A stretch of 64,000 bases of DNA from Beijerinckiaceae bacterium (GTDB lineage Bacteria; Pseudomonadota; Alphaproteobacteria; Rhizobiales; Beijerinckiaceae). Numbering within the stretch: position 1 is the stretch's first letter; every line of letters starts with the position of its first letter. The stretch lies in the NCBI GenBank assembly GCA_027532775.1, contig JAPZTO010000001.1, positions 744,001 to 808,000 on the forward strand, written 5' to 3'. Both the position numbers and the translations under genes were made by a program. The notes beneath the pieces are model-generated. The model worked only from the letters and a program-made list of their open reading frames with translations. It had not been told where the DNA came from and ran no database searches. Below are positions 1 through 64,000 of the stretch, piece by piece.

Positions 1-312
1 CACCAGCAGGAATTCGGCACCGGACGCGATTTCGAGACCGGCCCCTTCCTCGACGAGGACGCGGGCAATGCCCGGATTCGGGTTGGCCTTGATCGAGAAA
101 TAGACCGAGGCAAAGCCTTCGAGCGTGGCGGCAAGCGCCCGGTAGCGGCGGCGGAGAATGGCCGCGTCATAGAGATAGAGGGGCGAGCCATAGCGCGCGA
201 CGAGGCTCCGGACCGGCAGACCCCCGATCTCGAGCCCGTCAGTTCCCGCCCTGAAATTCTCGGCGATCAGCGCCGCCGCGAGGGGCGGGACCGTGAGAGG
301 AAGATCGCTCAT
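1..312 (-). CDS. PLP-dependent decarboxylase, fold type III (partial, C-terminus beyond left edge)
   Basis: Only the first ~104 residues are inside the window. They read as the N-terminal TIM-barrel part of the ornithine/diaminopimelate decarboxylase family: a YGSPLYLYD segment, then YFSIKANPNP near residues 72-81, where the lysine is the PLP Schiff-base lysine, then a GLEIASGAE segment. The ATG overlaps the stop of the AMP ligase gene by four bases (ATGA), so the two are translationally coupled. In the family such enzymes decarboxylate free amino acids, but a subgroup works in carrier-protein or exosortase-associated gene sets together with an AMP ligase and an ACP, as here. The substrate cannot be read from the N-terminus; an ordinary lysA is less likely given the neighbours. 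Confidence 0.8.
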   Translation of the reverse strand, partial: MSDLPLTVPPLAAALIAENFRAGTDGLEIGGLPVRSLVARYGSPLYLYDAAILRRRYRALAATLEGFASVYFSIKANPNPGIARVLVEEGAGLEIASGAEFLLV

Positions 313-1823
313 GCCGCACGCTCCGCAACCAGCCGCTTGTAATCGACCTTGCCGTTCGGCGTGACCGGCAATTCGGGGACAAGCTCGATCCGCGCCGGAA
401 CCATATGCGGCGGCAGCCGCTCGGCGAGCTGCTTCAGCACCGAATCGGTATCGACCCCGTCCTGCTGGCCGACAGCGACAGCATGCAGGCGCTGGCCGAG
501 CCATTCATCCGGCACGCCGATCGCCGCCACCTGCCGGAACGCGCCCGAAAGCATCAGCGCATCCTCGACCTCGGTCGGGCTGATCCGGTATCCGGCGGAT
601 TTGATCATCGCGTCCTGCCGGCCGACGAAATAGAGAAACCCGTCCTCGTCTTCATAGACAAGGTCGCCGGACCAGCAGACGATCTCGCCGCCTTCGACGG
701 GCTCGCGCAGCGGGTTCGCCCGGAGCACGCGCGCGGTCTCTTCCGGGCGCCGCCAGTAGCCGAGCGAAACGGTGGGACCGCGATGGACCAGGATGCCCGG
801 TTCGCCGGGCCGGGCGCGACGGCCGTCCGCCGTGAGCGGGAAAACCTCGCATTCGGGGATGGCCCGCCCGATCGAAGTCGGCCGGCGATCCACCTCGGAG
901 GGCGGCAGATAGGTCGAGCGGAAGGCTTCCGTCAGCCCGTACATCAGGAAGATGTGCGTTTCCGGGAGAATTTCCCGAAGGCGGCGCACTGTCGCTTCCG
1001 GCACGGCACCGCCGGAATTCGTGATGTAGCGCAGATGCGGCAGGCTGGTCCGGGCGAGGCTCGGCGCGGCCTTGGTCAGGATTGCCCAGATCGTGGGAAC
1101 GCCCGCTAGACCGGTAATCTCGTGCCGGGCCAGTTCGCGGACGATCTGATCGCCCATCTGGAAGGTGAAGAGCACGATCGTGGCACCCTGCTCCACCACG
1201 GTAAGCAGCTGGTTCAGGCCGTAATCGAAGCTGAAAGGCAGGATCGAGAGGATCCGGTCCTCCGCGGTGATCGACAGGTAGGTCCGCACGATCCGGGTGC
1301 CGGCAATCAGGTTGGAATGACTCAGCATGACGCCCTTGGGGGCGCCGGTCGAACCGGACGTGTAGAGAATGGCGGCAAGATCCTGTCCGATATTGCGGGC
1401 GGCCGGCAGCGGTTCGGGCTCGGGCGCTTCGGCGGCAGGATCAAGCACCGCGAGATCCGGGATGTTCTCGAAGGCCTCGGCCAAAGTCTCGCGCTGCTTC
1501 GAGCCGGTGATCAGCACCCGCGCACCGCTATCGACCAGAATATGCCGGATCTGCTGCGGCTTGAGCACCGGGTTGATCGGGACGAAAACCGTGTCGGCGC
1601 GGCTTGCGGCAAAGATGGCCGCACATTCCTCCAGGCATTTCGGCAGCAGGATCGCCACGCGATCCCCACGTTCGACCCCCGCCGCTCGGATCGCCGCGGC
1701 GAGCCGCTCGACCTCGGCGGCAAACTGCCGGAACGACCAGTGACGGCCGCCATCAATGATGGCCGGGCGCCCGGCATCGGGCTTCGGCAGATCCAGAAGC
1801 TGGTGCAGGAGGACTGCGCTCAT
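309..1823 (-). CDS. AMP-forming acyl-CoA/acyl-ACP ligase
   Basis: 504-residue adenylate-forming (ANL superfamily) enzyme. The phosphate-binding signature LYTSGSTGAPKGVMLSH is complete, followed by the YGLTEAFRST adenine-binding motif, a SGDLVYEDEDGFLYFVGR hinge segment and the catalytic lysine region PVTPNGKVDYKRL near the C-terminus. It should activate a carboxylic or amino acid as the adenylate and pass it to CoA or, given the acyl carrier protein gene six bases upstream, to the phosphopantetheine arm of that protein. Upstream gene is the ACP; the downstream decarboxylase overlaps by four bases. The order ACP-ligase-decarboxylase matches the logic of aminobutyryl side-chain assembly in butirosin biosynthesis and of exosortase-A associated sets, which is an analogy and not proof of substrate. 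Confidence 0.88.
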   Translation of the reverse strand: MSAVLLHQLLDLPKPDAGRPAIIDGGRHWSFRQFAAEVERLAAAIRAAGVERGDRVAILLPKCLEECAAIFAASRADTVFVPINPVLKPQQIRHILVDSGARVLITGSKQRETLAEAFENIPDLAVLDPAAEAPEPEPLPAARNIGQDLAAILYTSGSTGAPKGVMLSHSNLIAGTRIVRTYLSITAEDRILSILPFSFDYGLNQLLTVVEQGATIVLFTFQMGDQIVRELARHEITGLAGVPTIWAILTKAAPSLARTSLPHLRYITNSGGAVPEATVRRLREILPETHIFLMYGLTEAFRSTYLPPSEVDRRPTSIGRAIPECEVFPLTADGRRARPGEPGILVHRGPTVSLGYWRRPEETARVLRANPLREPVEGGEIVCWSGDLVYEDEDGFLYFVGRQDAMIKSAGYRISPTEVEDALMLSGAFRQVAAIGVPDEWLGQRLHAVAVGQQDGVDTDSVLKQLAERLPPHMVPARIELVPELPVTPNGKVDYKRLVAERAA

Positions 1824-1829
1824 GGCCGA

Positions 1830-2123
1830 TCAGCCCTTCCGCCGGCGGATGAACGCCATGAGCGCACCGACCGTCTCGAAATTGTCGAGGGTGAAATCGT
1901 CATCCGCGATCTCGATGCCCAGTTCCTCGCCAAGGAAGGACATCAGCTGCAGGATGCCGAGGGAATCGAGGATGCCGGAGGAGAGAAGGGGCGTTTCATC
2001 CTTCAGGTCCAGCGCCTTGGCGGCCGGCGACAATTGCCGGAGGAAGCCACCCAGCAGGGCGCGATCGGCGTCGATGGACTCGGCCGGAACAACCGGTGTG
2101 TCAATCTGGGAAGCTGCAAGCAT
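1830..2123 (-). CDS. Acyl carrier protein
   Basis: 97-residue acidic protein with the acyl carrier fold. The attachment serine for 4'-phosphopantetheine lies in the motif LLSSGILDSLGILQL (DSL) around residues 51-56. The C-terminal helix ends in a basic RRRKG tail. I take the ATG at 2123, which has a GGGAGA Shine-Dalgarno sequence that runs into the stop codon of the upstream GNAT-like gene; a TTG one codon earlier is the only alternative. It is much more likely a dedicated carrier for the ligase next to it than the fatty-acid ACP, because no fab genes are nearby. Confidence 0.88.
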   Translation of the reverse strand: MLAASQIDTPVVPAESIDADRALLGGFLRQLSPAAKALDLKDETPLLSSGILDSLGILQLMSFLGEELGIEIADDDFTLDNFETVGALMAFIRRRKG

Positions 2124-2135
2124 CAAATCGTCTCC

Positions 2136-2975
2136 CTAAAGGTCAAGAAGGCACAATTCGGACCCGAGATGATCGGTCCGGTCGTCGAAGGTCTCTCCCT
2201 TGGCAAACCAGAGGCCACGCCGGCGGAGCGCAAGGGGATGAGGCACGCCTGCCCGGACATCGCACTGGACGACGAGAATGCCCCGGGCGAGCAAATGGCG
2301 GGCAATGGCCGGCCAGGCGGCCGGCAGGGCAGCGTGGCTGCCGATGAAGATCGAGAAGGCCGCAGGCAGCGAGCGGTAGCGGAACGGCCGGAAGACGCAG
2401 AGGTGGCGGGCCGGCCCCTGTTCGATCACGAGGGTGGCGAAACCGCGATCCCGGTTAAGGCCGATGAGTTCCGGCGGCGGCGCGGCCCCGTCGAGGCGGT
2501 CATCCGGCTGCCAGGCGCGCACCCGCACATCCCCGCCGGGCCGCAGGGCGAGAAGGGGCGTCAGTTGCAGGCCGATCCCCGGATTGATGGGGCGGAAGCC
2601 GAAAGCCGGAAGCATGGCCTGGACTTCCGGGGTCGGTGTCAGGTCGGTGAAGACCGGCCCGGGATCGCGGAACACGGCGCGCAGCATGAGCGGCGCCTTC
2701 CAGCGGAAATCCGGGCGGAGATACCAGCTCGACACATTGACAACAATCCTTCCGTCCGGCCCCCCGCGCGGGGAGGCGGGCGTGAGGAGGATGCCGACGG
2801 GTTGTTCCTTCTCGAGCCAGAAAAAGCCCGGCGGATAGCCGGCAAGCGCGTTGCCGGGCCAGTCGAGGATCTGCTGCAGGCTGCGCTGCCAGAAGGCCGG
2901 GCCCCGTTCAGGAAAGCCTTCATCAAGCAGGGAAACGGCTTCGGCGGCACGCGCGGGCGTGATCGGCGTCAACAT
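2136..2975 (-). CDS. GNAT-like acyltransferase, first gene of the carrier-protein cassette
   Basis: 279-residue protein with features of a GNAT fold: an N-terminal ITPARAAEAVSLLDEGFPER helix segment, a FWLEKEQPVGILLTP strand pair, a VNVSSWYLRPDFRWKAP segment resembling the acetyl-CoA binding region, and a second, diverged half. The start at 2975 is set by a strong SD (AGGAGGGAGG, 5 bases away); a longer reading frame upstream has no ribosome binding site. It precedes the ACP by 12 bases and probably leads the operon. In analogous clusters GNAT proteins N-acylate or transfer the tethered amino acid; here the substrate is unknown. The low motif conservation makes the family call tentative. Confidence 0.6.
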   Translation of the reverse strand: MLTPITPARAAEAVSLLDEGFPERGPAFWQRSLQQILDWPGNALAGYPPGFFWLEKEQPVGILLTPASPRGGPDGRIVVNVSSWYLRPDFRWKAPLMLRAVFRDPGPVFTDLTPTPEVQAMLPAFGFRPINPGIGLQLTPLLALRPGGDVRVRAWQPDDRLDGAAPPPELIGLNRDRGFATLVIEQGPARHLCVFRPFRYRSLPAAFSIFIGSHAALPAAWPAIARHLLARGILVVQCDVRAGVPHPLALRRRGLWFAKGETFDDRTDHLGSELCLLDL

Positions 2976-3126
2976 GACGCCTCCCTCCTGGCCGGCCGGC
3001 TGCCGATGGGGCTCCCCCCACCTGACCGTCGATCGGTCATCCGCTCCATCCCTCACCTCTTCTGCCGGCGAACGTTCCGCCATGCGACGATCTAGAGCAG
3101 GCAAGGAAAAGAAATCGTGGACGAGA

Positions 3127-3151
3127 CCGCATATGCGGAAAATTGTCCGCA
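3127..3151. promoter_or_regulatory. Palindrome CCGCATATGCGG plus repeated half CCGCAT
   Basis: A perfect 12-base palindrome at 3127-3138 is followed by a second CCGCAT half at 3147-3152 region, in the 222-base gap between hemN's end and the GNAT-like gene. It sits about 150 bases upstream of the cassette start and could be an operator for it. No regulator gene adjoins, so function is inferred only from symmetry. Confidence 0.3.
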
Positions 3152-3160
3152 TCAGCGTTG

Positions 3161-3184
3161 AAAATCCGTTTCCCTGAAAACGGA
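3161..3184 (-). terminator. Weak rho-independent terminator after hemN
   Basis: Read on the minus strand: stem TCCGTTT / AAACGGA with a six-base loop followed by TTTT, 14 bases past the hemN stop. The stem is AT-rich and short, so termination may be partial. Confidence 0.45.
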
Positions 3185-3197
3185 AAATCCCGGCTTT

Positions 3198-4556
3198 CTA
3201 CACGGCGAGCGAGTGGCCACCCGGCCTCTGGGCTAAATAGGCATCGAATTCCGCAGCAAGGAGGCGCGTGAACGGTCGCCCCTCTTCCGTGATCGCGAAC
3301 CCGTCTGCCGTGGCTTCGACGAAGCCGTCGCGGTCCTCCCGGACGATCCGGTCCGCCACGGCGATCAGCGCCTCGGCTTCCGGCCCTTCATGGGCTCGGC
3401 AATGCTCGGTCGAGAAGCGGAGATCGCACATCAGGCGCTCGATGACGCGGGCGCGGCGCCGGTCCTCGTCGGTCAGCGCGCGGCCGCGGATCGCGGCGAG
3501 ATGGCCGGTCTCGATCTCGCGCTGGTAGCGCGCCATGGCCGGCTCGTTCTGGACATAGCCCTGCGGCAAGGCCGAAATGGCCGAGGCGCCGAGCCCGATC
3601 AGCACATCGGCCGGATCATCCGTATAGCCCTGGAAATTGCGGCGGAGACGGCCGGCCCGCTGCGCCACGGCAAGGGAATCGCCCGGCAGGGCGAAATGGT
3701 CGATGCCGATCGACTGGTAGCCGGCAGCCTGGATGCGCTGCCCCGCCGCGAGGGCATGGGCATGGCGGTCAACGACACCCGGCAGGTCGGATTCGAGGAT
3801 CATCGCCTGGTGGCGTTTCACCCAGGGGACATGGGCGTAGCCGAACAAGGCCAGCCGATCGGGGCGGAACGCCATCACTGAATCAAGGGTAGATTCGAGC
3901 TGGGCAAGACCCTGCTTCGGCAGGCCATAGACGGCATCGATGTTGAGCGACCGGATGCCGCCGGCGCGGAAACGGTCGATCACGGCCCGGGTTTCCTCGA
4001 CAGACTGGAAGCGGTTGATCGCCGCCTGCACGGCCGGATCGAAATCCTGCACGCCGATGCTGACCCGACTGAGGCCCCGTTCGAGGAAGGCCTCGATGCG
4101 ACCGGCATCCATGCCGCGCGGATCGACTTCGACCGCGAAATCGCATTCTGCATCGAGCGAGAACCGGTCGGCGATGTGATCAGCCAACCGGCGGATATCA
4201 TCCGGGGCGAGGATAGTCGGCGAGCCGCCGCCCCAGTGGATATGCGTGACACGGGTGCTGGCGGGGAGGATCTGGGTGACGAGATCGATCTCGCGGCGGA
4301 GCGCGACGAGATAGGTTTCGATCGGCGCGTATTGCCGCGTGATCTTGGTGTGGCACCCGCAGAACCAGCAGAGCGTATCGCAATAGGGGATGTGCAGGTA
4401 GAGCGAGAGCGTCGCGTCTTCCGGCACATCCAGCAGCCAGCTTTGATAGGTCCGCGCCGTTACCTCCGGCGTGAAATGCGGCGCGGTGGGGTAGCTCGTA
4501 TAGCGCGGCACGGCCCGGGAGGCATGGCGCATCACGGCATCGTGGGACAGGGTCAC
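3198..4556 (-). CDS. hemN: Oxygen-independent coproporphyrinogen III oxidase (radical SAM)
   Basis: 452-residue radical SAM enzyme that oxidatively decarboxylates coproporphyrinogen III to protoporphyrinogen IX without O2. The cluster motif is C59-x3-C63-x2-C66 followed by C68, the CxxxCxxCxC form typical of true HemN rather than HemW. Also visible are HIHWGGGSPT, the EVDPRG segment and the GIGASAIS segment. Length fits HemN (about 455). The start is GTG at 4556 and overlaps the ccoS stop (GTGA). Its place as last gene of the cbb3 operon makes sense: haem must be made when O2 is low, the same condition in which the oxidase is expressed. A weak terminator follows. Confidence 0.96.
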   Translation of the reverse strand: MTLSHDAVMRHASRAVPRYTSYPTAPHFTPEVTARTYQSWLLDVPEDATLSLYLHIPYCDTLCWFCGCHTKITRQYAPIETYLVALRREIDLVTQILPASTRVTHIHWGGGSPTILAPDDIRRLADHIADRFSLDAECDFAVEVDPRGMDAGRIEAFLERGLSRVSIGVQDFDPAVQAAINRFQSVEETRAVIDRFRAGGIRSLNIDAVYGLPKQGLAQLESTLDSVMAFRPDRLALFGYAHVPWVKRHQAMILESDLPGVVDRHAHALAAGQRIQAAGYQSIGIDHFALPGDSLAVAQRAGRLRRNFQGYTDDPADVLIGLGASAISALPQGYVQNEPAMARYQREIETGHLAAIRGRALTDEDRRRARVIERLMCDLRFSTEHCRAHEGPEAEALIAVADRIVREDRDGFVEATADGFAITEEGRPFTRLLAAEFDAYLAQRPGGHSLAV

Positions 4557-4726
4557 CGGGCATCCTCCGGGCGCGGGGCAACCGGCGCGTCCTCATCCAT
4601 CAGTGCGCGCCAGGCGGCACCATCGAGATCCTCGTACTGGCGGTTCGACAGCGACCAGAGAAACGCCGCCAGCCCGAGGCCACCAAGGGCGAGGGCAAGG
4701 GGAATCAGGATCAGCAGGATGTTCAT
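4553..4726 (-). CDS. ccoS: Cbb3 oxidase maturation protein CcoS/FixS
   Basis: 57-residue single-span membrane protein: an N-terminal hydrophobic segment MNILLILIPLALALGGLGLA, then SLSNRQYEDLDGAAWR, the Q-(Y/F)-(E/D)-D-L-(D/E) signature of CcoS, and an acidic/proline tail. It is required for insertion of haem b and CuB into CcoN in characterised systems. Start ATG overlaps the ccoI stop and the stop overlaps the hemN start, so it is coupled on both sides. It is too short for usual length cut-offs and easily missed. Confidence 0.93.
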   Translation of the reverse strand: MNILLILIPLALALGGLGLAAFLWSLSNRQYEDLDGAAWRALMDEDAPVAPRPEDAR

Positions 4727-6933
4727 GGCTTTTCTCCCGCGCCGCGCCCGGCCCGGAGCGCGTTCAGCGTGACGATGATCGAGGAGCCCGACATGGCCAA
4801 AGCCGCCACAAGCGGCGTGGCATGACCGAGAATGGCGACGGGCACGGCAATCAGATTGTAGAGCACCGAGATCCAGAGATTCTCGAGCATCAGCCAGCGC
4901 GCCTTGCGGGCGATCCGGATGGCCGGAACAATCGCGCCGAGGCGCTGGCCGACAAGCAGGAAATCTGCCTGGGTCTGGGTGAGCTGGCTCGCGGAGGCCG
5001 GCGCGATTGAGGCATGGCCGGCCGCCAATGCAGGCGCATCATTCAACCCGTCGCCGACCATGAGCGGACGGGCGCCGAAGCGCTTCATCTGCTCGAGCCA
5101 GGTGACCTTGTCGCCCGGAAGAGCGCCACCGCGCCAGTTGGCGATGCCGAGATCGCGCGCGGCTTCGGCGACAGCACGGGGCCGGTCGCCCGAGATGATC
5201 TCGGCCGGCAGATTCATGGCACCGAGAGCGGCAATCGTGGCCGCTGCATCCTCGCGGTAGGGCTGGCGGATCGCGAAAAGTGCGAGGCGCGCGGCATGGC
5301 GGAAAGCAACGATGGAGGCGCCCGGGAAACGGGCGGCGAGAGCCTCGGCTTCCGGAATGGCCTCGCAGAAGGCCGGGCTGCCGAGCCGGACGACATGCCC
5401 GCCATGGCAGGCCTTGACGCCCTCGCCCGGCACTTCCCGCGCGGTGGCGAGCGGCTTCGCGCCCCGGTCCTGTGCGGCGATGGCAGCCGCCAGCGGGTGC
5501 CGGCTCGTCAGCGCAAGCCGGGCGGCCAGCGCGACATCCTCGGCCGGGATCTCTTCCCGGTTGGCAATGTCGGCTGCCGGCAGCGTCAGCGTGCCGGTCT
5601 TGTCGAAGACGATGCGGTCGATCTCCGCCAGCCGCTCGATGGCATCGCCGGACTGGATCAGGATGCCGTTGCGGAACATCGCGCCCGCCGCGACGACCTG
5701 CACGGCCGGCACGGCAAGGCCGAGCGCACAGGGGCAGGTGATGATCAGCACGGTGATGGCGATCATCAACGCGTCATGCCAGCCGAGGCCCATCATCATC
5801 CAGCCGATGAAGGTGAGCAGGGCCACGGTATGGACGAAGGGCGGGTAGAGGCGGGCCGCCCGGTCGGCCAGCCGGATATAGGCGCCCTTGGTCTGGGCAG
5901 CCTGAGCCAGCAGCCGCTCGACGCCGGCCAGCAGGGTGCCTTCCTGCGACTTGAGCACCCGGACAACGAGGGCACCACCGAGATTCTGCGTCCCGGCGTA
6001 GATCTCGTCGCCGGGGCGGACAGCGCGATGGACCGTCTCGCCGGTCACAAGGCTCTGGTCGATATCGGAGCGGCCCTCCTCGATCCGGCCATCGGCGGCG
6101 ACGCGATCGCCGATCCGGACGAGGATCACGTCGCCGGGCTCGACCATGTCGATCGGGACATCGCGCCAGGTGCCGTCCGGCAGGCGCTTGGTCGCGGATT
6201 CCGCGCGCAAGGCCGCCAGGTTGGCCGCCACCAGCTGCGTGCGGCGCTGCATGATCTGGTCGAGCGTCCGGCCGATCAGCAGGAAGAAGAGCAGCATGAC
6301 CACGCCGTCGAAATAGGCGTGCTCGCCATGACGCAGCACCTCGAAGACCGACATGACCAGAGCGAGGCAGATGCCGAGCGTGATCGGCACATCCATGTTG
6401 ACGCGGCGGCGCTTGAGGGCACCGATGGCGCTCTCGTAGAACGGGCGGCCGGAATAGGCGGCGGTCGGCAGGGCGATCAGCGCCGAGAGCCAGTGGAACA
6501 GATCACGCGTGGTCGGGTCGAGCCCGGTCTCGTGGCCGGACCAGACCGCCACCGAAAGCAGCATCACATTCATCGAGGCAAAAGCCGCCACGCCGAGGCA
6601 GCGGAGCAGGCGACGCATTTCCTGCGCCTTGCTGTCCTCCGAATGGCGGGGCGAGAACGGGTATGCCTTGAATCCCAGTTCGTCGAGCCGGCGGAGGATG
6701 CGGGCCGGATCAGCCTGGCGGCGTTCGAAGGTCACGTGGAGGCGCTTCGCACCGAGATTGACCCGGGCACCGACCACGCCGGGCTCTCGCGACATGGCGC
6801 GTTCGATCGTGGCCATGCAGGCGGCGCATTTGATGCCATCGACAGCGAGATCGAGACTGACGAAGGACTCGTCGGGCGATGCCCGGAGAAAATGGCGAAG
6901 GTCGGTGATGTTCGAGTCGAGATCGACTGCCAT
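4723..6933 (-). CDS. ccoI: Copper-exporting P1B-type ATPase CcoI/FixI for cbb3 assembly
   Basis: 736 residues. The N-terminal heavy-metal domain carries KCAAC (C36, C39); the membrane part has the CPC metal site (C400-P401-C402) in ITCPCALGLAVP; the phosphorylation loop is D444-KTGT; the hinge GDGLNDAPAL is near the C-terminus. CcoI-type pumps deliver Cu towards the periplasm for the CuB centre of CcoN instead of serving Cu resistance; position inside the ccoGHIS group assigns it to that class. Starts one base after the ccoH stop. Confidence 0.95.
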   Translation of the reverse strand: MAVDLDSNITDLRHFLRASPDESFVSLDLAVDGIKCAACMATIERAMSREPGVVGARVNLGAKRLHVTFERRQADPARILRRLDELGFKAYPFSPRHSEDSKAQEMRRLLRCLGVAAFASMNVMLLSVAVWSGHETGLDPTTRDLFHWLSALIALPTAAYSGRPFYESAIGALKRRRVNMDVPITLGICLALVMSVFEVLRHGEHAYFDGVVMLLFFLLIGRTLDQIMQRRTQLVAANLAALRAESATKRLPDGTWRDVPIDMVEPGDVILVRIGDRVAADGRIEEGRSDIDQSLVTGETVHRAVRPGDEIYAGTQNLGGALVVRVLKSQEGTLLAGVERLLAQAAQTKGAYIRLADRAARLYPPFVHTVALLTFIGWMMMGLGWHDALMIAITVLIITCPCALGLAVPAVQVVAAGAMFRNGILIQSGDAIERLAEIDRIVFDKTGTLTLPAADIANREEIPAEDVALAARLALTSRHPLAAAIAAQDRGAKPLATAREVPGEGVKACHGGHVVRLGSPAFCEAIPEAEALAARFPGASIVAFRHAARLALFAIRQPYREDAAATIAALGAMNLPAEIISGDRPRAVAEAARDLGIANWRGGALPGDKVTWLEQMKRFGARPLMVGDGLNDAPALAAGHASIAPASASQLTQTQADFLLVGQRLGAIVPAIRIARKARWLMLENLWISVLYNLIAVPVAILGHATPLVAALAMSGSSIIVTLNALRAGRGAGEKP

Positions 6934-6934
6934 G

Positions 6935-7489
6935 TCAGGACCCCAGCTCGATTCGGTTGCGCGAGGTATAGAGGGGCAGGTTCTCGGCCGGATCCTCGAT
7001 CGTCAGGATCAGCGACCAATGGCCCGCCGCCATGCCCGGCACCGCGCCGGAATAGCGCCCGCGCCCGGTCTCGCTCAGGGTGACCTCGCGGTCGAGCTGG
7101 CGGCTGGCCGGATGGGCGAAGCGCATCCGGACGCGCTGGCCGGAAACGGGCCGGAGGTCGCGGTCGGCCAGCGAGAGGGCGAGTTCAAGGGTGGAACCCT
7201 TCCGGTCGAGCCGGATCTCGGTCTTCCAGCCCCGGCGATCCTGTTCGGCCGCCGCTGCCAGCTCCGCATTGTAGCGCTGGCTGACATCATAGCCATTGCG
7301 GGCATCCAGCCCCGGCATGGTCTGCAGTGCCTGCCGCATCATGTAGCCGTTGACGCCGGCCACGATGCCGAAGAAGGCAAGGAAGATCACGAGGACATGG
7401 TGGCCTGTCAGCCGGAAGGGCTCGCGGGCCGGGGCGCTTGCAAGGTCGGGAATCTCAACGGGCATCGCGATACAACCGCAGCAGCACAT
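6935..7489 (-). CDS. ccoH: Cbb3 assembly protein CcoH/FixH with Cys-rich N-terminus
   Basis: 184 residues: one transmembrane helix (GHHVLVIFLAFFGIVAGVNGYMM, about residues 36-58) and a periplasmic FixH domain ending in LYTSRNRIELG. FixH is a stable small partner of cbb3 needed for assembly. Two starts are possible. The one at 7489 has a good SD (AGGGAGG, four bases away) and adds the unusual leader MCCCGCIA; the internal ATG at 7465 has no SD. I keep 7489. The four clustered cysteines at residues 2-4 and 6 are not a usual FixH trait and would lie in the cytoplasm. Confidence 0.9.
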   Translation of the reverse strand: MCCCGCIAMPVEIPDLASAPAREPFRLTGHHVLVIFLAFFGIVAGVNGYMMRQALQTMPGLDARNGYDVSQRYNAELAAAAEQDRRGWKTEIRLDRKGSTLELALSLADRDLRPVSGQRVRMRFAHPASRQLDREVTLSETGRGRYSGAVPGMAAGHWSLILTIEDPAENLPLYTSRNRIELGS

Positions 7490-7501
7490 GCGGCCTCCCT
7501 G

Positions 7502-8950
7502 TCATGGAGCGAAGAAGTTGTCTTTCACGCTTGCATTCTCGCCGAAGGAGAGATCAGCCGCCTTGATCTGGATCATCTGCGAGGGGCCCCTGGCCTGCGG
7601 CTGCGGCATGGTGACGAACAGCCTCACATCGAGGGTCGAATCCGGCGGGATGACGACGATCGGGCGCCAGTCTGCTGTCTGCTGCGCGCCGACGACTTCC
7701 CAGGTCGTGCCCATCGGCGCGTCGAGGGTGATGGCGACGGGCCGTTCCTCCGAGCGCTTGTTGGCGATGCGGAGCGTGTAGGCGTTGCGGATGGAGCCAT
7801 CCTTCAGCGTCGTGAAGAGCGGGGTCCGCTCATGCACCACGGACATGCCCAGAAACGCGCGCGTCGCGAGCTGGTAGAGCATGGCGCCCCCGACAAAGGC
7901 GATGATTGCTGCGTAGAGCATCGTGCGCGGGCGGATGAGGCGGAGCGCGGGCGGCGGGGTGCCACAGGCGCGGGCCTCGACGGCTTTCAACGTGTCGTAG
8001 CCGATCAGGCCGGTCGGCCGGCCGAGCTTGCCCATAACGTCATCACAGGCATCGATGCACAGGCCGCACTGGATGCAGCCAAGCTGCGTCCCCTCGCGGA
8101 TGTCGATCCCCGTCGGGCAGACGGCGATGCACTGCTTGCACTCGACGCAATCGCCCGCCGGCTGCCCGGCCGCCTTGAGCTGGGCGGCCTGTTTCACCGA
8201 GGCACGCGGTTCGCCGCGATCGAACTTGTAGGTGACGTTCAGCGCGTCGGAATCGGTCAAAGCCGCCTGGATGCGCGGCCAGGGGCACATATAGAGGCAG
8301 ACCTGCTCGCGCATGTGGCCGGCAAAGACATAGGTGGTCGCCGTCAGGATGCCGATCCAGAGATAGGCCGAAAAGGGCGCCTGGAAGGTCGCAAGGTCCT
8401 TCACGAGGGTGGGCGCGTCGGAGAAATAGAGCACCCAGGCGCCGCCGGTCCACCAGGCGATCATCAGCCAGACGAAATGCTTGGTGGCCTTGAGGCCAAT
8501 CTTCGAGGCGCTCCAGCCCTGGGAATCCAGCCTGATCCGGTCGCGGCGATCCCCCTCGATCAGGCGCTCGACCGCGAAGAAGAGGTCGGTCCAGACCGTC
8601 TGCGGGCAGAGATAGCCGCACCAGATCCGCCCGGCGATCGCGTTCATCAGGAACAGCACGATCGCCGCAAGGATCAGCAGGCCGGTAAGGTAATAGACCT
8701 CCTGCGGCCAGAGCTCGATGAAGAAGAAGTAGAAGCGGCGCCGCTCGAAATCGACCAGAACGGCCTGATCCGGCAGCGCCGGGCCGCGATCCCAGCGCAC
8801 AAAGGGCAGGAAGTAGTAGACCCCAAGGCAGAAGGCGAGAAGGGCCCATTTGATCCGGCGGAACCGGCCCTTCACGCGCTGGGGATAGACCTTCTTCGCC
8901 GCGGCGAAGAGGGGTCCATCCTCATCGGGGATCACGGCATTGGAGCTCAT
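7502..8950 (-). CDS. ccoG: Cbb3 accessory protein CcoG/FixG, bis-[4Fe-4S] membrane protein
   Basis: 482 residues with several transmembrane helices and two ferredoxin motifs in tandem, CVECKQCIAVCP and CIQCGLCIDAC, enough for two [4Fe-4S] clusters. A C-terminal Ig-like periplasmic domain (FixG C-terminal, LRIANKRSEERPVAITLDAP) follows. CcoG has been shown to act as a cupric reductase that supplies Cu(I) for cbb3 assembly. The start overlaps the ccoP stop by four bases. Confidence 0.95.
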   Translation of the reverse strand: MSSNAVIPDEDGPLFAAAKKVYPQRVKGRFRRIKWALLAFCLGVYYFLPFVRWDRGPALPDQAVLVDFERRRFYFFFIELWPQEVYYLTGLLILAAIVLFLMNAIAGRIWCGYLCPQTVWTDLFFAVERLIEGDRRDRIRLDSQGWSASKIGLKATKHFVWLMIAWWTGGAWVLYFSDAPTLVKDLATFQAPFSAYLWIGILTATTYVFAGHMREQVCLYMCPWPRIQAALTDSDALNVTYKFDRGEPRASVKQAAQLKAAGQPAGDCVECKQCIAVCPTGIDIREGTQLGCIQCGLCIDACDDVMGKLGRPTGLIGYDTLKAVEARACGTPPPALRLIRPRTMLYAAIIAFVGGAMLYQLATRAFLGMSVVHERTPLFTTLKDGSIRNAYTLRIANKRSEERPVAITLDAPMGTTWEVVGAQQTADWRPIVVIPPDSTLDVRLFVTMPQPQARGPSQMIQIKAADLSFGENASVKDNFFAP

Positions 8951-9840
8951 TGCCCACCGCCGAGAGAGTGGACATAGACCGTGAGCGCCTTGATCGTGAC
9001 AGGGTCCAGCCGGCTCGCCCAGGCCGGCATGATGCCGGCACGGCCGTTATGGACCGACTCGATCATCGCCTCGCGGCTCGAGCCGTAGAGCCAGATCGCA
9101 TCCGTCAGGTCGGGCGCGCCGACCTCACGGTTGCCCTTGCCGGCTTCGCCATGGCAGGCCGCGCAATTGGCGTCATAGACAGTCTTCCCGGCCGCAAGAT
9201 TCGCGCCCTTGGCCGTATCGAGCTTCGCCAGCGAGCGGACAAAATCCACCACCTGCTCGATCTCGTCCTTCTTGAGCATGCCCTGCCGGCCGAAGGCGAG
9301 CATCTCGCCCATGCGGGTATCGGCATTCTGGGTCCAGCGGATCCCGTTCTGGATCGTGGTCTGGATATCCTTCAGCGACCCGCCCCAGACCCAGTCATCA
9401 TCGGTGAGGTTCGGATAACTCGGCGCGCCGGTTCCGCCCTGGCCATGGCAGCCGACGCAATTCTCGGCAAAGGAGGCCTTGCCGCGGGCCAGAGCGACGC
9501 GGGAAAGGTCCGGGCTGGACTTGATCTCCTCGAGGCTGGCCGTTTTCAGGCCTGCGGCCTGAATGTCGCGGCGCTGCTCGAGGGCCTGCATTTCCTGCGT
9601 CAGTTCGGCCCGGCTGGAATAGCCGAAGAACCCGGTGGTGTGGCTGGAGATGAGCGGCCAGGCCGGATAGACCAGCCAGTAGCCGATCGACCAGAGGATC
9701 GTGACGTAGAACGTCCAGAGCCACCAGCGCGGCAGCGGCGTGTTGAGCTCGCGGATACCATCCCAGCTGTGACCGGTCGTCGACTGGCCGGTCACGGCAT
9801 CGAAATCGGGCTCGTGGGCGGTGGGGTTCGGGTTGGTCAT
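8947..9840 (-). CDS. ccoP: Cbb3 cytochrome c oxidase subunit III (dihaem cytochrome c)
   Basis: 297 residues. An N-terminal membrane anchor (WWLWTFYVTILWSIGYWLVY, about residues 39-58) precedes two cytochrome c domains with haem motifs CVGCH (128-132) and CAACH (226-230). The leading segment DGIRELNTPLPRWW is the CcoP signature. It receives electrons from soluble or membrane cytochrome c and passes them to CcoO/CcoN. Placed three bases after ccoQ and overlapping ccoG. Confidence 0.97.
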   Translation of the reverse strand: MTNPNPTAHEPDFDAVTGQSTTGHSWDGIRELNTPLPRWWLWTFYVTILWSIGYWLVYPAWPLISSHTTGFFGYSSRAELTQEMQALEQRRDIQAAGLKTASLEEIKSSPDLSRVALARGKASFAENCVGCHGQGGTGAPSYPNLTDDDWVWGGSLKDIQTTIQNGIRWTQNADTRMGEMLAFGRQGMLKKDEIEQVVDFVRSLAKLDTAKGANLAAGKTVYDANCAACHGEAGKGNREVGAPDLTDAIWLYGSSREAMIESVHNGRAGIMPAWASRLDPVTIKALTVYVHSLGGGQ

Positions 9841-9843
9841 GGC

Positions 9844-9999
9844 TCACTCGTCTTTCAGAGGAATGGAAGCCGCGCGATCGAAGGTCTCGCGGTTGCGGGG
9901 CCACAGGGCGTAGGCGACGACCGCCAGGAACATCCCCATGAAGTAAAGGACCCCCACGGATTGGGCGATCGAGGCAAGGAGGTGATACATCTGGGCCAT
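9844..9999 (-). CDS. ccoQ: Cbb3 oxidase small subunit IV (CcoQ/FixQ)
   Basis: 51 residues: one membrane helix (VGVLYFMGMFLAVVAYALWP) followed by a polar tail RNRETFDRAASIPLKDE, the normal FixQ shape, with the W-x-R-x4-F signature after the helix. The ATG at 9999 has a GAGGAG SD that overlaps the ccoO stop codon. FixQ/CcoQ stabilises the interaction of CcoP with the CcoNO core in characterised systems. Confidence 0.93.
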   Translation of the reverse strand: MAQMYHLLASIAQSVGVLYFMGMFLAVVAYALWPRNRETFDRAASIPLKDE

Positions 10000-10009
10000 A
10001 TCGGGCTCC

Positions 10010-10777
10010 TCAGCGCAGGTTGGCTTTGTTGTCGTATTGCTTGAAGTCGACCAGCGTACCGAGCATCTGCAGGTAGGCGATCATCGCATCCGCCTCGGTG
10101 ATCCGCTGCGGGTTGCCGTCAAAGTCGCGGCTGGCCGCCTTCGGATAGCGCTTCTGGAAGGCATCGGCCTGGGGATGATCCGGATCGACCTGGGCGCGGA
10201 GATCACTCACCGCATTGGCGATCATCTCGTCGGTATAGGGCACGCCGCTCATGCGGTTGACCCGCATCTCCTGGGCAATCCGGTTCACGTCGAGTTCCGT
10301 AGTCGCGAGGAACGGATAGCCCGGCATGATCGATTGCGGAACGAGGCTGCGGGGTGCGTTCAGGTGCTGGAGCTGCCAGGCATCGGAATACTTGCCGCCG
10401 ACGCGGGCGAGGTCCGGCCCGGTGCGCTTCGAACCCCATTGGAACGGCTTGTCATACATGCTCTCGGCCGCGAGCGAGAAATGGCCGTAGCGCTCGATCT
10501 CGTCCCGCAGCGGGCGGATCATCTGGCTGTGGCAATTGTAGCAGCCCTCGCGGACATAGATGGCGCGGCCGGCAAGTTCGAGCGGGGTGTAGGGCCGCAT
10601 GCCCTCCACCTTCTCGATCGTCGAACGCAGGTAGAAGAGCGGGGCAATCTCGACGAGCCCGCCGATCGAGACCACGATCAGGATGCCCAGGATGAGCAGG
10701 ATCGAATTGGTCTCGAAAATCTTGTGGCGGGCCCAGAGCGAAGGCTTGCCGGTTTGAGCTTGGGGAGATGTCGTCAT
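10010..10777 (-). CDS. ccoO: Cbb3 cytochrome c oxidase subunit II (monohaem cytochrome c)
   Basis: 255 residues: N-terminal transmembrane helix (about 25-45) and one cytochrome c domain with the haem motif CYNCH (79-83), followed by [15 protein letters not shown], the characteristic CcoO stretch. The protein relays electrons from CcoP to the CcoN active site. It starts three bases after ccoN, as in all fixNOQP operons. Confidence 0.97.
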
Positions 10778-10780
10778 GAT

Positions 10781-12436
10781 TCACTCCGCAGGAACATGCT
10801 GGAGATGAGCCGGAACGGCTTCCGCCCGGGGGGCGACTGCACGAACCGTCATCCAGAGATTGTAGGCCATGAGCAGGGCGCCGAGCAGGAAGAGCCCGCC
10901 CCCGAAGGCCCGGATCACGTAGTAGGGATGCATCGCGGCGACGGTCTCGACGAAGGAGTATTCAAGGAAGCCGAGGCTCGTATAGGCGCGCCACATCAGG
11001 CCCTGCATGATGCCGGAGACCCACATCGCGCTGATGTAGAAGACGATGCCGATGGTCGAGATCCAGAAATGCCACTCGACCAGCCGGTTCGAATAGAGCC
11101 GCTCGCGCTTCCAGAGCCACGGCACGAGGCAATAGATGGCGCCGAAGGACACATAGCCGACCCAGCCAAGCGCACCGGAATGCACGTGGCCGATGGTCCA
11201 GTCGGTGTAGTGGCTGAGCGAGTTCACCGCCTTGATCGACATGAGCGGGCCCTCGAAGGTGCTCATCCCGTAGAAGGCCACCGAGACGACCATCATGCGC
11301 AGGACAGGGTCGGTGCGGAGTTTGTCCCATGCACCGGACAAGGTCATCAGGCCGTTGATCATGCCGCCCCAGGAGGGCATCCAGAGCATGATCGAGAAGG
11401 TCATGCCGAGGGTCTGGGCCCAATCGGGCAGCGCCGTGTAGTGCAGGTGATGCGGGCCGGCCCAGATATAGAGGAAGATCAGCGCCCAGAAATGGATGAT
11501 GGAGAGCCGGTAGGAATAGACCGGCCGCTCGGCACGCTTCGGGATGAAGTAGTACATGATGGCCAGGAAGCCGGCGGTCAGGAAGAAGCCGACCGCGTTA
11601 TGGCCATACCACCACTGGAACATGGCATCCTGGATGCCGGACCAGAGGATGTAGCTCTTGGGGCTGGTCAGCGAGACCGGGATCGTTGCGTTGTTGCCGA
11701 GATGGAGCACGGCGATGGTGACGATGAAGCCGAGATAGAACCAGTTCGCCACATAGATATGCGGTTCCTTCCGGCGCCAGATCGTGGCGAGGAAAACCAG
11801 CAGGTAGACGACCCACACCACCGTGAGGAAGAGGTCGGCATACCATTCCGGCTCGGCATATTCCTTGCCCTGCGTGATGCCGAGGAGGTAGCCCGTGCCG
11901 GCGACGACGATGAAGAGGTTGTAGCCGAGCACGACGAACCAGGGCGAGAGCACGCCGGCGAGGCGGGCGTGGCAGGTGCGCTGGACGACATAGAAGGATG
12001 TGCCGAGCAGGACGTTGCCACCGAAGGCGAAAATCACCGCGGAGGTATGAAGCGGACGCAGGCGCCCGAAATTCGTCCAGGGCAGGTCGAAATTGAGGGC
12101 CGGGAAGGCCAGCTGCAGGGCGATGACCAGCCCCACCGTGAAGCCGGCAATCCCCCAGAACATCGCCGCGATCGTCGCGAAGCGAATGGGACCGTCTTCG
12201 TAGTTCGGCCGGCCGTTGATCTCGAGCGGCTCATGGCGGGTTTCCCCCTGCGCGGCCCGGTTGACGATGGCGTAGAAGCCCAGCCCGCAGGCCAGGGCCA
12301 TCACCACCATATGAAAGGCATAGCCAGAATGGTCGGTCAGACCGGCGATGATGAGGAACAGGATTCCGAAGGCGGCGCAGAGGCCGGCCCCGATCGTCTC
12401 GTTCCCCCGCATCGAGAAATGCTGTGCGGCTGCCAT
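10781..12436 (-). CDS. ccoN: Cbb3 cytochrome c oxidase catalytic subunit I
   Basis: 551 residues, about twelve to fourteen transmembrane helices. Haem and copper ligands are visible: [15 protein letters not shown] (haem b His), [16 protein letters not shown] (CuB His and the cbb3-type active-site Tyr region), [13 protein letters not shown] (two CuB His) and [13 protein letters not shown] (haem ligands). This is the O2-reducing, proton-pumping subunit of the high-affinity terminal oxidase. It is the first gene of a nine-gene minus-strand operon running to hemN. An FNR box lies 62 bases upstream of the ATG, a spacing compatible with class II activation. Confidence 0.97.
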
Positions 12437-12497
12437 GACGGATTACCCCCAGTAACGACAATAAGGGTCCGGATGCCATGGCGGTCCGACGTCCGCA

Positions 12498-12511
12498 TTG
12501 ATCTCGGTCAA
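12498..12511 (-). promoter_or_regulatory. FNR/FixK box in front of the cbb3 operon
   Basis: TTGATCTCGGTCAA matches the FNR/FixK consensus TTGAY-N4-RTCAA at all ten defined positions. It is centred 68 bases before the ccoN start, allowing a transcript start near 12463 if the site is at -41.5. The box overlaps the stop codon of the small upstream gene, so that gene ends inside the regulatory site. The probable ligand is the FNR-like protein encoded at 12966. Confidence 0.85.
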
Positions 12512-12843
12512 GCCGGGGCGGCGAGCGATGTCCGGTTCCGGCGGGTGGGTTCAAAGAAATCCCGGACAGCTTCGAGGATCCGGGCCGGGTCGCCCAGAAG
12601 GGCCGGCGGCCGGAGCACGAAGGCCATGCCCCTTGCGGAATGCCGCACAACGGCGATGGCGCAGTTTGCACGGTTGTAGACGGCAACCAGCCGCGCGCCG
12701 GCATCCTGCTCCGGAATCGCGCGAACGGCTTTCCGCCATTCCGGGAGCGACAGGTGTGGGTGCTGGATCATGGCAAGCGAGTAGGTGTCGCGCAGTTCCC
12801 GCGTTCCCAACCGACGGCAGGAATAGGCCGGACCACGCGTCAT
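12508..12843 (-). CDS. Small hypothetical protein, possibly a reduced GNAT-like domain
   Basis: 111-residue reading frame between fnr and ccoN. The ATG at 12843 has a purine-rich SD (GGGGAGGGGGAA). The pattern near the N-terminus (LGTRELRDTYSLAMIQHP then LSLPEWRKAVRAI) and the following strand-like AGARLVAVYNRANCAIAVVRH resemble the beginning of a GNAT fold, but the acetyl-CoA motif is absent, so this is only a structural guess. It is divergent from fnr and reads into the ccoN promoter. It could be expressed with, or silence, the downstream operon by read-through. Confidence 0.5.
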   Translation of the reverse strand: MTRGPAYSCRRLGTRELRDTYSLAMIQHPHLSLPEWRKAVRAIPEQDAGARLVAVYNRANCAIAVVRHSARGMAFVLRPPALLGDPARILEAVRDFFEPTRRNRTSLAAPA

Positions 12844-12965
12844 GCCGTTCCCCCTCCCCTGTCGGATGCTTTCGCAACCAATGGCTGAGCCCCTGCACAT
12901 TGACGTTGCAGGCCCCAGTGAATAGACAGGATGGAGTGCCGAAACCGAGCGGATCGAGGAGCGTG

Positions 12966-13715
12966 ATGGAAGGCCATCTGCCCACAAGTCCCGGGCCACT
13001 TTCCGGCCTGACGCCCTGCGGCGGCGGACAATGCGCGTCGGTCTGCGCGGAATGCCGGGTGAGGCTCTACGCCGTCTGTGCCGCGCTCGAACGCGACGAG
13101 ATCAACGAACTCGAGCGGATTACCCAGCATATGACGCTGCCGGCCAAGACGGCGCTGTTCCATGCCGGAGATGCTGCTGCTTCGGTCTATACCGTTACCT
13201 CGGGCACGCTGCGCCTGCAGCGGGACCTCGCCGACGGCCGGCGCCAGGTGATCGGATTCGCTATTCCGGGTGACTTCATCGGCCTCGCCATGGACGATCA
13301 TTTCGGTTTCTCCGCCGACAGCCTCACGCCGGTGAACCTGTGCCGGTTCGACAGGCAGGCTTTCGCGCGGCTTGCGCATGAAAAGCACGGCCTGATGGGG
13401 CGCCTGCATGATTTCGCCTCGCATGAACTCGGCCTCGCGCAGGAACATATGGTGGTGCTCGGCCGGCGGCGGGCCGAGGAACGCGTCGCGGCCTTCCTGC
13501 TGCGCTGGCGGGAGCGCATGGCGCGCCTGACGGGCGCTTCGGCCACGCTGGCGCTGCCGATGGGCCGGCAGGACATTGCCGATCATCTCGGGCTCACCAT
13601 CGAGACGGTCAGCCGGACTCTCGCCCGCTGGATGCGCGAGAAGGTGATCCTCGACGTGCCGGACGGGATCCGGATTCTCGATCAGGGCCGCCTCGAGCAA
13701 ACCGTCGCCGGCTGA
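12966..13715 (+). CDS. FNR/FnrL-type oxygen-sensing transcription regulator
   Basis: 249-residue CRP/FNR regulator. N-terminal cysteines C23, C27, C30 and C38 (CAEC-x7-C pattern) plus internal C126 in VNLCRFDRQAF supply ligands for an O2-labile [4Fe-4S] cluster, so this is the sensing FNR class and not cluster-free FixK. The cNMP-like barrel spans about 50-150. The C-terminal HTH RQDIADHLGLTIETVSRTLAR has the E-x2-S-R recognition residues (E213, S216, R217) that read TTGAT half sites. ATG 12966 is chosen for its GAGGAG SD; the frame is open far upstream without one. FNR boxes occur on both sides of the gene, at 12498 and 13841. Confidence 0.92.
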   Translation: MEGHLPTSPGPLSGLTPCGGGQCASVCAECRVRLYAVCAALERDEINELERITQHMTLPAKTALFHAGDAAASVYTVTSGTLRLQRDLADGRRQVIGFAIPGDFIGLAMDDHFGFSADSLTPVNLCRFDRQAFARLAHEKHGLMGRLHDFASHELGLAQEHMVVLGRRRAEERVAAFLLRWRERMARLTGASATLALPMGRQDIADHLGLTIETVSRTLARWMREKVILDVPDGIRILDQGRLEQTVAG

Positions 13716-13840
13716 CGCGGCCTGCCCGGCACCTCGCCCTTCCGCAGGCGGCATCTTTGGTCTGAACCGTTTCATCCCAGCGCCTCCCTGCTTCGGGTCC
13801 ACGAGCCCTGCCACCCTGCTTGGCACGGCCCGATCTCTCC

Positions 13841-13854
13841 ATGATCTGGATCAA
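13841..13854 (+). promoter_or_regulatory. FNR-like box upstream of galM
   Basis: ATGATCTGGATCAA differs from TTGAT-N4-ATCAA at one of ten defined positions. It lies in the 273-base gap between fnr and galM, 135 bases before the galM start. The rest of this gap shows no clear gene. It could serve an unrecognised transcript or galM; a chance match is possible. Confidence 0.4.
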
Positions 13855-13988
13855 AACGCCCCCGGGCGGCCAAAGCGGGAAATGTTCCGCAGAAATCTCC
13901 TTATCCTTCCGACAGGCGCGTTGCGGGCTGGTGTCCCGGCATGACATTCTCCGGTGGGTCGCGAGAAGCCGGCACCACGGGAGGCAGG

Positions 13989-15038
13989 ATGAGCCAGGAC
14001 GTTTCGCTTTTCGGGCAGATCGACGGCCGGGCGGTGCAGCAAGTCACGCTGAGGAATGCAGCCAACGCCGAGGCGAAAATCCTCAGCTGGGGCGCTGTCG
14101 TTCGCGATCTCGTCGTGCCGCATGCCGGCAAGAGGCAGCGCGTGGTGCTGGGGCTCAACACGCTCGAGGATTACATCGCCCATTCGCCGCATTTCGGCGC
14201 GATTGCAGGGCGCTATGCCAACCGGATCGCGCGCGGGCAGTTCGCGCTGGACGGCGTCGCCTATCAGCTGCCGCTGAACCAGGAGGGCAAGCATTCGCTC
14301 CATGGCGGCGGGCAGGGTTTCGGCAAGCAGCCCTGGACCCTGCTCCATGCCGATGCCGCGAGCTGCACGCTCGGCCTTGTCTCGCCGGATGGCGAGGCGG
14401 GCTATCCCGGCACCTTGCAGGTCACCTGCCGCTACACGCTCACCGAGGGCAACGCCCTGCGTGTGGACCTCTCGGCCTTCACCGACAAACCGACCATCCT
14501 CAATCTCTGCCATCACAGCTATTTTAACCTCGATGGCGGGGCGGATATCCTCGATCACAGCCTCGCCGTCCGGGCCAATGTGATGACGCCGGTCGATGCC
14601 GACCTGATCCCCGACGGTTCGCTGGCGCCGGTTTCCGGCACGCCGTTCGATTTCCGCACGCCGCGGCCCATCCGCTTTGCCGGGCCGGATGGCCAGCGCT
14701 TCTGGTACGACCACAATTTCGTGCTGAGGCGGGAACGGCGCATGAAGGATGCCTCCGGCCTCGAGATCGCCCATGCCGCGACCCTCGCCAGCGCAAAATC
14801 CGGCCTTGCCATGGAGGTCTGGACCTCGGAGCCCTGCCTGCAGGTCTATGACGGGTTCAAGGTGAATGTGCCGGTTCCGGGCCTCGATGGCGCGGGCTAT
14901 GGCGCCAGTGCCGGGATCTGCCTCGAGCCGCAGCACGCGCCCGACAGCCCCAACCTGCCGCATCTGCCGGGCACGGTGCTCAGGCCCGGGGAGCTTTACC
15001 GGCAGGTGACGGAGTATCGGTTCGGAGACATGAGATGA
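13989..15038 (+). CDS. galM: Aldose 1-epimerase (galactose mutarotase)
   Basis: 349 residues of the galactose mutarotase fold. Visible family motifs: GRYANRIARGQFALDG, HSLHGGGQGFGK (first catalytic His), CHHSYFNLDG (second His), the YDHNFVL segment and LEPQHAPDSPN with the catalytic Glu. It interconverts alpha and beta anomers of an aldohexose. The ATG at 13989 is preferred over one 48 bases upstream because it has a GGGAGG SD. No galactose operon is nearby, but a sugar ABC importer lies about 0.5 kb downstream, so it may serve the imported sugar. The stop overlaps the following small gene by four bases. Confidence 0.93.
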   Translation: MSQDVSLFGQIDGRAVQQVTLRNAANAEAKILSWGAVVRDLVVPHAGKRQRVVLGLNTLEDYIAHSPHFGAIAGRYANRIARGQFALDGVAYQLPLNQEGKHSLHGGGQGFGKQPWTLLHADAASCTLGLVSPDGEAGYPGTLQVTCRYTLTEGNALRVDLSAFTDKPTILNLCHHSYFNLDGGADILDHSLAVRANVMTPVDADLIPDGSLAPVSGTPFDFRTPRPIRFAGPDGQRFWYDHNFVLRRERRMKDASGLEIAHAATLASAKSGLAMEVWTSEPCLQVYDGFKVNVPVPGLDGAGYGASAGICLEPQHAPDSPNLPHLPGTVLRPGELYRQVTEYRFGDMR

Positions 15039-15436
15039 GCGATAACCCTTGGCTCAACATCGAAAGAGACGCGCAAACGCTGGGGTCGAAGACGGGGCCA
15101 CTGACGGATGGCCAGTATTTCGGAGCGACCTGGCCGCATTGGTTTTCCATCGAGGAGGCCAGCGCTGCCGGGTTACTCGCCCTCATGCAAGGCATCAGTG
15201 AAGAATTTTACTGTGCAGGTTGGGCCTATTCAACGGAATTCGAACTGTGGAATGCCCAGACGGGCCATTGGTTTGGCAGGGGCCAGCTCTCGGAACGCGA
15301 AGCTCTTCTGCTTCGAGAACTCTCTCTTGCTTGCGATGGCTGGTGGATGTGGGATGATGAGGAGCGCTTTGTTTTCGTGCAGCGAGCTAAATTTCAGAAA
15401 CTTTACGATGCGTGGAAGGCTGGACGGACGCGGTAA
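15035..15436 (+). CDS. Trp-rich hypothetical protein of atypical composition
   Basis: 133 residues, not recognised. About eleven tryptophans, many in pairs (TWPHW, GWWMW), and acidic residues near the end (WDDEERF), ending in a basic tail. Codon use is visibly richer in A/T third positions than in all neighbours, with a TAA stop, which suggests recent acquisition. The start overlaps the galM stop (ATGA), so it is likely co-translated. Small soluble proteins of this look include immunity proteins, but there is no toxin beside it and I make no functional claim. Confidence 0.55.
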   Translation: MSDNPWLNIERDAQTLGSKTGPLTDGQYFGATWPHWFSIEEASAAGLLALMQGISEEFYCAGWAYSTEFELWNAQTGHWFGRGQLSEREALLLRELSLACDGWWMWDDEERFVFVQRAKFQKLYDAWKAGRTR

Positions 15437-15493
15437 CTGGAGAGAGGACTGGATCGTTTTGTCGGCGTACCAGCCGCCTCTCCATAATGGAAC

Positions 15494-16324
15494 CTACCCC
15501 TTCACGCCGCCGCTGGTCAGCCCGCTGACCACGCGCTCCTGGAAGATCGCGATGACGATGCAGATTGGCACGATGGCCACGATCAGCGCCGCCGAGATGA
15601 TCGGCCAGGGGAACGAGAACTCGCCCTGATAGAGCGTGATGCCGACCGGCAGGGTGCGGCTCGCCACGCGGGGCGAGAGCGTCAGCGCCAGCAGGAACTC
15701 GTCCCAGGAATTGACGAAGGCGAGAATGCCGGCGGTGAAGACGCCCGGTGCGGTGGGCGGGATCACCACATGCCAGAGCGCGCCGAGCCGCGTGCAGCCA
15801 TCGATCATCGCCGCGTTTTCGAGATCGCGCGGGATATCCTGGAAGAACGAGATCAGCACCAGCGTGCAGACCGGCATCGAGAGCACGGCATGCGGGAAGA
15901 TCAGCGCCCACCAGGTGTTGAGCAGGCCGAGATCGCGCATGACCTGGAAGAGCGGCACCATCATGGAGATGAGCGGGAACATCGCGATGGCGAGCAGGAC
16001 CGAGAGGATGATGCCCGCGCCGGGCAGCCGCAGCCGGACAAGCGCATAGGCGGCCAAAGCGGAGCAGGTCACGCAGAGCAGGGTCGAGAGCACCGCCACG
16101 ACCACCGAGTTGAACAGGAAGCGCAGGATCGGCTGGTCGACGAAGACGCGGATGTAGTTCTCGATGGTCGGCGCCTGCGGAATGATGGTGATGGGCACGC
16201 GCATCAGCTCCACCTCGGTCTTGAACGAGGTGAAAAGGATCCAGAGGGCGGGAAAGAAGCCGTTCGCCGCCACGATCAGGCCGGCAAGGATGATCATCGC
16301 CCGGCGGTTCCGGAGGAGCTTCAT
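15494..16324 (-). CDS. Sugar ABC transporter permease (MalG/UgpE type)
   Basis: 276 residues with six predicted membrane helices and the EAA-loop motif NAAMIDGCTRLGALWHVVIPP near residues 170-190, which docks on the ATPase. It belongs to the CUT1 family for oligosaccharides, glycosides and polyols. ATG 16324 has a GGGAGG SD; a longer frame upstream is not supported. Last gene of the importer operon ATPase-binding protein-permease-permease, 63 bases after its partner. Confidence 0.9.
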   Translation of the reverse strand: MKLLRNRRAMIILAGLIVAANGFFPALWILFTSFKTEVELMRVPITIIPQAPTIENYIRVFVDQPILRFLFNSVVVAVLSTLLCVTCSALAAYALVRLRLPGAGIILSVLLAIAMFPLISMMVPLFQVMRDLGLLNTWWALIFPHAVLSMPVCTLVLISFFQDIPRDLENAAMIDGCTRLGALWHVVIPPTAPGVFTAGILAFVNSWDEFLLALTLSPRVASRTLPVGITLYQGEFSFPWPIISAALIVAIVPICIVIAIFQERVVSGLTSGGVKG

Positions 16325-16387
16325 GTTAGTGCCTCCCCGGATCGCATGGCCGGACGCAAAACCGGAAACCACTTTTGCTGGCCATGC

Positions 16388-17299
16388 TCAGTGCCTCCCC
16401 GGATCACGGCGCGTATGGCGGAGATAAAGGCTGGTGATCACGGCCGACACGAGGAACATCAGCACGGCGAGCGCGGAGCCATAGCCGAGGTCGAGGAAAT
16501 CGATCGTTGTCTTGTGGATATACATGGCCAGCGTTTCGGTGGAATTGCCCGGGCCGCCATTGGTCATCGCATAGGGGATGTCGAAGGTCTGGATCGCCGT
16601 GATGGTGCGGAAGATGAGCGCCACGAAAATGGCTGGCCGGAGCATGGGCAGCGTGATCTCGCGGAATTGCTGCCATTTCGTCGCGCCATCGACCTCCGCC
16701 GCCTCGTAGAAGCTCTTCGGGATGGTCTGCAGCCCGGCGAGCAGCACGAGCGCGACGAAGCTGGACGATTTCCAGATGATGGCGAGGCAGATCGCGAAAA
16801 AGGCGAGGCCGGGCGAGGTCAGCCAGTTCAGCGGTTCGAAGCCGAGGCCGCGCAGCATGGCGTTGGCGATGCCCTGATTGTATTCGAAGAACCAGCGGAA
16901 AATCAGGCCGGCAAAGACGAGCGGCAGCGCCCAGGGCAGGAGCAGGCCCAGCCGCACCGGCCATTTCACCCGGAACGGCTGGTTGGCCAGCAAAGCGAGG
17001 CCAAGCCCGATCACGACGGCGCCGGGCACGGTGACGAGAATGTAGAGCAGGGTATGCCAGACCGCCTCGTGGAAGCGGTCATCGCCGAGCGCCTTCACGT
17101 AATTCTCGAAGCCCACGAAGGGCGTGCCCATCCAGGGTTGGGCGAGATGGTTGAAATGGAACGAGTTCCGGATGAGCTCGGCGATCGGATAGAGCACCAC
17201 CGCCGCCAGCAGCAGGAAGGCGGGCGCCAGCATGGCAAAGCCAAGCCGGCGCTCCGATTTCTCCAGCGGCGTCAGGCGGTGGCGGATCGCGTCGCTCAT
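16388..17299 (-). CDS. Sugar ABC transporter permease (MalF/UgpA type)
   Basis: 303 residues, six membrane helices, EAA loop EAAEVDGATKWQQFREITLPM. The N-terminus is SDAIRHRLTPLEKSERRLGFAMLAPAF, typical of the UgpA/MalF side of CUT1 importers. It starts seven bases after the binding-protein gene, so the two are co-transcribed. Confidence 0.92.
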   Translation of the reverse strand: MSDAIRHRLTPLEKSERRLGFAMLAPAFLLLAAVVLYPIAELIRNSFHFNHLAQPWMGTPFVGFENYVKALGDDRFHEAVWHTLLYILVTVPGAVVIGLGLALLANQPFRVKWPVRLGLLLPWALPLVFAGLIFRWFFEYNQGIANAMLRGLGFEPLNWLTSPGLAFFAICLAIIWKSSSFVALVLLAGLQTIPKSFYEAAEVDGATKWQQFREITLPMLRPAIFVALIFRTITAIQTFDIPYAMTNGGPGNSTETLAMYIHKTTIDFLDLGYGSALAVLMFLVSAVITSLYLRHTRRDPGRH

Positions 17300-17306
17300 C
17301 CGCGCC

Positions 17307-18581
17307 TCACCGGAAGATCGCGCCGAGGCGGTTCGTCATGTCGCCGAGAGCCTGATCGGCGGTCTTGGTGCCGGCCAGGAAGGCATTCATGTTGGTCCGC
17401 ATGATCTCGGAGACTTCGGTGTAGCGCGGTGTCACCGGGCGGGCGCGGGCTGACTGGACCACCGGCAGGGCCTGCTCGAACCATGGATTGGCCTTCAGCA
17501 CCTCGGCATCGGTATAGACGCCCGGAAAGACCGGAAGATGCGAGGCAAGGATGGCCTGCTGCTTGGCGACTTCCGGCGAGGAGAGATAGCGCGCCAGCTT
17601 GGCCGCCTCGGCCTTGTTCTTCGAGAAGGCCGAAACCGCAACCTGCCAGCCGCCGATGCAGGTGGCCTGCTTGTCGGCGGTGAAGCCAGGCAGCGGCACC
17701 ACGCCGATCTTGCCCTTCACGGTCGAATCCGCGTCGTTCTGCAGGCGGTTCCAGACATAGCCCCAGGTCATTCCGAAGATCAGGTTGCCGGCCTGCATGT
17801 TCTGGCGGATGCGGTCCGTCGGGATTTCCGCAAGGTTGGGCGGGGTGACATTGGCTGCCTTGAGGTCAGCCCAGAGCTCGAACGGCTTCTTCGCAGCGGC
17901 AGTAGCGAGATTGAGTTTGCCATCCTTCAGCATCTCCTCGCCCGAGCCCCAGAGCGGGACGAGATAGGTGCAGACGGTGCCCTCGATCGGGGCGCCGGCG
18001 GTCTCGAAGCCGCGGAGATTGGCATTGCCCTCGGCGGTCATGATCTTCCGGGCGGCATCCTTCAGCTCGTCCCAGGTCTTCGGGGGCTGGAGGCCATGCT
18101 TTTCCAGCAGGTCCTTGCGGTAATACAGGAACTGGGCATCGGCGAAATAGGGCAGCGCGATGACCTTGCCATTGACGATATTCGCAGCCCTGTAGGCCGG
18201 GAGATAGCGCGCCATGATCGCGTCCTTCTCGGCGCCGAGATAGGCATCGAGCGGCTCGGCCCATTGCGCGGCCGCCCATTGGGCCGGACGGATGACATCG
18301 ATGAGGATCAGGTCGAGCGCCGAATCCTTCGAGGCGAGCACGGTGTTGAGATATTGCTGCTGCTGTTCCGATGTTGCGCCGCCGACCTCGACCTCGACCT
18401 TCACGTTCGGGTTGGCCTTCATGTAGCCATCGACGATCTGGCGCATCACATCGGGGCGCTGCTGGCCGCCGGTGAAAATGCGCAATGTGGTCTGGGCCTG
18501 GGCGTAGGCGGCGCCGGCCAAGGCGAGGCCTGCGGCGAGGCCCAGCCGAGTCGCCATGCGGCGGGTAAAGCGTGATGTCAT
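17307..18581 (-). CDS. Extracellular sugar-binding protein (family 1 solute-binding, CUT1)
   Basis: 424 residues. A twin-basic signal peptide (MTSRFTRRMATRLGLAAGLALAGAAYAQA) is followed by TTLRIFTGGQQRPD, and the mature protein shows the family pattern with a long second lobe ending in LAGTKTADQALGDMTNRL. Start 18581 has a GGGAGG SD five bases upstream. The ligand cannot be read off; the adjacent isomerase/aldolase operon points to a hexose-like sugar or glycoside. The order ATPase, binding protein, two permeases is also that of sulfoquinovoside importers, which is suggestive only. Confidence 0.93.
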   Translation of the reverse strand: MTSRFTRRMATRLGLAAGLALAGAAYAQAQTTLRIFTGGQQRPDVMRQIVDGYMKANPNVKVEVEVGGATSEQQQQYLNTVLASKDSALDLILIDVIRPAQWAAAQWAEPLDAYLGAEKDAIMARYLPAYRAANIVNGKVIALPYFADAQFLYYRKDLLEKHGLQPPKTWDELKDAARKIMTAEGNANLRGFETAGAPIEGTVCTYLVPLWGSGEEMLKDGKLNLATAAAKKPFELWADLKAANVTPPNLAEIPTDRIRQNMQAGNLIFGMTWGYVWNRLQNDADSTVKGKIGVVPLPGFTADKQATCIGGWQVAVSAFSKNKAEAAKLARYLSSPEVAKQQAILASHLPVFPGVYTDAEVLKANPWFEQALPVVQSARARPVTPRYTEVSEIMRTNMNAFLAGTKTADQALGDMTNRLGAIFR

Positions 18582-18603
18582 GGTGTCCTCCCGTTTGTTG
18601 TTT

Positions 18604-19668
18604 TCAGGCGATCGCCAGCCCGGTTTCCGGATCGAAGAGATGTGCCTTTTCAAGATCAAGCCCGAGCGTCACCTCGCCGCCGGCCCGCAAGGGCGCGGAA
18701 GGCGGGAAGCGCCCGGTCATCTCGACCCCGCCGATCTGCATCAGCGCCAGCGTATCGGAGCCGAGCGGCTCGACGATGACGGTCCGGGCCGGCACGCCCT
18801 CCGGCCCGGCAAGTCCGAGATGTTCGGCCCGGAGACCGAGCAGCACATCCCGGCCGCGCGCCCGGGCGAAAGAGGCCGGCGCCGCGAGGGCCGCACCGCC
18901 CGCCAGCGCGATCGTCGCGGCGTCCGGTGAGATGCGCGCGGGCACGATGTTCATGGAGGGCGACCCGATGAACCGGGCGACGAAGGTCGAGCGGGGCTGG
19001 CGGTAGACCTCGTCCGGCGTGGCAAATTGCTCGACATGGCCCGCCTTGAGGATGGCGATCCGGTCCGCCAGCGTCATAGCCTCGACCTGGTCATGCGTGA
19101 CGTAGATGATCGTCGTGCCGAAACGCTGGTGCAGCTTCTTGATCTCGACCCGCATTTCCGCCCGCAACTGTGCGTCGAGATTGGAGAGGGGTTCGTCGAA
19201 CAGGAAGACCTTGGGATCGCGGACGATCGCCCGACCCATGGCCACGCGCTGGCGCTGGCCACCGGAAAGCTGGCCGGGCTTGCGATCGAGCAGGTGGGTG
19301 ATCTGCAGGATTTCGGCCGCCTCGTTGACCTTCCTCGCGATGGTCGCGGCATCGACGCCGCGCATGCGAAGGCCGAAGCCGACATTCTCCGCGACGGTGC
19401 GATGGGGGTAGAGCGCGTAATCCTGGAAGACCATGGCGATGTCGCGGTCGCGCGGGGGCAGGTCATTGACCACCCTGTCGCCGATGCGGATCGTGCCATC
19501 TGTCACGCTTTCGAGGCCGGCGATCATGCGGAGAAGGGTGGATTTGCCACAACCCGAGGGCCCGACCAGCACGACGAATTCGCCATCGCGGACGGAAAGA
19601 TCGATGCCGTGAATCACCGGCACCGATCCGTAGGCCTTCACCACCTTGGCGATCTCGATGCCGGCCAC
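18604..19668 (-). CDS. Sugar ABC transporter ATP-binding protein (UgpC/MsmX type)
   Basis: 354 residues. Walker [10 protein letters not shown], signature [15 protein letters not shown], Walker [17 protein letters not shown] and switch His in [10 protein letters not shown] are intact; the C-terminal half is the regulatory OB (TOBE) domain found in CUT1 ATPases. The start is GTG at 19668, set by a strong SD (GGGAGGGAG). It is the first gene of the importer operon and is divergent from the aldolase gene, with an inverted-repeat operator at 19759 in the gap. Confidence 0.93.
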
Positions 19669-19758
19669 GTCGCGCTCCCTCCCGCTTCCTTGAGCGTGTG
19701 GGTGAACCCGGAGGCCAATCGCGGGCAGTCCCAACCGCCTGGGTGGAAGCTCTCTCTT

Positions 19759-19779
19759 GTCTTATAACTTATATAAGAC
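19759..19779. promoter_or_regulatory. Perfect inverted-repeat operator between importer and sugar-enzyme operons
   Basis: Arms GTCTTATA and TATAAGAC flank a five-base spacer (ACTTA). The site is in the 202-base divergent gap and in an AT-rich island, so it is placed to control both operons. Spacing and TTATA/TATAA content are compatible with a GntR-family dimer, but no such gene is in the window. Confidence 0.65.
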
Positions 19780-19870
19780 TAATCGTTCTTGGCAATCCAG
19801 CTTTCGTGTCGACAGCCCGAAATATGGCCTGACCGCGCGAAGATCCGAACCCTCCGGAGGAATCGGCCTG

Positions 19871-20884
19871 ATGAAAGCGCTCAGTGCAGGAAAATTGCGC
19901 GGTCTCCGCCGCATGGCGGATGCCACCGGACGGTTCAAGATGACCGCCGTCGACCAGCGGCCGCCAATCATCAATCCGATCGCCGCCGCGCATGGCGGAG
20001 TTGCGCCGTGGGAGGCGGTGGCCCGGTTCAAGACCATGCTGGTGGAGCAGCTCCAGGCGCATTCGACCGCAATGCTGCTCGACCCGAACTATGCCTATCC
20101 GATGGCCGAGCCGGTGCTTGATCCGCGGAAGGGGCTGATCATGACGCTGGAGGATTCCGCCTTCCGCGAGACAGCGGGCGGGCGGCTTTCATCGGAGATC
20201 GACGGCTGGTCTGTCAGCAAGATCCGGCGGATGGGCGCGGATGCCGTCAAGGTGCTGGCCTGGTATCGCCCGGATGCCCCGGCCGAGATCAATGCCCATC
20301 AGCAGGATTTCACCCGCCGGATCGGCGAGGCCTGCAAGCGGCACGACATTCCCTTCCTGTTCGAGCTTCTGGTCTATCCTCTGCCGGGCGAAAAGAACCA
20401 GACCACGCAGTACATCGAGATGGCCGACAAGAAGAGCGCGCTGGTTCTCGAAAGCGTGGCCGAATTTGCCAAACCCGAATATGGCGTCGATGTCTTCAAG
20501 CTCGAAAGCCCCGTTCCCGCCCGCGATTGCGACGGCTCCGCACCGGTCCAGGCCCTGTTCGACGAGATGGGCCGGCTTTGCGGCCGCCCCTGGGTGATGC
20601 TCTCCGCCGGAGCTGGCATGACCGAGTTCAAGGCCGTTCTCGACCATGCCTTCCGCGCCGGGGCCTCGGGTTATCTCGCCGGCCGCGCGATCTGGTCGGA
20701 GGCCTTCAAGGCCTATCCGGACTGGGCGGCAATCGAGGCCGGGCTTGCCGGGCGCGCGGTGGCGTATATGCGCGAGATCAACGCGTTGACCGATGCCCGG
20801 GCCGTGCCATGGTGGACCGCCTGGGATGGGGCCGAACTGGCCGATGCCGACGAGAATTTCCGCCACGCCTACCCGGAATCCTGA
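19871..20884 (+). CDS. LacD-like class I aldolase (tagatose-1,6-bisphosphate / sulfofructose-phosphate aldolase family)
   Basis: 337 residues of the DeoC/LacD fold. The Schiff-base lysine is K210 in VDVFKLESP; AVDQRPP near residue 26 and SAGAGMTEF (phosphate-binding loop) are also typical. The family splits ketose-1-phosphates or bisphosphates into DHAP and an aldehyde; members include LacD and the sulfofructose-1-phosphate aldolases YihT and SqiA. ATG 19871 has a GGAGGA SD. The next gene, four bases on, is a FucI/AraA-type isomerase. No sugar kinase is in the window, so either it is elsewhere or the aldolase accepts an unusual substrate. Confidence 0.82.
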   Translation: MKALSAGKLRGLRRMADATGRFKMTAVDQRPPIINPIAAAHGGVAPWEAVARFKTMLVEQLQAHSTAMLLDPNYAYPMAEPVLDPRKGLIMTLEDSAFRETAGGRLSSEIDGWSVSKIRRMGADAVKVLAWYRPDAPAEINAHQQDFTRRIGEACKRHDIPFLFELLVYPLPGEKNQTTQYIEMADKKSALVLESVAEFAKPEYGVDVFKLESPVPARDCDGSAPVQALFDEMGRLCGRPWVMLSAGAGMTEFKAVLDHAFRAGASGYLAGRAIWSEAFKAYPDWAAIEAGLAGRAVAYMREINALTDARAVPWWTAWDGAELADADENFRHAYPES

Positions 20885-20888
20885 CCCG

Positions 20889-22325
20889 ATGAAGCCCGTT
20901 CTGGTGAAACCCGTTCTGGTTCTTGCCCTGGGGCGTCCGACCTTCGACGTTCCCTTCGCCGAAACCTACGCTGCCGCAGCTTTCGCCCGGCTCGATGCCG
21001 AGGGTTTCACAACCTGTGGGCCGCGCACGCTGCTGTTCGACGCCGCCGCGGCGCGCGAGGCGATTGCCGGTATCGACCCCGCCACCCTTGGCGGCCTCCT
21101 GCTATTGCAGATCACCTTTACCGACGCGTCGATGACGGTGGAGATCGCACGGAGCTTCCCGGGCATCCCCCTCGCGCTCTGGGCCTTCCCTGAACCGCGG
21201 GCCGGCGGGCGGCTGCGGCTCAATTCCTATTGCGGCCTGAACCTTGCCGCCCATGCGCTGGGCCGGGCCGAGGTGCCGCATGGCTGGGTTTTCGCCGCGC
21301 CGGATATGCCGGATCTCGCAAGTTCGATCCGTGCTGCGCTCCGTGTTGCCACCCTCCCCGCACCACCCCTGCGGCAGGCGCGCACCGATGCCGCCCAGGA
21401 GGCTGCCGTGGCTGCGATCGACGACGCCCTGCGCAACCGTCGGATCGGGCTGGTCGGCGAGCACCCGGCCGGGTTCGATACCTGCCGTTTTGATGATGCG
21501 CACGTCACCGGACTGCTCGGCGGTGGCGGCGTGACGCAACTGCCGCTGTGCGATCTCTTCGAGCGGGCCCGCGCGGCGGATGCCGGCACGACCGCGCGTG
21601 ACCTTGCCGAGGCCCGGCGCGCCTATGCCGGCACCGAAGCGGTGGATGAGGGCCAGCTGGAAAAGTCGCTGCGCCTGCTCGAGGGCCTGCGCGGCCTGAA
21701 GGCGGGGCACAATCTCGATGCCTTCGCCGTGCGCTGCTGGCCCGAGACCTTCACCGAATATGGCTGCGCCATTTGCGGGCCGATGGGCATCCTGACAGAG
21801 GCCGGAACGCCTTGCGCTTGCGAGGCCGATGTGATGGGCGCGGTGACGACGCTGCTGGTCAATGCCGCCTCGGGTCAGGCCGGCTGGCTGGTCGACATCG
21901 TCGATATGGACGAGGCCAGCGATACGGGCGTGTTCTGGCATTGCGGCTCGGCGCCGCTTTCGATGCGCGATCCGGAATGCCGGGCGCGGGCGCAGATCCA
22001 TTCCAACCGGAAAATGCCCCTTCTGGCGGAATTCACACTGAAGCCGGGCCGGATCACGATGGCGCGGCTCACCCAGGCCCAGAACGGGCTGGCGCTGGCA
22101 CTCGGCACCGGCGAGGTCATCCGGGCCCCGATGAGCTTCACCGGCACCAGCGCGGTGGTGCGCTTTGATGGCGGGGTGAAGCAGGCCGGATCCCGGTTGA
22201 TCGGCTCGATGCTGGAGCACCATGTCGCCTTCGCCTATGGCGATTTCCGGGCCCCGCTCGAAGCCTGGGCAGCGGCGCGCAGCCTTCCGGTGATCGACCT
22301 GACGCCCGAGGGAGACGCCCCATGA
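20889..22325 (+). CDS. L-fucose/L-arabinose isomerase family protein
   Basis: 478 residues. The N-terminal LALGRPTFDVPFAE and the C-terminal metal centre E312 (CEADVMG), D336 (LVDIVDMD) and H351 (FWHCGSAP) are those of FucI/AraA aldose-ketose isomerases that use Mn2+. The protein is diverged from true FucI (about 590 residues) and is nearer in size to AraA-like members. From memory, SqvD-type sulfoquinovose isomerases belong to this superfamily; identity to those cannot be tested here. It overlaps the oxidoreductase gene by four bases and should convert the imported aldose to the ketose that the neighbouring aldolase pathway needs. Confidence 0.8.
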   Translation: MKPVLVKPVLVLALGRPTFDVPFAETYAAAAFARLDAEGFTTCGPRTLLFDAAAAREAIAGIDPATLGGLLLLQITFTDASMTVEIARSFPGIPLALWAFPEPRAGGRLRLNSYCGLNLAAHALGRAEVPHGWVFAAPDMPDLASSIRAALRVATLPAPPLRQARTDAAQEAAVAAIDDALRNRRIGLVGEHPAGFDTCRFDDAHVTGLLGGGGVTQLPLCDLFERARAADAGTTARDLAEARRAYAGTEAVDEGQLEKSLRLLEGLRGLKAGHNLDAFAVRCWPETFTEYGCAICGPMGILTEAGTPCACEADVMGAVTTLLVNAASGQAGWLVDIVDMDEASDTGVFWHCGSAPLSMRDPECRARAQIHSNRKMPLLAEFTLKPGRITMARLTQAQNGLALALGTGEVIRAPMSFTGTSAVVRFDGGVKQAGSRLIGSMLEHHVAFAYGDFRAPLEAWAAARSLPVIDLTPEGDAP

Positions 22326-23443
22326 GCGCGCGGCCGCTCCGCTACGGGCTGATCGGCGCGGGCATGATGGGCCGGGAGCATATCCGCAATCTCGGCCTGA
22401 TTCCCGGATCCGAACTTGTCGCCATCGGCGATCCAAGCGCCGAACAGGTGGCGCTGTCGATTGCCGAGGCCGAGCGGCATCTGGGGCAGAGGCCGAGCGG
22501 CTTTGCCACGCCGGAAGCGATGCTCGCCGCCGACGCGATTGACTGCGTCGTGATCGCGAGCCCCAACGATACCCATTTCGGTGTGCTCGAAACCGTGCTG
22601 GGCCATTCCCGGCCGCTGGGCATCCTCGTCGAAAAGCCAGTGGTGACACGGATCGAGGATTGCGGCCGGCTGGAGGCGAGGGCGAAAGGCCACAAGCGCC
22701 CGATCTGGGTGGCGATGGAATATCGCTACATGCCGCCGGTGGCCGAGTTGCGCCGCGCCGTCTCGGCCGGCGAGATCGGCAAACTGCGCATGTTCGCCAT
22801 CCGCGAGCATCGCTTTCCCTTCCTCGAGAAAGTGGGCGACTGGAACCGGTTTTCCGAGCGGACCGGCGGAACTCTGGTCGAGAAATGCTGCCATTTCTTC
22901 GATCTGATGCGTCTGGTGGTCGGGTCGGAGCCGGTGCGGGTCTATGCCTCCGGCGCGGCCGATGTGAACCATCGCGATGAACGCTATGATGGCCGGGTGC
23001 CGGATATTCTCGACAATGCCTTCGTCATCGTCGATTTCGCCAATGGATGCCGGGCGAGCCTCGATCTCTGCATGTTCGCGGAGGGCAGCTTTTTCCAGGA
23101 GGAGATCGCCGCAACGGGCGATCGCGCGAAGATCGAAGTGTTCATTCCCGGGCCGGCGCGGTTCTGGCCCGGCGGCGCCGAGCGCGAGAGCGAGGTGGTG
23201 GTCTCGCCGCGCACGCCGAAACGCCCTCTCCGGCGGAAAGTGCATGTGGACGAGGCGATCCTGAAAGCGGGCGACCACCATGGCTCGACCTATTTCCAGC
23301 ATCTCGGCTTCCGGGCGGCAATGCTGGAGGGCGGACCTGTCGACGTGACCCTCGCCGACGGGCTGCAGGCCGTGCGGATCGGGCTCGCCGCCGAGGAAAG
23401 CGCCCGGACGGGCCAGAGCATCCGGCTGGACGCGTCCGGCTGA
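22322..23443 (+). CDS. Gfo/Idh/MocA family NAD(P)-dependent oxidoreductase
   Basis: 373 residues. The Rossmann motif is GLIGAGMMGREH (residues 9-20), the conserved EKP lies near residue 107, and the catalytic pair is in GGTLVEKCCHFFDLMR. The family oxidises sugars or cyclitols at a ring carbon and includes glycosidases that use NAD+ transiently (GH109, and the NAD+-dependent sulfoquinovosidases of GH188). Overlap with the isomerase (ATGA) shows that the two act together. Whether it is a sugar dehydrogenase or an oxidative glycosidase is open. It converges with the MDR gene, four bases apart. Confidence 0.85.
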   Translation: MSARPLRYGLIGAGMMGREHIRNLGLIPGSELVAIGDPSAEQVALSIAEAERHLGQRPSGFATPEAMLAADAIDCVVIASPNDTHFGVLETVLGHSRPLGILVEKPVVTRIEDCGRLEARAKGHKRPIWVAMEYRYMPPVAELRRAVSAGEIGKLRMFAIREHRFPFLEKVGDWNRFSERTGGTLVEKCCHFFDLMRLVVGSEPVRVYASGAADVNHRDERYDGRVPDILDNAFVIVDFANGCRASLDLCMFAEGSFFQEEIAATGDRAKIEVFIPGPARFWPGGAERESEVVVSPRTPKRPLRRKVHVDEAILKAGDHHGSTYFQHLGFRAAMLEGGPVDVTLADGLQAVRIGLAAEESARTGQSIRLDASG

Positions 23444-23447
23444 GCCG

Positions 23448-24452
23448 TCAGGTCGCGAGGCAGTCGAGCACAACTTTCGGCGCGCGCACCGTGCCCTCGT
23501 CGATGCCGCGGAAGGCGGCGGCGCCCTCGGCGAGCGGGCGCAGCGCGAACCAGCGCAGGGGGCCGAGCTGCCCGGAGGCGAGAGCGGCGACGGTCTGGAT
23601 GAAATCGACCGGCGTGTAGCAATAGGTGCCGGTCAGGGTGACTTCCTGCAGCGTGATCTTGCGGATATCGAGGCCCTCCGCTCCCGGCAGCAGGCCGGCA
23701 TGGACAATCACACCGCCGGGGCGGATCATCACGCTGGCGGCCTGCCGGGTCGCCACCGCACCAACGGCATCGATGACGAGATCGACCGAATCGGAAGCAG
23801 GGGCCCCGGTGCTGCCGGGCGCATGGACCGGAAACCCCTCCTCGTCGCGGATCAAAGCGGCGCGCAGCGGGTTCGATTCAATGAGCCTGATGTCCTTCGC
23901 ACCGAAATGCCGCGCGACGATAGCCGAAGCGAGCCCGATGGCGCCGCCGCCCAGCACGACGACGCGGCAGGCTGCCAGAGGCTGGTGCAACTTCTCCATG
24001 CCCAGCCGCACGGCATGCCAGGCGACAGCGACCGGCTCGGCCAGGGCGGCATGGGCGATCGGCATGGAATCCGGAATCGGGACGACATTGCGCTCGGGGA
24101 TGCGGACAAACTCGGCAAAGGCGCCCGGCCGTGGCGGCATCGAGATGATCTGCCGCGTCGGTGAGAGATGCCAGCGGCCCTCGATCGCGTAGGGGCAGGC
24201 GGGATCGACGACGAGCGGGTTGATGGTCACGCGCTCGCCATCGCGCGGGCCGCCGGTAATTCGCCCCGCCGCTTCATGGCCGAGGATGAGCGGCGCCGGG
24301 CGGCGGCTGTCATGGCCGTGATAGGCATGCATGTCCGAGCCGCAGATGCCGACCGCCTCGACCCGGACGAGCACCTCGCCCGGCAGCGGCACCGGATCGG
24401 GCTCGTCACGGTAGGTGACGCTGTTCGGGCCGAGATAGACGAGCGCTTTCAT
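23448..24452 (-). CDS. Medium-chain alcohol/polyol dehydrogenase lacking the structural zinc site
   Basis: 334 residues of the zinc-dependent MDR family. Catalytic zinc ligands are present: C37 in GICGSD, the His-Glu pair in GHEAAG (59-60); the coenzyme motif is GGGAIGLASA. The four-cysteine structural zinc loop that normally lies about residues 83-100 is reduced to one Cys (C86), as in some threonine/sorbitol/L-galactonate-type members. It is the last gene of the second transporter operon, nine bases after the SDR. In the pathway inferred here it would oxidise a C2/C3 hydroxyl of a small polyol such as a sulfopropanediol. Confidence 0.85.
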   Translation of the reverse strand: MKALVYLGPNSVTYRDEPDPVPLPGEVLVRVEAVGICGSDMHAYHGHDSRRPAPLILGHEAAGRITGGPRDGERVTINPLVVDPACPYAIEGRWHLSPTRQIISMPPRPGAFAEFVRIPERNVVPIPDSMPIAHAALAEPVAVAWHAVRLGMEKLHQPLAACRVVVLGGGAIGLASAIVARHFGAKDIRLIESNPLRAALIRDEEGFPVHAPGSTGAPASDSVDLVIDAVGAVATRQAASVMIRPGGVIVHAGLLPGAEGLDIRKITLQEVTLTGTYCYTPVDFIQTVAALASGQLGPLRWFALRPLAEGAAAFRGIDEGTVRAPKVVLDCLAT

Positions 24453-24461
24453 CAGCCTGTC

Positions 24462-25235
24462 CTATTTTGCGGTGAAGCCGCCATCCACGGCGAGTGTCTG
24501 CCCTGTCACATAGGCGGAGGCATCCGAGGCAAGGAAGACGGTCGCTCCGTGCAGATCCTCGAGTTGGCCATTGCGGCCGATCGCGGTCTGCGCCGCATTG
24601 CGGGCCGAACGCTCGGGATCGGCAAAGACCGGCGCGGTGAGCGGCGTCGGGAAGAAGCCGGGCGCGATGGCGTTGCACGTGACGCCGTGGCGCGACCATT
24701 CCTCGGCGATGGCACGCGTGAGCTGGACAACGCCGCCCTTCCCGGCGCCATAGGGCGCGGAATTCGGGAAGGCGCGGTAGCTCTGCAGCGAGGCGATATT
24801 GAGGATTCGCCCCCACCCCTTCGCCGCCATGGCGGGGGCGAGGGCCTGCGCCAGCAGGAAGGGCGCGCGCAGATGCAGCGCCATATGCAGGTCAAAAGCG
24901 GCTGCCGTCACCTCCGGAAAGGGCTGCCGGAGATTCACGCCCGCCGCATTGACGAGAATGTCGGGCTCGCACTCGAAAAGCTTCAGCTGATCGAGGATTG
25001 TCGATGCACAATCGGGCGCCGCGAGATCGACCAGAATGCCCCGGGCGAGAATACCCTCCCCGGTCAGATCCGCAATCGCGCTGGCGGTTTCCTCCTGCCG
25101 GCGTGCGGCCAGCATGATCTCGGCCCCTGCCAGCCCGAGCGCGCGTGCCATGGCAAGGCCGATACCGCTGTTGCCCCCGGTGACAAGCGCTGTCCTGCCC
25201 GTCAGATCGAAAAGGGCGGCGAGGCGGAAGGCCAT
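24462..25235 (-). CDS. Short-chain dehydrogenase/reductase
   Basis: 257 residues, classical [11 protein letters not shown] cofactor motif (about 19-26), NAAG, catalytic Ser in [15 protein letters not shown] (Tyr-x3-Lys) and a PGFFPTPL loop. Sequence character is like gluconate 5-dehydrogenases. Its ATG follows the stop of the HpsN-like gene directly. Paired with a second dehydrogenase (MDR) and an HpsN-like enzyme it recalls the two DHPS 2-dehydrogenases (HpsO, HpsP) that accompany HpsN in sulfopropanediol degraders, but family membership of those is recalled, not checked. Confidence 0.88.
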
Positions 25236-26609
<1,374 letters not shown>

Positions 26610-26614
26610 TCAGG

Positions 26615-27664
26615 TTACTTCTTGTCGAATTCGGTCGCGAAGGCGCGGAGCTTCGGATCCGCCGCAACGCGCTTCATGAAGTCATCGGTGATGTAGGATT
26701 TCGGCTCCGGATTGGCCGGAATCGTGCCGACATCGGTGATGAACTTGCCGATCTCGCCGAACCAGCCATCGACCGTCGAGGCGCCGGCACCACGAGCGAG
26801 GATCCTGAGTTGCTCGTCGAGGCCGAAGACCGGGCGCAGGGCAAATTCCTGGTCCATCGCCCGCGGCGACACCTCGAGCCCGCCCTGCTTGTAGAATTCG
26901 AGTGCAAGCGTGCGGGCCTCGGCCGGGTTTGCCTTGGCCCAGGACCAGCCGCGCAGGAAGACCGCGAGGAACTTCGCGACATCATCCGGCCGCTCCTTGG
27001 CGAAATCCGCCCGGACAATCAGCGCACCCGGGACAATGGCGCCGGCATCGGCACCGGAGCAGAGATATTTCGCGTTGGCGCGCTCCTCGAGGGTGTAGGT
27101 GTTCGGCGCCCAGACACCGGCGAAATCGCCGTTATTCGAGGTCAGCGCCGTAATGATCTGCGCCTGGCCGAGATTGACGAACTGCATGTCTTGGGCGGCA
27201 AGACCCATCTTCACGAGGCATTTCCGGGCGGCGTAATCCACTGTCGAGTTCGTCGTGAGCAGCAGGCGCTGACCCTTGAGCGACGCGGGGTTGGCCTTGA
27301 CCGCGTCGAACTTGTCGCCGCGCACCATCATCGCGTTGGTCTTGGATTCGTCGTTCGTGATGCCGATCGTCAGGATATTGAAGCGCACTGCGCCGAGCAC
27401 TGCCGGCACCGAGCCCGTGCCGCCGACATCCCAGGATTTCGACGGAGCCGCCGCGATCTGCGGCGCGCCGGCCGGGAAGGTGCTGAAATTCGGCGCGAGG
27501 CCGACATCCTTCCACCAGCCCTTCACATTCGCATAGTGGAAGGGCAGCGCCCAGTAGAGCGAGGGCTGGTAGCTGACGCCGATCGGTGTCTGGGCCGTCG
27601 CGGAAAGCGGGGTGGTCGCCGAGAGGGCCGTGGCGAGGGCGAGGCTGGCCAGAATGCGCTTCAT
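26615..27664 (-). CDS. NitT/TauT-family substrate-binding protein
   Basis: 349 residues with a Sec signal (MKRILASLALATALSATTPLSATA) and the SsuA/TauA/NrtA-like fold start: IGVSYQPSLYWALPFHYANVKGWW, then GGTGSVPAVLG. ATG 27664 has a GGGAG SD. It should bind an anionic small organic compound (sulfonate, nitrate, pyrimidine precursor or similar) for the ATPase and permeases encoded upstream. In the operon it is separated from them by the DegT-type gene. Confidence 0.88.
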   Translation of the reverse strand: MKRILASLALATALSATTPLSATAQTPIGVSYQPSLYWALPFHYANVKGWWKDVGLAPNFSTFPAGAPQIAAAPSKSWDVGGTGSVPAVLGAVRFNILTIGITNDESKTNAMMVRGDKFDAVKANPASLKGQRLLLTTNSTVDYAARKCLVKMGLAAQDMQFVNLGQAQIITALTSNNGDFAGVWAPNTYTLEERANAKYLCSGADAGAIVPGALIVRADFAKERPDDVAKFLAVFLRGWSWAKANPAEARTLALEFYKQGGLEVSPRAMDQEFALRPVFGLDEQLRILARGAGASTVDGWFGEIGKFITDVGTIPANPEPKSYITDDFMKRVAADPKLRAFATEFDKK

Positions 27665-27692
27665 GTCTTTTCTCCCTTGTGGTTGCTTGTTG

Positions 27693-28940
27693 TCAAGCCG
27701 GCTGGCGCGGCATCGCGCCAGACGTTGGTATGGCCCCGTCCCGGGCGACGGCTTCGATCGATTCCCGGACGATGGCGGCAATCAGGTCACATTCCTCGTC
27801 GGTCAGGCTCAGCGGCGTGCGGATATCGCAGAGCCCGGCAAGGACATCATGGGTGCGCGAAAGGGCGCCCTGCTCGCCGGCGTAACGCCAATGGCGCGGC
27901 GCGCTGGTGAAGCCGATCTGGCTCCCGGCCCCGAACCATTTGACGGGGACGCCGCGGGCTTTCGCGAGGGCGAGGAAGGTCTCGACACGTTCCGGCGGCA
28001 GGCCGAGAACGGAGAACTGCACCGAAGTGGCCGAGAAATCCTGCGGGCCGCCCCGTTCCGGCACCTTGAGATGCTGGCTGCGGCGCAGCCCGGCGGCGAT
28101 ACGGTCATGGATCGCATTCCAGCGGGCGGCGCGGGCGGGCAATTCGGCCAGTTGAGGGCGCAAAATGGCCGCAGCAAGCGCGCTCATCCGCAGGCTGAAA
28201 TTCGGGACATGTTCGGCAACAGCCTCCAGCGCGGCCGGCCCGGGCGAACTGAGATGCTGGCCATGGAGCATGTAGCTGCCGGAATGAAGGATCGCGCGCG
28301 CCGCCATCTCTTCGTCATCCAGCACCAGGAAGCCGCCCTCGCCCGCATTGAGATGCTTGTAGGTCTGGGCGCTGAAGGCCGCCGCCGCGCCGAAGGTGCC
28401 AATGGTGCGCCCGTTCCAGCGCGCGCAGAGCGAATGGGCGCAATCCTCGACGACCTGCAGGTCGCATTCCGACGCCACCGCCATCACGGCATCCATATCC
28501 GCGAGATGGCCGCGCATATGCGAGAGCAGCAGGACCCGCGCACCGGAGGATGCGGCCTTTCGGCGGAGATCGTCCGGATCGATCACGTAATCCGGGCCAA
28601 TCTCGACAATGACCGGCCGTGCCGCCGCATGGAGGATCGCACCCGGCACCGGGGCCAACGTAAAGCCGTTGACGAGAACCGGATCGCCCGGCTGGACGCC
28701 CAGCACCTTGAGCGCGAGGAACAGCGCGCCGCCGCCGGAATTGACCGCGATGCAGAAGCGACGGCCGAGAAAAGCCGCGAATTCCCTTTCCAGCAACGAA
28801 ACATCGAGCTGGTCGGCACCCATCTCGCCATAGCGGAACAGCCGCCCGCTCCGCATGAGTTCCACCGCGCGGGCAATGCCGGCCTCGGGAATCGGCGTCG
28901 GCTCGGTCAGGTCGCGCATCAGGCGCGCGGGTTCAGACAT
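27693..28940 (-). CDS. DegT/DnrJ/EryC1/StrS-family PLP aminotransferase
   Basis: 415 residues, fold type I. The PLP lysine is in SAQTYKHLNAGEGGFL, with GEGG typical of sugar aminotransferases; VNSGGGALFLAL and VVEDCAHSL (Asp that holds the pyridine N) are in their usual order. The family transaminates keto-sugars, but members act on other carbonyls. Its start overlaps the ATPase gene by eight bases and it lies between transporter genes, so it belongs to the same operon and probably handles the imported compound or a derivative. No nucleotide-sugar genes are near. Confidence 0.83.
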   Translation of the reverse strand: MSEPARLMRDLTEPTPIPEAGIARAVELMRSGRLFRYGEMGADQLDVSLLEREFAAFLGRRFCIAVNSGGGALFLALKVLGVQPGDPVLVNGFTLAPVPGAILHAAARPVIVEIGPDYVIDPDDLRRKAASSGARVLLLSHMRGHLADMDAVMAVASECDLQVVEDCAHSLCARWNGRTIGTFGAAAAFSAQTYKHLNAGEGGFLVLDDEEMAARAILHSGSYMLHGQHLSSPGPAALEAVAEHVPNFSLRMSALAAAILRPQLAELPARAARWNAIHDRIAAGLRRSQHLKVPERGGPQDFSATSVQFSVLGLPPERVETFLALAKARGVPVKWFGAGSQIGFTSAPRHWRYAGEQGALSRTHDVLAGLCDIRTPLSLTDEECDLIAAIVRESIEAVARDGAIPTSGAMPRQPA

Positions 28941-29730
28941 CCTTGAACCCCTTTTCCTCGCGCAGCGACTTCCAGATATGCGTACGCAGATGGACGAAGG
29001 ATTCGAGATCCATCACATCCTCGATCCGGGCATGGCTGTCCCAGTTCTCGCGCTCGCGGACGGCCTTGATGTCGAGCACTTCCTTGATGCGGCCGGGGCG
29101 CCGCGTCATGATCGCCACGCGGTCGGCGAGATAGACCGCTTCCTCGACGGCATGGGTGATGAAGAGCACCGTGCGCGGATTGTGGCGGGCCAGCCGGACA
29201 AGTTCCTCCTGCATCACCACCCGGGTCTGGGCATCAAGCGCGCCGAAAGGCTCGTCCATCAACAGCACTTCCGGATCAAGCACATAGGCGCGGGCAATGG
29301 CCACGCGCTGCTGCATGCCGCCGGAGAGCTGATGCGGGAAGGCATCGACATGGGTCTCGAGGTTCATCAGCTTCAGCGCGCTGGCCACGAGATCATTGCG
29401 CTCGCCCACGGGCAGGTTCTTGTTGCGCAGGCCGAGTTCGATGTTCTCGCGCACGGTCTTCCACGGAAAGAGTGCGAATTGCTGGAACACCACCGCGCGG
29501 TCCGGCCCGGGTGCGGTGACAGGACGGCCATTGACCAGCACCGAGCCGGCGCTGGCGGCCTCGAAGCCGGCGACCATACGCAGGCATGTGGTCTTGCCGC
29601 AGCCGGAGGGGCCGACAATGGCCACGAATTCCTTGTCGGCAATGTCGAGGTTGATGTCATCCAGCGCTTTCACGCCGCCGGTGCCGTGCCCGAAGACCTT
29701 GTCGACATTCCGGAAGCTGATCGACCCCAT
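28933..29730 (-). CDS. NitT/TauT ABC transporter ATP-binding protein (SsuB/TauB type)
   Basis: 265 residues. Walker A GPSGCGKTTC, Q-loop VVFQQFALFPWKTV, signature LSGGMQQRVAIARA, Walker B VLLMDEPFGALDAQTR and switch His LFITHAVEEAV are intact; the FPWKTV and HAVEEA motifs mark the nitrate/sulfonate/taurine subclass. It follows the second permease by nine bases. Confidence 0.92.
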   Translation of the reverse strand: MGSISFRNVDKVFGHGTGGVKALDDINLDIADKEFVAIVGPSGCGKTTCLRMVAGFEAASAGSVLVNGRPVTAPGPDRAVVFQQFALFPWKTVRENIELGLRNKNLPVGERNDLVASALKLMNLETHVDAFPHQLSGGMQQRVAIARAYVLDPEVLLMDEPFGALDAQTRVVMQEELVRLARHNPRTVLFITHAVEEAVYLADRVAIMTRRPGRIKEVLDIKAVRERENWDSHARIEDVMDLESFVHLRTHIWKSLREEKGFKDV

Positions 29731-29739
29731 GGCTGCCCC

Positions 29740-30528
29740 TTACGAATCCAAACCGCGCCGGCGACGAAGCCAGCCCTCGCCCTGACGCAGCAGGACATCG
29801 ATCAGCATGCCGACCAGCCCGATGGCGATCATGCCGGCCATAACGGTGGGCGTCTGGACCGAGCCCTGCGCCTGCACCATCATGAAGCCCACACCGGCGG
29901 CGGCGACGATCAGCTCGGCCCCGACGAGGCTTTGCCAGCCGAGGCCCGCCGAGACGCGCAGGCCGGCAATGATCGAGGGAACGGCCGCCGGCAGCAGAAC
30001 CTCGAGGATCATTCGCGAGGACGGCGTCCCCAGCATGCGGGCGGCCTCGATCAGGCGCGGCTCGACGAACCGCGCCCCGCGATAGGCGTTGATCAGGCAG
30101 GGCGGAAAGGCCCCGGCGAAGATGATCATGATCGGCCCGCCGACACCCGTGCCGAACCAGAGTGCAGCAAAGGGCACCCAGGCGATCGGCGCGATGAAGC
30201 GCAGCCCGTCGAAGATGGGTGTCACGATATCGTCCAGCAGGCGGAAGAAGCCCATCAGCAACCCGAGCGGCACCCCGATGGCCGCCGCCAGCAGCACGCC
30301 ATAGGCATAACGCTGGAAGCTGGAGGCGAGATGGGCCGGCAGGGTGGCGCCAGCGAAGGGTGCGGTCAGCAGATGGACAAAGCGCGACGCGACATCGAGG
30401 GGGCCCGGCAGGAACTGGGCGGGAACGATCCCCGAAACCGACAGGAAACTCCAGAGGCCGATGAAGCTGACGAGGCCGGCAAGGCCAAGCAGCACCGTTT
30501 CGCGAAAGCCGAGAGGGGGCGATGTCAT
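29740..30528 (-). CDS. NitT/TauT ABC transporter permease (second)
   Basis: 262 residues, six membrane helices, SsuC/TauC-type loop FVEPRLIEAARMLGTPSSRMILEVLLP. ATG 30528 lies two bases after the stop of the first permease. A much longer frame through this region in the same phase runs through the other permease and is not the gene. Confidence 0.9.
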   Translation of the reverse strand: MTSPPLGFRETVLLGLAGLVSFIGLWSFLSVSGIVPAQFLPGPLDVASRFVHLLTAPFAGATLPAHLASSFQRYAYGVLLAAAIGVPLGLLMGFFRLLDDIVTPIFDGLRFIAPIAWVPFAALWFGTGVGGPIMIIFAGAFPPCLINAYRGARFVEPRLIEAARMLGTPSSRMILEVLLPAAVPSIIAGLRVSAGLGWQSLVGAELIVAAAGVGFMMVQAQGSVQTPTVMAGMIAIGLVGMLIDVLLRQGEGWLRRRRGLDS

Positions 30529-30530
30529 GG

Positions 30531-31316
30531 CTAGTCCCTCGCCGCCACGTTCCAGGCAAGGGCCCTCCGCTCGACCCGCGCGAGGAGCAGCGTCGTCACC
30601 CAGCCGAGGATGCCGACCGTGACCATCCCGACAAGGATCATCCCGGGATAGATATCCTGCTGCGCCATGTTCAGCACGAAACCGACACCGACCAGCGCGC
30701 CGACGAGTTCCGCTGCCACCAGCGTGGTCCAGCTTGCCTGAAGTGACAGGCGCAGGCCGGTGAAGATCATCGGCAGGGAGGCCGGGAGGATGACCTCGCG
30801 CACCATGCGCAAGCGCGGTGTGCCGAGCATGCGGGCGGCCTCGAGGATCGGCTTGTCGATATTCCGCACGCCGGTGAAGGCATTGATGACCGACGGCACG
30901 AAGGCGGAGAACCAGATCACGAGGATCTTCGCCGCATCCCCGAGGCCGAGCCAGAGAATGGCCAGAGGAATCCAGGCGAGCGGCGGGATGGGCCGGATAA
31001 TCAGGAAAACCGGATTGATAAAGGCCTCGACCCGGCGGTTCCAGCCCATCCAGAGGCCCAGCGGCACCCCGGTCAGCACGGCGACGGTGAAGCCCATCAG
31101 CACGAGCTTCAGGCTGTGGAATGCGTGGCTGGCCAGGGTCGAGCCGGCATAGCCGCGCCCGTTGATCTGCTTCAGCGAGAGCCAGAATTCCGCCGGCGAG
31201 GGAAAGCGCGCGCCGGTGACGAGCCCGGTGAAGGTGGTCAGCCCGAACCACAGCACAACGAGACCGATCACGGTCATGCCGCCGATGAGTGTCCTGCGAC
31301 TGGCCACGGACGCCAT
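30531..31316 (-). CDS. NitT/TauT ABC transporter permease (first)
   Basis: 261 residues, six membrane helices, coupling loop NIDKPILEAARMLGTPRLRMVREVILP, parallel to that of the second permease, showing a heterodimeric channel. It is the promoter-proximal gene of the operon running to 23448. Upstream is the 176-base divergent gap with three operator-like palindromes shared with the LacI gene. Confidence 0.9.
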   Translation of the reverse strand: MASVASRRTLIGGMTVIGLVVLWFGLTTFTGLVTGARFPSPAEFWLSLKQINGRGYAGSTLASHAFHSLKLVLMGFTVAVLTGVPLGLWMGWNRRVEAFINPVFLIIRPIPPLAWIPLAILWLGLGDAAKILVIWFSAFVPSVINAFTGVRNIDKPILEAARMLGTPRLRMVREVILPASLPMIFTGLRLSLQASWTTLVAAELVGALVGVGFVLNMAQQDIYPGMILVGMVTVGILGWVTTLLLARVERRALAWNVAARD

Positions 31317-31353
31317 GCAGCGCGACCTCCCTGATTGTCTCGCGCTTTTCTTT

Positions 31354-31367
31354 TGAAAGCGCTTTCA
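31354..31367. promoter_or_regulatory. LacI-family operator O1 (perfect palindrome)
   Basis: TGAAAGCGCTTTCA is a perfect 14-base palindrome with the central CG that LacI-family proteins prefer. It lies 37 bases upstream of the first permease start, so the bound repressor would block that promoter. Confidence 0.8.
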
Positions 31368-31412
31368 TACAGAGTGATCGGACCGACATGGCGAGTCAAC
31401 GGGTGTTGAGGA

Positions 31413-31426
31413 TGAAAGTTTTTTCA
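31413..31426. promoter_or_regulatory. LacI-family operator O2 (degenerate)
   Basis: TGAAAGTTTTTTCA matches O1 at 11 of 14 positions and lies 59 bases from it centre to centre, compatible with DNA looping. Confidence 0.55.
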
Positions 31427-31469
31427 ACCGCCATTGCCTCGTTTGGCGCGACGGGATATCGGACCCTGC

Positions 31470-31483
31470 TGAAATTTCTTTCA
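31470..31483. promoter_or_regulatory. LacI-family operator O3 next to the repressor gene
   Basis: TGAAATTTCTTTCA matches O1 at 11 of 14 positions, lies 57 bases from O2 and ends 9 bases before the lacI-type start, overlapping the region of its ribosome binding site. This would give autoregulation. Confidence 0.55.
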
Positions 31484-31492
31484 CGAGGTGCG

Positions 31493-32509
31493 ATGGCCAG
31501 GAACCGGATCCGATTGAGCGAAGTTGCGCGCGAAGCCGGCGTTTCGCCGGCCACGGTTTCGCGTGCGATCAGCCAGCCGGATCTGCTTTCGCCGGAGACG
31601 CTGGCCCGCGTCCGGCGGGCGGCGGACCATCTGGGCTATCGCCCCGATGCTGCCGCGCGGGCCTTGGCCTCCGGGCGCTCGATGACGATCGGCGCGGTGA
31701 TGCCGACACTCGACAATGCCATTTTCTCCAAGGCTTTGCAGGCGATGCAGGCTCAACTGGCCGAGGATGGCTACCAGCTGCTGGTCGCCTCGCATGATTA
31801 CAGCAAGGCCGCCGAGGCCGAATGCATCCGCACGCTTCTGGCGCGCGGTGTCGACGGGCTGATCCTGGTCGGGGCGGAGCGGATTGCCGAGGCCGCGCAA
31901 CTGCTTGCGCAATCCGGCCTTCCGGTGGTCATGACCTGGTGCGCACCGGACGGGGCGCCCTCGGTGCTGGTCGATAACGAGCATGCCGGCCTGCTAGCGA
32001 CCCGGCATCTGATCGCGCTTGGCCATCGCCGGATCGGGGTGATTACCGGCGCGACGCGTTTCAATGACCGCCAGCGCGGGCGCTATCGCGGCGCGCGCCG
32101 CGCGCTGGAGGAAGCCGGCCTGACGCTGCCGCCGGCCCTTGCCTGCGAGCAGGCGACCACATTGGCCGGCGGCCGGATGGGCTGCGCCCAGTTGCTCGAC
32201 CTCGCCGAGCCGCCCACAGCCATTGTCGGCGGGATCGATCTCATCGCCATCGGCTGCATGGTCGAGGCACAGGCCCGCGGCCTCGCCATTCCGGCGGATC
32301 TCTCGGTGGCGGGGATCGACGATCTCGACATGTCCGCGCATGTCTCGCCCTCGCTGACGACAGTGCATGTGCCGACGGCAAGGATCGGCACCGAGGCGGC
32401 GCGGATGATGGTCGCCATCCTGCGGGACGAGCCCGGCCCGACGACGCTGACGCTGCCGGTCGACCTGATCGTCCGCCGCTCCACCGGACCGGCGCCGGCC
32501 CGGGGATAA
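31493..32509 (+). CDS. LacI-family transcription regulator
   Basis: 338 residues. HTH at about 8-27 ([20 protein letters not shown]), hinge helix LASGRS near 58-63 and a periplasmic-binding-protein-like effector domain ending in [12 protein letters not shown]. The HTH residues SPATVSR fit operators of TGAAA-type palindromes. ATG 31493 is the start that begins the HTH normally; upstream in-frame starts overlap the operators. It probably represses the NitT/TauT-HpsN operon and itself. The effector domain is of the GntR (gluconate) type, for which sugar acids or small polyols are usual ligands. Confidence 0.9.
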
Positions 32510-32553
32510 GGGCGCGGGTGGTCGCAGGCGTTTACCTTACTGGCGGAGTGAGA

Positions 32554-32630
32554 TGGCGCACCCGGCAGGATTCGAACCTGCGACCTTTGGATTCGGAATC
32601 CAACACTCTATCCAGCTGAGCTACGGGTGC
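32554..32630 (-). tRNA. tRNA-Arg (anticodon CCG)
   Basis: Cloverleaf on the minus strand: acceptor GCACCCG / CGGGTGC, discriminator G and encoded CCA, D-arm, anticodon stem TTGGA/TCCAA with loop TTCCGAA (anticodon CCG, reads CGG), T-arm with GTTCGAATC. 77 bases in total. Confidence 0.97.
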
Positions 32631-32755
32631 GTGCAAACCCCGTTTAGCGGATGATTCCGGGCTCCGCAACGGAGCTTTCCGCACGAGGGCGATTTTCCCT
32701 GCGCCATGCGCCGCCGCTGCCGGAGAAGGACCCCTGCAGCGCCAGCAGGCGAGGC

Positions 32756-33742
32756 TCAAAGCCCTTCAAAGAGCAGGCTGGAAATGTAGCGCTCGGCGAA
32801 GGACGGCACGATGAAGAGGATGTTCTTGCCGGCATTTTCCGGCCGGCGGGCGAGTTCGAGCGCCGCAGCCGTGGCCGCACCCGAGGAAATGCCGCCGGGA
32901 ATCGCCTCGATCCGCGCGAGCTGGCGGGCCGTGGCGATGGCGGTGGCGCTGTCGATGCGGACAACTTCGTCGATCACCGCCCGATCGAGGATCTCGGGGA
33001 CAAAGCCAGCCCCGATGCCCTGGATCTTGTGCGAGCCGGGCTCGCCGCCCGAGAGGACAGGGCTCTCGACCGGCTCGACCGCCACGACCTTGAGGCCGGG
33101 GCGGCGCGGCTTGAGAACCTGGCCGACCCCGGTGATCGTGCCGCCGGTGCCGACGCCGGCAACGAAGAAATCGATCTCGCCGCCCATATCGTTCCAGATT
33201 TCCTCGGCCGTGGTGTTGCGGTGGACGAGCGGGTTGGCGGGATTGCGGAATTGCTGCGGGATGACCGCGTTCGGCGTTTCCGCGACGATTTCCTCGGCCT
33301 TGGCAATGGCGCCTTTCATGCCCTTGCCCGGTTCGGTCAGAACGAGCTCGGCGCCGAGATAGGCGAGCATCTTGCGGCGCTCGATCGACATGGATTCCGG
33401 CATGGTCAGGATCAGGCGATAGCCCTTGGCAGCCGCGACAAAGGCGAGCGCGATGCCGGTATTGCCGGAGGTCGGCTCGACCAGCACCGTCTTGCCCGGG
33501 GTGATCCGGCCTTCCGCCTCGGCGACCTCGATCATCGAGAGGCCGATCCGGTCCTTCACCGAGGCGAGCGGATTGAAGAATTCGAGCTTGGCGAAAAGGT
33601 TGGCCTTCACGCCCTCGGCACGGGCGAGGCGATCAAGCCGGATGACGGGCGTATCGCCGATCGTCTCGGTGATCGAGGAATAGACCCGGCCGCGGCCCGG
33701 CTTGCGGGCATTGCCGGTTTCGGTTTTCGACTGGACACTCAT
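32756..33742 (-). CDS. cysK: Cysteine synthase A (O-acetylserine sulfhydrylase)
   Basis: 328 residues, PLP fold type II. The PLP lysine is in [11 protein letters not shown], with the asparagine loop [12 protein letters not shown] and the phosphate loop [12 protein letters not shown]. It converts O-acetylserine and sulfide to cysteine. The C-terminus ([10 protein letters not shown]) matches the tail seen in CysK proteins. It stands alone after dut; an 11-base inverted repeat links its leader to the end of dut. Confidence 0.95.
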
Positions 33743-33865
33743 GGAGGCGCCTTCAGGTTGGAAGCTTTCCTCCTGAAGCTAGGCCCTGCCAGAGGGAGAA
33801 ACAAGTTCTCTCGACTTGCCATTTCAAGGGCGCCAGCAGAAAATTCATCCTTCCAGTGGAGAATT

Positions 33866-34324
33866 TCAGGAGGAACTTCCGGTCGAGCCGAAACCGCCCT
33901 GGCCTCTTGCCGTCGCATCGACCTCGCCTGTTGTCGCCAGGCGGGCCTGCAGAACCGACGCGACCACGCATTGGGCGACGCGCTCGCCCCGCGTGAAGGA
34001 CCATGGCTCCTGACCGAGATTGATCAGCAGCACCTTCACTTCGCCGCGATAGTCGGAATCGATGGTGCCCGGCGCATTGGCCACGGTCACGCCATGCTTG
34101 AAAGCGAGGCCGGAGCGCGGGCGGATCTGGGCCTCGAACCCCTCCGGCAGGGCGAAGACGAGCCCGGTGGGCACGAGCAGGCGCTGACCGGGCGAGAGCC
34201 GCCAGACCTCGTTCTCGGGAATGGCCGCGGCAAGATCAAAGCCGGCGGCCCCGGCCGTCTGGTAGGCCGGCAGCGGCAAGCCCTCGGCATGCGGGAGGCG
34301 CTGGATCGGGAGGGTGACGCTCAT
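33866..34324 (-). CDS. dut: dUTP diphosphatase
   Basis: 152 residues, trimeric dUTPase. All five motifs are present: [20 protein letters not shown] (motif 2), [13 protein letters not shown] (motif 3), the RVAQCVV strand (motif 4) and the C-terminal arm [11 protein letters not shown] (motif 5). It hydrolyses dUTP to dUMP and PPi. The ATG overlaps the coaBC stop. Confidence 0.97.
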
Positions 34325-35583
34325 GCAACGCCCCCGACAAGGGCGGCGAAGCGCTGCATCAGTGCCGCCGCAACCTCGACCTTCGCCATCTCCGGCAAAG
34401 TGGTGACGCTGGCGGCATCGATGACGTGAACGATGTTGCGATCGCCGCCCATGACACCGCTGGCGGGCGAGACATCATTGGCGACAATGATATCGCAGCC
34501 CTTGCGGAGCCGCTTGGCCGTGGCATGGCCGATGACATTCTCGGTTTCCGCGGCAAAACCGATCACCAGCGGCGGGCGCCGCGTGGGGTGCCGGGCGATA
34601 CGGGCAAGGATATCCGGGTTTTCCGTCAGGCGGAGCGGCGGGATAGCATTGCCGTCCTTCTTGAGCTTCTGACCGGCCTCATCCTCGACGCGCCAGTCGG
34701 CGACGGCGGCGGCGAAGATGGCGAGATCGGCCGGCAGGGCCTGCTCGACGGCGCGGTCCATCTCGCGCGCGGTCTCGACGCGGATCACGGTGATGCCAGC
34801 CGGGTCGGGCAGGGTCACCGGCCCTGAAACCAGGGTCACCCGCGCACCGAGGGTCCGCGCGGCCTCGGCCAGGGCGTAGCCCTGCTTGCCGGAGGAACGG
34901 TTGGCGATGTAGCGCACCGGGTCGATCGGCTCATGCGTCGGCCCGGCGGTAATCAGCACATGGCGTCCCGAAAGCGGCCCGGAAATGGGAACCGGGGCCT
35001 GCCAGTCCGGCATGGGGATCACGGTCGGCCCGGCAAGCGCCGCGACGATGGCCTCGAGGATCGCAGCCGGCTCCGCCATCCGCCCGGGGCCGAATTCACC
35101 GCAGGCCATCTCGCCGGCATCCGGGCCGACAAGCCGCACGCCATCCTGCTTCAGGGTGGCAAGGTTGCGCTGCGTCGCCGGGTGCAGCCACATCCGGACA
35201 TTCATGGCGGGCGCCATCAGGATCCGCTTGTCGGTGGCGAGCAGGGCCGTCGAGGCGAGATCATTGGCGAGGCCATTGGCGGTCTTGGCCATGAGATCCG
35301 CCGTGGCCGGGGCCACGACGACGAGATCGGCCGAGCGGGACAGCTCGATATGCCCCATCTCGACCTCGTCCGTCAGGGAGAAGAGATCTTCCTGGACCTT
35401 GTTGCCTGTCAGGCCAGCCAGCGTCAGCGGGGTAACAAACTGGCTGCCAGCCCGGGTGAGGATGACCCGGACATCGCCTCCGGCCTTCCGGATCAACCGG
35501 ACAAGCTCGGCGCTCTTGTAGGCCGCGATGCCCCCCCCGATCACCAGCAGGATCGAACGTCCTTGAAGCACGGGTTGAGCCAT
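34321..35583 (-). CDS. coaBC: Bifunctional phosphopantothenoylcysteine decarboxylase / phosphopantothenate-cysteine ligase
   Basis: 420 residues. CoaC part (FMN) about 1-185: [22 protein letters not shown] (PXMNXXMW) and the [10 protein letters not shown] substrate loop; CoaB part from about 195: [25 protein letters not shown] and VGFAAETEN. It makes 4'-phosphopantetheine from phosphopantothenate and cysteine in CoA synthesis. It sits twelve bases after ubiB and overlaps dut, a gene order common in alphaproteobacteria. Confidence 0.97.
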
Positions 35584-35594
35584 GGTTCGCCCCC

Positions 35595-37139
35595 TCAGGT
35601 CTTCACGGCCAGGATGGCCAGCGCCAGGGCGATGGCCCAGAGCGCCAGGGTGATTGCGGAAAGGCCGCCGGCCCGCTGGCCGGCCGGCTCGACCTCCGGT
35701 CGATGGCCTTTCTCGAAAGCCGCGAGGGCCGCATCCGTCCGGGTGACGAGATCAGGCAGACGGCCAGCGGCCCGCACGAGATCCAGCGCATCCCGGCCGA
35801 TATCCTCGATCCGGCCGATCGGCCCGAGATTGCGTTCGATCCATTCCCGGATGACCGGCTCGGCAACCTTCCACATGTCGAATTGCGGGTCGAGATTGCG
35901 CGCGACGCCCTCGACCACGACCATGGTTTTCTGGAGCAGGACGAGTTCCGTCCGGGTCGCCATGTCAAACAGGGCCGTGATCTCGAAGAGCAGGCCGAGG
36001 AGCTGGGCCATCGAGATCTCGGCGGCATTGCGGCCGTGGATCTTCTCGCCGACCGCGCGCAGGGCCTGGGCGAAATCCTCCACCGAATGCCGCTTCGGCA
36101 CATAACCGGCCTCGAAATGCACCTCGGCGATCCGCCGATAGTCGCGGGTGATGAAGCCGAACAGGATCTCGGCGAGGAAGCGCCGCTCGGGCGGACCGAG
36201 GCGGCTCATGATGCCGAGATCGACCGCCACCAGCTGCCCGGATGGCATGACGAAAAGGTTGCCGGGATGCATGTCGGCATGGAAGAAGCCGTCGCGCAGG
36301 GCATGGCGGAGAAAACTCTGCAGGGCGGTGCGGGCCAGGGCCACCCGGTCGATCCCGGCCGCTTCGATGGCGGCGAGATCGTTGAGCTTGATGCCCTCGA
36401 TCCATTCCATCGTCAGGCATTCGCGGGCCGTGCGTTCCCAATCGACCGCAGGCACGCGGAAATCGGGATCCTTCGCGACATTCTCGCCCATTTCCGAAAG
36501 GGCCGCCGCCTCGAAGCGGAGATCCATCTCCAGCAGGACCGTGCGTTCAAGGGTCTCGACCACCTCGACCGGCTTGAGGCGTCGCGCAGAGACCACGAAA
36601 TACTCGATCAGTCCGGCCACGAATTTCTGCGCCGCGATATCGCGGCTGAAGACCCGGTCGATGCCCGGCCGGCGCACCTTGACCGCAACAGGCCGGCGCG
36701 CGCCGTCGATCTCGACAATGGCCTTGTGCACCTGCGCGATCGAGGCGGCGGCGACGACCGGCCCGAATTCCACGAACTGGGTGTCGAGCGGCTTGCCGAG
36801 GGCCGCTGCAACGCGGCGTTCGGCCTCGGCCTGCGGGAAGGCGGGCATCCGGTCCTGCAGGGCCTCGAGATCCCGCGCCAGCGCGAAACCGACAAGGTCC
36901 GGCCGCGTCGCGAGAAACTGGCCGAGCTTCACATAGGACGGGCCAAGCCGCGTGAGCGCCGCGACGATGCGGGTGCCGCGATCACCGGCATCCCTCCGGG
37001 CCAGGGCCGAAAGCAGCCAGAGCAGCGGGTGGAGGATGGCCGGAACCTGCCGCTTGGGCACGAGCGCGAACACGCCCTCGCGCATCAGCACATAGCCGAC
37101 ATGGATCAGGTGCAGGGAATGGCGCAGGGCCGCGAACAC
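35595..37139 (-). CDS. ubiB: UbiB-type atypical kinase/ATPase for ubiquinone biosynthesis
   Basis: 514 residues. Family marks: KxGQ motif in SYVKLGQFLATRPDLVG, the A-rich loop VAAASIAQVHKA, the lysine in PVAVKVRRPG, and DGFFHADMHPGNLFV with VDLGIMSRLG. Two transmembrane segments lie at the C-terminus. The GTG at 37139 has GAGG in the SD position overlapping the ubiE stop; the longer frame begins with TTG inside ubiE and is less likely. UbiB supports the aerobic steps of the Coq/Ubi complex. Confidence 0.93.
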   Translation of the reverse strand: MFAALRHSLHLIHVGYVLMREGVFALVPKRQVPAILHPLLWLLSALARRDAGDRGTRIVAALTRLGPSYVKLGQFLATRPDLVGFALARDLEALQDRMPAFPQAEAERRVAAALGKPLDTQFVEFGPVVAAASIAQVHKAIVEIDGARRPVAVKVRRPGIDRVFSRDIAAQKFVAGLIEYFVVSARRLKPVEVVETLERTVLLEMDLRFEAAALSEMGENVAKDPDFRVPAVDWERTARECLTMEWIEGIKLNDLAAIEAAGIDRVALARTALQSFLRHALRDGFFHADMHPGNLFVMPSGQLVAVDLGIMSRLGPPERRFLAEILFGFITRDYRRIAEVHFEAGYVPKRHSVEDFAQALRAVGEKIHGRNAAEISMAQLLGLLFEITALFDMATRTELVLLQKTMVVVEGVARNLDPQFDMWKVAEPVIREWIERNLGPIGRIEDIGRDALDLVRAAGRLPDLVTRTDAALAAFEKGHRPEVEPAGQRAGGLSAITLALWAIALALAILAVKT

Positions 37140-37146
37140 GGGCGCC

Positions 37147-37896
37147 TCAGATCTTCCAGCCGGAATGGATATTGGCAATCCCGCCGGTCAGCGGCCGGCA
37201 GGTGACACGGGAAAAGCCGGCCTCGCGGATCATCTCGGAGAAGAGATCCGGCGGCGGGAACTTGCGGATCGATTCGACAAGGTAGCGGTAGGGCTCGCCA
37301 TCGCCGGTGATCATCTTGCCCAGCGGCGGAATGACGTTGAACGAATAGGCGTCGTAGATGCGGTCGAGCACGGGCGTTTCCACCGGAGCGAATTCCAGCA
37401 CAAGGAACCGCCCGCCACGCTTGAGCACGCGGAACGCCTCCGACAGGGCCAGCGGAATCCGCGGCACGTTCCGGATGCCGAAGGCGATGGTGTAGCCATC
37501 ATAGCTGCGATCCTCGAAAGCGAGGGCCTCGGCATTGCATTCGATGAAGCGGACCTGCCCGTCGAGCCCCCGGGCGCGGGCACGATCCTCGCCGACCCCG
37601 AGCATCGAGGCGTTGATATCGACCACATCGACGCGGGTCTGCGGGCTGCCGGCCGCGACGATGCGGAAGGCAACATCGCCCGTGCCGCCGGCGACGTCGA
37701 TATGGCGGAAAGGGCCCTGCCGGGGCGGGCGCAGCATGGTGACGAGGATGTCCTTCCAGAGCCTGTGGAGGCCCATGCTCATCAGGTCGTTCATCAGGTC
37801 ATAGCGCGAGGCGACCTTATGAAAGACATCATCCACCCGGGCCTGCTTTTCCGCGAGCGGAACATCCTCGAACCCGAAATGCGTTGTCTCGACCAT
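37147..37896 (-). CDS. ubiE: Demethylmenaquinone/2-methoxy-6-polyprenyl-benzoquinol methyltransferase
   Basis: 249 residues. SAM motif [15 protein letters not shown], the UbiE signatures [16 protein letters not shown] near the N-terminus and [18 protein letters not shown]-terminal [11 protein letters not shown]. It is the C-methyltransferase of ubiquinone synthesis. ATG 37896 is chosen because the frame beyond lacks family sequence. It is divergent from mutM (119 bases apart). Confidence 0.96.
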
Positions 37897-38015
37897 CACA
37901 ACCCTACCCCGAACAGGACGGGCCGGGATGCCCGCGTCATTTCCATAGCGAAGCTTTCCGCGTCGCGCTATGGCGAGACCGTCGCATAACGTCCTGGCCA
38001 TCGTCGAGGTCCGCC

Positions 38016-38879
38016 GTGCCCGAGCTTCCCGAGGTCGAAACCGTCCGGCGCGGGCTGGCGCCGCATCTCGACGGCGCCCTGATCGAGACGCTGGTGCTGA
38101 ACCGCGCCGATCTGCGCTTTCCTTTCCCGCCAGATCTCGTGCGGCGGATCAGCGGACGCCGCGTGCTGACGCTCGGGCGGCGCGCCAAATACCTGCTGAT
38201 CCCGCTCGATTCCGGCGAGACGATGATCCTCCATCTGGGGATGAGCGGGCGGATGATCGTGGAGCGCGGCGACGAGGCCGGTACACTCGCGGAATTCCAC
38301 CACGATGTGTCCCGCCTGAAGCAGCATGATCATGTAATCTTCCGGCTGGAAGGCGGCATACGGGTGGTCTTCAACGATCCGCGCCGGTTCGGCAGCCTTG
38401 ACCTCTGGCCAAGCGACAGGCTCGACGACGCGCCTTCGCTCGCGACGCTCGGGCTCGAGCCGCTCGGCAACGCGCTCCACCCCGACGCGCTTGCCAGCCT
38501 TCTGGCAGGTCGACGGACGCCGATGAAGGCGGCGCTCCTCGACCAGCGGCTGATCGCGGGGCTGGGCAACATCTATGTCTGCGAGGCGCTGCACCGGTCC
38601 CGGATCGCGCCGACCCGCCCGGCCGGCAACCTCAAAAAGCGGGAGATCGAAGCCCTCGTGATCGCCATCCGCGATGTCCTCGCCGAGGCAATCGAAGCCG
38701 GCGGCTCCACCCTGCGGGATTTTCGCCACGAGGACGGCTCGCTCGGTTATTTCCAGCATGCATTCCGCGTCTATGACCGCGAGGGCGAACGCTGCCCGAC
38801 GCCAGGCTGCCAGGGCGTCATCCGCCGGCTGGTCCAGTCGGGCCGGTCGACCTTCCATTGCCTCGAATGCCAGCGCTAG
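38016..38879 (+). CDS. mutM: Formamidopyrimidine-DNA glycosylase
   Basis: 287 residues. After the start (GTG at 38016, GAGG SD) the protein begins [13 protein letters not shown], so that Pro2 is the catalytic amine and Glu3 is next. The H2TH segment [19 protein letters not shown] and the zinc finger (CPTPGC and CLEC) are present. It removes 8-oxoguanine and has AP lyase activity. A GC-rich hairpin (38886-38911) follows but lacks a U-run. Confidence 0.97.
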
Positions 38880-39013
38880 CGGCATCCGGGCGGCAGAAAA
38901 TCGCCGCCCGGGGCTGGACCCCTGCGTCGCCCATGTGACAGACAAGGGCGAGCCGGAGGGCCACCGTACCGGCTTGCCGAATGCCAGACCTCCAGAATCT
39001 GACGGGAAGACCC

Positions 39014-39796
39014 ATGACCGAACTTCCGACCTACGAAACCCTTCTCGTCGAGCGCCATGGCCGCGTGGGCCTCATCCGGTTCAACCGGCCGCAGGCCCTG
39101 AACGCCCTGAACCGGCAGGTCATGGTGGACCTGCTCGATATCCTGGCGCGCTTCGATGCCGATGCCGGAATCGGCTGCATGGTGCTGACCGGTTCCGAGA
39201 AGGCCTTCGCCGCCGGCGCCGACATCAAGGAAATGGCGGATCTGAACTATCCCGACAGCTACCTGCAGGATTTCGGCAGCGGTTGGGATGCGATCACCCG
39301 GATCCGCAAGCCGATCATCGCGGCGGTTTCCGGCTTCGCGCTGGGTGGAGGCTGCGAGATCGCGATGCTCTGCGACATGATCATTGCGGCCGAGAATGCA
39401 AAATTCGGCCAGCCCGAGATCAAGCTGGGCGTGATGCCGGGCTGGGGCGGAACGCAGCGCCTGACGCGGGCGGTCGGCAAGGCCAAGGCGATGGATCTCT
39501 GCCTGACCGGGCGCATGATGGATGTGCACGAGGCGGAACGATCCGGCCTTGTCGCGCGGATCGTCCCTGTCGAGAAACTCGTCGAGGAAGCGCTCGCCGC
39601 TGCGACGACCATTGCCGAATTCGCCACCGAAGTGACGATGATCACCAAGGAATCGATCAACCGCGCCTACGAGACGACATTGAGCGAGGGCGTGCGGTTC
39701 GAGCGGCGCACATTCCAGGCCCTGTTCGCCACCTCGGCGCAAAAGGAAGGCATGGCGGCGTTCGTCGAGAAGCGGAAGCCGAATTTCCGCGGCTGA
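39014..39796 (+). CDS. Enoyl-CoA hydratase
   Basis: 260 residues, crotonase fold. Oxyanion-hole segments [10 protein letters not shown] and [15 protein letters not shown], catalytic Glu in [20 protein letters not shown] are the classical enoyl-CoA hydratase residues (E in PEIKLG and in GGTQ loop region). It hydrates 2-enoyl-CoA in beta-oxidation. ATG 39014 fits the family length. Its place between mutM and rpsT is conserved in many alphaproteobacteria. Confidence 0.93.
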
Positions 39797-39811
39797 GCCA
39801 GGCGAACCGGC

Positions 39812-40630
39812 ATGCTGGGACTGTTCTCTGGCTTCGAGCTCGGCGTCTCGGCTTTCGCGGCGGCCGGCCTCGTCCTCGCAGCCTTCGTGGCCGGCTTCGT
39901 CGATGCGATTGCGGGCGGCGGCGGTCTCATCACCGTGCCCGCGCTCCTGCTGGCGGGTGTGCCGCCGGTCGGCGCCATCGCAACCAACAAGCTGCAGGGA
40001 ACGTTCGGCGTCGCTTCCTCGGCCCTCTCCTTCTACCGGGCCGGGCGGATCGACCGGGCGCTCATCCTGCCGCTTTTCGGCGCAGCGTTCGGCGGCGGGG
40101 TTGTCGGCGCGCTCATCGCCCATCTCGCGCCCACAGGCTTCCTCCGGCTTGTCATCCCGTTCCTGCTGGTCGCGATCGCCCTGTATGTGGCGCTTTCGCC
40201 CCGGCTCGGCGATGCCGAGGCGCGGCCCCGTCTCAGCCTCGCGACCTTCACCGGCACGGTCGGTGTCGGGATCGGCATCTATGATGGCGTGTTCGGCCCG
40301 GGCGCGGGGACCTTCTATCTGATCGGCCTGATCCTGCTTTGTGGCTTCGGCATGATGCGCGCCGTCGCGCATACCAAGATGATGAATCTCGCCTCCAATC
40401 TCGGCGCGCTCATCTTCTTCCTGCTGGCCGGCCACATCCTGATCACGGTCGGGCTGATGATGGGCGCCGCCTCGGCGACGGGCGCGTGGCTCGGCGTGCG
40501 GGCCAGCCTGCGCTTCGGGCCGCGTCTTGTGCGCCCGCTGGTGGTGATCGTGGCCTTTGCCATGGCCCTGCGGCTGATGCTGGATGCCAGCCACCCGGTC
40601 GGTGCCTGGCTTCGCGGGCTTGCCGGCTAG
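39812..40630 (+). CDS. TSUP-family membrane protein (TauE/SafE, UPF0721)
   Basis: 272 residues with eight or so hydrophobic segments and the two TSUP repeats: GFVDAIAGGGGLITVPALLLAGVPP...NKLQGT and GIYDGVFGPGAGTFYLIGL...NLASNLGAL. Family members export sulfite, sulfoacetate or other small anions; many are uncharacterised. It follows the enoyl-CoA hydratase by fifteen bases. The link to the sulfonate-like region 8 kb away is tempting but not supported by location. Confidence 0.85.
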   Translation: MLGLFSGFELGVSAFAAAGLVLAAFVAGFVDAIAGGGGLITVPALLLAGVPPVGAIATNKLQGTFGVASSALSFYRAGRIDRALILPLFGAAFGGGVVGALIAHLAPTGFLRLVIPFLLVAIALYVALSPRLGDAEARPRLSLATFTGTVGVGIGIYDGVFGPGAGTFYLIGLILLCGFGMMRAVAHTKMMNLASNLGALIFFLLAGHILITVGLMMGAASATGAWLGVRASLRFGPRLVRPLVVIVAFAMALRLMLDASHPVGAWLRGLAG

Positions 40631-40710
40631 GACGTGTCCTCATAAGCCGGAGCGCCGGGGAATCGTTTTTTCGTTGACCCCGCGCGCGGAAGATGGCATG
40701 GAGCCGCTCT

Positions 40711-40730
40711 CGCGCCGAGTTTCCGGCGCG
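40711..40730 (+). terminator. Hairpin after the TSUP gene, weak terminator
   Basis: Stem CGCGCCG / CGGCGCG with a six-base loop, followed by CTTTCATTTC. The T-run is broken, so this is only a probable transcription end, about 80 bases past the stop. Confidence 0.4.
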
Positions 40731-40866
40731 CTTTCATTTCAACATGTCGGTCAGGTGACGGAGTGTCGTCGCTTTTCCGGCATGAAACAGGATCGGGTGG
40801 TCCGGCACATGCAGATGTGTCCTGACCAGCCGGGAACGGGTCAACGGGTCGGAGTCCCTTAAGTCG

Positions 40867-41133
40867 ATGGCGAATACCAAATCAGCCAAGAAGGCCGCGC
40901 GGCAAACCCTGCGCCGGACTGAAGTCAACAAGGCGCGCCGCAGCCGCATGCGGACCTCGGTCCGTTATGTCGAGGAAGCGATTGCGAAGGGCGATGTGAC
41001 CGCCGCGCTCGCTGCCATGAAGAAGGCCGAGCCCGAGCTGGCCAAGGCTGCCCAGAACGGGATCGTTCACAAGAACATGGCGGCCCGCAAGGTGTCCCGC
41101 CTGATCCGTCAGATCCGGTCGCTTCCGGCCTGA
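40867..41133 (+). CDS. rpsT: 30S ribosomal protein S20
   Basis: 88 residues, strongly basic: [17 protein letters not shown], then [13 protein letters not shown] and [16 protein letters not shown], the normal S20 pattern. It is single-copy, with its own downstream terminator, directly before the dnaA upstream region. Confidence 0.97.
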
Positions 41134-41160
41134 CGCAAGCTCCCTTCGAGAGCTTCTGGA

Positions 41161-41186
41161 CGCGCCGGATTCCGGCGCGTTTTTTT
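41161..41186 (+). terminator. Rho-independent terminator of rpsT
   Basis: Perfect 8-base GC stem CGCGCCGG / CCGGCGCG with a 3-base loop, followed by seven T. It lies 27 bases past the rpsT stop. Confidence 0.93.
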
Positions 41187-41844
41187 ATGCCCTGGTCAGA
41201 CATCGCGCTCCGAGAAATGTTTCCGGATTGCCACAAAGGGGCTTGACTCCTGATTTATCAACGATGCGCGGACAAGGCGTTGCGACGCCTTGAGGTGCGC
41301 AGAATTTCTTTATATTTTTCATAAACTTGCTTCATAAGACCTCGATTTGGTGGTTTTTGTCACGCTGGCTGTGAGCCTCGGAAAACACCATCCGTGAAAC
41401 ATTTCACCGGCGTAACGTTTTTATCCGGAAATCATCCACAACTCGATTCAAACGCCCGAATCAACGACTTACTTTTGGCCACCGGAGAGCGCCCTTCCCT
41501 GTTGCCAATCGACCGGCCACCACCCTGCCGGCAGCGCCTGGAAATGCGCTATTGCACGGCGCCCGGAAGGCAGATTAAGACTTTGTTTACCGACTGACGG
41601 GGCGGGCAAAAGGGGGCTGCCTTTTCGAGGCGATCACGGCGCAAAGGGGGGCAATGTGATTTCCAGTTATGATGTAATCGAAAACGTTACTCGCCATGCG
41701 TGTTTAGTGGGTTTCATCTGACCCATCCGGATTTGTTCTGAATCCGTCAGACATACGACATTCAAACACTACGAATGACTTTGCTGAAACATACCGTTTC
41801 GGCAGGGCATCTTCGTATTCCAAGTGCAGACTTTGAGAGCGATC
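41187..41844 (+). other. Non-coding dnaA upstream region, candidate origin
   Basis: 658 bases without a convincing gene; a 67-codon frame at 41394 has no SD and no recognisable product. The region is AT-richer than its surroundings, with a 40-base segment at 41301-41340 that is about 77% A+T by direct count. DnaA-box-like sites: TCATCCACA at 41432 (one mismatch to TTATCCACA), TTATCCGGA at 41421 and TTATCAACG at 41255 (two mismatches each). A perfect 8-base inverted repeat (CAAGGCGT / ACGCCTTG) at 41273-41292 precedes the AT segment. GANTC sites at 41245, 41445, 41458 and 41740 are no more than random expectation. Either the dnaA regulatory region, or oriC, or both. Confidence 0.5.
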
Positions 41845-43368
41845 ATGCTGAAGACACCTGAAACCCAGGCTACCGAGAGCCGACTCGATCATGATATCCG
41901 GGGCTTGCCTGCGGCAGACATGGCCGGAGCGACCCTTGTCTGGGACCGTGTACAGCGCCGGCTGCGGGCCGAGCTTGGCGAGGATGTCTACACGAGCTGG
42001 TTCAAGTGCCTCGAGCTTGTCCAGGTCCAGAACGACACCGTCATCCTTTCGGTTCCGACGAAGTTCCTCAGGAACTGGATCCAGCAGCATTTCATCGAAA
42101 AGATCATGGCGCATTTCCAGAAGGAGGATGCGCGGCTGCAGCGGGTATCGATCGTGATGCGGTCGGCAAGCCTGCGCACGGCGCCGAGGCCGGAAGCGCC
42201 CAAGGCAGCGGAGCAGGTCCGCAAGTTCGCGTCCCAGGAGGCTCCGGCTGCCCTGCGGCCGATGGGCGATGTCGGGATCAAGCCGATCGAGGCCCGCGTC
42301 CAGGAAGGCCACGAGGGCGATCTCCAGGTCGGATCGCCGCTCGACAAGCGGCTTGTGCTCGGCGCGTTCCAGGTCGGGCGCTCGAATGTGATGGCCCATG
42401 CCGCCGCCATGCAGATCGTGCAGGCCAAGGTGGCGGAGATGCCGGTCTTCAACCCGCTCTACGTGCATGCGAGCGTGGGCCTCGGCAAGACGCACCTGCT
42501 CCAGGGCGCGGCCCAGGCCATCGAAAGCTCCGGCCGGCGCGTGCTGTATCTGACCGCCGAGCGCTTCATGTATGGTTTCGTGGCCTCGCTGAAGGCGCAG
42601 ACCGCCATTGCCTTCAAGGATACCTTGCGCGGCATTGACGTGCTCATCATCGATGACGCCCAGTTCCTGCAGGGCCCGAAGAGCCAGCAGGAATTCTGCC
42701 ACACGCTCAATGCGCTGATCGATGCCGGGAAGCAGGTTGTCGTCGCGGCGGATCGGGCGCCCTCCGATCTCGAGGGCATCGAGGAGCGCGTGCAATCGCG
42801 TCTCGCCGGCGGGCTTGTGGTCGAGATCGGTGCGCTGGACGACGCCCTCAGGGTGAAGATCCTCGAAAGCCGGATCCAGATCGCCAAGGCACATCTGCCG
42901 GGCTTCGACGTACCGCCGGATGTCATCCAGCATGTGGCGCGGGCGATAACCACCAATGGCCGCGACCTCGAAGGTGCGGTGAACCGCCTGCTGGCCCATT
43001 CGACGCTGACCGGGGGGGCGCTCGATATCGCCGCCGCCGACGAGGCGATCCGCGATCTCGTGCGGCACCGCGAGCCGCGCCGCGTCAAGATCGAGGACAT
43101 CCAGCGGCTGGTGGCGAACCACTACAATGTCAGCCGGGCCGACATCCTCTCTTCGCGCCGCACGGCCACGGTGGTCCGTCCTCGGCAGATCGCGATGTAT
43201 CTTGCCAAGTCACTGACGTTGCGTTCGTTGCCGGAAATCGGCCGGCGTTTCGGCGGGCGGGATCATACGACCGTGCTTCATGCGGTCCGCAAGATCGAGG
43301 GCATGGTGACGACCGATCAGGAACTTGCCGGCGAGATCGATCATCTCAAGCGCATGCTTCAGGAATGA
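41845..43368 (+). CDS. dnaA: Chromosomal replication initiator protein
   Basis: 507 residues. Domain I ([21 protein letters not shown]), a linker, AAA+ domain with Walker [13 protein letters not shown] (about 208-219) and Walker [13 protein letters not shown], and domain IV with the DnaA signature [16 protein letters not shown] that binds TTATCCACA boxes. ATG 41845 gives a normal N-terminus; a GTG 21 bases upstream is possible. The gene follows a 0.7 kb non-coding region and precedes dnaN, recF. Confidence 0.98.
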
Positions 43369-43554
43369 GGCACGGCCTTTCACGGCTCTGAAAATCCTGT
43401 CGATCATCCCTCGGCCATTGCGCAAAATCACGCGGGCACCCTTGCGCTTTGGCGGGTGACGCGCCATCGTTTCCGGAACCTGTTTTGGAAGGATGCGCGT
43501 CAACCGTCTCGTTCCGAGGCGGTTTTTAGTCGGGAACGGGACGGAAGCGATACG

Positions 43555-44673
43555 ATGAAGGTCACGGTGGAACAGGCCGCGCTGCTCAAGGCCCTCGGTC
43601 ATGTGCATCGCGTTGTCGAGCGGCGGAACACCATTCCGATCCTCGCCAACGTTCTCTTGCGGGCCGAACAGCGGGAACTGCACCTCAAGGCGACCGATCT
43701 AGACATCGACATCGTCGAGACCATTCCGGCCGATGTGGAGCGCGCGGGCACAACCAGCGTTCCGGCGCATGTTCTCTACGACATCGTGCGCAAGCTTTCG
43801 GACGGGGCGCAGGTCTCGCTCGAGCAGGACGGCCAGTCCGGGCAGGTTGCCCTGCGCTCCGGCCGCTCGCGATTCTCGCTGCAGACCTTGCCGGAAACCG
43901 ATTTCCCGGATCTCGCCGCGGGCGAGATGAGCCATCGCTTCGATATGGCCGCCGGCGAGTTGCGCAAGCTGATCGAAAAAACGCAATTCGCGATCTCGAC
44001 CGAGGAAACCCGCTACTATCTCAACGGGATCTATCTGCATGCCACGGAAGTTGGCGGGCAGTCGATCCTGCGCGCCGTGGCTACCGATGGCCATCGCCTG
44101 GCCCTGTGCGACACGGCCGCGCCGGCGGGTTCGCAGGGCATGCCGGGCGTGATCGTTCCGCGCAAGACCGTCAACGAGTTGCAGAAGCTGCTCAGCGATG
44201 GCGAGGCGCAGATCGGCTTCGAACTGTCGAGCGTGAAGATGCGCGTCACTGTCGGGCCGATCGTGCTGACCTCGAAGCTGATCGACGGCACATTCCCGGA
44301 TTATGCCCGCGTCATCCCGCAACGGAACGACAAGTTCCTGACGGTCGAACGCGACGAATTCGCCCGGTCGGTCGACCGTGTCTCGACGATTTCGTCGGAG
44401 CGCGGGCGGGCGGTGAAATTCTCGCTGGGTGACAGCAAGTTGACCCTGTCGGTGCACAATCCCGATGCCGGGCAGGCGATCGAGGAATTGTCGGTCGATT
44501 ACGAGGCCTCGCCGCTCGAGATCGGGTTCAATGCCCGCTATCTGCTGGATATTGTCGGCCAGCTCGAAGGCGATACGGCCCTGCTCAAACTGGCCGATCC
44601 GGGCTCGCCGACGCTGATCCAGGATCGTGAAGGCGCGGCCAGCCTCTATGTGCTGATGCCGATGCGCGTCTGA
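43555..44673 (+). CDS. dnaN: DNA polymerase III sliding clamp, beta subunit
   Basis: 372 residues in three clamp domains; MKVTVEQAALLKALGHVHRVVERRNTIPIL at the start and the C-terminal VLMPMRV (canonical xxMPMRV end) are characteristic. ATG 43555 is chosen because the family starts there; the frame upstream is not conserved. The 186-base gap after dnaA is the likely place of an own promoter. Confidence 0.98.
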   Translation: MKVTVEQAALLKALGHVHRVVERRNTIPILANVLLRAEQRELHLKATDLDIDIVETIPADVERAGTTSVPAHVLYDIVRKLSDGAQVSLEQDGQSGQVALRSGRSRFSLQTLPETDFPDLAAGEMSHRFDMAAGELRKLIEKTQFAISTEETRYYLNGIYLHATEVGGQSILRAVATDGHRLALCDTAAPAGSQGMPGVIVPRKTVNELQKLLSDGEAQIGFELSSVKMRVTVGPIVLTSKLIDGTFPDYARVIPQRNDKFLTVERDEFARSVDRVSTISSERGRAVKFSLGDSKLTLSVHNPDAGQAIEELSVDYEASPLEIGFNARYLLDIVGQLEGDTALLKLADPGSPTLIQDREGAASLYVLMPMRV

Positions 44674-44675
44674 GC

Positions 44676-45809
44676 ATGACGGCTTCCCCGCCGGAGCCGC
44701 GGATCCTGCGGCTTCGGCTGCAGGATTTCCGGTCCTATGCCCGCCTTGATCTGCGGCTCGGCGCCTCCCTCACGGCTTTCTGCGGGCCGAACGGCGCCGG
44801 CAAGACAAACCTGCTTGAGGCCATCTCGCTGCTTTCGCCCGGCCGCGGCCTCCGCCGCGCCACGCTGACCGCCCTTGCCCGACGCGAGGGGCCGGGCACC
44901 TTTTCCGTCCTTGCCGATCTCGAAACCGGGACGGGCCCTCTCACGCTGGCAACCGGGCTCGTACCGGGCGAGGCCGGGCGCGAATGCCGGATCGACCGGG
45001 AACCGGTCGGGTCGGCCATGCGCTTCCTCGACCATCTCAGCCTGCTCTGGCTGACCCCGGATCAGGACGGGCTGTTCCGCGGCCCGGCCGGGGATCGCCG
45101 GCGGTTCCTCGACCGCCTGGTCCTGGCGGTTGATTCCGCGCATGGCAGCCGTGTTTCGGCCTTCGAAAATGCCCTGCGCCACCGCAACCGCCTGCTCGAG
45201 GAGGGGGGCGGACCGCGCTGGCTGGAGGCGATCGAGCAGGAGATCGTCGAACTCGGCACCGCCGTTGCTGCAGCCCGCACCGAGACGGTGGCCCGGCTCG
45301 ATGCGCTGGCCGAGCGCGATGCGGCGCTGATGGCGCCCTTTCCCTTTGCAAGGCTGACTCTGGAGGGCGAACTCGAGCAGCGCCTCGGAACGATGACGGC
45401 CAGCGCCGTCGAGGACTGGTATCGGGTTGCTCTGCGCGAGGGCCGCGCGCGGGACCGTGCAGCGGGGCGGACGCTGACCGGCCCGCAGGCTTCCGATCTC
45501 GGCGTCCTGCATGGGCCCAAGGGCGAGCCGGCGGCGACCTGTTCAACCGGCGAACAGAAGGCGCTGCTGCTGGGGCTGGTTCTCGCGCAGGCCCGCCTGA
45601 TCGGGCAGATGCGCGGTCAACCGCCGATGCTGCTCGTTGACGAGGTTGCCGCCCATCTCGATGCAGAGCGCCGCGCTGCCTTGTACCGCATCCTCCGGAT
45701 GCTGGGCGGGCAGGTTTTCCTGACCGGGACGGACCCGCTGCTGTTCGAGGCGCTTGGCGAAGGCGCAAGCCTGATGATGGTGCGGGACGGGCAGGTGGAC
45801 ATTGCCTGA
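44676..45809 (+). CDS. recF: DNA replication and repair protein RecF
   Basis: 377 residues, SMC-like ABC ATPase: Walker A GPNGAGKTN (37-45), signature CSTGEQKALLLGLVLAQ and Walker B MLLVDEVAAHLD. It loads RecA at gaps with RecO/R. It starts two bases after dnaN. Confidence 0.97.
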   Translation: MTASPPEPRILRLRLQDFRSYARLDLRLGASLTAFCGPNGAGKTNLLEAISLLSPGRGLRRATLTALARREGPGTFSVLADLETGTGPLTLATGLVPGEAGRECRIDREPVGSAMRFLDHLSLLWLTPDQDGLFRGPAGDRRRFLDRLVLAVDSAHGSRVSAFENALRHRNRLLEEGGGPRWLEAIEQEIVELGTAVAAARTETVARLDALAERDAALMAPFPFARLTLEGELEQRLGTMTASAVEDWYRVALREGRARDRAAGRTLTGPQASDLGVLHGPKGEPAATCSTGEQKALLLGLVLAQARLIGQMRGQPPMLLVDEVAAHLDAERRAALYRILRMLGGQVFLTGTDPLLFEALGEGASLMMVRDGQVDIA

Positions 45810-45828
45810 GAGCGGTGAAGCCGCGCGG

Positions 45829-46659
45829 ATGCGGATCGAACGGCGCCTTTCCGGCTGGGCACATGCGCATCTGCCCGCACCGGCCTACGAATTCGTGGCT
45901 TTCGGGCTGAAAATGGCCTGGGCCAGCCTCTATGCGGCGATCATGCTGGCGCTGATCATCGCAACAAAGCTGCTCTGGCAGCCCGGCTGGAGCCTCGCCC
46001 GCTACGATTTCCTGACGCTGGCGGCCGTGACAACCCAGATGCTGTTGCTGGCGTTCCGGCTGGAAACGCCGCGCGAGGCGCTGGTCATCCTGATCTATCA
46101 CCTGGTCGGGACGATCATGGAGATTTTCAAGCTCAGGATGGGGTCCTGGGCCTATCCGGAGCCGGGCCTGCTGAAGCTGGGCGGCGTGCCGCTCTTCACC
46201 GGCTTCATGTATGCCTGCGTCGGGAGCTTCATGGTGCGAGCGATCCGCCTGTTCGACATGCGGTTCGAACCGTATCCGCCGTTCTGGATGACGGCATTGC
46301 TGGCCGGGGCGATCTACGCGAATTTCTTCACACATCACTATGTCGCCGATCTGCGCACCCTCCTGATGGCAGCGACGCTGGTTCTGTTCTGGCGGACGCG
46401 GATCCATTACCGCCCAGGGCATAGAGTGCTCTGGATGCCCTTGCCGCTGGCGGCCTTCCTGACCTCGCTGTTTCTCTGGATCGCGGAGAATATCGGCACG
46501 TTGACCGGCACATGGCTCTATCCGGGCCAGAAAGGGTTCCAGCTTGTCAGCATCGGCAAGCTGGGATCCTGGTATCTTTTGCTGTATCTCAGCTTCGTCC
46601 TGGTCACGCTGGTCCACCGGCCGCGTGCCCGCGATCCCCTGCCGGAGCCTGTTCGATGA
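45829..46659 (+). CDS. DUF817 family membrane protein
   Basis: 276 residues, about seven membrane helices, recognised by the segments FGLKMAWASLYA, MEIFKLRMGSWAYPEPG, PLFTGFMYACVGSFM and LWIAENIGTLTGTWLYPGQ, which match the DUF817 (YoaT-like) family of unknown function. ATG at 45829 is used; a TTG at 45802 inside recF with AGGTGG upstream is an alternative. It overlaps the LysE-type gene by four bases. Not normally part of the dnaN-recF-gyrB block. Confidence 0.8.
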   Translation: MRIERRLSGWAHAHLPAPAYEFVAFGLKMAWASLYAAIMLALIIATKLLWQPGWSLARYDFLTLAAVTTQMLLLAFRLETPREALVILIYHLVGTIMEIFKLRMGSWAYPEPGLLKLGGVPLFTGFMYACVGSFMVRAIRLFDMRFEPYPPFWMTALLAGAIYANFFTHHYVADLRTLLMAATLVLFWRTRIHYRPGHRVLWMPLPLAAFLTSLFLWIAENIGTLTGTWLYPGQKGFQLVSIGKLGSWYLLLYLSFVLVTLVHRPRARDPLPEPVR

Positions 46660-47273
46660 CGTTGTCCACCTTCCTGCTCTTCGTCCCGGTCTATGCGCTG
46701 GCCGCGGCATCCCCCGGCCCCGCCGTGGCCGCCATCGTCGCGCGGACGCTGGCCATGGGATCGCGCGGGGCGCTGGCCTTCACAATGGGGCTCGTCGCAG
46801 GAGACCTCGTCTGGTTTTCGGCCGCCACTTTGGGCCTCGGACTGCTGGCCCAGACCTACCAGCCCCTTTTCACGGCCGTGAAATATGCCGGTGCGCTTTA
46901 TCTGATCTATGTCGCAATCAGCATCTGGCGAATGCCGGCAAGGCCCTTGACCGAGGCGGAGCCGGCTGCTGCCGGCAAAAGCGGGTTCCGGGCCTTTCTC
47001 GGGGCTTTCCTGCTCACGCTCGGCAATCCCAAGACCATGGTCTTTTTCCTCTCGATCATGCCGCTGGTGGTCTCGCCGGAACAGATCACGCTCGTGACGG
47101 CGCTCGAGATCGCGGCGATCATCGTCGTGGTGCTGACGGCGATCTTCATGGGCTATGTGGTCCTGGCGGCGCGGGCGCGGCGCCTGCTACGCTCGACCGA
47201 GGCGATCCGCCGGATCAACCGGACGACCGCCGGCATCATGGCGGGAACGGCCGTGGTGGTTGCCGCCCGCTGA
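46656..47273 (+). CDS. LysE/RhtB-family amino acid exporter
   Basis: 205 residues, five or six membrane helices. The start STFLLFVPVYALAAASPGPAVAAIVARTLAMGSRGALAFTMGL holds the family motif A-SPGP, and GNPKTMVFFLSIMPLVV is the second conserved stretch. It is an exporter of amino acids or similar small metabolites in characterised members. Coupled to the DUF817 gene. Confidence 0.9.
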   Translation: MTLSTFLLFVPVYALAAASPGPAVAAIVARTLAMGSRGALAFTMGLVAGDLVWFSAATLGLGLLAQTYQPLFTAVKYAGALYLIYVAISIWRMPARPLTEAEPAAAGKSGFRAFLGAFLLTLGNPKTMVFFLSIMPLVVSPEQITLVTALEIAAIIVVVLTAIFMGYVVLAARARRLLRSTEAIRRINRTTAGIMAGTAVVVAAR

Positions 47274-47355
47274 CGCTCAGTTATGCACCTTATTCCGCCC
47301 GCATTTGCGGCCTATCCGGGCTTCTGCGCGTGTGCGCGCGCGTAGGACGCGCTAG

Positions 47356-49848
<2,493 letters not shown>

Positions 49849-49868
49849 GCCCGACCGGCGGGCTGGCC

Positions 49869-50318
49869 TCAATCGGGGTCGACCCGCCCGCGCCCGGCCT
49901 TGATCTGGCTGCGGCCGGTTTTCGCGGCAAGGCGCCGCTCCTTCGAGGCACGGGTCGGTTTGGTGGCTATCCGGTCACGCGGGGCCAGAACCGTACTCTC
50001 GACCAGCTCGGCGAGACGCTTCAGCGCGTCGGTCCGGTTCATGTCCTGGGTGCGGAACCGCTCCGCCCGCAGAATCAGGATGCCCTCCTGGGTCAGCCGG
50101 TCACCCGCCTTCTGGCCAAGCCGCGCCTTGTGGTTGGCATGCAGCGCGCTGGCGGCAAGGTCGAAACGCAGCTCGACGGCCGTCGACACCTTGTTGACAT
50201 TCTGCCCCCCGGGGCCACCCGACCGGATGAAGCGCAGTTCGACGAGGCGTTCCGGAATGCGCCAGCCCGTTCCGTGCAGCAGGAAAGGCCCGCCATCGGC
50301 TGCCATCCGCGTCTCCAT
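49869..50318 (-). CDS. arfB: Alternative ribosome-rescue factor ArfB (YaeJ)
   Basis: 149 residues. The GGQ motif (G37-G38-Q39) lies in RSGGPGGQNVNKVSTAVEL; the tail is rich in Lys/Arg (KPTRASKERRLAAKTGRSQIKAGRGR), which enters the empty mRNA channel. It hydrolyses peptidyl-tRNA on stalled ribosomes. Convergent with gyrB, 20 bases apart. Start 50318; an ATG at 50306 is possible. Confidence 0.94.
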   Translation of the reverse strand: METRMAADGGPFLLHGTGWRIPERLVELRFIRSGGPGGQNVNKVSTAVELRFDLAASALHANHKARLGQKAGDRLTQEGILILRAERFRTQDMNRTDALKRLAELVESTVLAPRDRIATKPTRASKERRLAAKTGRSQIKAGRGRVDPD

Positions 50319-50418
50319 TAACCGAATTGCGACGTCCTCACGCTAGAGAGGACGAGGTGTGTATAGGCGAAGTCGTGGCCCGGGCGAAACCCCGCGGGCC
50401 CGGCCGGGAGTTTGGCGT

Positions 50419-50925
50419 ATGTCGATGGACCTGTTGCTGCTGCTGTTTCCGGCCGTGATGGCCTTCGCAGCCTTCAGTGACCTTTTCACCATGACCATCC
50501 CCAACCGGGTCTCGTTGCTGCTCATCGCCGCCTTTGTGGCCCTCGCCGTCTTGACGGGCATGCCGCTCAAGACCTTCGGCCTTCACCTTGCGGCGGGGCT
50601 CATTGTCCTGGCGATCACCTTCACCATGTTCGCCTTCGGATGGATCGGCGGCGGCGATGCCAAGCTGGCCGCCGCAACCGGCATCTGGTGCGGGTTCGGG
50701 GTGCTGCTCGAATACCTGCTGATCGCCTCCGTGCTTGGCGGTTTGCTGACGCTGGCCATCCTTTACTGGCGCGCCTATCACCTGCCGGCCTTCGCACTCA
50801 AGGTGCATTGGATCTTCCGGTTGCACCACCACAAGACCGGCATTCCCTATGGCATCGCTCTCGCGGTTGCCGGGCTCATCGTCTATCCGCAAATGGCGAT
50901 CTGGCAGCGGATTGCGGGCCTTTGA
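50419..50925 (+). CDS. cpaA: Prepilin peptidase CpaA/TadV
   Basis: 168 residues, about five membrane helices. Aspartyl protease residues are in AFSDLFTMTIPNR (first Asp) and GWIGGGDAKLAAA (GxGD motif). It cleaves and methylates Flp-type prepilins in the inner membrane. ATG 50419 has GGGAG upstream. It leads the Tad locus; a CtrA-like TTAACC lies at 50318. Confidence 0.92.
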   Translation: MSMDLLLLLFPAVMAFAAFSDLFTMTIPNRVSLLLIAAFVALAVLTGMPLKTFGLHLAAGLIVLAITFTMFAFGWIGGGDAKLAAATGIWCGFGVLLEYLLIASVLGGLLTLAILYWRAYHLPAFALKVHWIFRLHHHKTGIPYGIALAVAGLIVYPQMAIWQRIAGL

Positions 50926-50966
50926 GCCGCGTTAACGATGCGGAAAGCACGATTTTCAAGGTGCGA

Positions 50967-50974
50967 TTAACCAT
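50967..50974 (+). promoter_or_regulatory. CtrA-like half site TTAACCAT before cpaB
   Basis: TTAACCAT is the single-half-site form reported for CtrA. It lies 71 bases upstream of cpaB in the gap after cpaA. Short motif; chance is possible. Confidence 0.35.
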
Positions 50975-51044
50975 ACCTTGATGTTTCCCTGATGGAATGA
51001 GTCCCGAGGCGCGTGCTGCGCCGTGTGTGATGGGGACTCGAGTC

Positions 51045-51845
51045 ATGAAACCCGCCCGCCTGATCATCGCCGGGGTCGCCGGTGTCGCCGGACTCCTGGC
51101 GTTGCTGCTGTCCGGCCGCCAGCCGGCCACTGTCGACGTGACGGTGCCGACGGCACCGCCCGAAGAAAAGGCATTCACCGAGGTTCTCGTGGCCAAGCAG
51201 GACCTGCCGATGGGCACGGCTCTGTCCGACGAACAGCTTTCCTGGGTGAAATGGCCGCAGGATCTGGCGGCGTCGTCCATGATCCAGCGTTCGGCCCGCC
51301 CGAAGGCGATGGAAGAGTTCAAGGGCGCGATCACGCGGGCAGCCTTCTTTTCCAATGAGCCGATCCGCGAGGAAAAGGTCATCAAGGGCAACGGTTCGGG
51401 CTTCCTCTCCGCCATCCTGCCCTCCGGCAAGCGCGCCGTGGCCATCTCGATTGACAGCCGCGGCGCCTCGAGCGCCGGCGGCTTCATCCTGCCCAATGAT
51501 TTTGTCGACGTGATCGTCACCCGGCGCGACCTTGACGCCTCGACGCGTGCCGGCACGGACATCTACCAGAGCGTGACCGTGCTTGGCGGGATCCGCGTCC
51601 TCGCGATCGGCCAGAACATCCAGGAAAAGAACGGCGAGCGCGTGGTGGTCGGCGAGACGGCCACGCTGGAACTCGATCCGTCGCAGGCCGAGCAGATCCA
51701 GTTGCATCAGCGCTCCGGCACGCTGGCACTGGCCCTGCGCAGCCTCGCCGATGCCAACAAGGAAGACGGCCCGCGCGCCAAGGGACCCAGCAACTCGGTC
51801 ACGGTCGTGCGGTTCGGCATTCCGCAGGAGGTATCCAACCGATGA
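51045..51845 (+). CDS. cpaB: Flp pilus assembly protein CpaB/RcpC
   Basis: 266 residues: N-terminal membrane anchor (ARLIIAGVAGVAGLLALLLSG), then the SAF domain EVLVAKQDLPMGTALSDEQLSWVKWP and the RcpC/CpaB core VAISIDSRGASSAGGFILPNDFVDVI. It is a periplasmic protein that supports the secretin. It begins 119 bases after cpaA and overlaps cpaC. Confidence 0.93.
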   Translation: MKPARLIIAGVAGVAGLLALLLSGRQPATVDVTVPTAPPEEKAFTEVLVAKQDLPMGTALSDEQLSWVKWPQDLAASSMIQRSARPKAMEEFKGAITRAAFFSNEPIREEKVIKGNGSGFLSAILPSGKRAVAISIDSRGASSAGGFILPNDFVDVIVTRRDLDASTRAGTDIYQSVTVLGGIRVLAIGQNIQEKNGERVVVGETATLELDPSQAEQIQLHQRSGTLALALRSLADANKEDGPRAKGPSNSVTVVRFGIPQEVSNR

Positions 51846-53368
51846 CCCGCCCCGCTTCCGATCCCGCTCGCTCTCCTACCGGTGCCTCGCCCATGATCAC
51901 CCGTCTGCGTTCCCTCCTGCTCGGCGCCTGCGCCGCGATGGCCGCCACCACGGCATTCGCATCCCCGCCGCCGAAGCATTTCGGCGGTGTGCCGTTCGAA
52001 TCCATCCCGGTGCCGCGGATCCAGCCGAACGATCATGACCAGGTCATGGCCCGCCGGATCGACCTTTCGGTCGGCAAGTCGATCGTGATCGACCTGCCAC
52101 GCGATGCAGCGGAAGTCTTCGTTTCCGAGCCGAAAGTCGCCAATGCCGTCGTCCGGACGGCCCGGAAGGTCTTCATCATCGGGACCGGCCAGGGCACGAC
52201 CAGCGTTTTCGTGACCGACAAGAACGGGGCGCAGATCGCCGCCCTCGATATCGGCGTGGCCAAGGAACTGGCCCGCGAATTGTCGATCCTGCGCGAGGTC
52301 ATCAAGAAGGCGCTGCCGAAAGCCGATATCAAGGTCACCAGCGTCGGCGACAATTTCGTCCTTGCGGGCACGGTGGACTCCGCGCTTGAGGTGCAGAGCG
52401 CGATCGACATCGCCAACAACCTCGTCGGCCAGTCGGGCGGCTTCCTCGGCATTGGTGCGACCAGCGGCAAGGTGGTCAATGCGCTGCAGGTCCGCGGCCG
52501 CGACCAGGTGATGCTCAAGGTGACGATCGCCGAAGTACAGCGCTCGGTCCTCAAGCAGCTGGGCATCAACCTGAACGGCCAATGGAACGTGGCGCAATCA
52601 GGCTTCGGCCTTGTTACCGACCAGCCGTTCAGCGTGCAGCGCCAGCTGCTTTCCGAGACGGCCCTGACCGGAACCGTCAACGGCAATACTGCCACCATGC
52701 GCGCCCTCGAGCGCCAGGGCGTGCTGCGCACGCTGGCCGAACCGACCCTGACCGCGATCTCGGGCGAAAGCGCGAAATTCCTCGCAGGCGGCGAAGTGGC
52801 GATCCCGCAGGCGGAAACTTTCGACGTGGTCACGCGGTCACGTACGGTCTCCGTGACCTACAAGCCGATCGGCGTCGCGCTGAACTTCACACCGGTCGTC
52901 ATGAGCGAGAACCGGATCTCGATCCGGCTGTCGACCGAAGTGACCGAGATCGATCCGGAAAATTCGTTCCTGCTCAACACGACGCAGGTGCCGGGCTTCC
53001 GGACCCGCAAGGCGGAGACGACAGTGGAACTGCCGTCCGGTGCCGTCCTCGCCTCGGCCGGGCTGATCCAGCAGCAATCGCGTCAGGCCATTAACGGGCT
53101 GCCCGGTGCCATGAACATCCCCATCCTCGGCACGTTGTTCCGCTCGCGTGACTACCAGCGCTTCGAGACCGAATTGCTGATCCTCGTCCAGCCTTTCATC
53201 GCCAAGCCGAGCACGCCGGGGCAGATCGCCCGCCCGGATGACGGCTTCGCCGATGCAACGGACCCGTCGACCATCTTCATGGGTCGTCTGAACCGCACCT
53301 ATGGCGCCACGGCCAAGGCCCCGGCCGCCATCAGCAAATCCGGCCGCGTGGGCTTCATCCATGACTGA
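51842..53368 (+). CDS. cpaC: Tad secretin CpaC/RcpA
   Basis: 508 residues. Signal peptide from residue 18 (MITRLRSLLLGACAAMAATTAFA), N-terminal secretin domain (BON-like, KVTSVGDNFVLAGTV), then the secretin core VTYKPIGVALNFTPVV and VELPSGAVLASAGLIQQQ. It forms the outer membrane pore for the Flp pilus. The start overlaps the cpaB stop; an internal ATG at 51893 would remove the 17-residue leader in front of the signal peptide. Confidence 0.95.
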   Translation: MTRPASDPARSPTGASPMITRLRSLLLGACAAMAATTAFASPPPKHFGGVPFESIPVPRIQPNDHDQVMARRIDLSVGKSIVIDLPRDAAEVFVSEPKVANAVVRTARKVFIIGTGQGTTSVFVTDKNGAQIAALDIGVAKELARELSILREVIKKALPKADIKVTSVGDNFVLAGTVDSALEVQSAIDIANNLVGQSGGFLGIGATSGKVVNALQVRGRDQVMLKVTIAEVQRSVLKQLGINLNGQWNVAQSGFGLVTDQPFSVQRQLLSETALTGTVNGNTATMRALERQGVLRTLAEPTLTAISGESAKFLAGGEVAIPQAETFDVVTRSRTVSVTYKPIGVALNFTPVVMSENRISIRLSTEVTEIDPENSFLLNTTQVPGFRTRKAETTVELPSGAVLASAGLIQQQSRQAINGLPGAMNIPILGTLFRSRDYQRFETELLILVQPFIAKPSTPGQIARPDDGFADATDPSTIFMGRLNRTYGATAKAPAAISKSGRVGFIHD

Positions 53369-53405
53369 GCCCGCCCTGCCCCCGTCTGTTCCAGGAGTTC
53401 CCCCC

Positions 53406-54101
53406 ATGCGAAGCCCCCGCCAAGCCCTGAATCTCGCGGTCCTCGGAGCCGCCGGATTGGTCCTCGCCGGTTGCTCGACCCTGCGCCCGACGCAGAAGGC
53501 CTTCGCGCCGGACGAATACTCCGTGCGGCACCCGATCAAGCTCGCGACCAGCCAGACCCATCTCGATGTCTTCGATACGGGCCGGCAGCTTGACCGGCGC
53601 CAGATCCAGGATCTGCAGGAATTCGGCCGCGACTATGCCCGGCACGGCCGGGGGCCGATCATCGCCGCCATTCCCACCGGCGCAGGCGGGCACGCCATGA
53701 TGGGGGCGATCCGCTCGGCGCTGTCGAGCGCGGGCGCCCATGCCCCGCTCCAGGTGGCGCCATACCAGGCCGATGGCCGGCTCGGCACCGCGCCGATCCG
53801 GCTGAGCTTCGCCAAGCTCCAGGCGCAGGTTGCGAGCCAGTGCGGCATGTGGCCGGATGACCTCGCCGGCGGCCGCGACCTCGATACATGGCAGAACCGC
53901 CCCTATTACAATCTCGGCTGCTCCTATCAGTCGATGCTCGCCGCCCAGGTATCGGACCCGATCGATCTCGTCCGGCCGCGGGCGGAAGGCCAGGTCGATA
54001 CCGTCAAGCGCACCAAGGACATCGAGGCCCTGCGCAAGGACCAGGACCCCGCCACGAACTGGCGGAAGGACGATGTCAAGGTCAAGGAAGCGCAGCAGTA
54101 A
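53406..54101 (+). CDS. cpaD: Tad pilus lipoprotein CpaD
   Basis: 231 residues. Lipobox LVLAGC at the end of a signal peptide (LNLAVLGAAGLVLAGCSTL), then the CpaD pattern YSVRHPIKL and CGMWPDDLAGG...NLGCSYQSMLAAQVSDPIDLVRP. It is an outer membrane lipoprotein paired with the secretin. ATG 53406 has an AGGAG SD; the frame is open further up to 53361. Confidence 0.92.
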   Translation: MRSPRQALNLAVLGAAGLVLAGCSTLRPTQKAFAPDEYSVRHPIKLATSQTHLDVFDTGRQLDRRQIQDLQEFGRDYARHGRGPIIAAIPTGAGGHAMMGAIRSALSSAGAHAPLQVAPYQADGRLGTAPIRLSFAKLQAQVASQCGMWPDDLAGGRDLDTWQNRPYYNLGCSYQSMLAAQVSDPIDLVRPRAEGQVDTVKRTKDIEALRKDQDPATNWRKDDVKVKEAQQ

Positions 54102-54129
54102 GCCGCGAAGCGAGTGTGGAGACGTGACA

Positions 54130-55368
54130 ATGGCCGACATCACCGTAGCGCCGCTGCCCCATATCGCCATCCAGGTCTTCTCGGAGACCGGGCAGGTGGC
54201 GGCCGTGGTGGAAGAAGCGCGGCATGACCGCCGCATGGCGAAGGCGCAGGTGCGCATCCAGTCGGGCGGGGTCGCTGCCGCTGCGGAAGCCTATCGCGAC
54301 GCGCCGACCCCGAATGTGATCGTGATCGAGACCGTGACGGACAGCAACACGCTGCTCGACAGCCTCGACGAACTCGCCGGCTATTGTGACGAGGGCACCC
54401 GCGTGGTGGTGGTCGGCCATGTCAACGACGTGCCGCTCTATCGCGAGCTGATGCGCCGCGGGGTCAGCGAATATCTGGTCGCGCCGATCAATGTGCTGGG
54501 CTTCGTGACCGCGCTGTCCGAGATCTTCACGACGCCCGGCGCCAAGCCGATCGGGCGGACCATCGCCGTGGTCGGAGCGAAAGGGGGCATCGGTGCCTCC
54601 ACCATCGCCCATAACCTCGCCTACACGATCGCCACCGATCTCGAGGTGGAATCGGTGATTGTCGACCTCGACCTGCCCTTCGGGACGGCCGGGCTCGATT
54701 TCAACCAGGATCCGCCGCAGGGCGTGATGGAAGCGGCCTTCGATCCGAGCCGTGTCGATCCGAACATGATCGAGCGCCTGCTCTCCCGCGTGGTGCCCAA
54801 TCTCAGCTTGATGGCGGCTCCGTCCAATCTCGAACGGATCTATGATTTCGGCCCGGATACGTTCGATCCGCTGGCAGATGCCTTGCGCCAGACGGTTCCG
54901 GCCATCGTGTTCGACGTGCCGCATGTCTGGACGGGCTGGAGCCGGACGGTGCTTGCGCGGGCCGACGAGATCGTCGTTGTCGCGGCCCCGGACCTTGCAA
55001 ATCTGCGCAATGCCAAGAACCTGATCGACACACTGACGCTGGCGCGCCCGCAGGATCCCAAGCCGAAACTGGTCCTCAACCAGGTCGGCATTCCGAAGAA
55101 GCCCGAAATCGCCGCAGCGGAATTTGCGAAAGCGCTGGATTGCCCACCTGTGGCGACGATCGGCTTCGATACCGCCTTGTTTGGCCTGGCCAACAATAAC
55201 GGCCAGATGATCGCCGAACTGCAGCCGAAATCGAAGGCGCGCGATGCCTTTCTCGATATGGCCAAGGCCCTGATGGGCCGTCAGGAAGCGGTGCGGAACA
55301 AGAAGTCGCTCCTGTCCAGCCTGCGCGAAAGGCTCAACGGTCTTTCGGGCAAGACGAAAGCGGCCTGA
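54130..55368 (+). CDS. cpaE: Tad pilus localisation ATPase CpaE/TadZ
   Basis: 412 residues: an N-terminal receiver-like pseudo domain (VIVIETVTDSNTLLDSL, VPLYRELMRRGVSEYLVAP) and a ParA/MinD-like C-terminal domain with the deviant Walker A VVGAKGGIGASTIAHN (about 147-162). It positions the Tad machine in the cell. The start is set by GGAGA upstream, 28 bases after cpaD. Confidence 0.93.
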   Translation: MADITVAPLPHIAIQVFSETGQVAAVVEEARHDRRMAKAQVRIQSGGVAAAAEAYRDAPTPNVIVIETVTDSNTLLDSLDELAGYCDEGTRVVVVGHVNDVPLYRELMRRGVSEYLVAPINVLGFVTALSEIFTTPGAKPIGRTIAVVGAKGGIGASTIAHNLAYTIATDLEVESVIVDLDLPFGTAGLDFNQDPPQGVMEAAFDPSRVDPNMIERLLSRVVPNLSLMAAPSNLERIYDFGPDTFDPLADALRQTVPAIVFDVPHVWTGWSRTVLARADEIVVVAAPDLANLRNAKNLIDTLTLARPQDPKPKLVLNQVGIPKKPEIAAAEFAKALDCPPVATIGFDTALFGLANNNGQMIAELQPKSKARDAFLDMAKALMGRQEAVRNKKSLLSSLRERLNGLSGKTKAA

Positions 55369-55389
55369 CGGGCGGCAAGCGAGGTCGGA

Positions 55390-56865
55390 ATGTTCGGAAA
55401 ACGGACAAATATCACGCCAGGAACGCCGCCTGCGGCTTCGAAGCCGGCGGCCAGCCCGGCTGCGCCGGCGCCGGAAATCCGCCGCGAGGAACCGCGGCCG
55501 GCTGCCTCGACGACACCGCTTGCTGCCATCCGTCAGCCTACCCCGCCGCCGGTCCAGGCCGCGCCGCAGCGGTCGGACCAGTATTACCAGACCAAGAGCA
55601 TGATCTTCGGTGCGATGATCGAGTCGATCGATCTTTCGCAGCTGGCCAAGCTGGATTCGGCAAGTGCCCGCGACGAGTTGCGGGACGTCATCACCGAGAT
55701 CCTCGCGCTGAAGAACGTCGCGATGTCCATCTCCGAGCAGGAGGACATGCTCGATGATATCTGCAACGACGTGCTTGGCTTCGGCCCGCTCGAACCGTTG
55801 CTCGCCCGGGATGATATCGCCGATATCATGGTCAACGGGGCCGACCGGACCTTCATCGAAGTCGGCGGCAAGATCCAGCTGACGAATATCCGCTTCCGCG
55901 ACAATGCCCAGCTGATGAATATCTGCCAGCGCATCGTCAGCCAGGTCGGCCGCCGGGTCGATGAATCCTCGCCGATCTGCGATGCCCGCCTGCTCGACGG
56001 CTCCCGCGTCAACGTGATCGCCCCGCCGCTGGCGATCGACGGCGCTGCACTGACCATCCGCAAGTTCAAGAAGGACAAGCTGACGCTTGAGCAACTGACG
56101 AAGTTCGGCTCGATCTCGCCGGAAGGCGCAGAGGTGTTGAAGATCATCGGCCGCGTACGCTGCAACACCGTGATTTCCGGCGGTACCGGCTCCGGCAAGA
56201 CGACGCTGCTGAACTGCCTGACCCGCTATATCGACGAGGACGAGCGAATCATCACCTGCGAGGACGCGGCGGAACTGCAGCTCCAGCAGCCCCATGTCGT
56301 GCGCCTCGAGACGCGCCCTCCGAACCTCGAAGGCCAGGGCGCCATTACGATGCGCGACCTCGTCAAGAACTGCCTCCGCATGCGGCCGGAACGGATCATC
56401 GTCGGCGAAGTGCGCGGACCGGAAGTGTTCGACCTGCTGCAGGCCATGAATACCGGCCATGACGGCTCGATGGGCACGATCCACGCCAACAGCCCGCGCG
56501 AATGCCTCGCCCGTATGGAAGCGATGATCGCCATGGGCGGCTATTCGCTGCCACCAAAAACCGTCCGCGAGATGATCACCTCCTCGGTGGACATCATCGT
56601 GCAGGCGCAGCGCCTGCGTGATGGCTCGCGCCGGATCACGCACATCACCGAGGTGATGGGGATGGAAGGTGACGTGATCGTCACGCAGGACCTGTTCGTC
56701 TTCGATATCCAGGGCGAAGATGCGAATGGGCGCGTGCTCGGCAAGCACAAATCGACCGGGATCGGCCGGCCGCGCATGTGGGAACGCGCGCGGTATTACG
56801 GCGAAGACAAGCGCCTCGCCGCGGCACTCGATGCCGCCGAGGTCAAGGACGAGCGGGTGGCCTGA
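55390..56865 (+). CDS. cpaF: Tad pilus secretion ATPase CpaF/TadA
   Basis: 491 residues, type II/IV secretion ATPase. A low-complexity Pro/Ala N-terminus is followed by the N1 domain, Walker [14 protein letters not shown] (about 263-275), Asp box [14 protein letters not shown], Walker [15 protein letters not shown] and His box [15 protein letters not shown]. It powers pilus assembly and possibly retraction. Confidence 0.96.
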
Positions 56866-56867
56866 GC

Positions 56868-57836
56868 ATGGATGTCAACCAGCTCCTCGTCGCCATCCTC
56901 GCCTTCGTCGCCGTCGGCGGGCTGGGTGTTGCCTTTCTCGAACCCCTGCTCTCGGGTGCCAACCGGGCGGAGAAGCGCCAGGCGGCGCTTGTCGATCCGC
57001 GGTCACGGCGCAAGGCGGCAGAGGAAGCCGGCAACCGCCGCAAGCAGATTGCGGAAACGCTGAAGGAACTCGAACAACGCCAGAAGGCCCAGAAGCTGAC
57101 TTTGGAACAGCGCTGCGAGCAGGCCGGGGTCGAATGGACCAAGAAAACCTTCATCCTGATCTCGATCAGCTGCGCGCTCGGCACCGGTTTCGTAGTGCTC
57201 CTCATCACCAAACAGCCGATCCTTGCTGCCGGCGGCATGTTCGTCGGCGGGTTCGGCCTGCCGCGCTGGATCCTGACGCGCATGGCGCGGAAACGGCAGA
57301 AGCTCTTCATGGAGGAGTTTCCGAACGCCATCGATGCGATCGTCCGCGGGATCCGGTCCGGCCTGCCGCTGAATGACTGCCTTCGCCTGATCGCACTGGA
57401 GGCCAAGGAGCCTCTGAAGAGCGAGTTCCGCGGTGTCGTCGAGGCGCAGGCCATGGGCGTTTCCATCGCCGAGGGGATCATGAAGATCTTCGAGCGGATT
57501 CCGCTCGCCGAGGTCAATTTCTTCGGCATCGTCATCCAGATCCAGGCCAAGTCGGGCGGCAATCTCGGCGAGATCCTGTCCAACCTGTCCCGCGTGATCC
57601 GGGACCGGAAGAAGCTGCGCGAGAAGGTCGATGCGATGAGTACGGAGGCAAAGGCCTCGGCCTCGATCATCGGTGCGCTGCCGTTCCTCGTCGGGTTCCT
57701 CGTCTATCTGGGCAACCCCGCCTATATCGAGCTTCTCTGGTTGACCAAGGCCGGCCAGATCGGCCTGGGGGCCTGCTTCATCATTATGGGCGTTGGCATC
57801 ATGGTGATGAAAAAAATGATCAATTTCGACATCTAG
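56868..57836 (+). CDS. tadB: Tad inner-membrane platform protein TadB (CpaG)
   Basis: 322 residues with an N-terminal membrane segment, a basic linker, and a GspF/T2SF domain (EFPNAIDAIVRGIRSGLPLNDCLRLIALE) plus C-terminal helices. It forms the inner membrane platform together with TadC. ATG 56868 lies two bases after cpaF. Confidence 0.93.
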   Translation: MDVNQLLVAILAFVAVGGLGVAFLEPLLSGANRAEKRQAALVDPRSRRKAAEEAGNRRKQIAETLKELEQRQKAQKLTLEQRCEQAGVEWTKKTFILISISCALGTGFVVLLITKQPILAAGGMFVGGFGLPRWILTRMARKRQKLFMEEFPNAIDAIVRGIRSGLPLNDCLRLIALEAKEPLKSEFRGVVEAQAMGVSIAEGIMKIFERIPLAEVNFFGIVIQIQAKSGGNLGEILSNLSRVIRDRKKLREKVDAMSTEAKASASIIGALPFLVGFLVYLGNPAYIELLWLTKAGQIGLGACFIIMGVGIMVMKKMINFDI

Positions 57837-57848
57837 GGGCCCGGTGAC

Positions 57849-58823
57849 ATGCTCGACACGCTCACCAACCCGTCCTTCATCGCCTCGGTTCTGACGGCCA
57901 TTGCCGTCTCGGCAACCGTGATCACCCTCGGCCTGCCGCTTCTCGAGCGCAACGAGATGCGGGACAAGATGAATGCCGTCGCGCTCGAGCGCGACCGGAT
58001 CCGCGCGCGCGAGCGCGAGCGCCTCAACCAGCAGCAGAAGGCCGGCCCGAAGCCGACACTCCGGTCCAGCCCCGGGGCCCGCGCGAAACAGATCGTCGAC
58101 CGTTTCAACCTCCAGAAATGGCTGAGTTCGGAAGCCGCCAGCGAGAAACTGCTCCGCGCCGGCCTGCGCGGCCCCAAGGCGGAGACGACCTTCCTTGTGG
58201 CCCGGCTGTTCGCACCGATCGGCCTCATCCTGTTCGCGATCTTCTACCTGCTGATCAACAAGGGATTCGGGCTGCCCGTCGGCGGGCAGATCGGTGCCGT
58301 GATCGCCGCCGCCTATCTCGGGATCAAGGCGCCGGAAATCTACCTGTCGAACCTCACCTCGAAGCGTCAGGCCTCGATGCGGCGGGCCTTTCCGGATGCG
58401 CTCGACCTTCTGCTGATCTGCGTGGAATCCGGCATGTCGATCGAACATGCCTTCCGGAAGGTCTCGACCGAAATCGGCACGGCCTCGGTGCCTATGGCCG
58501 AGGAACTGGCGCTGACCACAGCGGAACTTTCCTACCTGCCGGAGCGCCGGCAGGCCTACGAGAATCTCGGCAAGCGGACGGGGCTCGACAATGTGAAATC
58601 TGTCACGACGGTGCTCATCCAGGCCGAACGCTACGGGACGCCGCTCGGGCAGGCCCTGCGCGTCCTGGCGCAGGAAAGCCGCGACCAGCGCATGACCGCA
58701 GCCGAGAAGAAGGCGGCAGCATTGCCACCGAAGCTGACCGTACCGATGATCGTGTTTTTCATGCCCGCGCTGTTCATCGTCATCCTGACGCCCGCGCTGA
58801 TCCAGATCTTCAAGTGGAAATAG
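57849..58823 (+). CDS. tadC: Tad inner-membrane platform protein TadC (CpaH)
   Basis: 324 residues, GspF/T2SF domain: RRAFPDALDLLLICVESGMSIEHAFRKVS and a C-terminal hydrophobic end IVFFMPALFIVILTPALIQIFK. Pairs with TadB. It is the last gene of the pilus operon; a strong terminator follows within 40 bases. Confidence 0.93.
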   Translation: MLDTLTNPSFIASVLTAIAVSATVITLGLPLLERNEMRDKMNAVALERDRIRARERERLNQQQKAGPKPTLRSSPGARAKQIVDRFNLQKWLSSEAASEKLLRAGLRGPKAETTFLVARLFAPIGLILFAIFYLLINKGFGLPVGGQIGAVIAAAYLGIKAPEIYLSNLTSKRQASMRRAFPDALDLLLICVESGMSIEHAFRKVSTEIGTASVPMAEELALTTAELSYLPERRQAYENLGKRTGLDNVKSVTTVLIQAERYGTPLGQALRVLAQESRDQRMTAAEKKAAALPPKLTVPMIVFFMPALFIVILTPALIQIFKWK

Positions 58824-58860
58824 GCACATAGCCGGGATGGCGTTGCGGCATCCCATGCAA

Positions 58861-58895
58861 AAGGCCCGGATCGAAAATCCGGGCCTTTGTTGTTT
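58861..58895. terminator. Bidirectional terminator between tadC and tadD-like gene
   Basis: Perfect 11-base stem AAGGCCCGGAT / ATCCGGGCCTT with a 5-base loop and TGTTGTTT on the plus side and AAAA before the stem, which gives a T-run on the minus side. It serves both converging transcripts. Confidence 0.93.
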
Positions 58896-58931
58896 CAGCG
58901 ATGCGTCGGCACGGCACGCTGTGCCGGCAGC

Positions 58932-59909
58932 CTAGCCGCGCGGCTCGTTCTCGGCGGAAGCCGGGTCCTGACCGCGGATCCTGCCGCTCAGGCCGAACAG
59001 GCCTCCCTCTTTCGGGCGAATGGCCCCCTGGGCCGGCGGTGCGGTCAGCGCCGGATTGATGGCCGGAACGTTCTTTGCTGCCGGAGGCGCCGGCCGGGCC
59101 GGTGATGCATTGGCTTGCGGAGCCGGATTGGCGAGGGCAACCGGCATGGCGGCAGAAGCTGCAGCCTGCGGCTGGCCCGCTTTCGGGCGGGCCGGAGCGG
59201 GCGCGGCGGGCCGGGGCCCAGCCGGGGCGCCGGCCCGCAATTGCTGCGCCAGCGCCAGATTTGCCTGGATGCGCGGATCCGGATTGGGCTGGCTGACGGC
59301 GCGGCGGAGAACCTCTTCTGCCCGGTCCAACTCGCGCGTGAGCACATAGGACAGGCCGAGATTGTTGAGGATGGACGGCTCATCCGGCGCGATTTTCAGC
59401 GCGCGCTGGTAGAAATCACGGGCCCGCTGATGTTGGCCCTGCTGGTCGGCGATCGAACCCATGGTGGAGAGCACGCGCCAGTTCGGGCGGTCCTCGGTAT
59501 GGGCCTGCGCGAGGACGCCGCTGGCCTCGTCCAGCCGCCCGATATCGGCCAGCGCCTTGCCATAGGCCGCCGCGACATCCCGGTCGCCGACATTGGCGAC
59601 GGAGGCGCGCTGCAACACCGCAACCGCCTGCTGATGCTGGCCGCTGGCGCGCAATGCGCTGGCATATTCGAGCGAGGCCTGCTTGTCGCCGGGCCGGGAA
59701 TCATAGCGGCGGGCCAGATTGGCCAGCCCGGAGGGCGTAATTGCAGCGTTGGCGCCTGCCGGCGAACCGGCCTCGTTCAGGGAGCCGGTGAAGGAATCCA
59801 GGCGCGCGGAGCATCCGCCGAGCAGCAAGGCGGCCAGCACCAGCGGCGCGAGGCGGGTCCCGGCACGCGGATCCGGCACCGCAGGGAAGGGCAACGGGAG
59901 CTTCATCAT
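58932..59909 (-). CDS. TadD-like TPR lipoprotein
   Basis: 325 residues. Lipobox LLGGCS near residue 30, then five or so TPR repeats (QASLEYASALRASGQHQQAVAVLQRA; DFYQRALKIAPDEPSILNNLGLSYVL) and a long Ala/Pro-rich disordered tail. TadD is the TPR pilotin-type component of Tad systems. It is convergent with the cpa operon, and its ATG at 59909 has AGGA upstream; two adjacent ATG codons are both usable. Confidence 0.85.
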   Translation of the reverse strand: MMKLPLPFPAVPDPRAGTRLAPLVLAALLLGGCSARLDSFTGSLNEAGSPAGANAAITPSGLANLARRYDSRPGDKQASLEYASALRASGQHQQAVAVLQRASVANVGDRDVAAAYGKALADIGRLDEASGVLAQAHTEDRPNWRVLSTMGSIADQQGQHQRARDFYQRALKIAPDEPSILNNLGLSYVLTRELDRAEEVLRRAVSQPNPDPRIQANLALAQQLRAGAPAGPRPAAPAPARPKAGQPQAAASAAMPVALANPAPQANASPARPAPPAAKNVPAINPALTAPPAQGAIRPKEGGLFGLSGRIRGQDPASAENEPRG

Positions 59910-60061
59910 CGGCAATCCTGACCTCACGTCTGCGGCCGGTTTCGGACACGGGCCGTTCTCCGGATCCGGCAATCGGCGGCCCCTGTTGAGAAAAAGGAAT
60001 AACTCGTTAACCCTAATCAGATGTTAACTTCGCCCCGTCCTGTCTGATTCAAGGGTCCGCC

Positions 60062-61435
60062 ATGCCTGCCAAAGCCTCGAAAGCCACCCCGATCCTGATC
60101 GTTGCCGAGGAGGCATGGAAAGAGATCGCCGCCGGGCTTTCCGTTCCCGCGCGACGTTTCGCCGAGACCCATGGCTTCGAGGGAAAGAGCGGAAAGGTCC
60201 TTGCCGTGCCCGATGCCGAAGGGCGGATCGAGGCTGTGCTCTTCGGAACCGGCAAGGATTCCGGCCTCGCCGAAAACCCATTCCTCGCTGGCAAGCTGCC
60301 GGCCGAGCTGCCGGCAGGCCGGTATCGCCTCGAGGGCACGCTCGCCCGCCCCGATCTCGTGGCGCTGGCCTTCCGGCTGGGCGGGTACCGGTTCGACCGC
60401 TTCAAGGAGATCGAGCGCCCTGCGGCAAGCCTCGACCTGCCGAAGGGGGTCGATGCGAACGTGCTGGATGCTCTCACCGAAGGGGTGATCTTGGGCCGGG
60501 ACCTGATCAACCGGCCGGCCAACGATCTCGGCACCAGCGAACTTGCCGAAGCGGCCAAGGCCGTGGCGGCGCAGCACGGAGCCAAGCTGCGCGAGATCAG
60601 CGGAGACGCGCTCCTGAAGAAGGGGTTCCCGCTGATCCACGCCGTGGGGCGTGCCGCCGAGAATCCGCCGCGCCTCGTCGATTTCCGCTGGGGCGATCCG
60701 TCGGATCCGGCCGTGACGCTGGTGGGCAAGGGCGTGATCTTCGATACCGGGGGGCTCAACCTCAAGCCCGATAATTCGATGCTTCTGATGAAGAAGGATA
60801 TGGGCGGTGCGGCCACGGCGCTCGCGGCGGCCTCGATCCTGATGGCGCTGGAGGCGAAGATCCGGCTGCGTGTACTGCTGCCGATGGTCGAGAACGCGGT
60901 GTCCGGCAATGCGTTCCGCCCTGGCGACATCCTGCGCTCGCGCAAGGGGCTCACGGTCGAGATCGGCAATACCGATGCCGAGGGGCGGCTGATCCTCGCC
61001 GATGCGCTGGCGCTGGCCGACGAGGACAAGCCCGACCTGCTGATCGACTACGCGACGCTGACTGGCGCGGCCAGGGTGGCGCTGGGCCCGGACCTGCCGC
61101 CCTTCTACACGGATGACGAGACCCTCGCCGAGCAGATCGCCGCGGCCGGCATGCGCACAAGCGACCCGGTCTGGCGGTTGCCGCTCTGGAAGCCCTATTC
61201 CGCGATGATCGAGTCGAAATCGGCCGATATCAACAATGCCGGGGCCGGTGGCTTCGCTGGCTCCGTGACGGCCGCGCTCTTCCTCAAGCGCTTCGTCACC
61301 GAGACGAAATCCTACGCACATTTCGACATCTATGGCTGGGTCCCGAGTGCCAAGCCCGGACGCCCAGAAGGCGGCGAGCCGCAGGCCGCCCGTTTGACCG
61401 CAGAGCTGGTGCTGTCCCGGTTCGGCCGCCGGTGA
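60062..61435 (+). CDS. M17 leucyl aminopeptidase family protein
   Basis: 457 residues. Metal and catalytic motifs: GKGVIFDTGGLNLKPD, MKKDMGGAATAL and NTDAEGRLILADAL (the M17 signature NTDAEGRL). It removes N-terminal amino acids from peptides in the cytosol; two-metal active site. Divergent from the tadD-like gene, with two GTTAAC palindromes in the 152-base gap. Confidence 0.95.
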   Translation: MPAKASKATPILIVAEEAWKEIAAGLSVPARRFAETHGFEGKSGKVLAVPDAEGRIEAVLFGTGKDSGLAENPFLAGKLPAELPAGRYRLEGTLARPDLVALAFRLGGYRFDRFKEIERPAASLDLPKGVDANVLDALTEGVILGRDLINRPANDLGTSELAEAAKAVAAQHGAKLREISGDALLKKGFPLIHAVGRAAENPPRLVDFRWGDPSDPAVTLVGKGVIFDTGGLNLKPDNSMLLMKKDMGGAATALAAASILMALEAKIRLRVLLPMVENAVSGNAFRPGDILRSRKGLTVEIGNTDAEGRLILADALALADEDKPDLLIDYATLTGAARVALGPDLPPFYTDDETLAEQIAAAGMRTSDPVWRLPLWKPYSAMIESKSADINNAGAGGFAGSVTAALFLKRFVTETKSYAHFDIYGWVPSAKPGRPEGGEPQAARLTAELVLSRFGRR

Positions 61436-61530
61436 GGCGCGGGACTCAACTTCACCCGGGAAAGATGATACGGATGTGAAACGATCGGGGATGGCGGAGC
61501 AGGTCCGTCGCAGGCGGGGGAACGGCCGGT

Positions 61531-61881
61531 ATGAGCGTCAGGTTGCGGCCGATCCAGGCGCTGCGCCTCTGGCAGGAGGTCGGGCTCAGCATGGTCAGGC
61601 GCCATGCCGTCGATCTGACCCAGCGCCAGATGGTCATCCTGCTGACGATCTATCTCGAACCACCGCCCCATACCGTGCGCGGACTGGCCGCCAAGCTCGG
61701 CGTGACCAAGCCGGTGATCACAAGGGCGCTCGATGCGATGGGCGAGCTCGATCTCGTCTCGCGCCGGCGCGACCCGGCCGATCGTCGCAATGTGATCATC
61801 CAGCGCACCGTCCGCGGTTCGCTGTTTCTCGACGAATTCAGCGATCGGGTGGTCGAGGCCGCCGGCGCGCTTGCCCCGTGA
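61531..61881 (+). CDS. MarR-family transcription regulator
   Basis: 116 residues, short for the family. Winged HTH: HTVRGLAAKLGVTKPVITRALDAMGELDLVSRRRDPADRRNVIIQRT, with the wing residues D-R-R typical of MarR. It ends eight bases before the NlpC/P60 gene, so the two are probably co-transcribed. Target and ligand unknown. Confidence 0.85.
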   Translation: MSVRLRPIQALRLWQEVGLSMVRRHAVDLTQRQMVILLTIYLEPPPHTVRGLAAKLGVTKPVITRALDAMGELDLVSRRRDPADRRNVIIQRTVRGSLFLDEFSDRVVEAAGALAP

Positions 61882-61888
61882 TGCCGCG

Positions 61889-62761
61889 ATGACCTTGCCC
61901 AGACCTCCCGTTCCGCTCGACCCACGCATGACGCCGCTCCGCGATGGCGTCGCTGCCCTCCATCTCCAAGGTCAGGTGGAAGCCGGGCGCTTCGTGGCGG
62001 CAGAGCCCTACCGGATCCGGGCCTTAACGGTACCGTTGCGCCGGACGCCTGATCCAACAGGGCCTTTTGACACCGAGTTGCTGCATGGCGAGGCCTTCGA
62101 CCTCTATTGGCGGGCGGGCGAATGGGGCTGGGGCCAGGCGCGGCGCGACGGCTATGTCGGCTACCTGCCGATCACAGCGCTTGGCCCGGACGGGCCGGAA
62201 CCCACGCATCGGGTCCGGGATCTCCGGGCCTTCCTCTATCCCGGGCCGAGCATCAAGGCCACGCCGCTGGGGCATCTGCCTTTCGGCGCGGAATGCACCG
62301 TGCTGGACATGGACGGACGCTTCGCCCGGATCGAGGCTGGCCATGTCTTCGCGGACCATCTCGGCCCGCTCGATGCCTTCGACGCTGATCCGGTTGCCGT
62401 CGCCGAGCGGCTGATCGGCATCCCCTATCTCTGGGGCGGCAAGTCGACCCTGGGGCTCGACTGCTCCGCCCTTGTCCAGACGGCCTGCCATGCCTGCGAC
62501 ATTCCGGCGCTGCGTGACAGCGACATGCAGGAACAGAGCCTCGGCCGGGCGATCAACATCCCGGACGAGCCGGGCCTCTACGAACGCGGCGACCTGCTGT
62601 TCTGGCCCGGTCATGTCGCCTTCGCGCAAGGTGAAGGACGCCTTTTGCATGCGACCGGCGCGTTCATGAAAGTCGTCAGCGAGCCGCTCGACACCGCCCT
62701 CGCGCGCATTGCCGGGCAGGGCCACCCGCTCCGGACGGTTCGCCGACTCTCCAAACCGTGA
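61889..62761 (+). CDS. NlpC/P60-family cell-wall hydrolase with SH3 domains
   Basis: 290 residues without a signal peptide: two SH3b-like segments (about 43-95 and 110-160) and a C-terminal NlpC/P60 domain with the catalytic Cys192 (GLDCSALVQ), His242 (GHVAFAQ) and third polar residue His254. It should cut gamma-D-Glu-Dap peptide bonds. ATG 61889 has no SD; a TTG at 61871 overlapping the MarR gene is a possible alternative. Confidence 0.9.
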   Translation: MTLPRPPVPLDPRMTPLRDGVAALHLQGQVEAGRFVAAEPYRIRALTVPLRRTPDPTGPFDTELLHGEAFDLYWRAGEWGWGQARRDGYVGYLPITALGPDGPEPTHRVRDLRAFLYPGPSIKATPLGHLPFGAECTVLDMDGRFARIEAGHVFADHLGPLDAFDADPVAVAERLIGIPYLWGGKSTLGLDCSALVQTACHACDIPALRDSDMQEQSLGRAINIPDEPGLYERGDLLFWPGHVAFAQGEGRLLHATGAFMKVVSEPLDTALARIAGQGHPLRTVRRLSKP

Positions 62762-62836
62762 TCGGACAACACCAACGCGCCCTTTACCCCGGCCGGATTC
62801 GTGCCCACACTGCGATTCCACAGGATGGAGGTGCGC

Positions 62837-63688
62837 ATGCGGGCTGGTTTCGCGTCGTGGGTCCCGGCACTTGGCTGGCCGGGCAAACTCCTTCCGGTGC
62901 TGCTTTTCCTTGGCTGGACCGGCCTCGCCATTGCCCAGAGCCAGGACCGGATCGAATGGCCGGTCACCGGGACCGAGGTGGATGTCGCCCTCGTCCTCGC
63001 GGTTGATATCTCCTATTCGATGGATCTCGAGGAACTGGCGCTGCAGCGTGAAGGCTATATTGCCGCGCTGACCTCGCCCGTTGTCCTCGAGGCGATCCGG
63101 AAGGGGATGATCGGGCGGATCGGCGTGACCTATATCGAATGGGCCGGCCTTGCGACGCGCAATGTCATCGTGGACTGGAAGATCATCGATTCCGAAGCCA
63201 GCGCGCGGGCCGTTGCGGCAGAGATCGCCGCTGCACCGGTCCGGCGGGCGCGGCGCACCTCGATCACCGGGGCGATCGATTTCTCGATGGACCGGCTGCA
63301 GGAAGCCCCGCTGCGCCCGCTGCGCCGGGTCATCGATATTTCAGGCGACGGCCCGAACAACGAGGGCGGCCTTGTTTCCCGCTCGCGGGACAGGGCCGTA
63401 GCGAATGGTGTGGTCATCAACGGGCTGCCGATCCAGATCAAACGGAACACCAGCTCGAACTTCGACATCGAGGGGCTGGACGACTATTACGCGGATTGCG
63501 TGATCGGCGGCCCGGGCTCCTTCCTCGTGACCATCGAGGACAAGGACCAGTTCCGCGATGCGATCCGGACCAAGATCCTGCGCGAGGTTGCGCAGAGTTC
63601 GATGTCCGATGCCGGCCCCGCCCGGCCGGGCCGCGCGGATTGCACCGTGGGCGAGCGGCAATGGCGCCAGTACTGGGAGCGGAACTGA
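62837..63688 (+). CDS. DUF1194 VWA-like exported protein
   Basis: 283 residues. Signal peptide (LLPVLLFLGWTGLAIAQS), then a von Willebrand A-like domain with the MIDAS D57-x-S59-x-S61 (AVDISYSMD), RRVIDISGDGPNNEGG and a C-terminal Cys pair. ATG 62837 is selected by a GGAGG SD five bases upstream. The family is of unknown function and common in alphaproteobacteria. Convergent with hrpB. Confidence 0.9.
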   Translation: MRAGFASWVPALGWPGKLLPVLLFLGWTGLAIAQSQDRIEWPVTGTEVDVALVLAVDISYSMDLEELALQREGYIAALTSPVVLEAIRKGMIGRIGVTYIEWAGLATRNVIVDWKIIDSEASARAVAAEIAAAPVRRARRTSITGAIDFSMDRLQEAPLRPLRRVIDISGDGPNNEGGLVSRSRDRAVANGVVINGLPIQIKRNTSSNFDIEGLDDYYADCVIGGPGSFLVTIEDKDQFRDAIRTKILREVAQSSMSDAGPARPGRADCTVGERQWRQYWERN

Positions 63689-63692
63689 GCCG

Positions 63693-64000
63693 TCAGGTTC
63701 CGCGCGGTTTGGCGCGGGTGGTCGGCGTGGCATGGGCCGGATCCTCCGGCCAGACATGGCGCGGATAACGCCCGCGCATCTCGGTGCGGACCTCGGCCCA
63801 TGAGCCTTTCCAGAAGCCCGGCAGGTCACGCGTGATCTGGATGGGCCGATGGGCCGGGGAGAGCAGTTCCAGCGTCAGAGGCAGCTTGCCATTGGCGATG
63901 GCAGGATGCACGGCAAGGCCGAACAGTTCCTGCACCCGGATCGACAGGCTCGGGGCAAGATCGCCGTCATACCGTATCGGATGAGCCTGTCCGGTCGGCG
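63693..64000 (-). CDS. hrpB: ATP-dependent helicase HrpB (C-terminal end only)
   Basis: The last ~101 residues are visible: HPIRYDGDLAPSLSIRVQELFGL, then SPAHRPIQITRDLPGFW and a tail EVRTEMRGRYPRHVWPEDPA...RAKPRG. This is the HrpB-specific C-terminal region (QELFG and RYPRHxWPEDP). The helicase core is beyond the right edge. Confidence 0.93.
   Translation of the reverse strand, partial: PTGQAHPIRYDGDLAPSLSIRVQELFGLAVHPAIANGKLPLTLELLSPAHRPIQITRDLPGFWKGSWAEVRTEMRGRYPRHVWPEDPAHATPTTRAKPRGT

Follow-up and report, generated by a model that had tools for sequence, protein, structure and literature searches.

Of the organosulfur flows, those of sulfoquinovose, a plant sulfosugar, and of the C3 sulfonates rank with the largest, and for many of the sulfoquinovose degraders characterised so far DHPS or sulfolactate is an excreted product. 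Two convergent gene sets in a Beijerinckiaceae genome, one resembling sulfosugar catabolism and the other DHPS oxidation, raise the question of whether they form a single catabolic route, and where the steps that they lack are encoded. Here, we analysed the 64,000-nt stretch that carries them (the window), the 3.8-Mb genome and related loci. The DNA itself shows which genes are present, which families they resemble, which active-site residues are kept, how far the set is conserved and that an operator is shared; from this we infer the substrates, the flux, the regulation and the role of a DegT-family protein. Very probably, the island covers uptake and the upper pathway within a system that mineralises sulfonates in a Rhabdaerophilum-like alphaproteobacterium.

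The island consists of two halves (left, 13989-23443; right, 23448-31316) that converge at 23443/23448, the right one being an eight-gene operon (Table 1). A sequence-only reading had named two importers and their accompanying enzymes, as well as the point of convergence, and all of these lie where it had placed them; it had, however, overlooked the aldose 1-epimerase gene, and two starts were corrected. Because the operator described below occupies 19759-19779, the aldolase start was moved from 19757 and probably lies near 19871 (a coding-score script gives 19913), and that of the isomerase lies near 20889, not 20793. The LacI regulator start at 31493 was set by the coding-score script. The same gene order is found in three related genomes, one of them (L038) that of Rhabdaerophilum sp. 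SD176, apparently an isolate; long pieces match at 89-91% at the DNA level, spanning about 10.5-32.3 kb, so the arrangement of the island is not due to chance.

Table 1. Features of the island, in window coordinates
Feature	Position	Strand	Basis or remark
Aldose 1-epimerase, candidate sulfoquinovose mutarotase	13989..15038	+	Pfam Aldose_epim 271 bits
CUT1 ABC permease	15494..16372	-	Pfam BPD_transp_1
CUT1 ABC permease	16388..17299	-	Pfam BPD_transp_1
CUT1 solute-binding protein (SBP), SmoF-like (sulfoquinovosyl glycerol)	17307..18659	-	Best PDB sequence match SmoF 7nbz
UgpC/MalK-type ABC ATPase	18604..19734	-	NCBIfam PRK11650 494 bits, cut-off 432
Predicted GntR (C13) operator, 21-bp palindrome GTCTTRTA-N5-YATAAGAC	19759..19779	.	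Two genome sites only at <=1 mismatch
Class I (DeoC/LacD) aldolase, candidate 6-deoxy-6-sulfofructose-1-phosphate aldolase	19871..20884	+	NCBIfam PRK12858; start inferred
AraA/FucI-fold isomerase, candidate sulfoquinovose-sulfofructose isomerase (SqvD/SftI-like)	20889..22325	+	NF048012 match, predicted fold
GH188-family NAD-dependent sulfoquinovosidase (SqgA-like), Gfo/Idh/MocA	22322..23443	+	PDB 8qc2 452 bits; residues
MDR dehydrogenase, HpsP-like (S-DHPS dehydrogenase)	23448..24452	-	PDB 8wwd 364 bits
SDR dehydrogenase, HpsO-like (R-DHPS dehydrogenase)	24462..25235	-	PDB 9pvq 308 bits
HpsN, R-DHPS-3-dehydrogenase (HisD-family)	25236..26549	-	CpHpsN 8v35 703 bits
NitT/TauT solute-binding protein	26615..27664	-	Pfam NMT1; SsuA family TIGR01728, 94 bits, below cut-off 163.5
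DegT-family aminotransferase, candidate cysteinolate aminotransferase	27693..28940	-	Pfam DegT; homologue neighbourhoods; tree
NitT/TauT ABC ATPase	28933..29730	-	Profile matches
NitT/TauT permease	29740..30528	-	Mechanical ORF 29740-31389 longer, overlaps next gene
NitT/TauT permease, TauC-like	30531..31316	-	Profile matches
Predicted LacI-family operator of the hps operon, perfect palindrome TGAAAGCGCTTTCA	31354..31367	.	Unique in genome
LacI-family regulator, divergent from the hps operon	31493..32509	+	Pfam LacI + Peripla_BP_3; mechanical ORF from 31289

In the left half, SmoF is the best match of the CUT1 SBP among PDB sequences (412 bits vs 210 for the next). The Gfo/Idh/MocA protein scores 452 bits against SqgA (8qc2), 446 against 8qc3 and 406 against 8zn9, compared with 67 for the next entry and for the best inositol dehydrogenase; 8zn9 itself bears only the name 'oxidoreductase, putative'. 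In the alignment with SqgA, the sulfonate triad R166/L170/K172 is identical and the active-site residues K107, Y136, E189, H193 and H321 are kept, giving 8/8 checked residues (mapped by hand with a chain-to-paper offset of 13, with which the paper's Glu163 is not placeable). Judged by these residues, the protein is a GH188 sulfoquinovosidase. Its family was found in 49 of the 80 listed loci of relatives by gene call and in 57 by tblastn, six of the latter, at only 33-34% identity, being probably other Gfo/Idh enzymes. The aldose 1-epimerase exceeds the PRK11055 subfamily cut-off of NCBIfam but not that of the galM equivalog, is 69% identical to its counterpart in R. calidifontis (L040), and has a family member in 33/80 listed loci (gene call).

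The sole NCBIfam match of the isomerase is sulfoquinovose isomerase SftI (NF048012), at 246 bits against an equivalog cut-off of 700, and we therefore class it as SftI-like in function only, not as SftI; its Pfam match falls under the gathering score. Its AlphaFold2 model (pLDDT 91.9) matches AraA and FucI with probability 1.00, and E286, E312, H351, H444 and H445, which we take to be the equivalents of the AraA metal ligands, are invariant in 39/39 sequences. The LacD-like aldolase expected for sulfoglycolysis is indeed a DeoC/LacD class I enzyme, and the lysine of its VFKLE motif, presumably the Schiff-base residue, aligns with LacD; nevertheless, it passes the cut-off of the 'tagatose 1,6-diphosphate aldolase' subfamily (PRK12858, 344 bits; cut-off 184), and in the PDB it scores 326 bits against 8tnf, 128 against LacD and only 66.5 against the YihT family. 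The name of 8tnf, its best solved relative, carries no function, and the idea that this entry is a named sulfofructosephosphate aldolase was dropped after a search of open-licence papers for 8TNF gave nothing relevant. The AraA/FucI fold and the tagatose-bisphosphate subfamily would both suit a left half devoted to another sugar, be it through L-arabinose, inositol or tagatose catabolism or a different sulfosugar such as sulfofucose. However, the GH188 sulfonate triad is intact, the SBP is SmoF-like, and the published sulfofucose route is ED-like (dehydrogenase, lactonase, dehydratase, aldolase), with isomerase activity not detected there (PMC12421959). We consider service to another sugar very unlikely, and sulfoquinovose stays the candidate substrate.

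Neither a sugar kinase nor a sulfo-lyase had been seen in the window, and a search for PfkB and suyAB elsewhere in the genome had been proposed. Both were found on contig C13, in the order SLADH-ComC-SlcC-exporter-SuyB-SuyA / GntR / PfkB, which also supplies an SLA dehydrogenase, and CuyA lies on contig C17 (NF052482, 513 bits, above the cut-off of 450). The sulfo-lyase is identified by adjacent genes for a SAF-domain SuyA (L012:9952-10239) and a GD_AH_C SuyB (L012:8646-9938); the only NCBIfam match of the latter is a galactarate dehydratase model, below cut-off, and it is 90% identical to a gene in the single-locus SQ cluster of R. calidifontis. For the C13 kinase, NCBIfam offers ribokinase-type and IolC-type models only, all under their cut-offs. 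Its identity to the kinase inside that cluster is 58%; the other PfkB matches of the genome to the cluster kinase reach 24-32%, except for a 44-residue fragment at 45%. By family membership, a PF00294 SF kinase and a PF01791 class I SFP aldolase fit a hybrid sulfo-EMP pathway, with the kinase outside the window.

How widely this set is distributed was assessed in 80 of 551 confirmed isomerase relatives, found with the isomerase alone and examined as loci; many Alpha- and Gammaproteobacteria have such an isomerase-aldolase(-kinase) set. The aldolase is present in 67/80 listed loci, in 60 of those 67 directly upstream of the isomerase on the same strand. Since the script-made gene calls in relatives overlook some genes, kinase counts were corrected by tblastn: among the 50 listed loci of at least 19 kb, 45 contain a PfkB kinase (40 by gene call and five more by tblastn). 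This count weighs against a route in which the aldolase would split unphosphorylated sulfofructose into dihydroxyacetone and SLA, a new sulfoglycolysis in this clade. Such a route would fit the lack of any PfkB match within the window range and in the three syntenic loci, and the lack of an operator copy in the C13 kinase's own upstream stretch. As C13 carries a kinase closely related to that of the cluster, adjoining gntR and suyAB, we dropped this route and keep it as a highly improbable rival.

The scattered parts appear to be joined by regulation. At <=1 mismatch, the genome has just two sites for the 21-bp operator: one upstream of the aldolase operon, the other in the stretch that separates suyA from gntR; a reversed-pattern control gave 0 sites. 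It recurs in the listed loci of relatives, in 11/80 at 0 mismatches and in 40/80 at <=3, and one mononucleotide shuffle gave 10 sites in 1.40 Mb at <=3 mismatches vs 74 observed. Because these are its only two places in the genome, the aldolase operon and the suyA/gntR locus probably constitute one regulon. The kinase is convergent with gntR and has no operator of its own, so its membership rests on adjacency and on the relatives. Such an operator makes regulon membership predictable where genes lie scattered. A single regulator for both halves was considered and rejected: the hps promoter has no GntR-type operator, and the genome contains a single copy of the LacI-type palindrome at <=1 mismatch, which is kept in all three syntenic loci (L037, L038 and L039). 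The two halves thus appear to be separately regulated modules and not one linear pathway.

The assignment of the right half to C3 sulfonates is anchored by HpsN, which scores 703 bits against CpHpsN vs 241 for the best HisD. It has GRYAH at residues 123-127 (one above the paper's numbering), corresponding to the G-R-Y-A/S-H motif with the sulfonate-binding His126, in place of which HisD has GSAPL; Glu318, His319, Asp352 and Lys353, the Zn ligands Gln248, His251 and His411, and Ser226 are likewise kept (offset of one). The MDR scores 364 bits against 8wwd, which we infer from the 8wwd/8wwe/8wwf series to be RpHpsP, vs 109 for the next PDB entry. For the SDR the margin is small (9pvq, 308 bits; RpHpsO 8wwf, 267; gluconate 5-dehydrogenase, 254). 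An SDR and a Zn-MDR that adjoin hpsN and resemble RpHpsO and RpHpsP are the arrangement expected of HpsO and HpsP, and an SDR and an MDR adjoin HpsN in 12/20 other HpsN regions (several of which end at contig ends, and four of which, L260-L263, are without the sulfonate motif and probably encode other dehydrogenases). Thus, the proposal of sulfosugar import and C3 sulfonate oxidation was largely supported, in that the matches to CpHpsN, SqgA, SmoF and 8wwd far outscore ordinary relatives; best hits to arabinose, inositol or histidine enzymes, which would have spoken against it, did not appear for most parts, although the isomerase has the AraA/FucI fold and the aldolase passes the tagatose subfamily cut-off.

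A DHPS pathway does not account for the DegT-family protein. That it is a normal part of hpsNOP was rejected, as the 20 HpsN regions contain TRAP genes in 12, suyB in eight and DegT in none (4/24 when four DegT-linked regions from the same 34 genomes are counted). Each of the three syntenic loci retains DegT, at 93-95%. In Alpha-, Beta- and Gammaproteobacteria alike, its homologues recur in the company of HpsN-/HisD-like enzymes and importers of the Tau type, with TRAP genes in place of the importer in the gammaproteobacterial region. DegT, cuyA and a racemase share a region in 12/45 DegT regions (the sample took in 8/11 plasmid matches and 20 regions, weaker second copies being mostly left out). 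One region, L135, has another PALP-family gene. Two further leads were abandoned: Thr226 vs Ser226 as a marker of cysteinolate-type and DHPS-type HisD-like enzymes fitted the DegT-linked sequences, but Thr also occurs in ordinary hpsNOP regions, and a second HisD-like gene of this genome (C17, 48%), tried as the cysteinolate enzyme, neighbours a branched-chain-type ABC importer and a TPP enzyme.

Cysteinolate is an algal aminosulfonate and an abundant phytoplankton solute. We propose as a possibility, at somewhat less than even odds, that the DegT-HpsN-NitT/TauT set, with hpsO/hpsP here and with cuyA and a racemase elsewhere, is a cysteinolate catabolic system. DegT would deaminate cysteinolate to 3-hydroxy-2-oxopropanesulfonate, which is isosteric with dihydroxyacetone phosphate, and HpsO/HpsP would reduce this product to DHPS, the substrate for HpsN; in the cuyA cassettes, the HisD-like enzyme may oxidise the amino alcohol or ketone towards cysteate. 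Almost as probable, though likewise at less than even odds, is that DegT does not act on cysteinolate but serves solely as the sulfopyruvate-cysteate aminotransferase of the Coa step, sending sulfopyruvate to CuyA on C17. The genome's CuyA above cut-off, the 12 regions with cuyA and a racemase, and the statement that the gene for this aminotransferase is unknown in R. pomeroyi (PMC11382572) are in keeping with that role; against it, the hps operon here has neither cuyA nor a racemase, in L135 and L137 DegT neighbours a HisD-like gene while cuyA gives no match within range, and SlcC/ComC matches occur in only 1/12 cuyA regions (L184, far edge). Slightly less likely is a DegT unconnected to sulfonates, such as a sugar aminotransferase caught in the operon: 31/45 DegT regions have neither cuyA nor a HisD-like gene, the one of these that is annotated (L196) has DegT after a HAD phosphatase and next to glmU/glmS, sulfonate-linked DegT proteins do not separate from the others in the tree, and solved DegT enzymes are matched at a generic level (108 bits at best). 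However, the repeated company of HisD-like enzymes and Tau-type importers across three classes and the conservation in the syntenic loci argue otherwise. If the cysteinolate reading is true, it provides candidate genes for cysteinolate turnover, and the related Rhodobacteraceae DegT becomes a candidate maker of the cysteinolate head group of roseobacter aminolipids, the biosynthesis of which is described as not established.

Taken as two branches, the system probably works as follows. The CUT1 transporter would import sulfoquinovosyl glycerol, which the GH188 enzyme would hydrolyse; the mutarotase would equilibrate the anomers, the isomerase would convert sulfoquinovose to sulfofructose, the C13 PfkB would phosphorylate it, and the aldolase would cleave the product to DHAP and sulfolactaldehyde (SLA). 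The C13 SLA dehydrogenase would give sulfolactate, SlcC/ComC would invert it, SuyAB would release sulfite, and a PF03601 exporter may remove the sulfite. In the second branch, the LacI-controlled operon would take up C3 sulfonates through the NitT/TauT transporter, and HpsP, HpsO and HpsN would oxidise DHPS to SLA and R-sulfolactate, joining the first branch at SuyAB; DegT would most likely admit aminosulfonates such as cysteinolate to it. One genome would thus hold candidates for every step from a sulfolipid-derived glycoside to sulfite, in two operator-sharing loci and a LacI operon.

Elements of this system are known from several others. The sulfo-EMP pathway of Arthrobacter sp. AK01 has in common with it a GH188 sulfoquinovosidase, a kinase, an aldolase and an SLA dehydrogenase, but relies on homologues of YihS and YihT, with sulfolactate as an excreted product (PMC10755693, PMC8873060), in contrast to the AraA/FucI-type isomerase, SmoF-like importer and SuyAB found here. 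A FucI-type isomerase is shared with Firmicutes sulfo-EMP2 (SqvD, SqiK, SqiA; PMC9594981, PMC12890257), in which SqiK belongs to PF00365 and SqiA to the class II family PF01116, whereas the candidate kinase here is PF00294 and the aldolase PF01791. The hpsNOP DHPS operons share HpsN, the SDR HpsO and the MDR HpsP (PMC11382572, PMC11131964); in C. pinatubonensis, an MFS uptake gene and suyAB are adjacent, in place of the NitT/TauT uptake, DegT and distant suyAB seen here. The Y160 GH188 cluster of the Actinobacteria bacterium IMCC26103 shares a fucose isomerase, SF kinase, SFP aldolase, SLA dehydrogenase, phosphoglycerate-dehydrogenase-like gene, SuyAB and ABC transporter (PMC11465081), yet there they are described as a single cluster whose GH188 enzyme has Tyr in place of Leu170, whereas here the Leu is kept and the genes lie on two contigs.

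The genes of the island, taken in the sequence-only reading to import a sulfosugar and to oxidise its C3 sulfonate, were borne out in position and strand, as was the convergence of its two halves at 23443/23448 (the window corresponds to C15:744001-808000 of the 3.80-Mb source genome). Among the matches listed, the nearest isomerase loci (87-88%) belong to Rhabdaerophilum sp. SD176 and two Beijerinckiaceae MAGs, and because these three loci (L037-L039) are syntenic with window positions 10.5-32.3 kb, long pieces sharing 89-91% DNA identity, the source is a Rhabdaerophilum-like alphaproteobacterium.

Features of the window and of loci elsewhere
Feature	Position	Strand	Remark
cbb3 oxidase genes FixN, FixO, FixP, with FixG, P-type ATPase and the regulator of the next row	4723-13715		adjoining the island
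Crp/Fnr regulator	13059-13715		after the cbb3/FixG/P-type ATPase genes
Aldose 1-epimerase (mutarotase)	13989-15038	+	left-half member added to the sequence-only list
Stretch of ~470 bp	15024-15493		unaligned in syntenic L037 and L039, mostly present in L038
Small ORF	15108-15629		overlaps the ~470-bp stretch
Aldolase	start ~19871		refined start
Isomerase	start 20889		refined start
Run of eight genes (hps operon)	31316 down to 23448		same strand, gaps <=65 bp
tRNA-Arg (CCG)	32554-32630		directly past the LacI gene at the right island edge; possible integration site
R. calidifontis cluster	L040:5536-19618		single locus
Second CUT1-type solute-binding protein gene	L012:12124-13425 (C13)		begins adjoining the C13 kinase
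Second HisD-family gene and its neighbours	L211:5865-15011 (C17:909000-928000)		48% to HpsN
DegT homologue near glmU and glmS	L196:4195-9402		directly after a HAD phosphatase

In the left half, PDB sequence comparison gave SmoF, a sulfoquinovosyl-glycerol-binding protein, as the top match of the solute-binding protein (412 bits; next 210). The Gfo/Idh/MocA protein, for which comparison with SqgA had been proposed, is nearest to GH188 sulfoquinovosidases (452 bits), with the best inositol dehydrogenase far behind (67); all eight residues K107, Y136, R166, L170, K172, E189, H193 and H321, named in the available text of PMC10755693, are identical in the alignment, and Glu163 of that text could not be placed using the same numbering offset. 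The aldolase exceeds the PRK12858 subfamily cut-off and ranks 8tnf (326 bits) above LacD (128) and YihT (66.5). The isomerase has SftI as its sole NCBIfam match, scoring 246 bits where the cut-off is 700; a PDB sequence search returned zero matches, and its AlphaFold2 model (39 sequences; pLDDT 91.9, pTM 0.92) has L-arabinose and L-fucose isomerases as matches at a probability of 1.00. Given this score and this fold, we term it SqvD/SftI-like, a candidate for that function not assigned to the SftI equivalog.

Scanning genome_contigs with the isomerase alignment yielded at least 551 confirmed relatives, and the isomerase has a match in 10 of 289 genomes of the class, the source counted. Among the best 80 of the at least 551 loci, the aldolase occurs in 67 (tblastn), and in 60 of these it lies immediately upstream of the isomerase; GH188 occurs in 49 by gene call and 57 by tblastn (six of the latter at 33-34% only), and PfkB in 62 by gene call; HpsN was seen in L037-L039 alone, many of the 80 loci being short-flanked. 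For the 50 of these loci spanning at least 19 kb, PfkB was called in 40 and in 45 after tblastn rescue, and was found by neither method in L037, L038, L039, L093 and L097.

For the sugar kinase and sulfo-lyase reported as missing from the window, the suggested search elsewhere in the genome located both a PfkB kinase and SuyAB on contig C13, as well as CuyA on C17 (513 bits, above the curated cut-off of 450). PfkB (PF00294) has seven matches genome-wide and GD_AH_C two; C13 holds one of each, ~2 kb apart, in the order SLA dehydrogenase (SLADH), ComC, SlcC, PF03601 exporter, SuyB, SuyA (all -), GntR-UTRA (+) and PfkB (-). Rhabdaerophilum calidifontis has mutarotase, solute-binding protein, kinase, aldolase, isomerase, GH188, GntR, SuyB, SlcC, ComC and SLADH in one SQ cluster at a single locus (identities to C13 proteins: kinase 58%, SLADH 83%, ComC 70%, SlcC 79%, SuyB 90%, GntR 51%); in the clade to which the window belongs, the set is therefore split up or rearranged. 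The second solute-binding protein gene on C13 may belong to a further sugar importer, and the second HisD-family gene on C17, accompanied by a LysR regulator, a TPP enzyme and a branched-chain-type ABC importer, marks a candidate for another catabolic operon.

The dispersed parts probably form one regulon with a shared predicted operator, found upstream of the aldolase (GTCTTATAACTTATATAAGAC) and between suyA and gntR on C13 (GTCTTGTATAAGACATAAGAC). Allowing at most one mismatch, GTCTTRTA-N5-YATAAGAC occurs genome-wide at these two sites only, and the reversed-pattern control at none. In the best 80 of the at least 551 relatives' loci it is present without mismatch in 11 and with up to three in 40 (74 sites, versus 10 when this 1.40 Mb of sequence was shuffled once by mononucleotides). 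However, the C13 kinase, convergent to gntR, has no operator copy upstream, which counts against a simple one-regulon picture. Since the hps operon has, in place of the GntR-type operator, its own perfect palindrome beside lacI (TGAAAGCGCTTTCA, single in the genome and retained in all three syntenic loci), the two halves are probably regulated apart, meeting at sulfolactate; we infer that the GntR effector is a shared intermediate.

The eight hps genes look like one operon. Its HpsN-like dehydrogenase deserves that name, scoring 703 bits against CpHpsN versus 241 against HisD and carrying GRY[A/S]H together with the catalytic and zinc residues given in the available part of PMC11382572 (positions +1 relative to the paper). 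The MDR protein best matches 8wwd (364 bits; next 109), and the SDR protein 9pvq (308), RpHpsO (267) and gluconate dehydrogenase (254). The accessible text of PMC11131964 assigns R-DHPS to HpsO and HpsN and S-DHPS to HpsP.

DegT associates with Tau-type importers and HisD-like enzymes, not with ordinary hpsNOP, and the window combines both, as the contrast between two samples makes clear. Of the 289 genomes of the class, 16, with the source among them, have a DegT match at E <=1e-40. In 45 regions picked by DegT similarity (17 class-genome, eight of 11 plasmid matches and 20 further places), tblastn found cuyA plus a racemase in 12, 11 of them with a HisD-like gene too, a HisD-like gene without cuyA in two (L135, L137) and neither in 31, of which one, L138, has Tau-type genes. 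The 13 regions with a HisD-like gene, all encoding GRY[AS]H in that protein, carry a Tau-type importer in nine cases, TRAP genes in three and neither in one. By contrast, 20 regions picked by HpsN similarity from 34 matching genomes (four others of the 34 being already among the DegT-linked regions; four of the 20 without the sulfonate motif) include DegT in none, Tau-type genes in one, TRAP in 12 and SDR plus MDR in 12.

A candidate substrate for DegT is cysteinolate, which the available texts describe as an abundant microalgal solute (PMC8703288) and as the head group of roseobacter aminolipids (PMC11631085), its biosynthesis being called not established (PMC8319176); one text also gives measurements of it for the marine bacterium Pelagibaca bermudensis (PMC9695272). 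Transamination at C2 would give 3-hydroxy-2-oxopropanesulfonate, and its reduction to DHPS by HpsO/HpsP is a guess, because PMC11131964, in the text available, has both acting at the C3 hydroxyl with sulfolactaldehyde as product. In the cassettes that include cuyA, these atoms could lead to cysteate. DegT might instead be the so far unidentified sulfopyruvate aminotransferase, a possibility that we hold only tentatively. That DegT has no connection to sulfonates strikes us as rather unlikely; the association with HisD-like enzymes and Tau-type importers speaks against this reading, and in its favour are the 31 regions lacking both cuyA and a HisD-like gene and the DegT tree (49 rows, midpoint-drawn). 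There, the window and three orthologues form one clade (100/99), 41 other rows cluster (96/85) and four are distant paralogues; because sulfonate-linked and unlinked proteins intermingle among the 41, the tree alone does not support a sulfonate-specific family. The DegT homologue adjoining glmU and glmS is a candidate aminotransferase for making cysteinolate; alternatively, it may be an unrelated enzyme of sugar metabolism.

Our searches of open-licence literature turned up no published description of the DegT-HisD-like-Tau cassette. The sulfosugar branch is a variation on already described pathways, since sulfo-EMP/EMP2 enzyme hybrids appear in the available texts of PMC9594981, PMC12890257 and PMC13372026, and an actinobacterial cluster, as far as the text of PMC11465081 is available, comprises a fucose isomerase, kinase, aldolase, SLA dehydrogenase and SuyAB.
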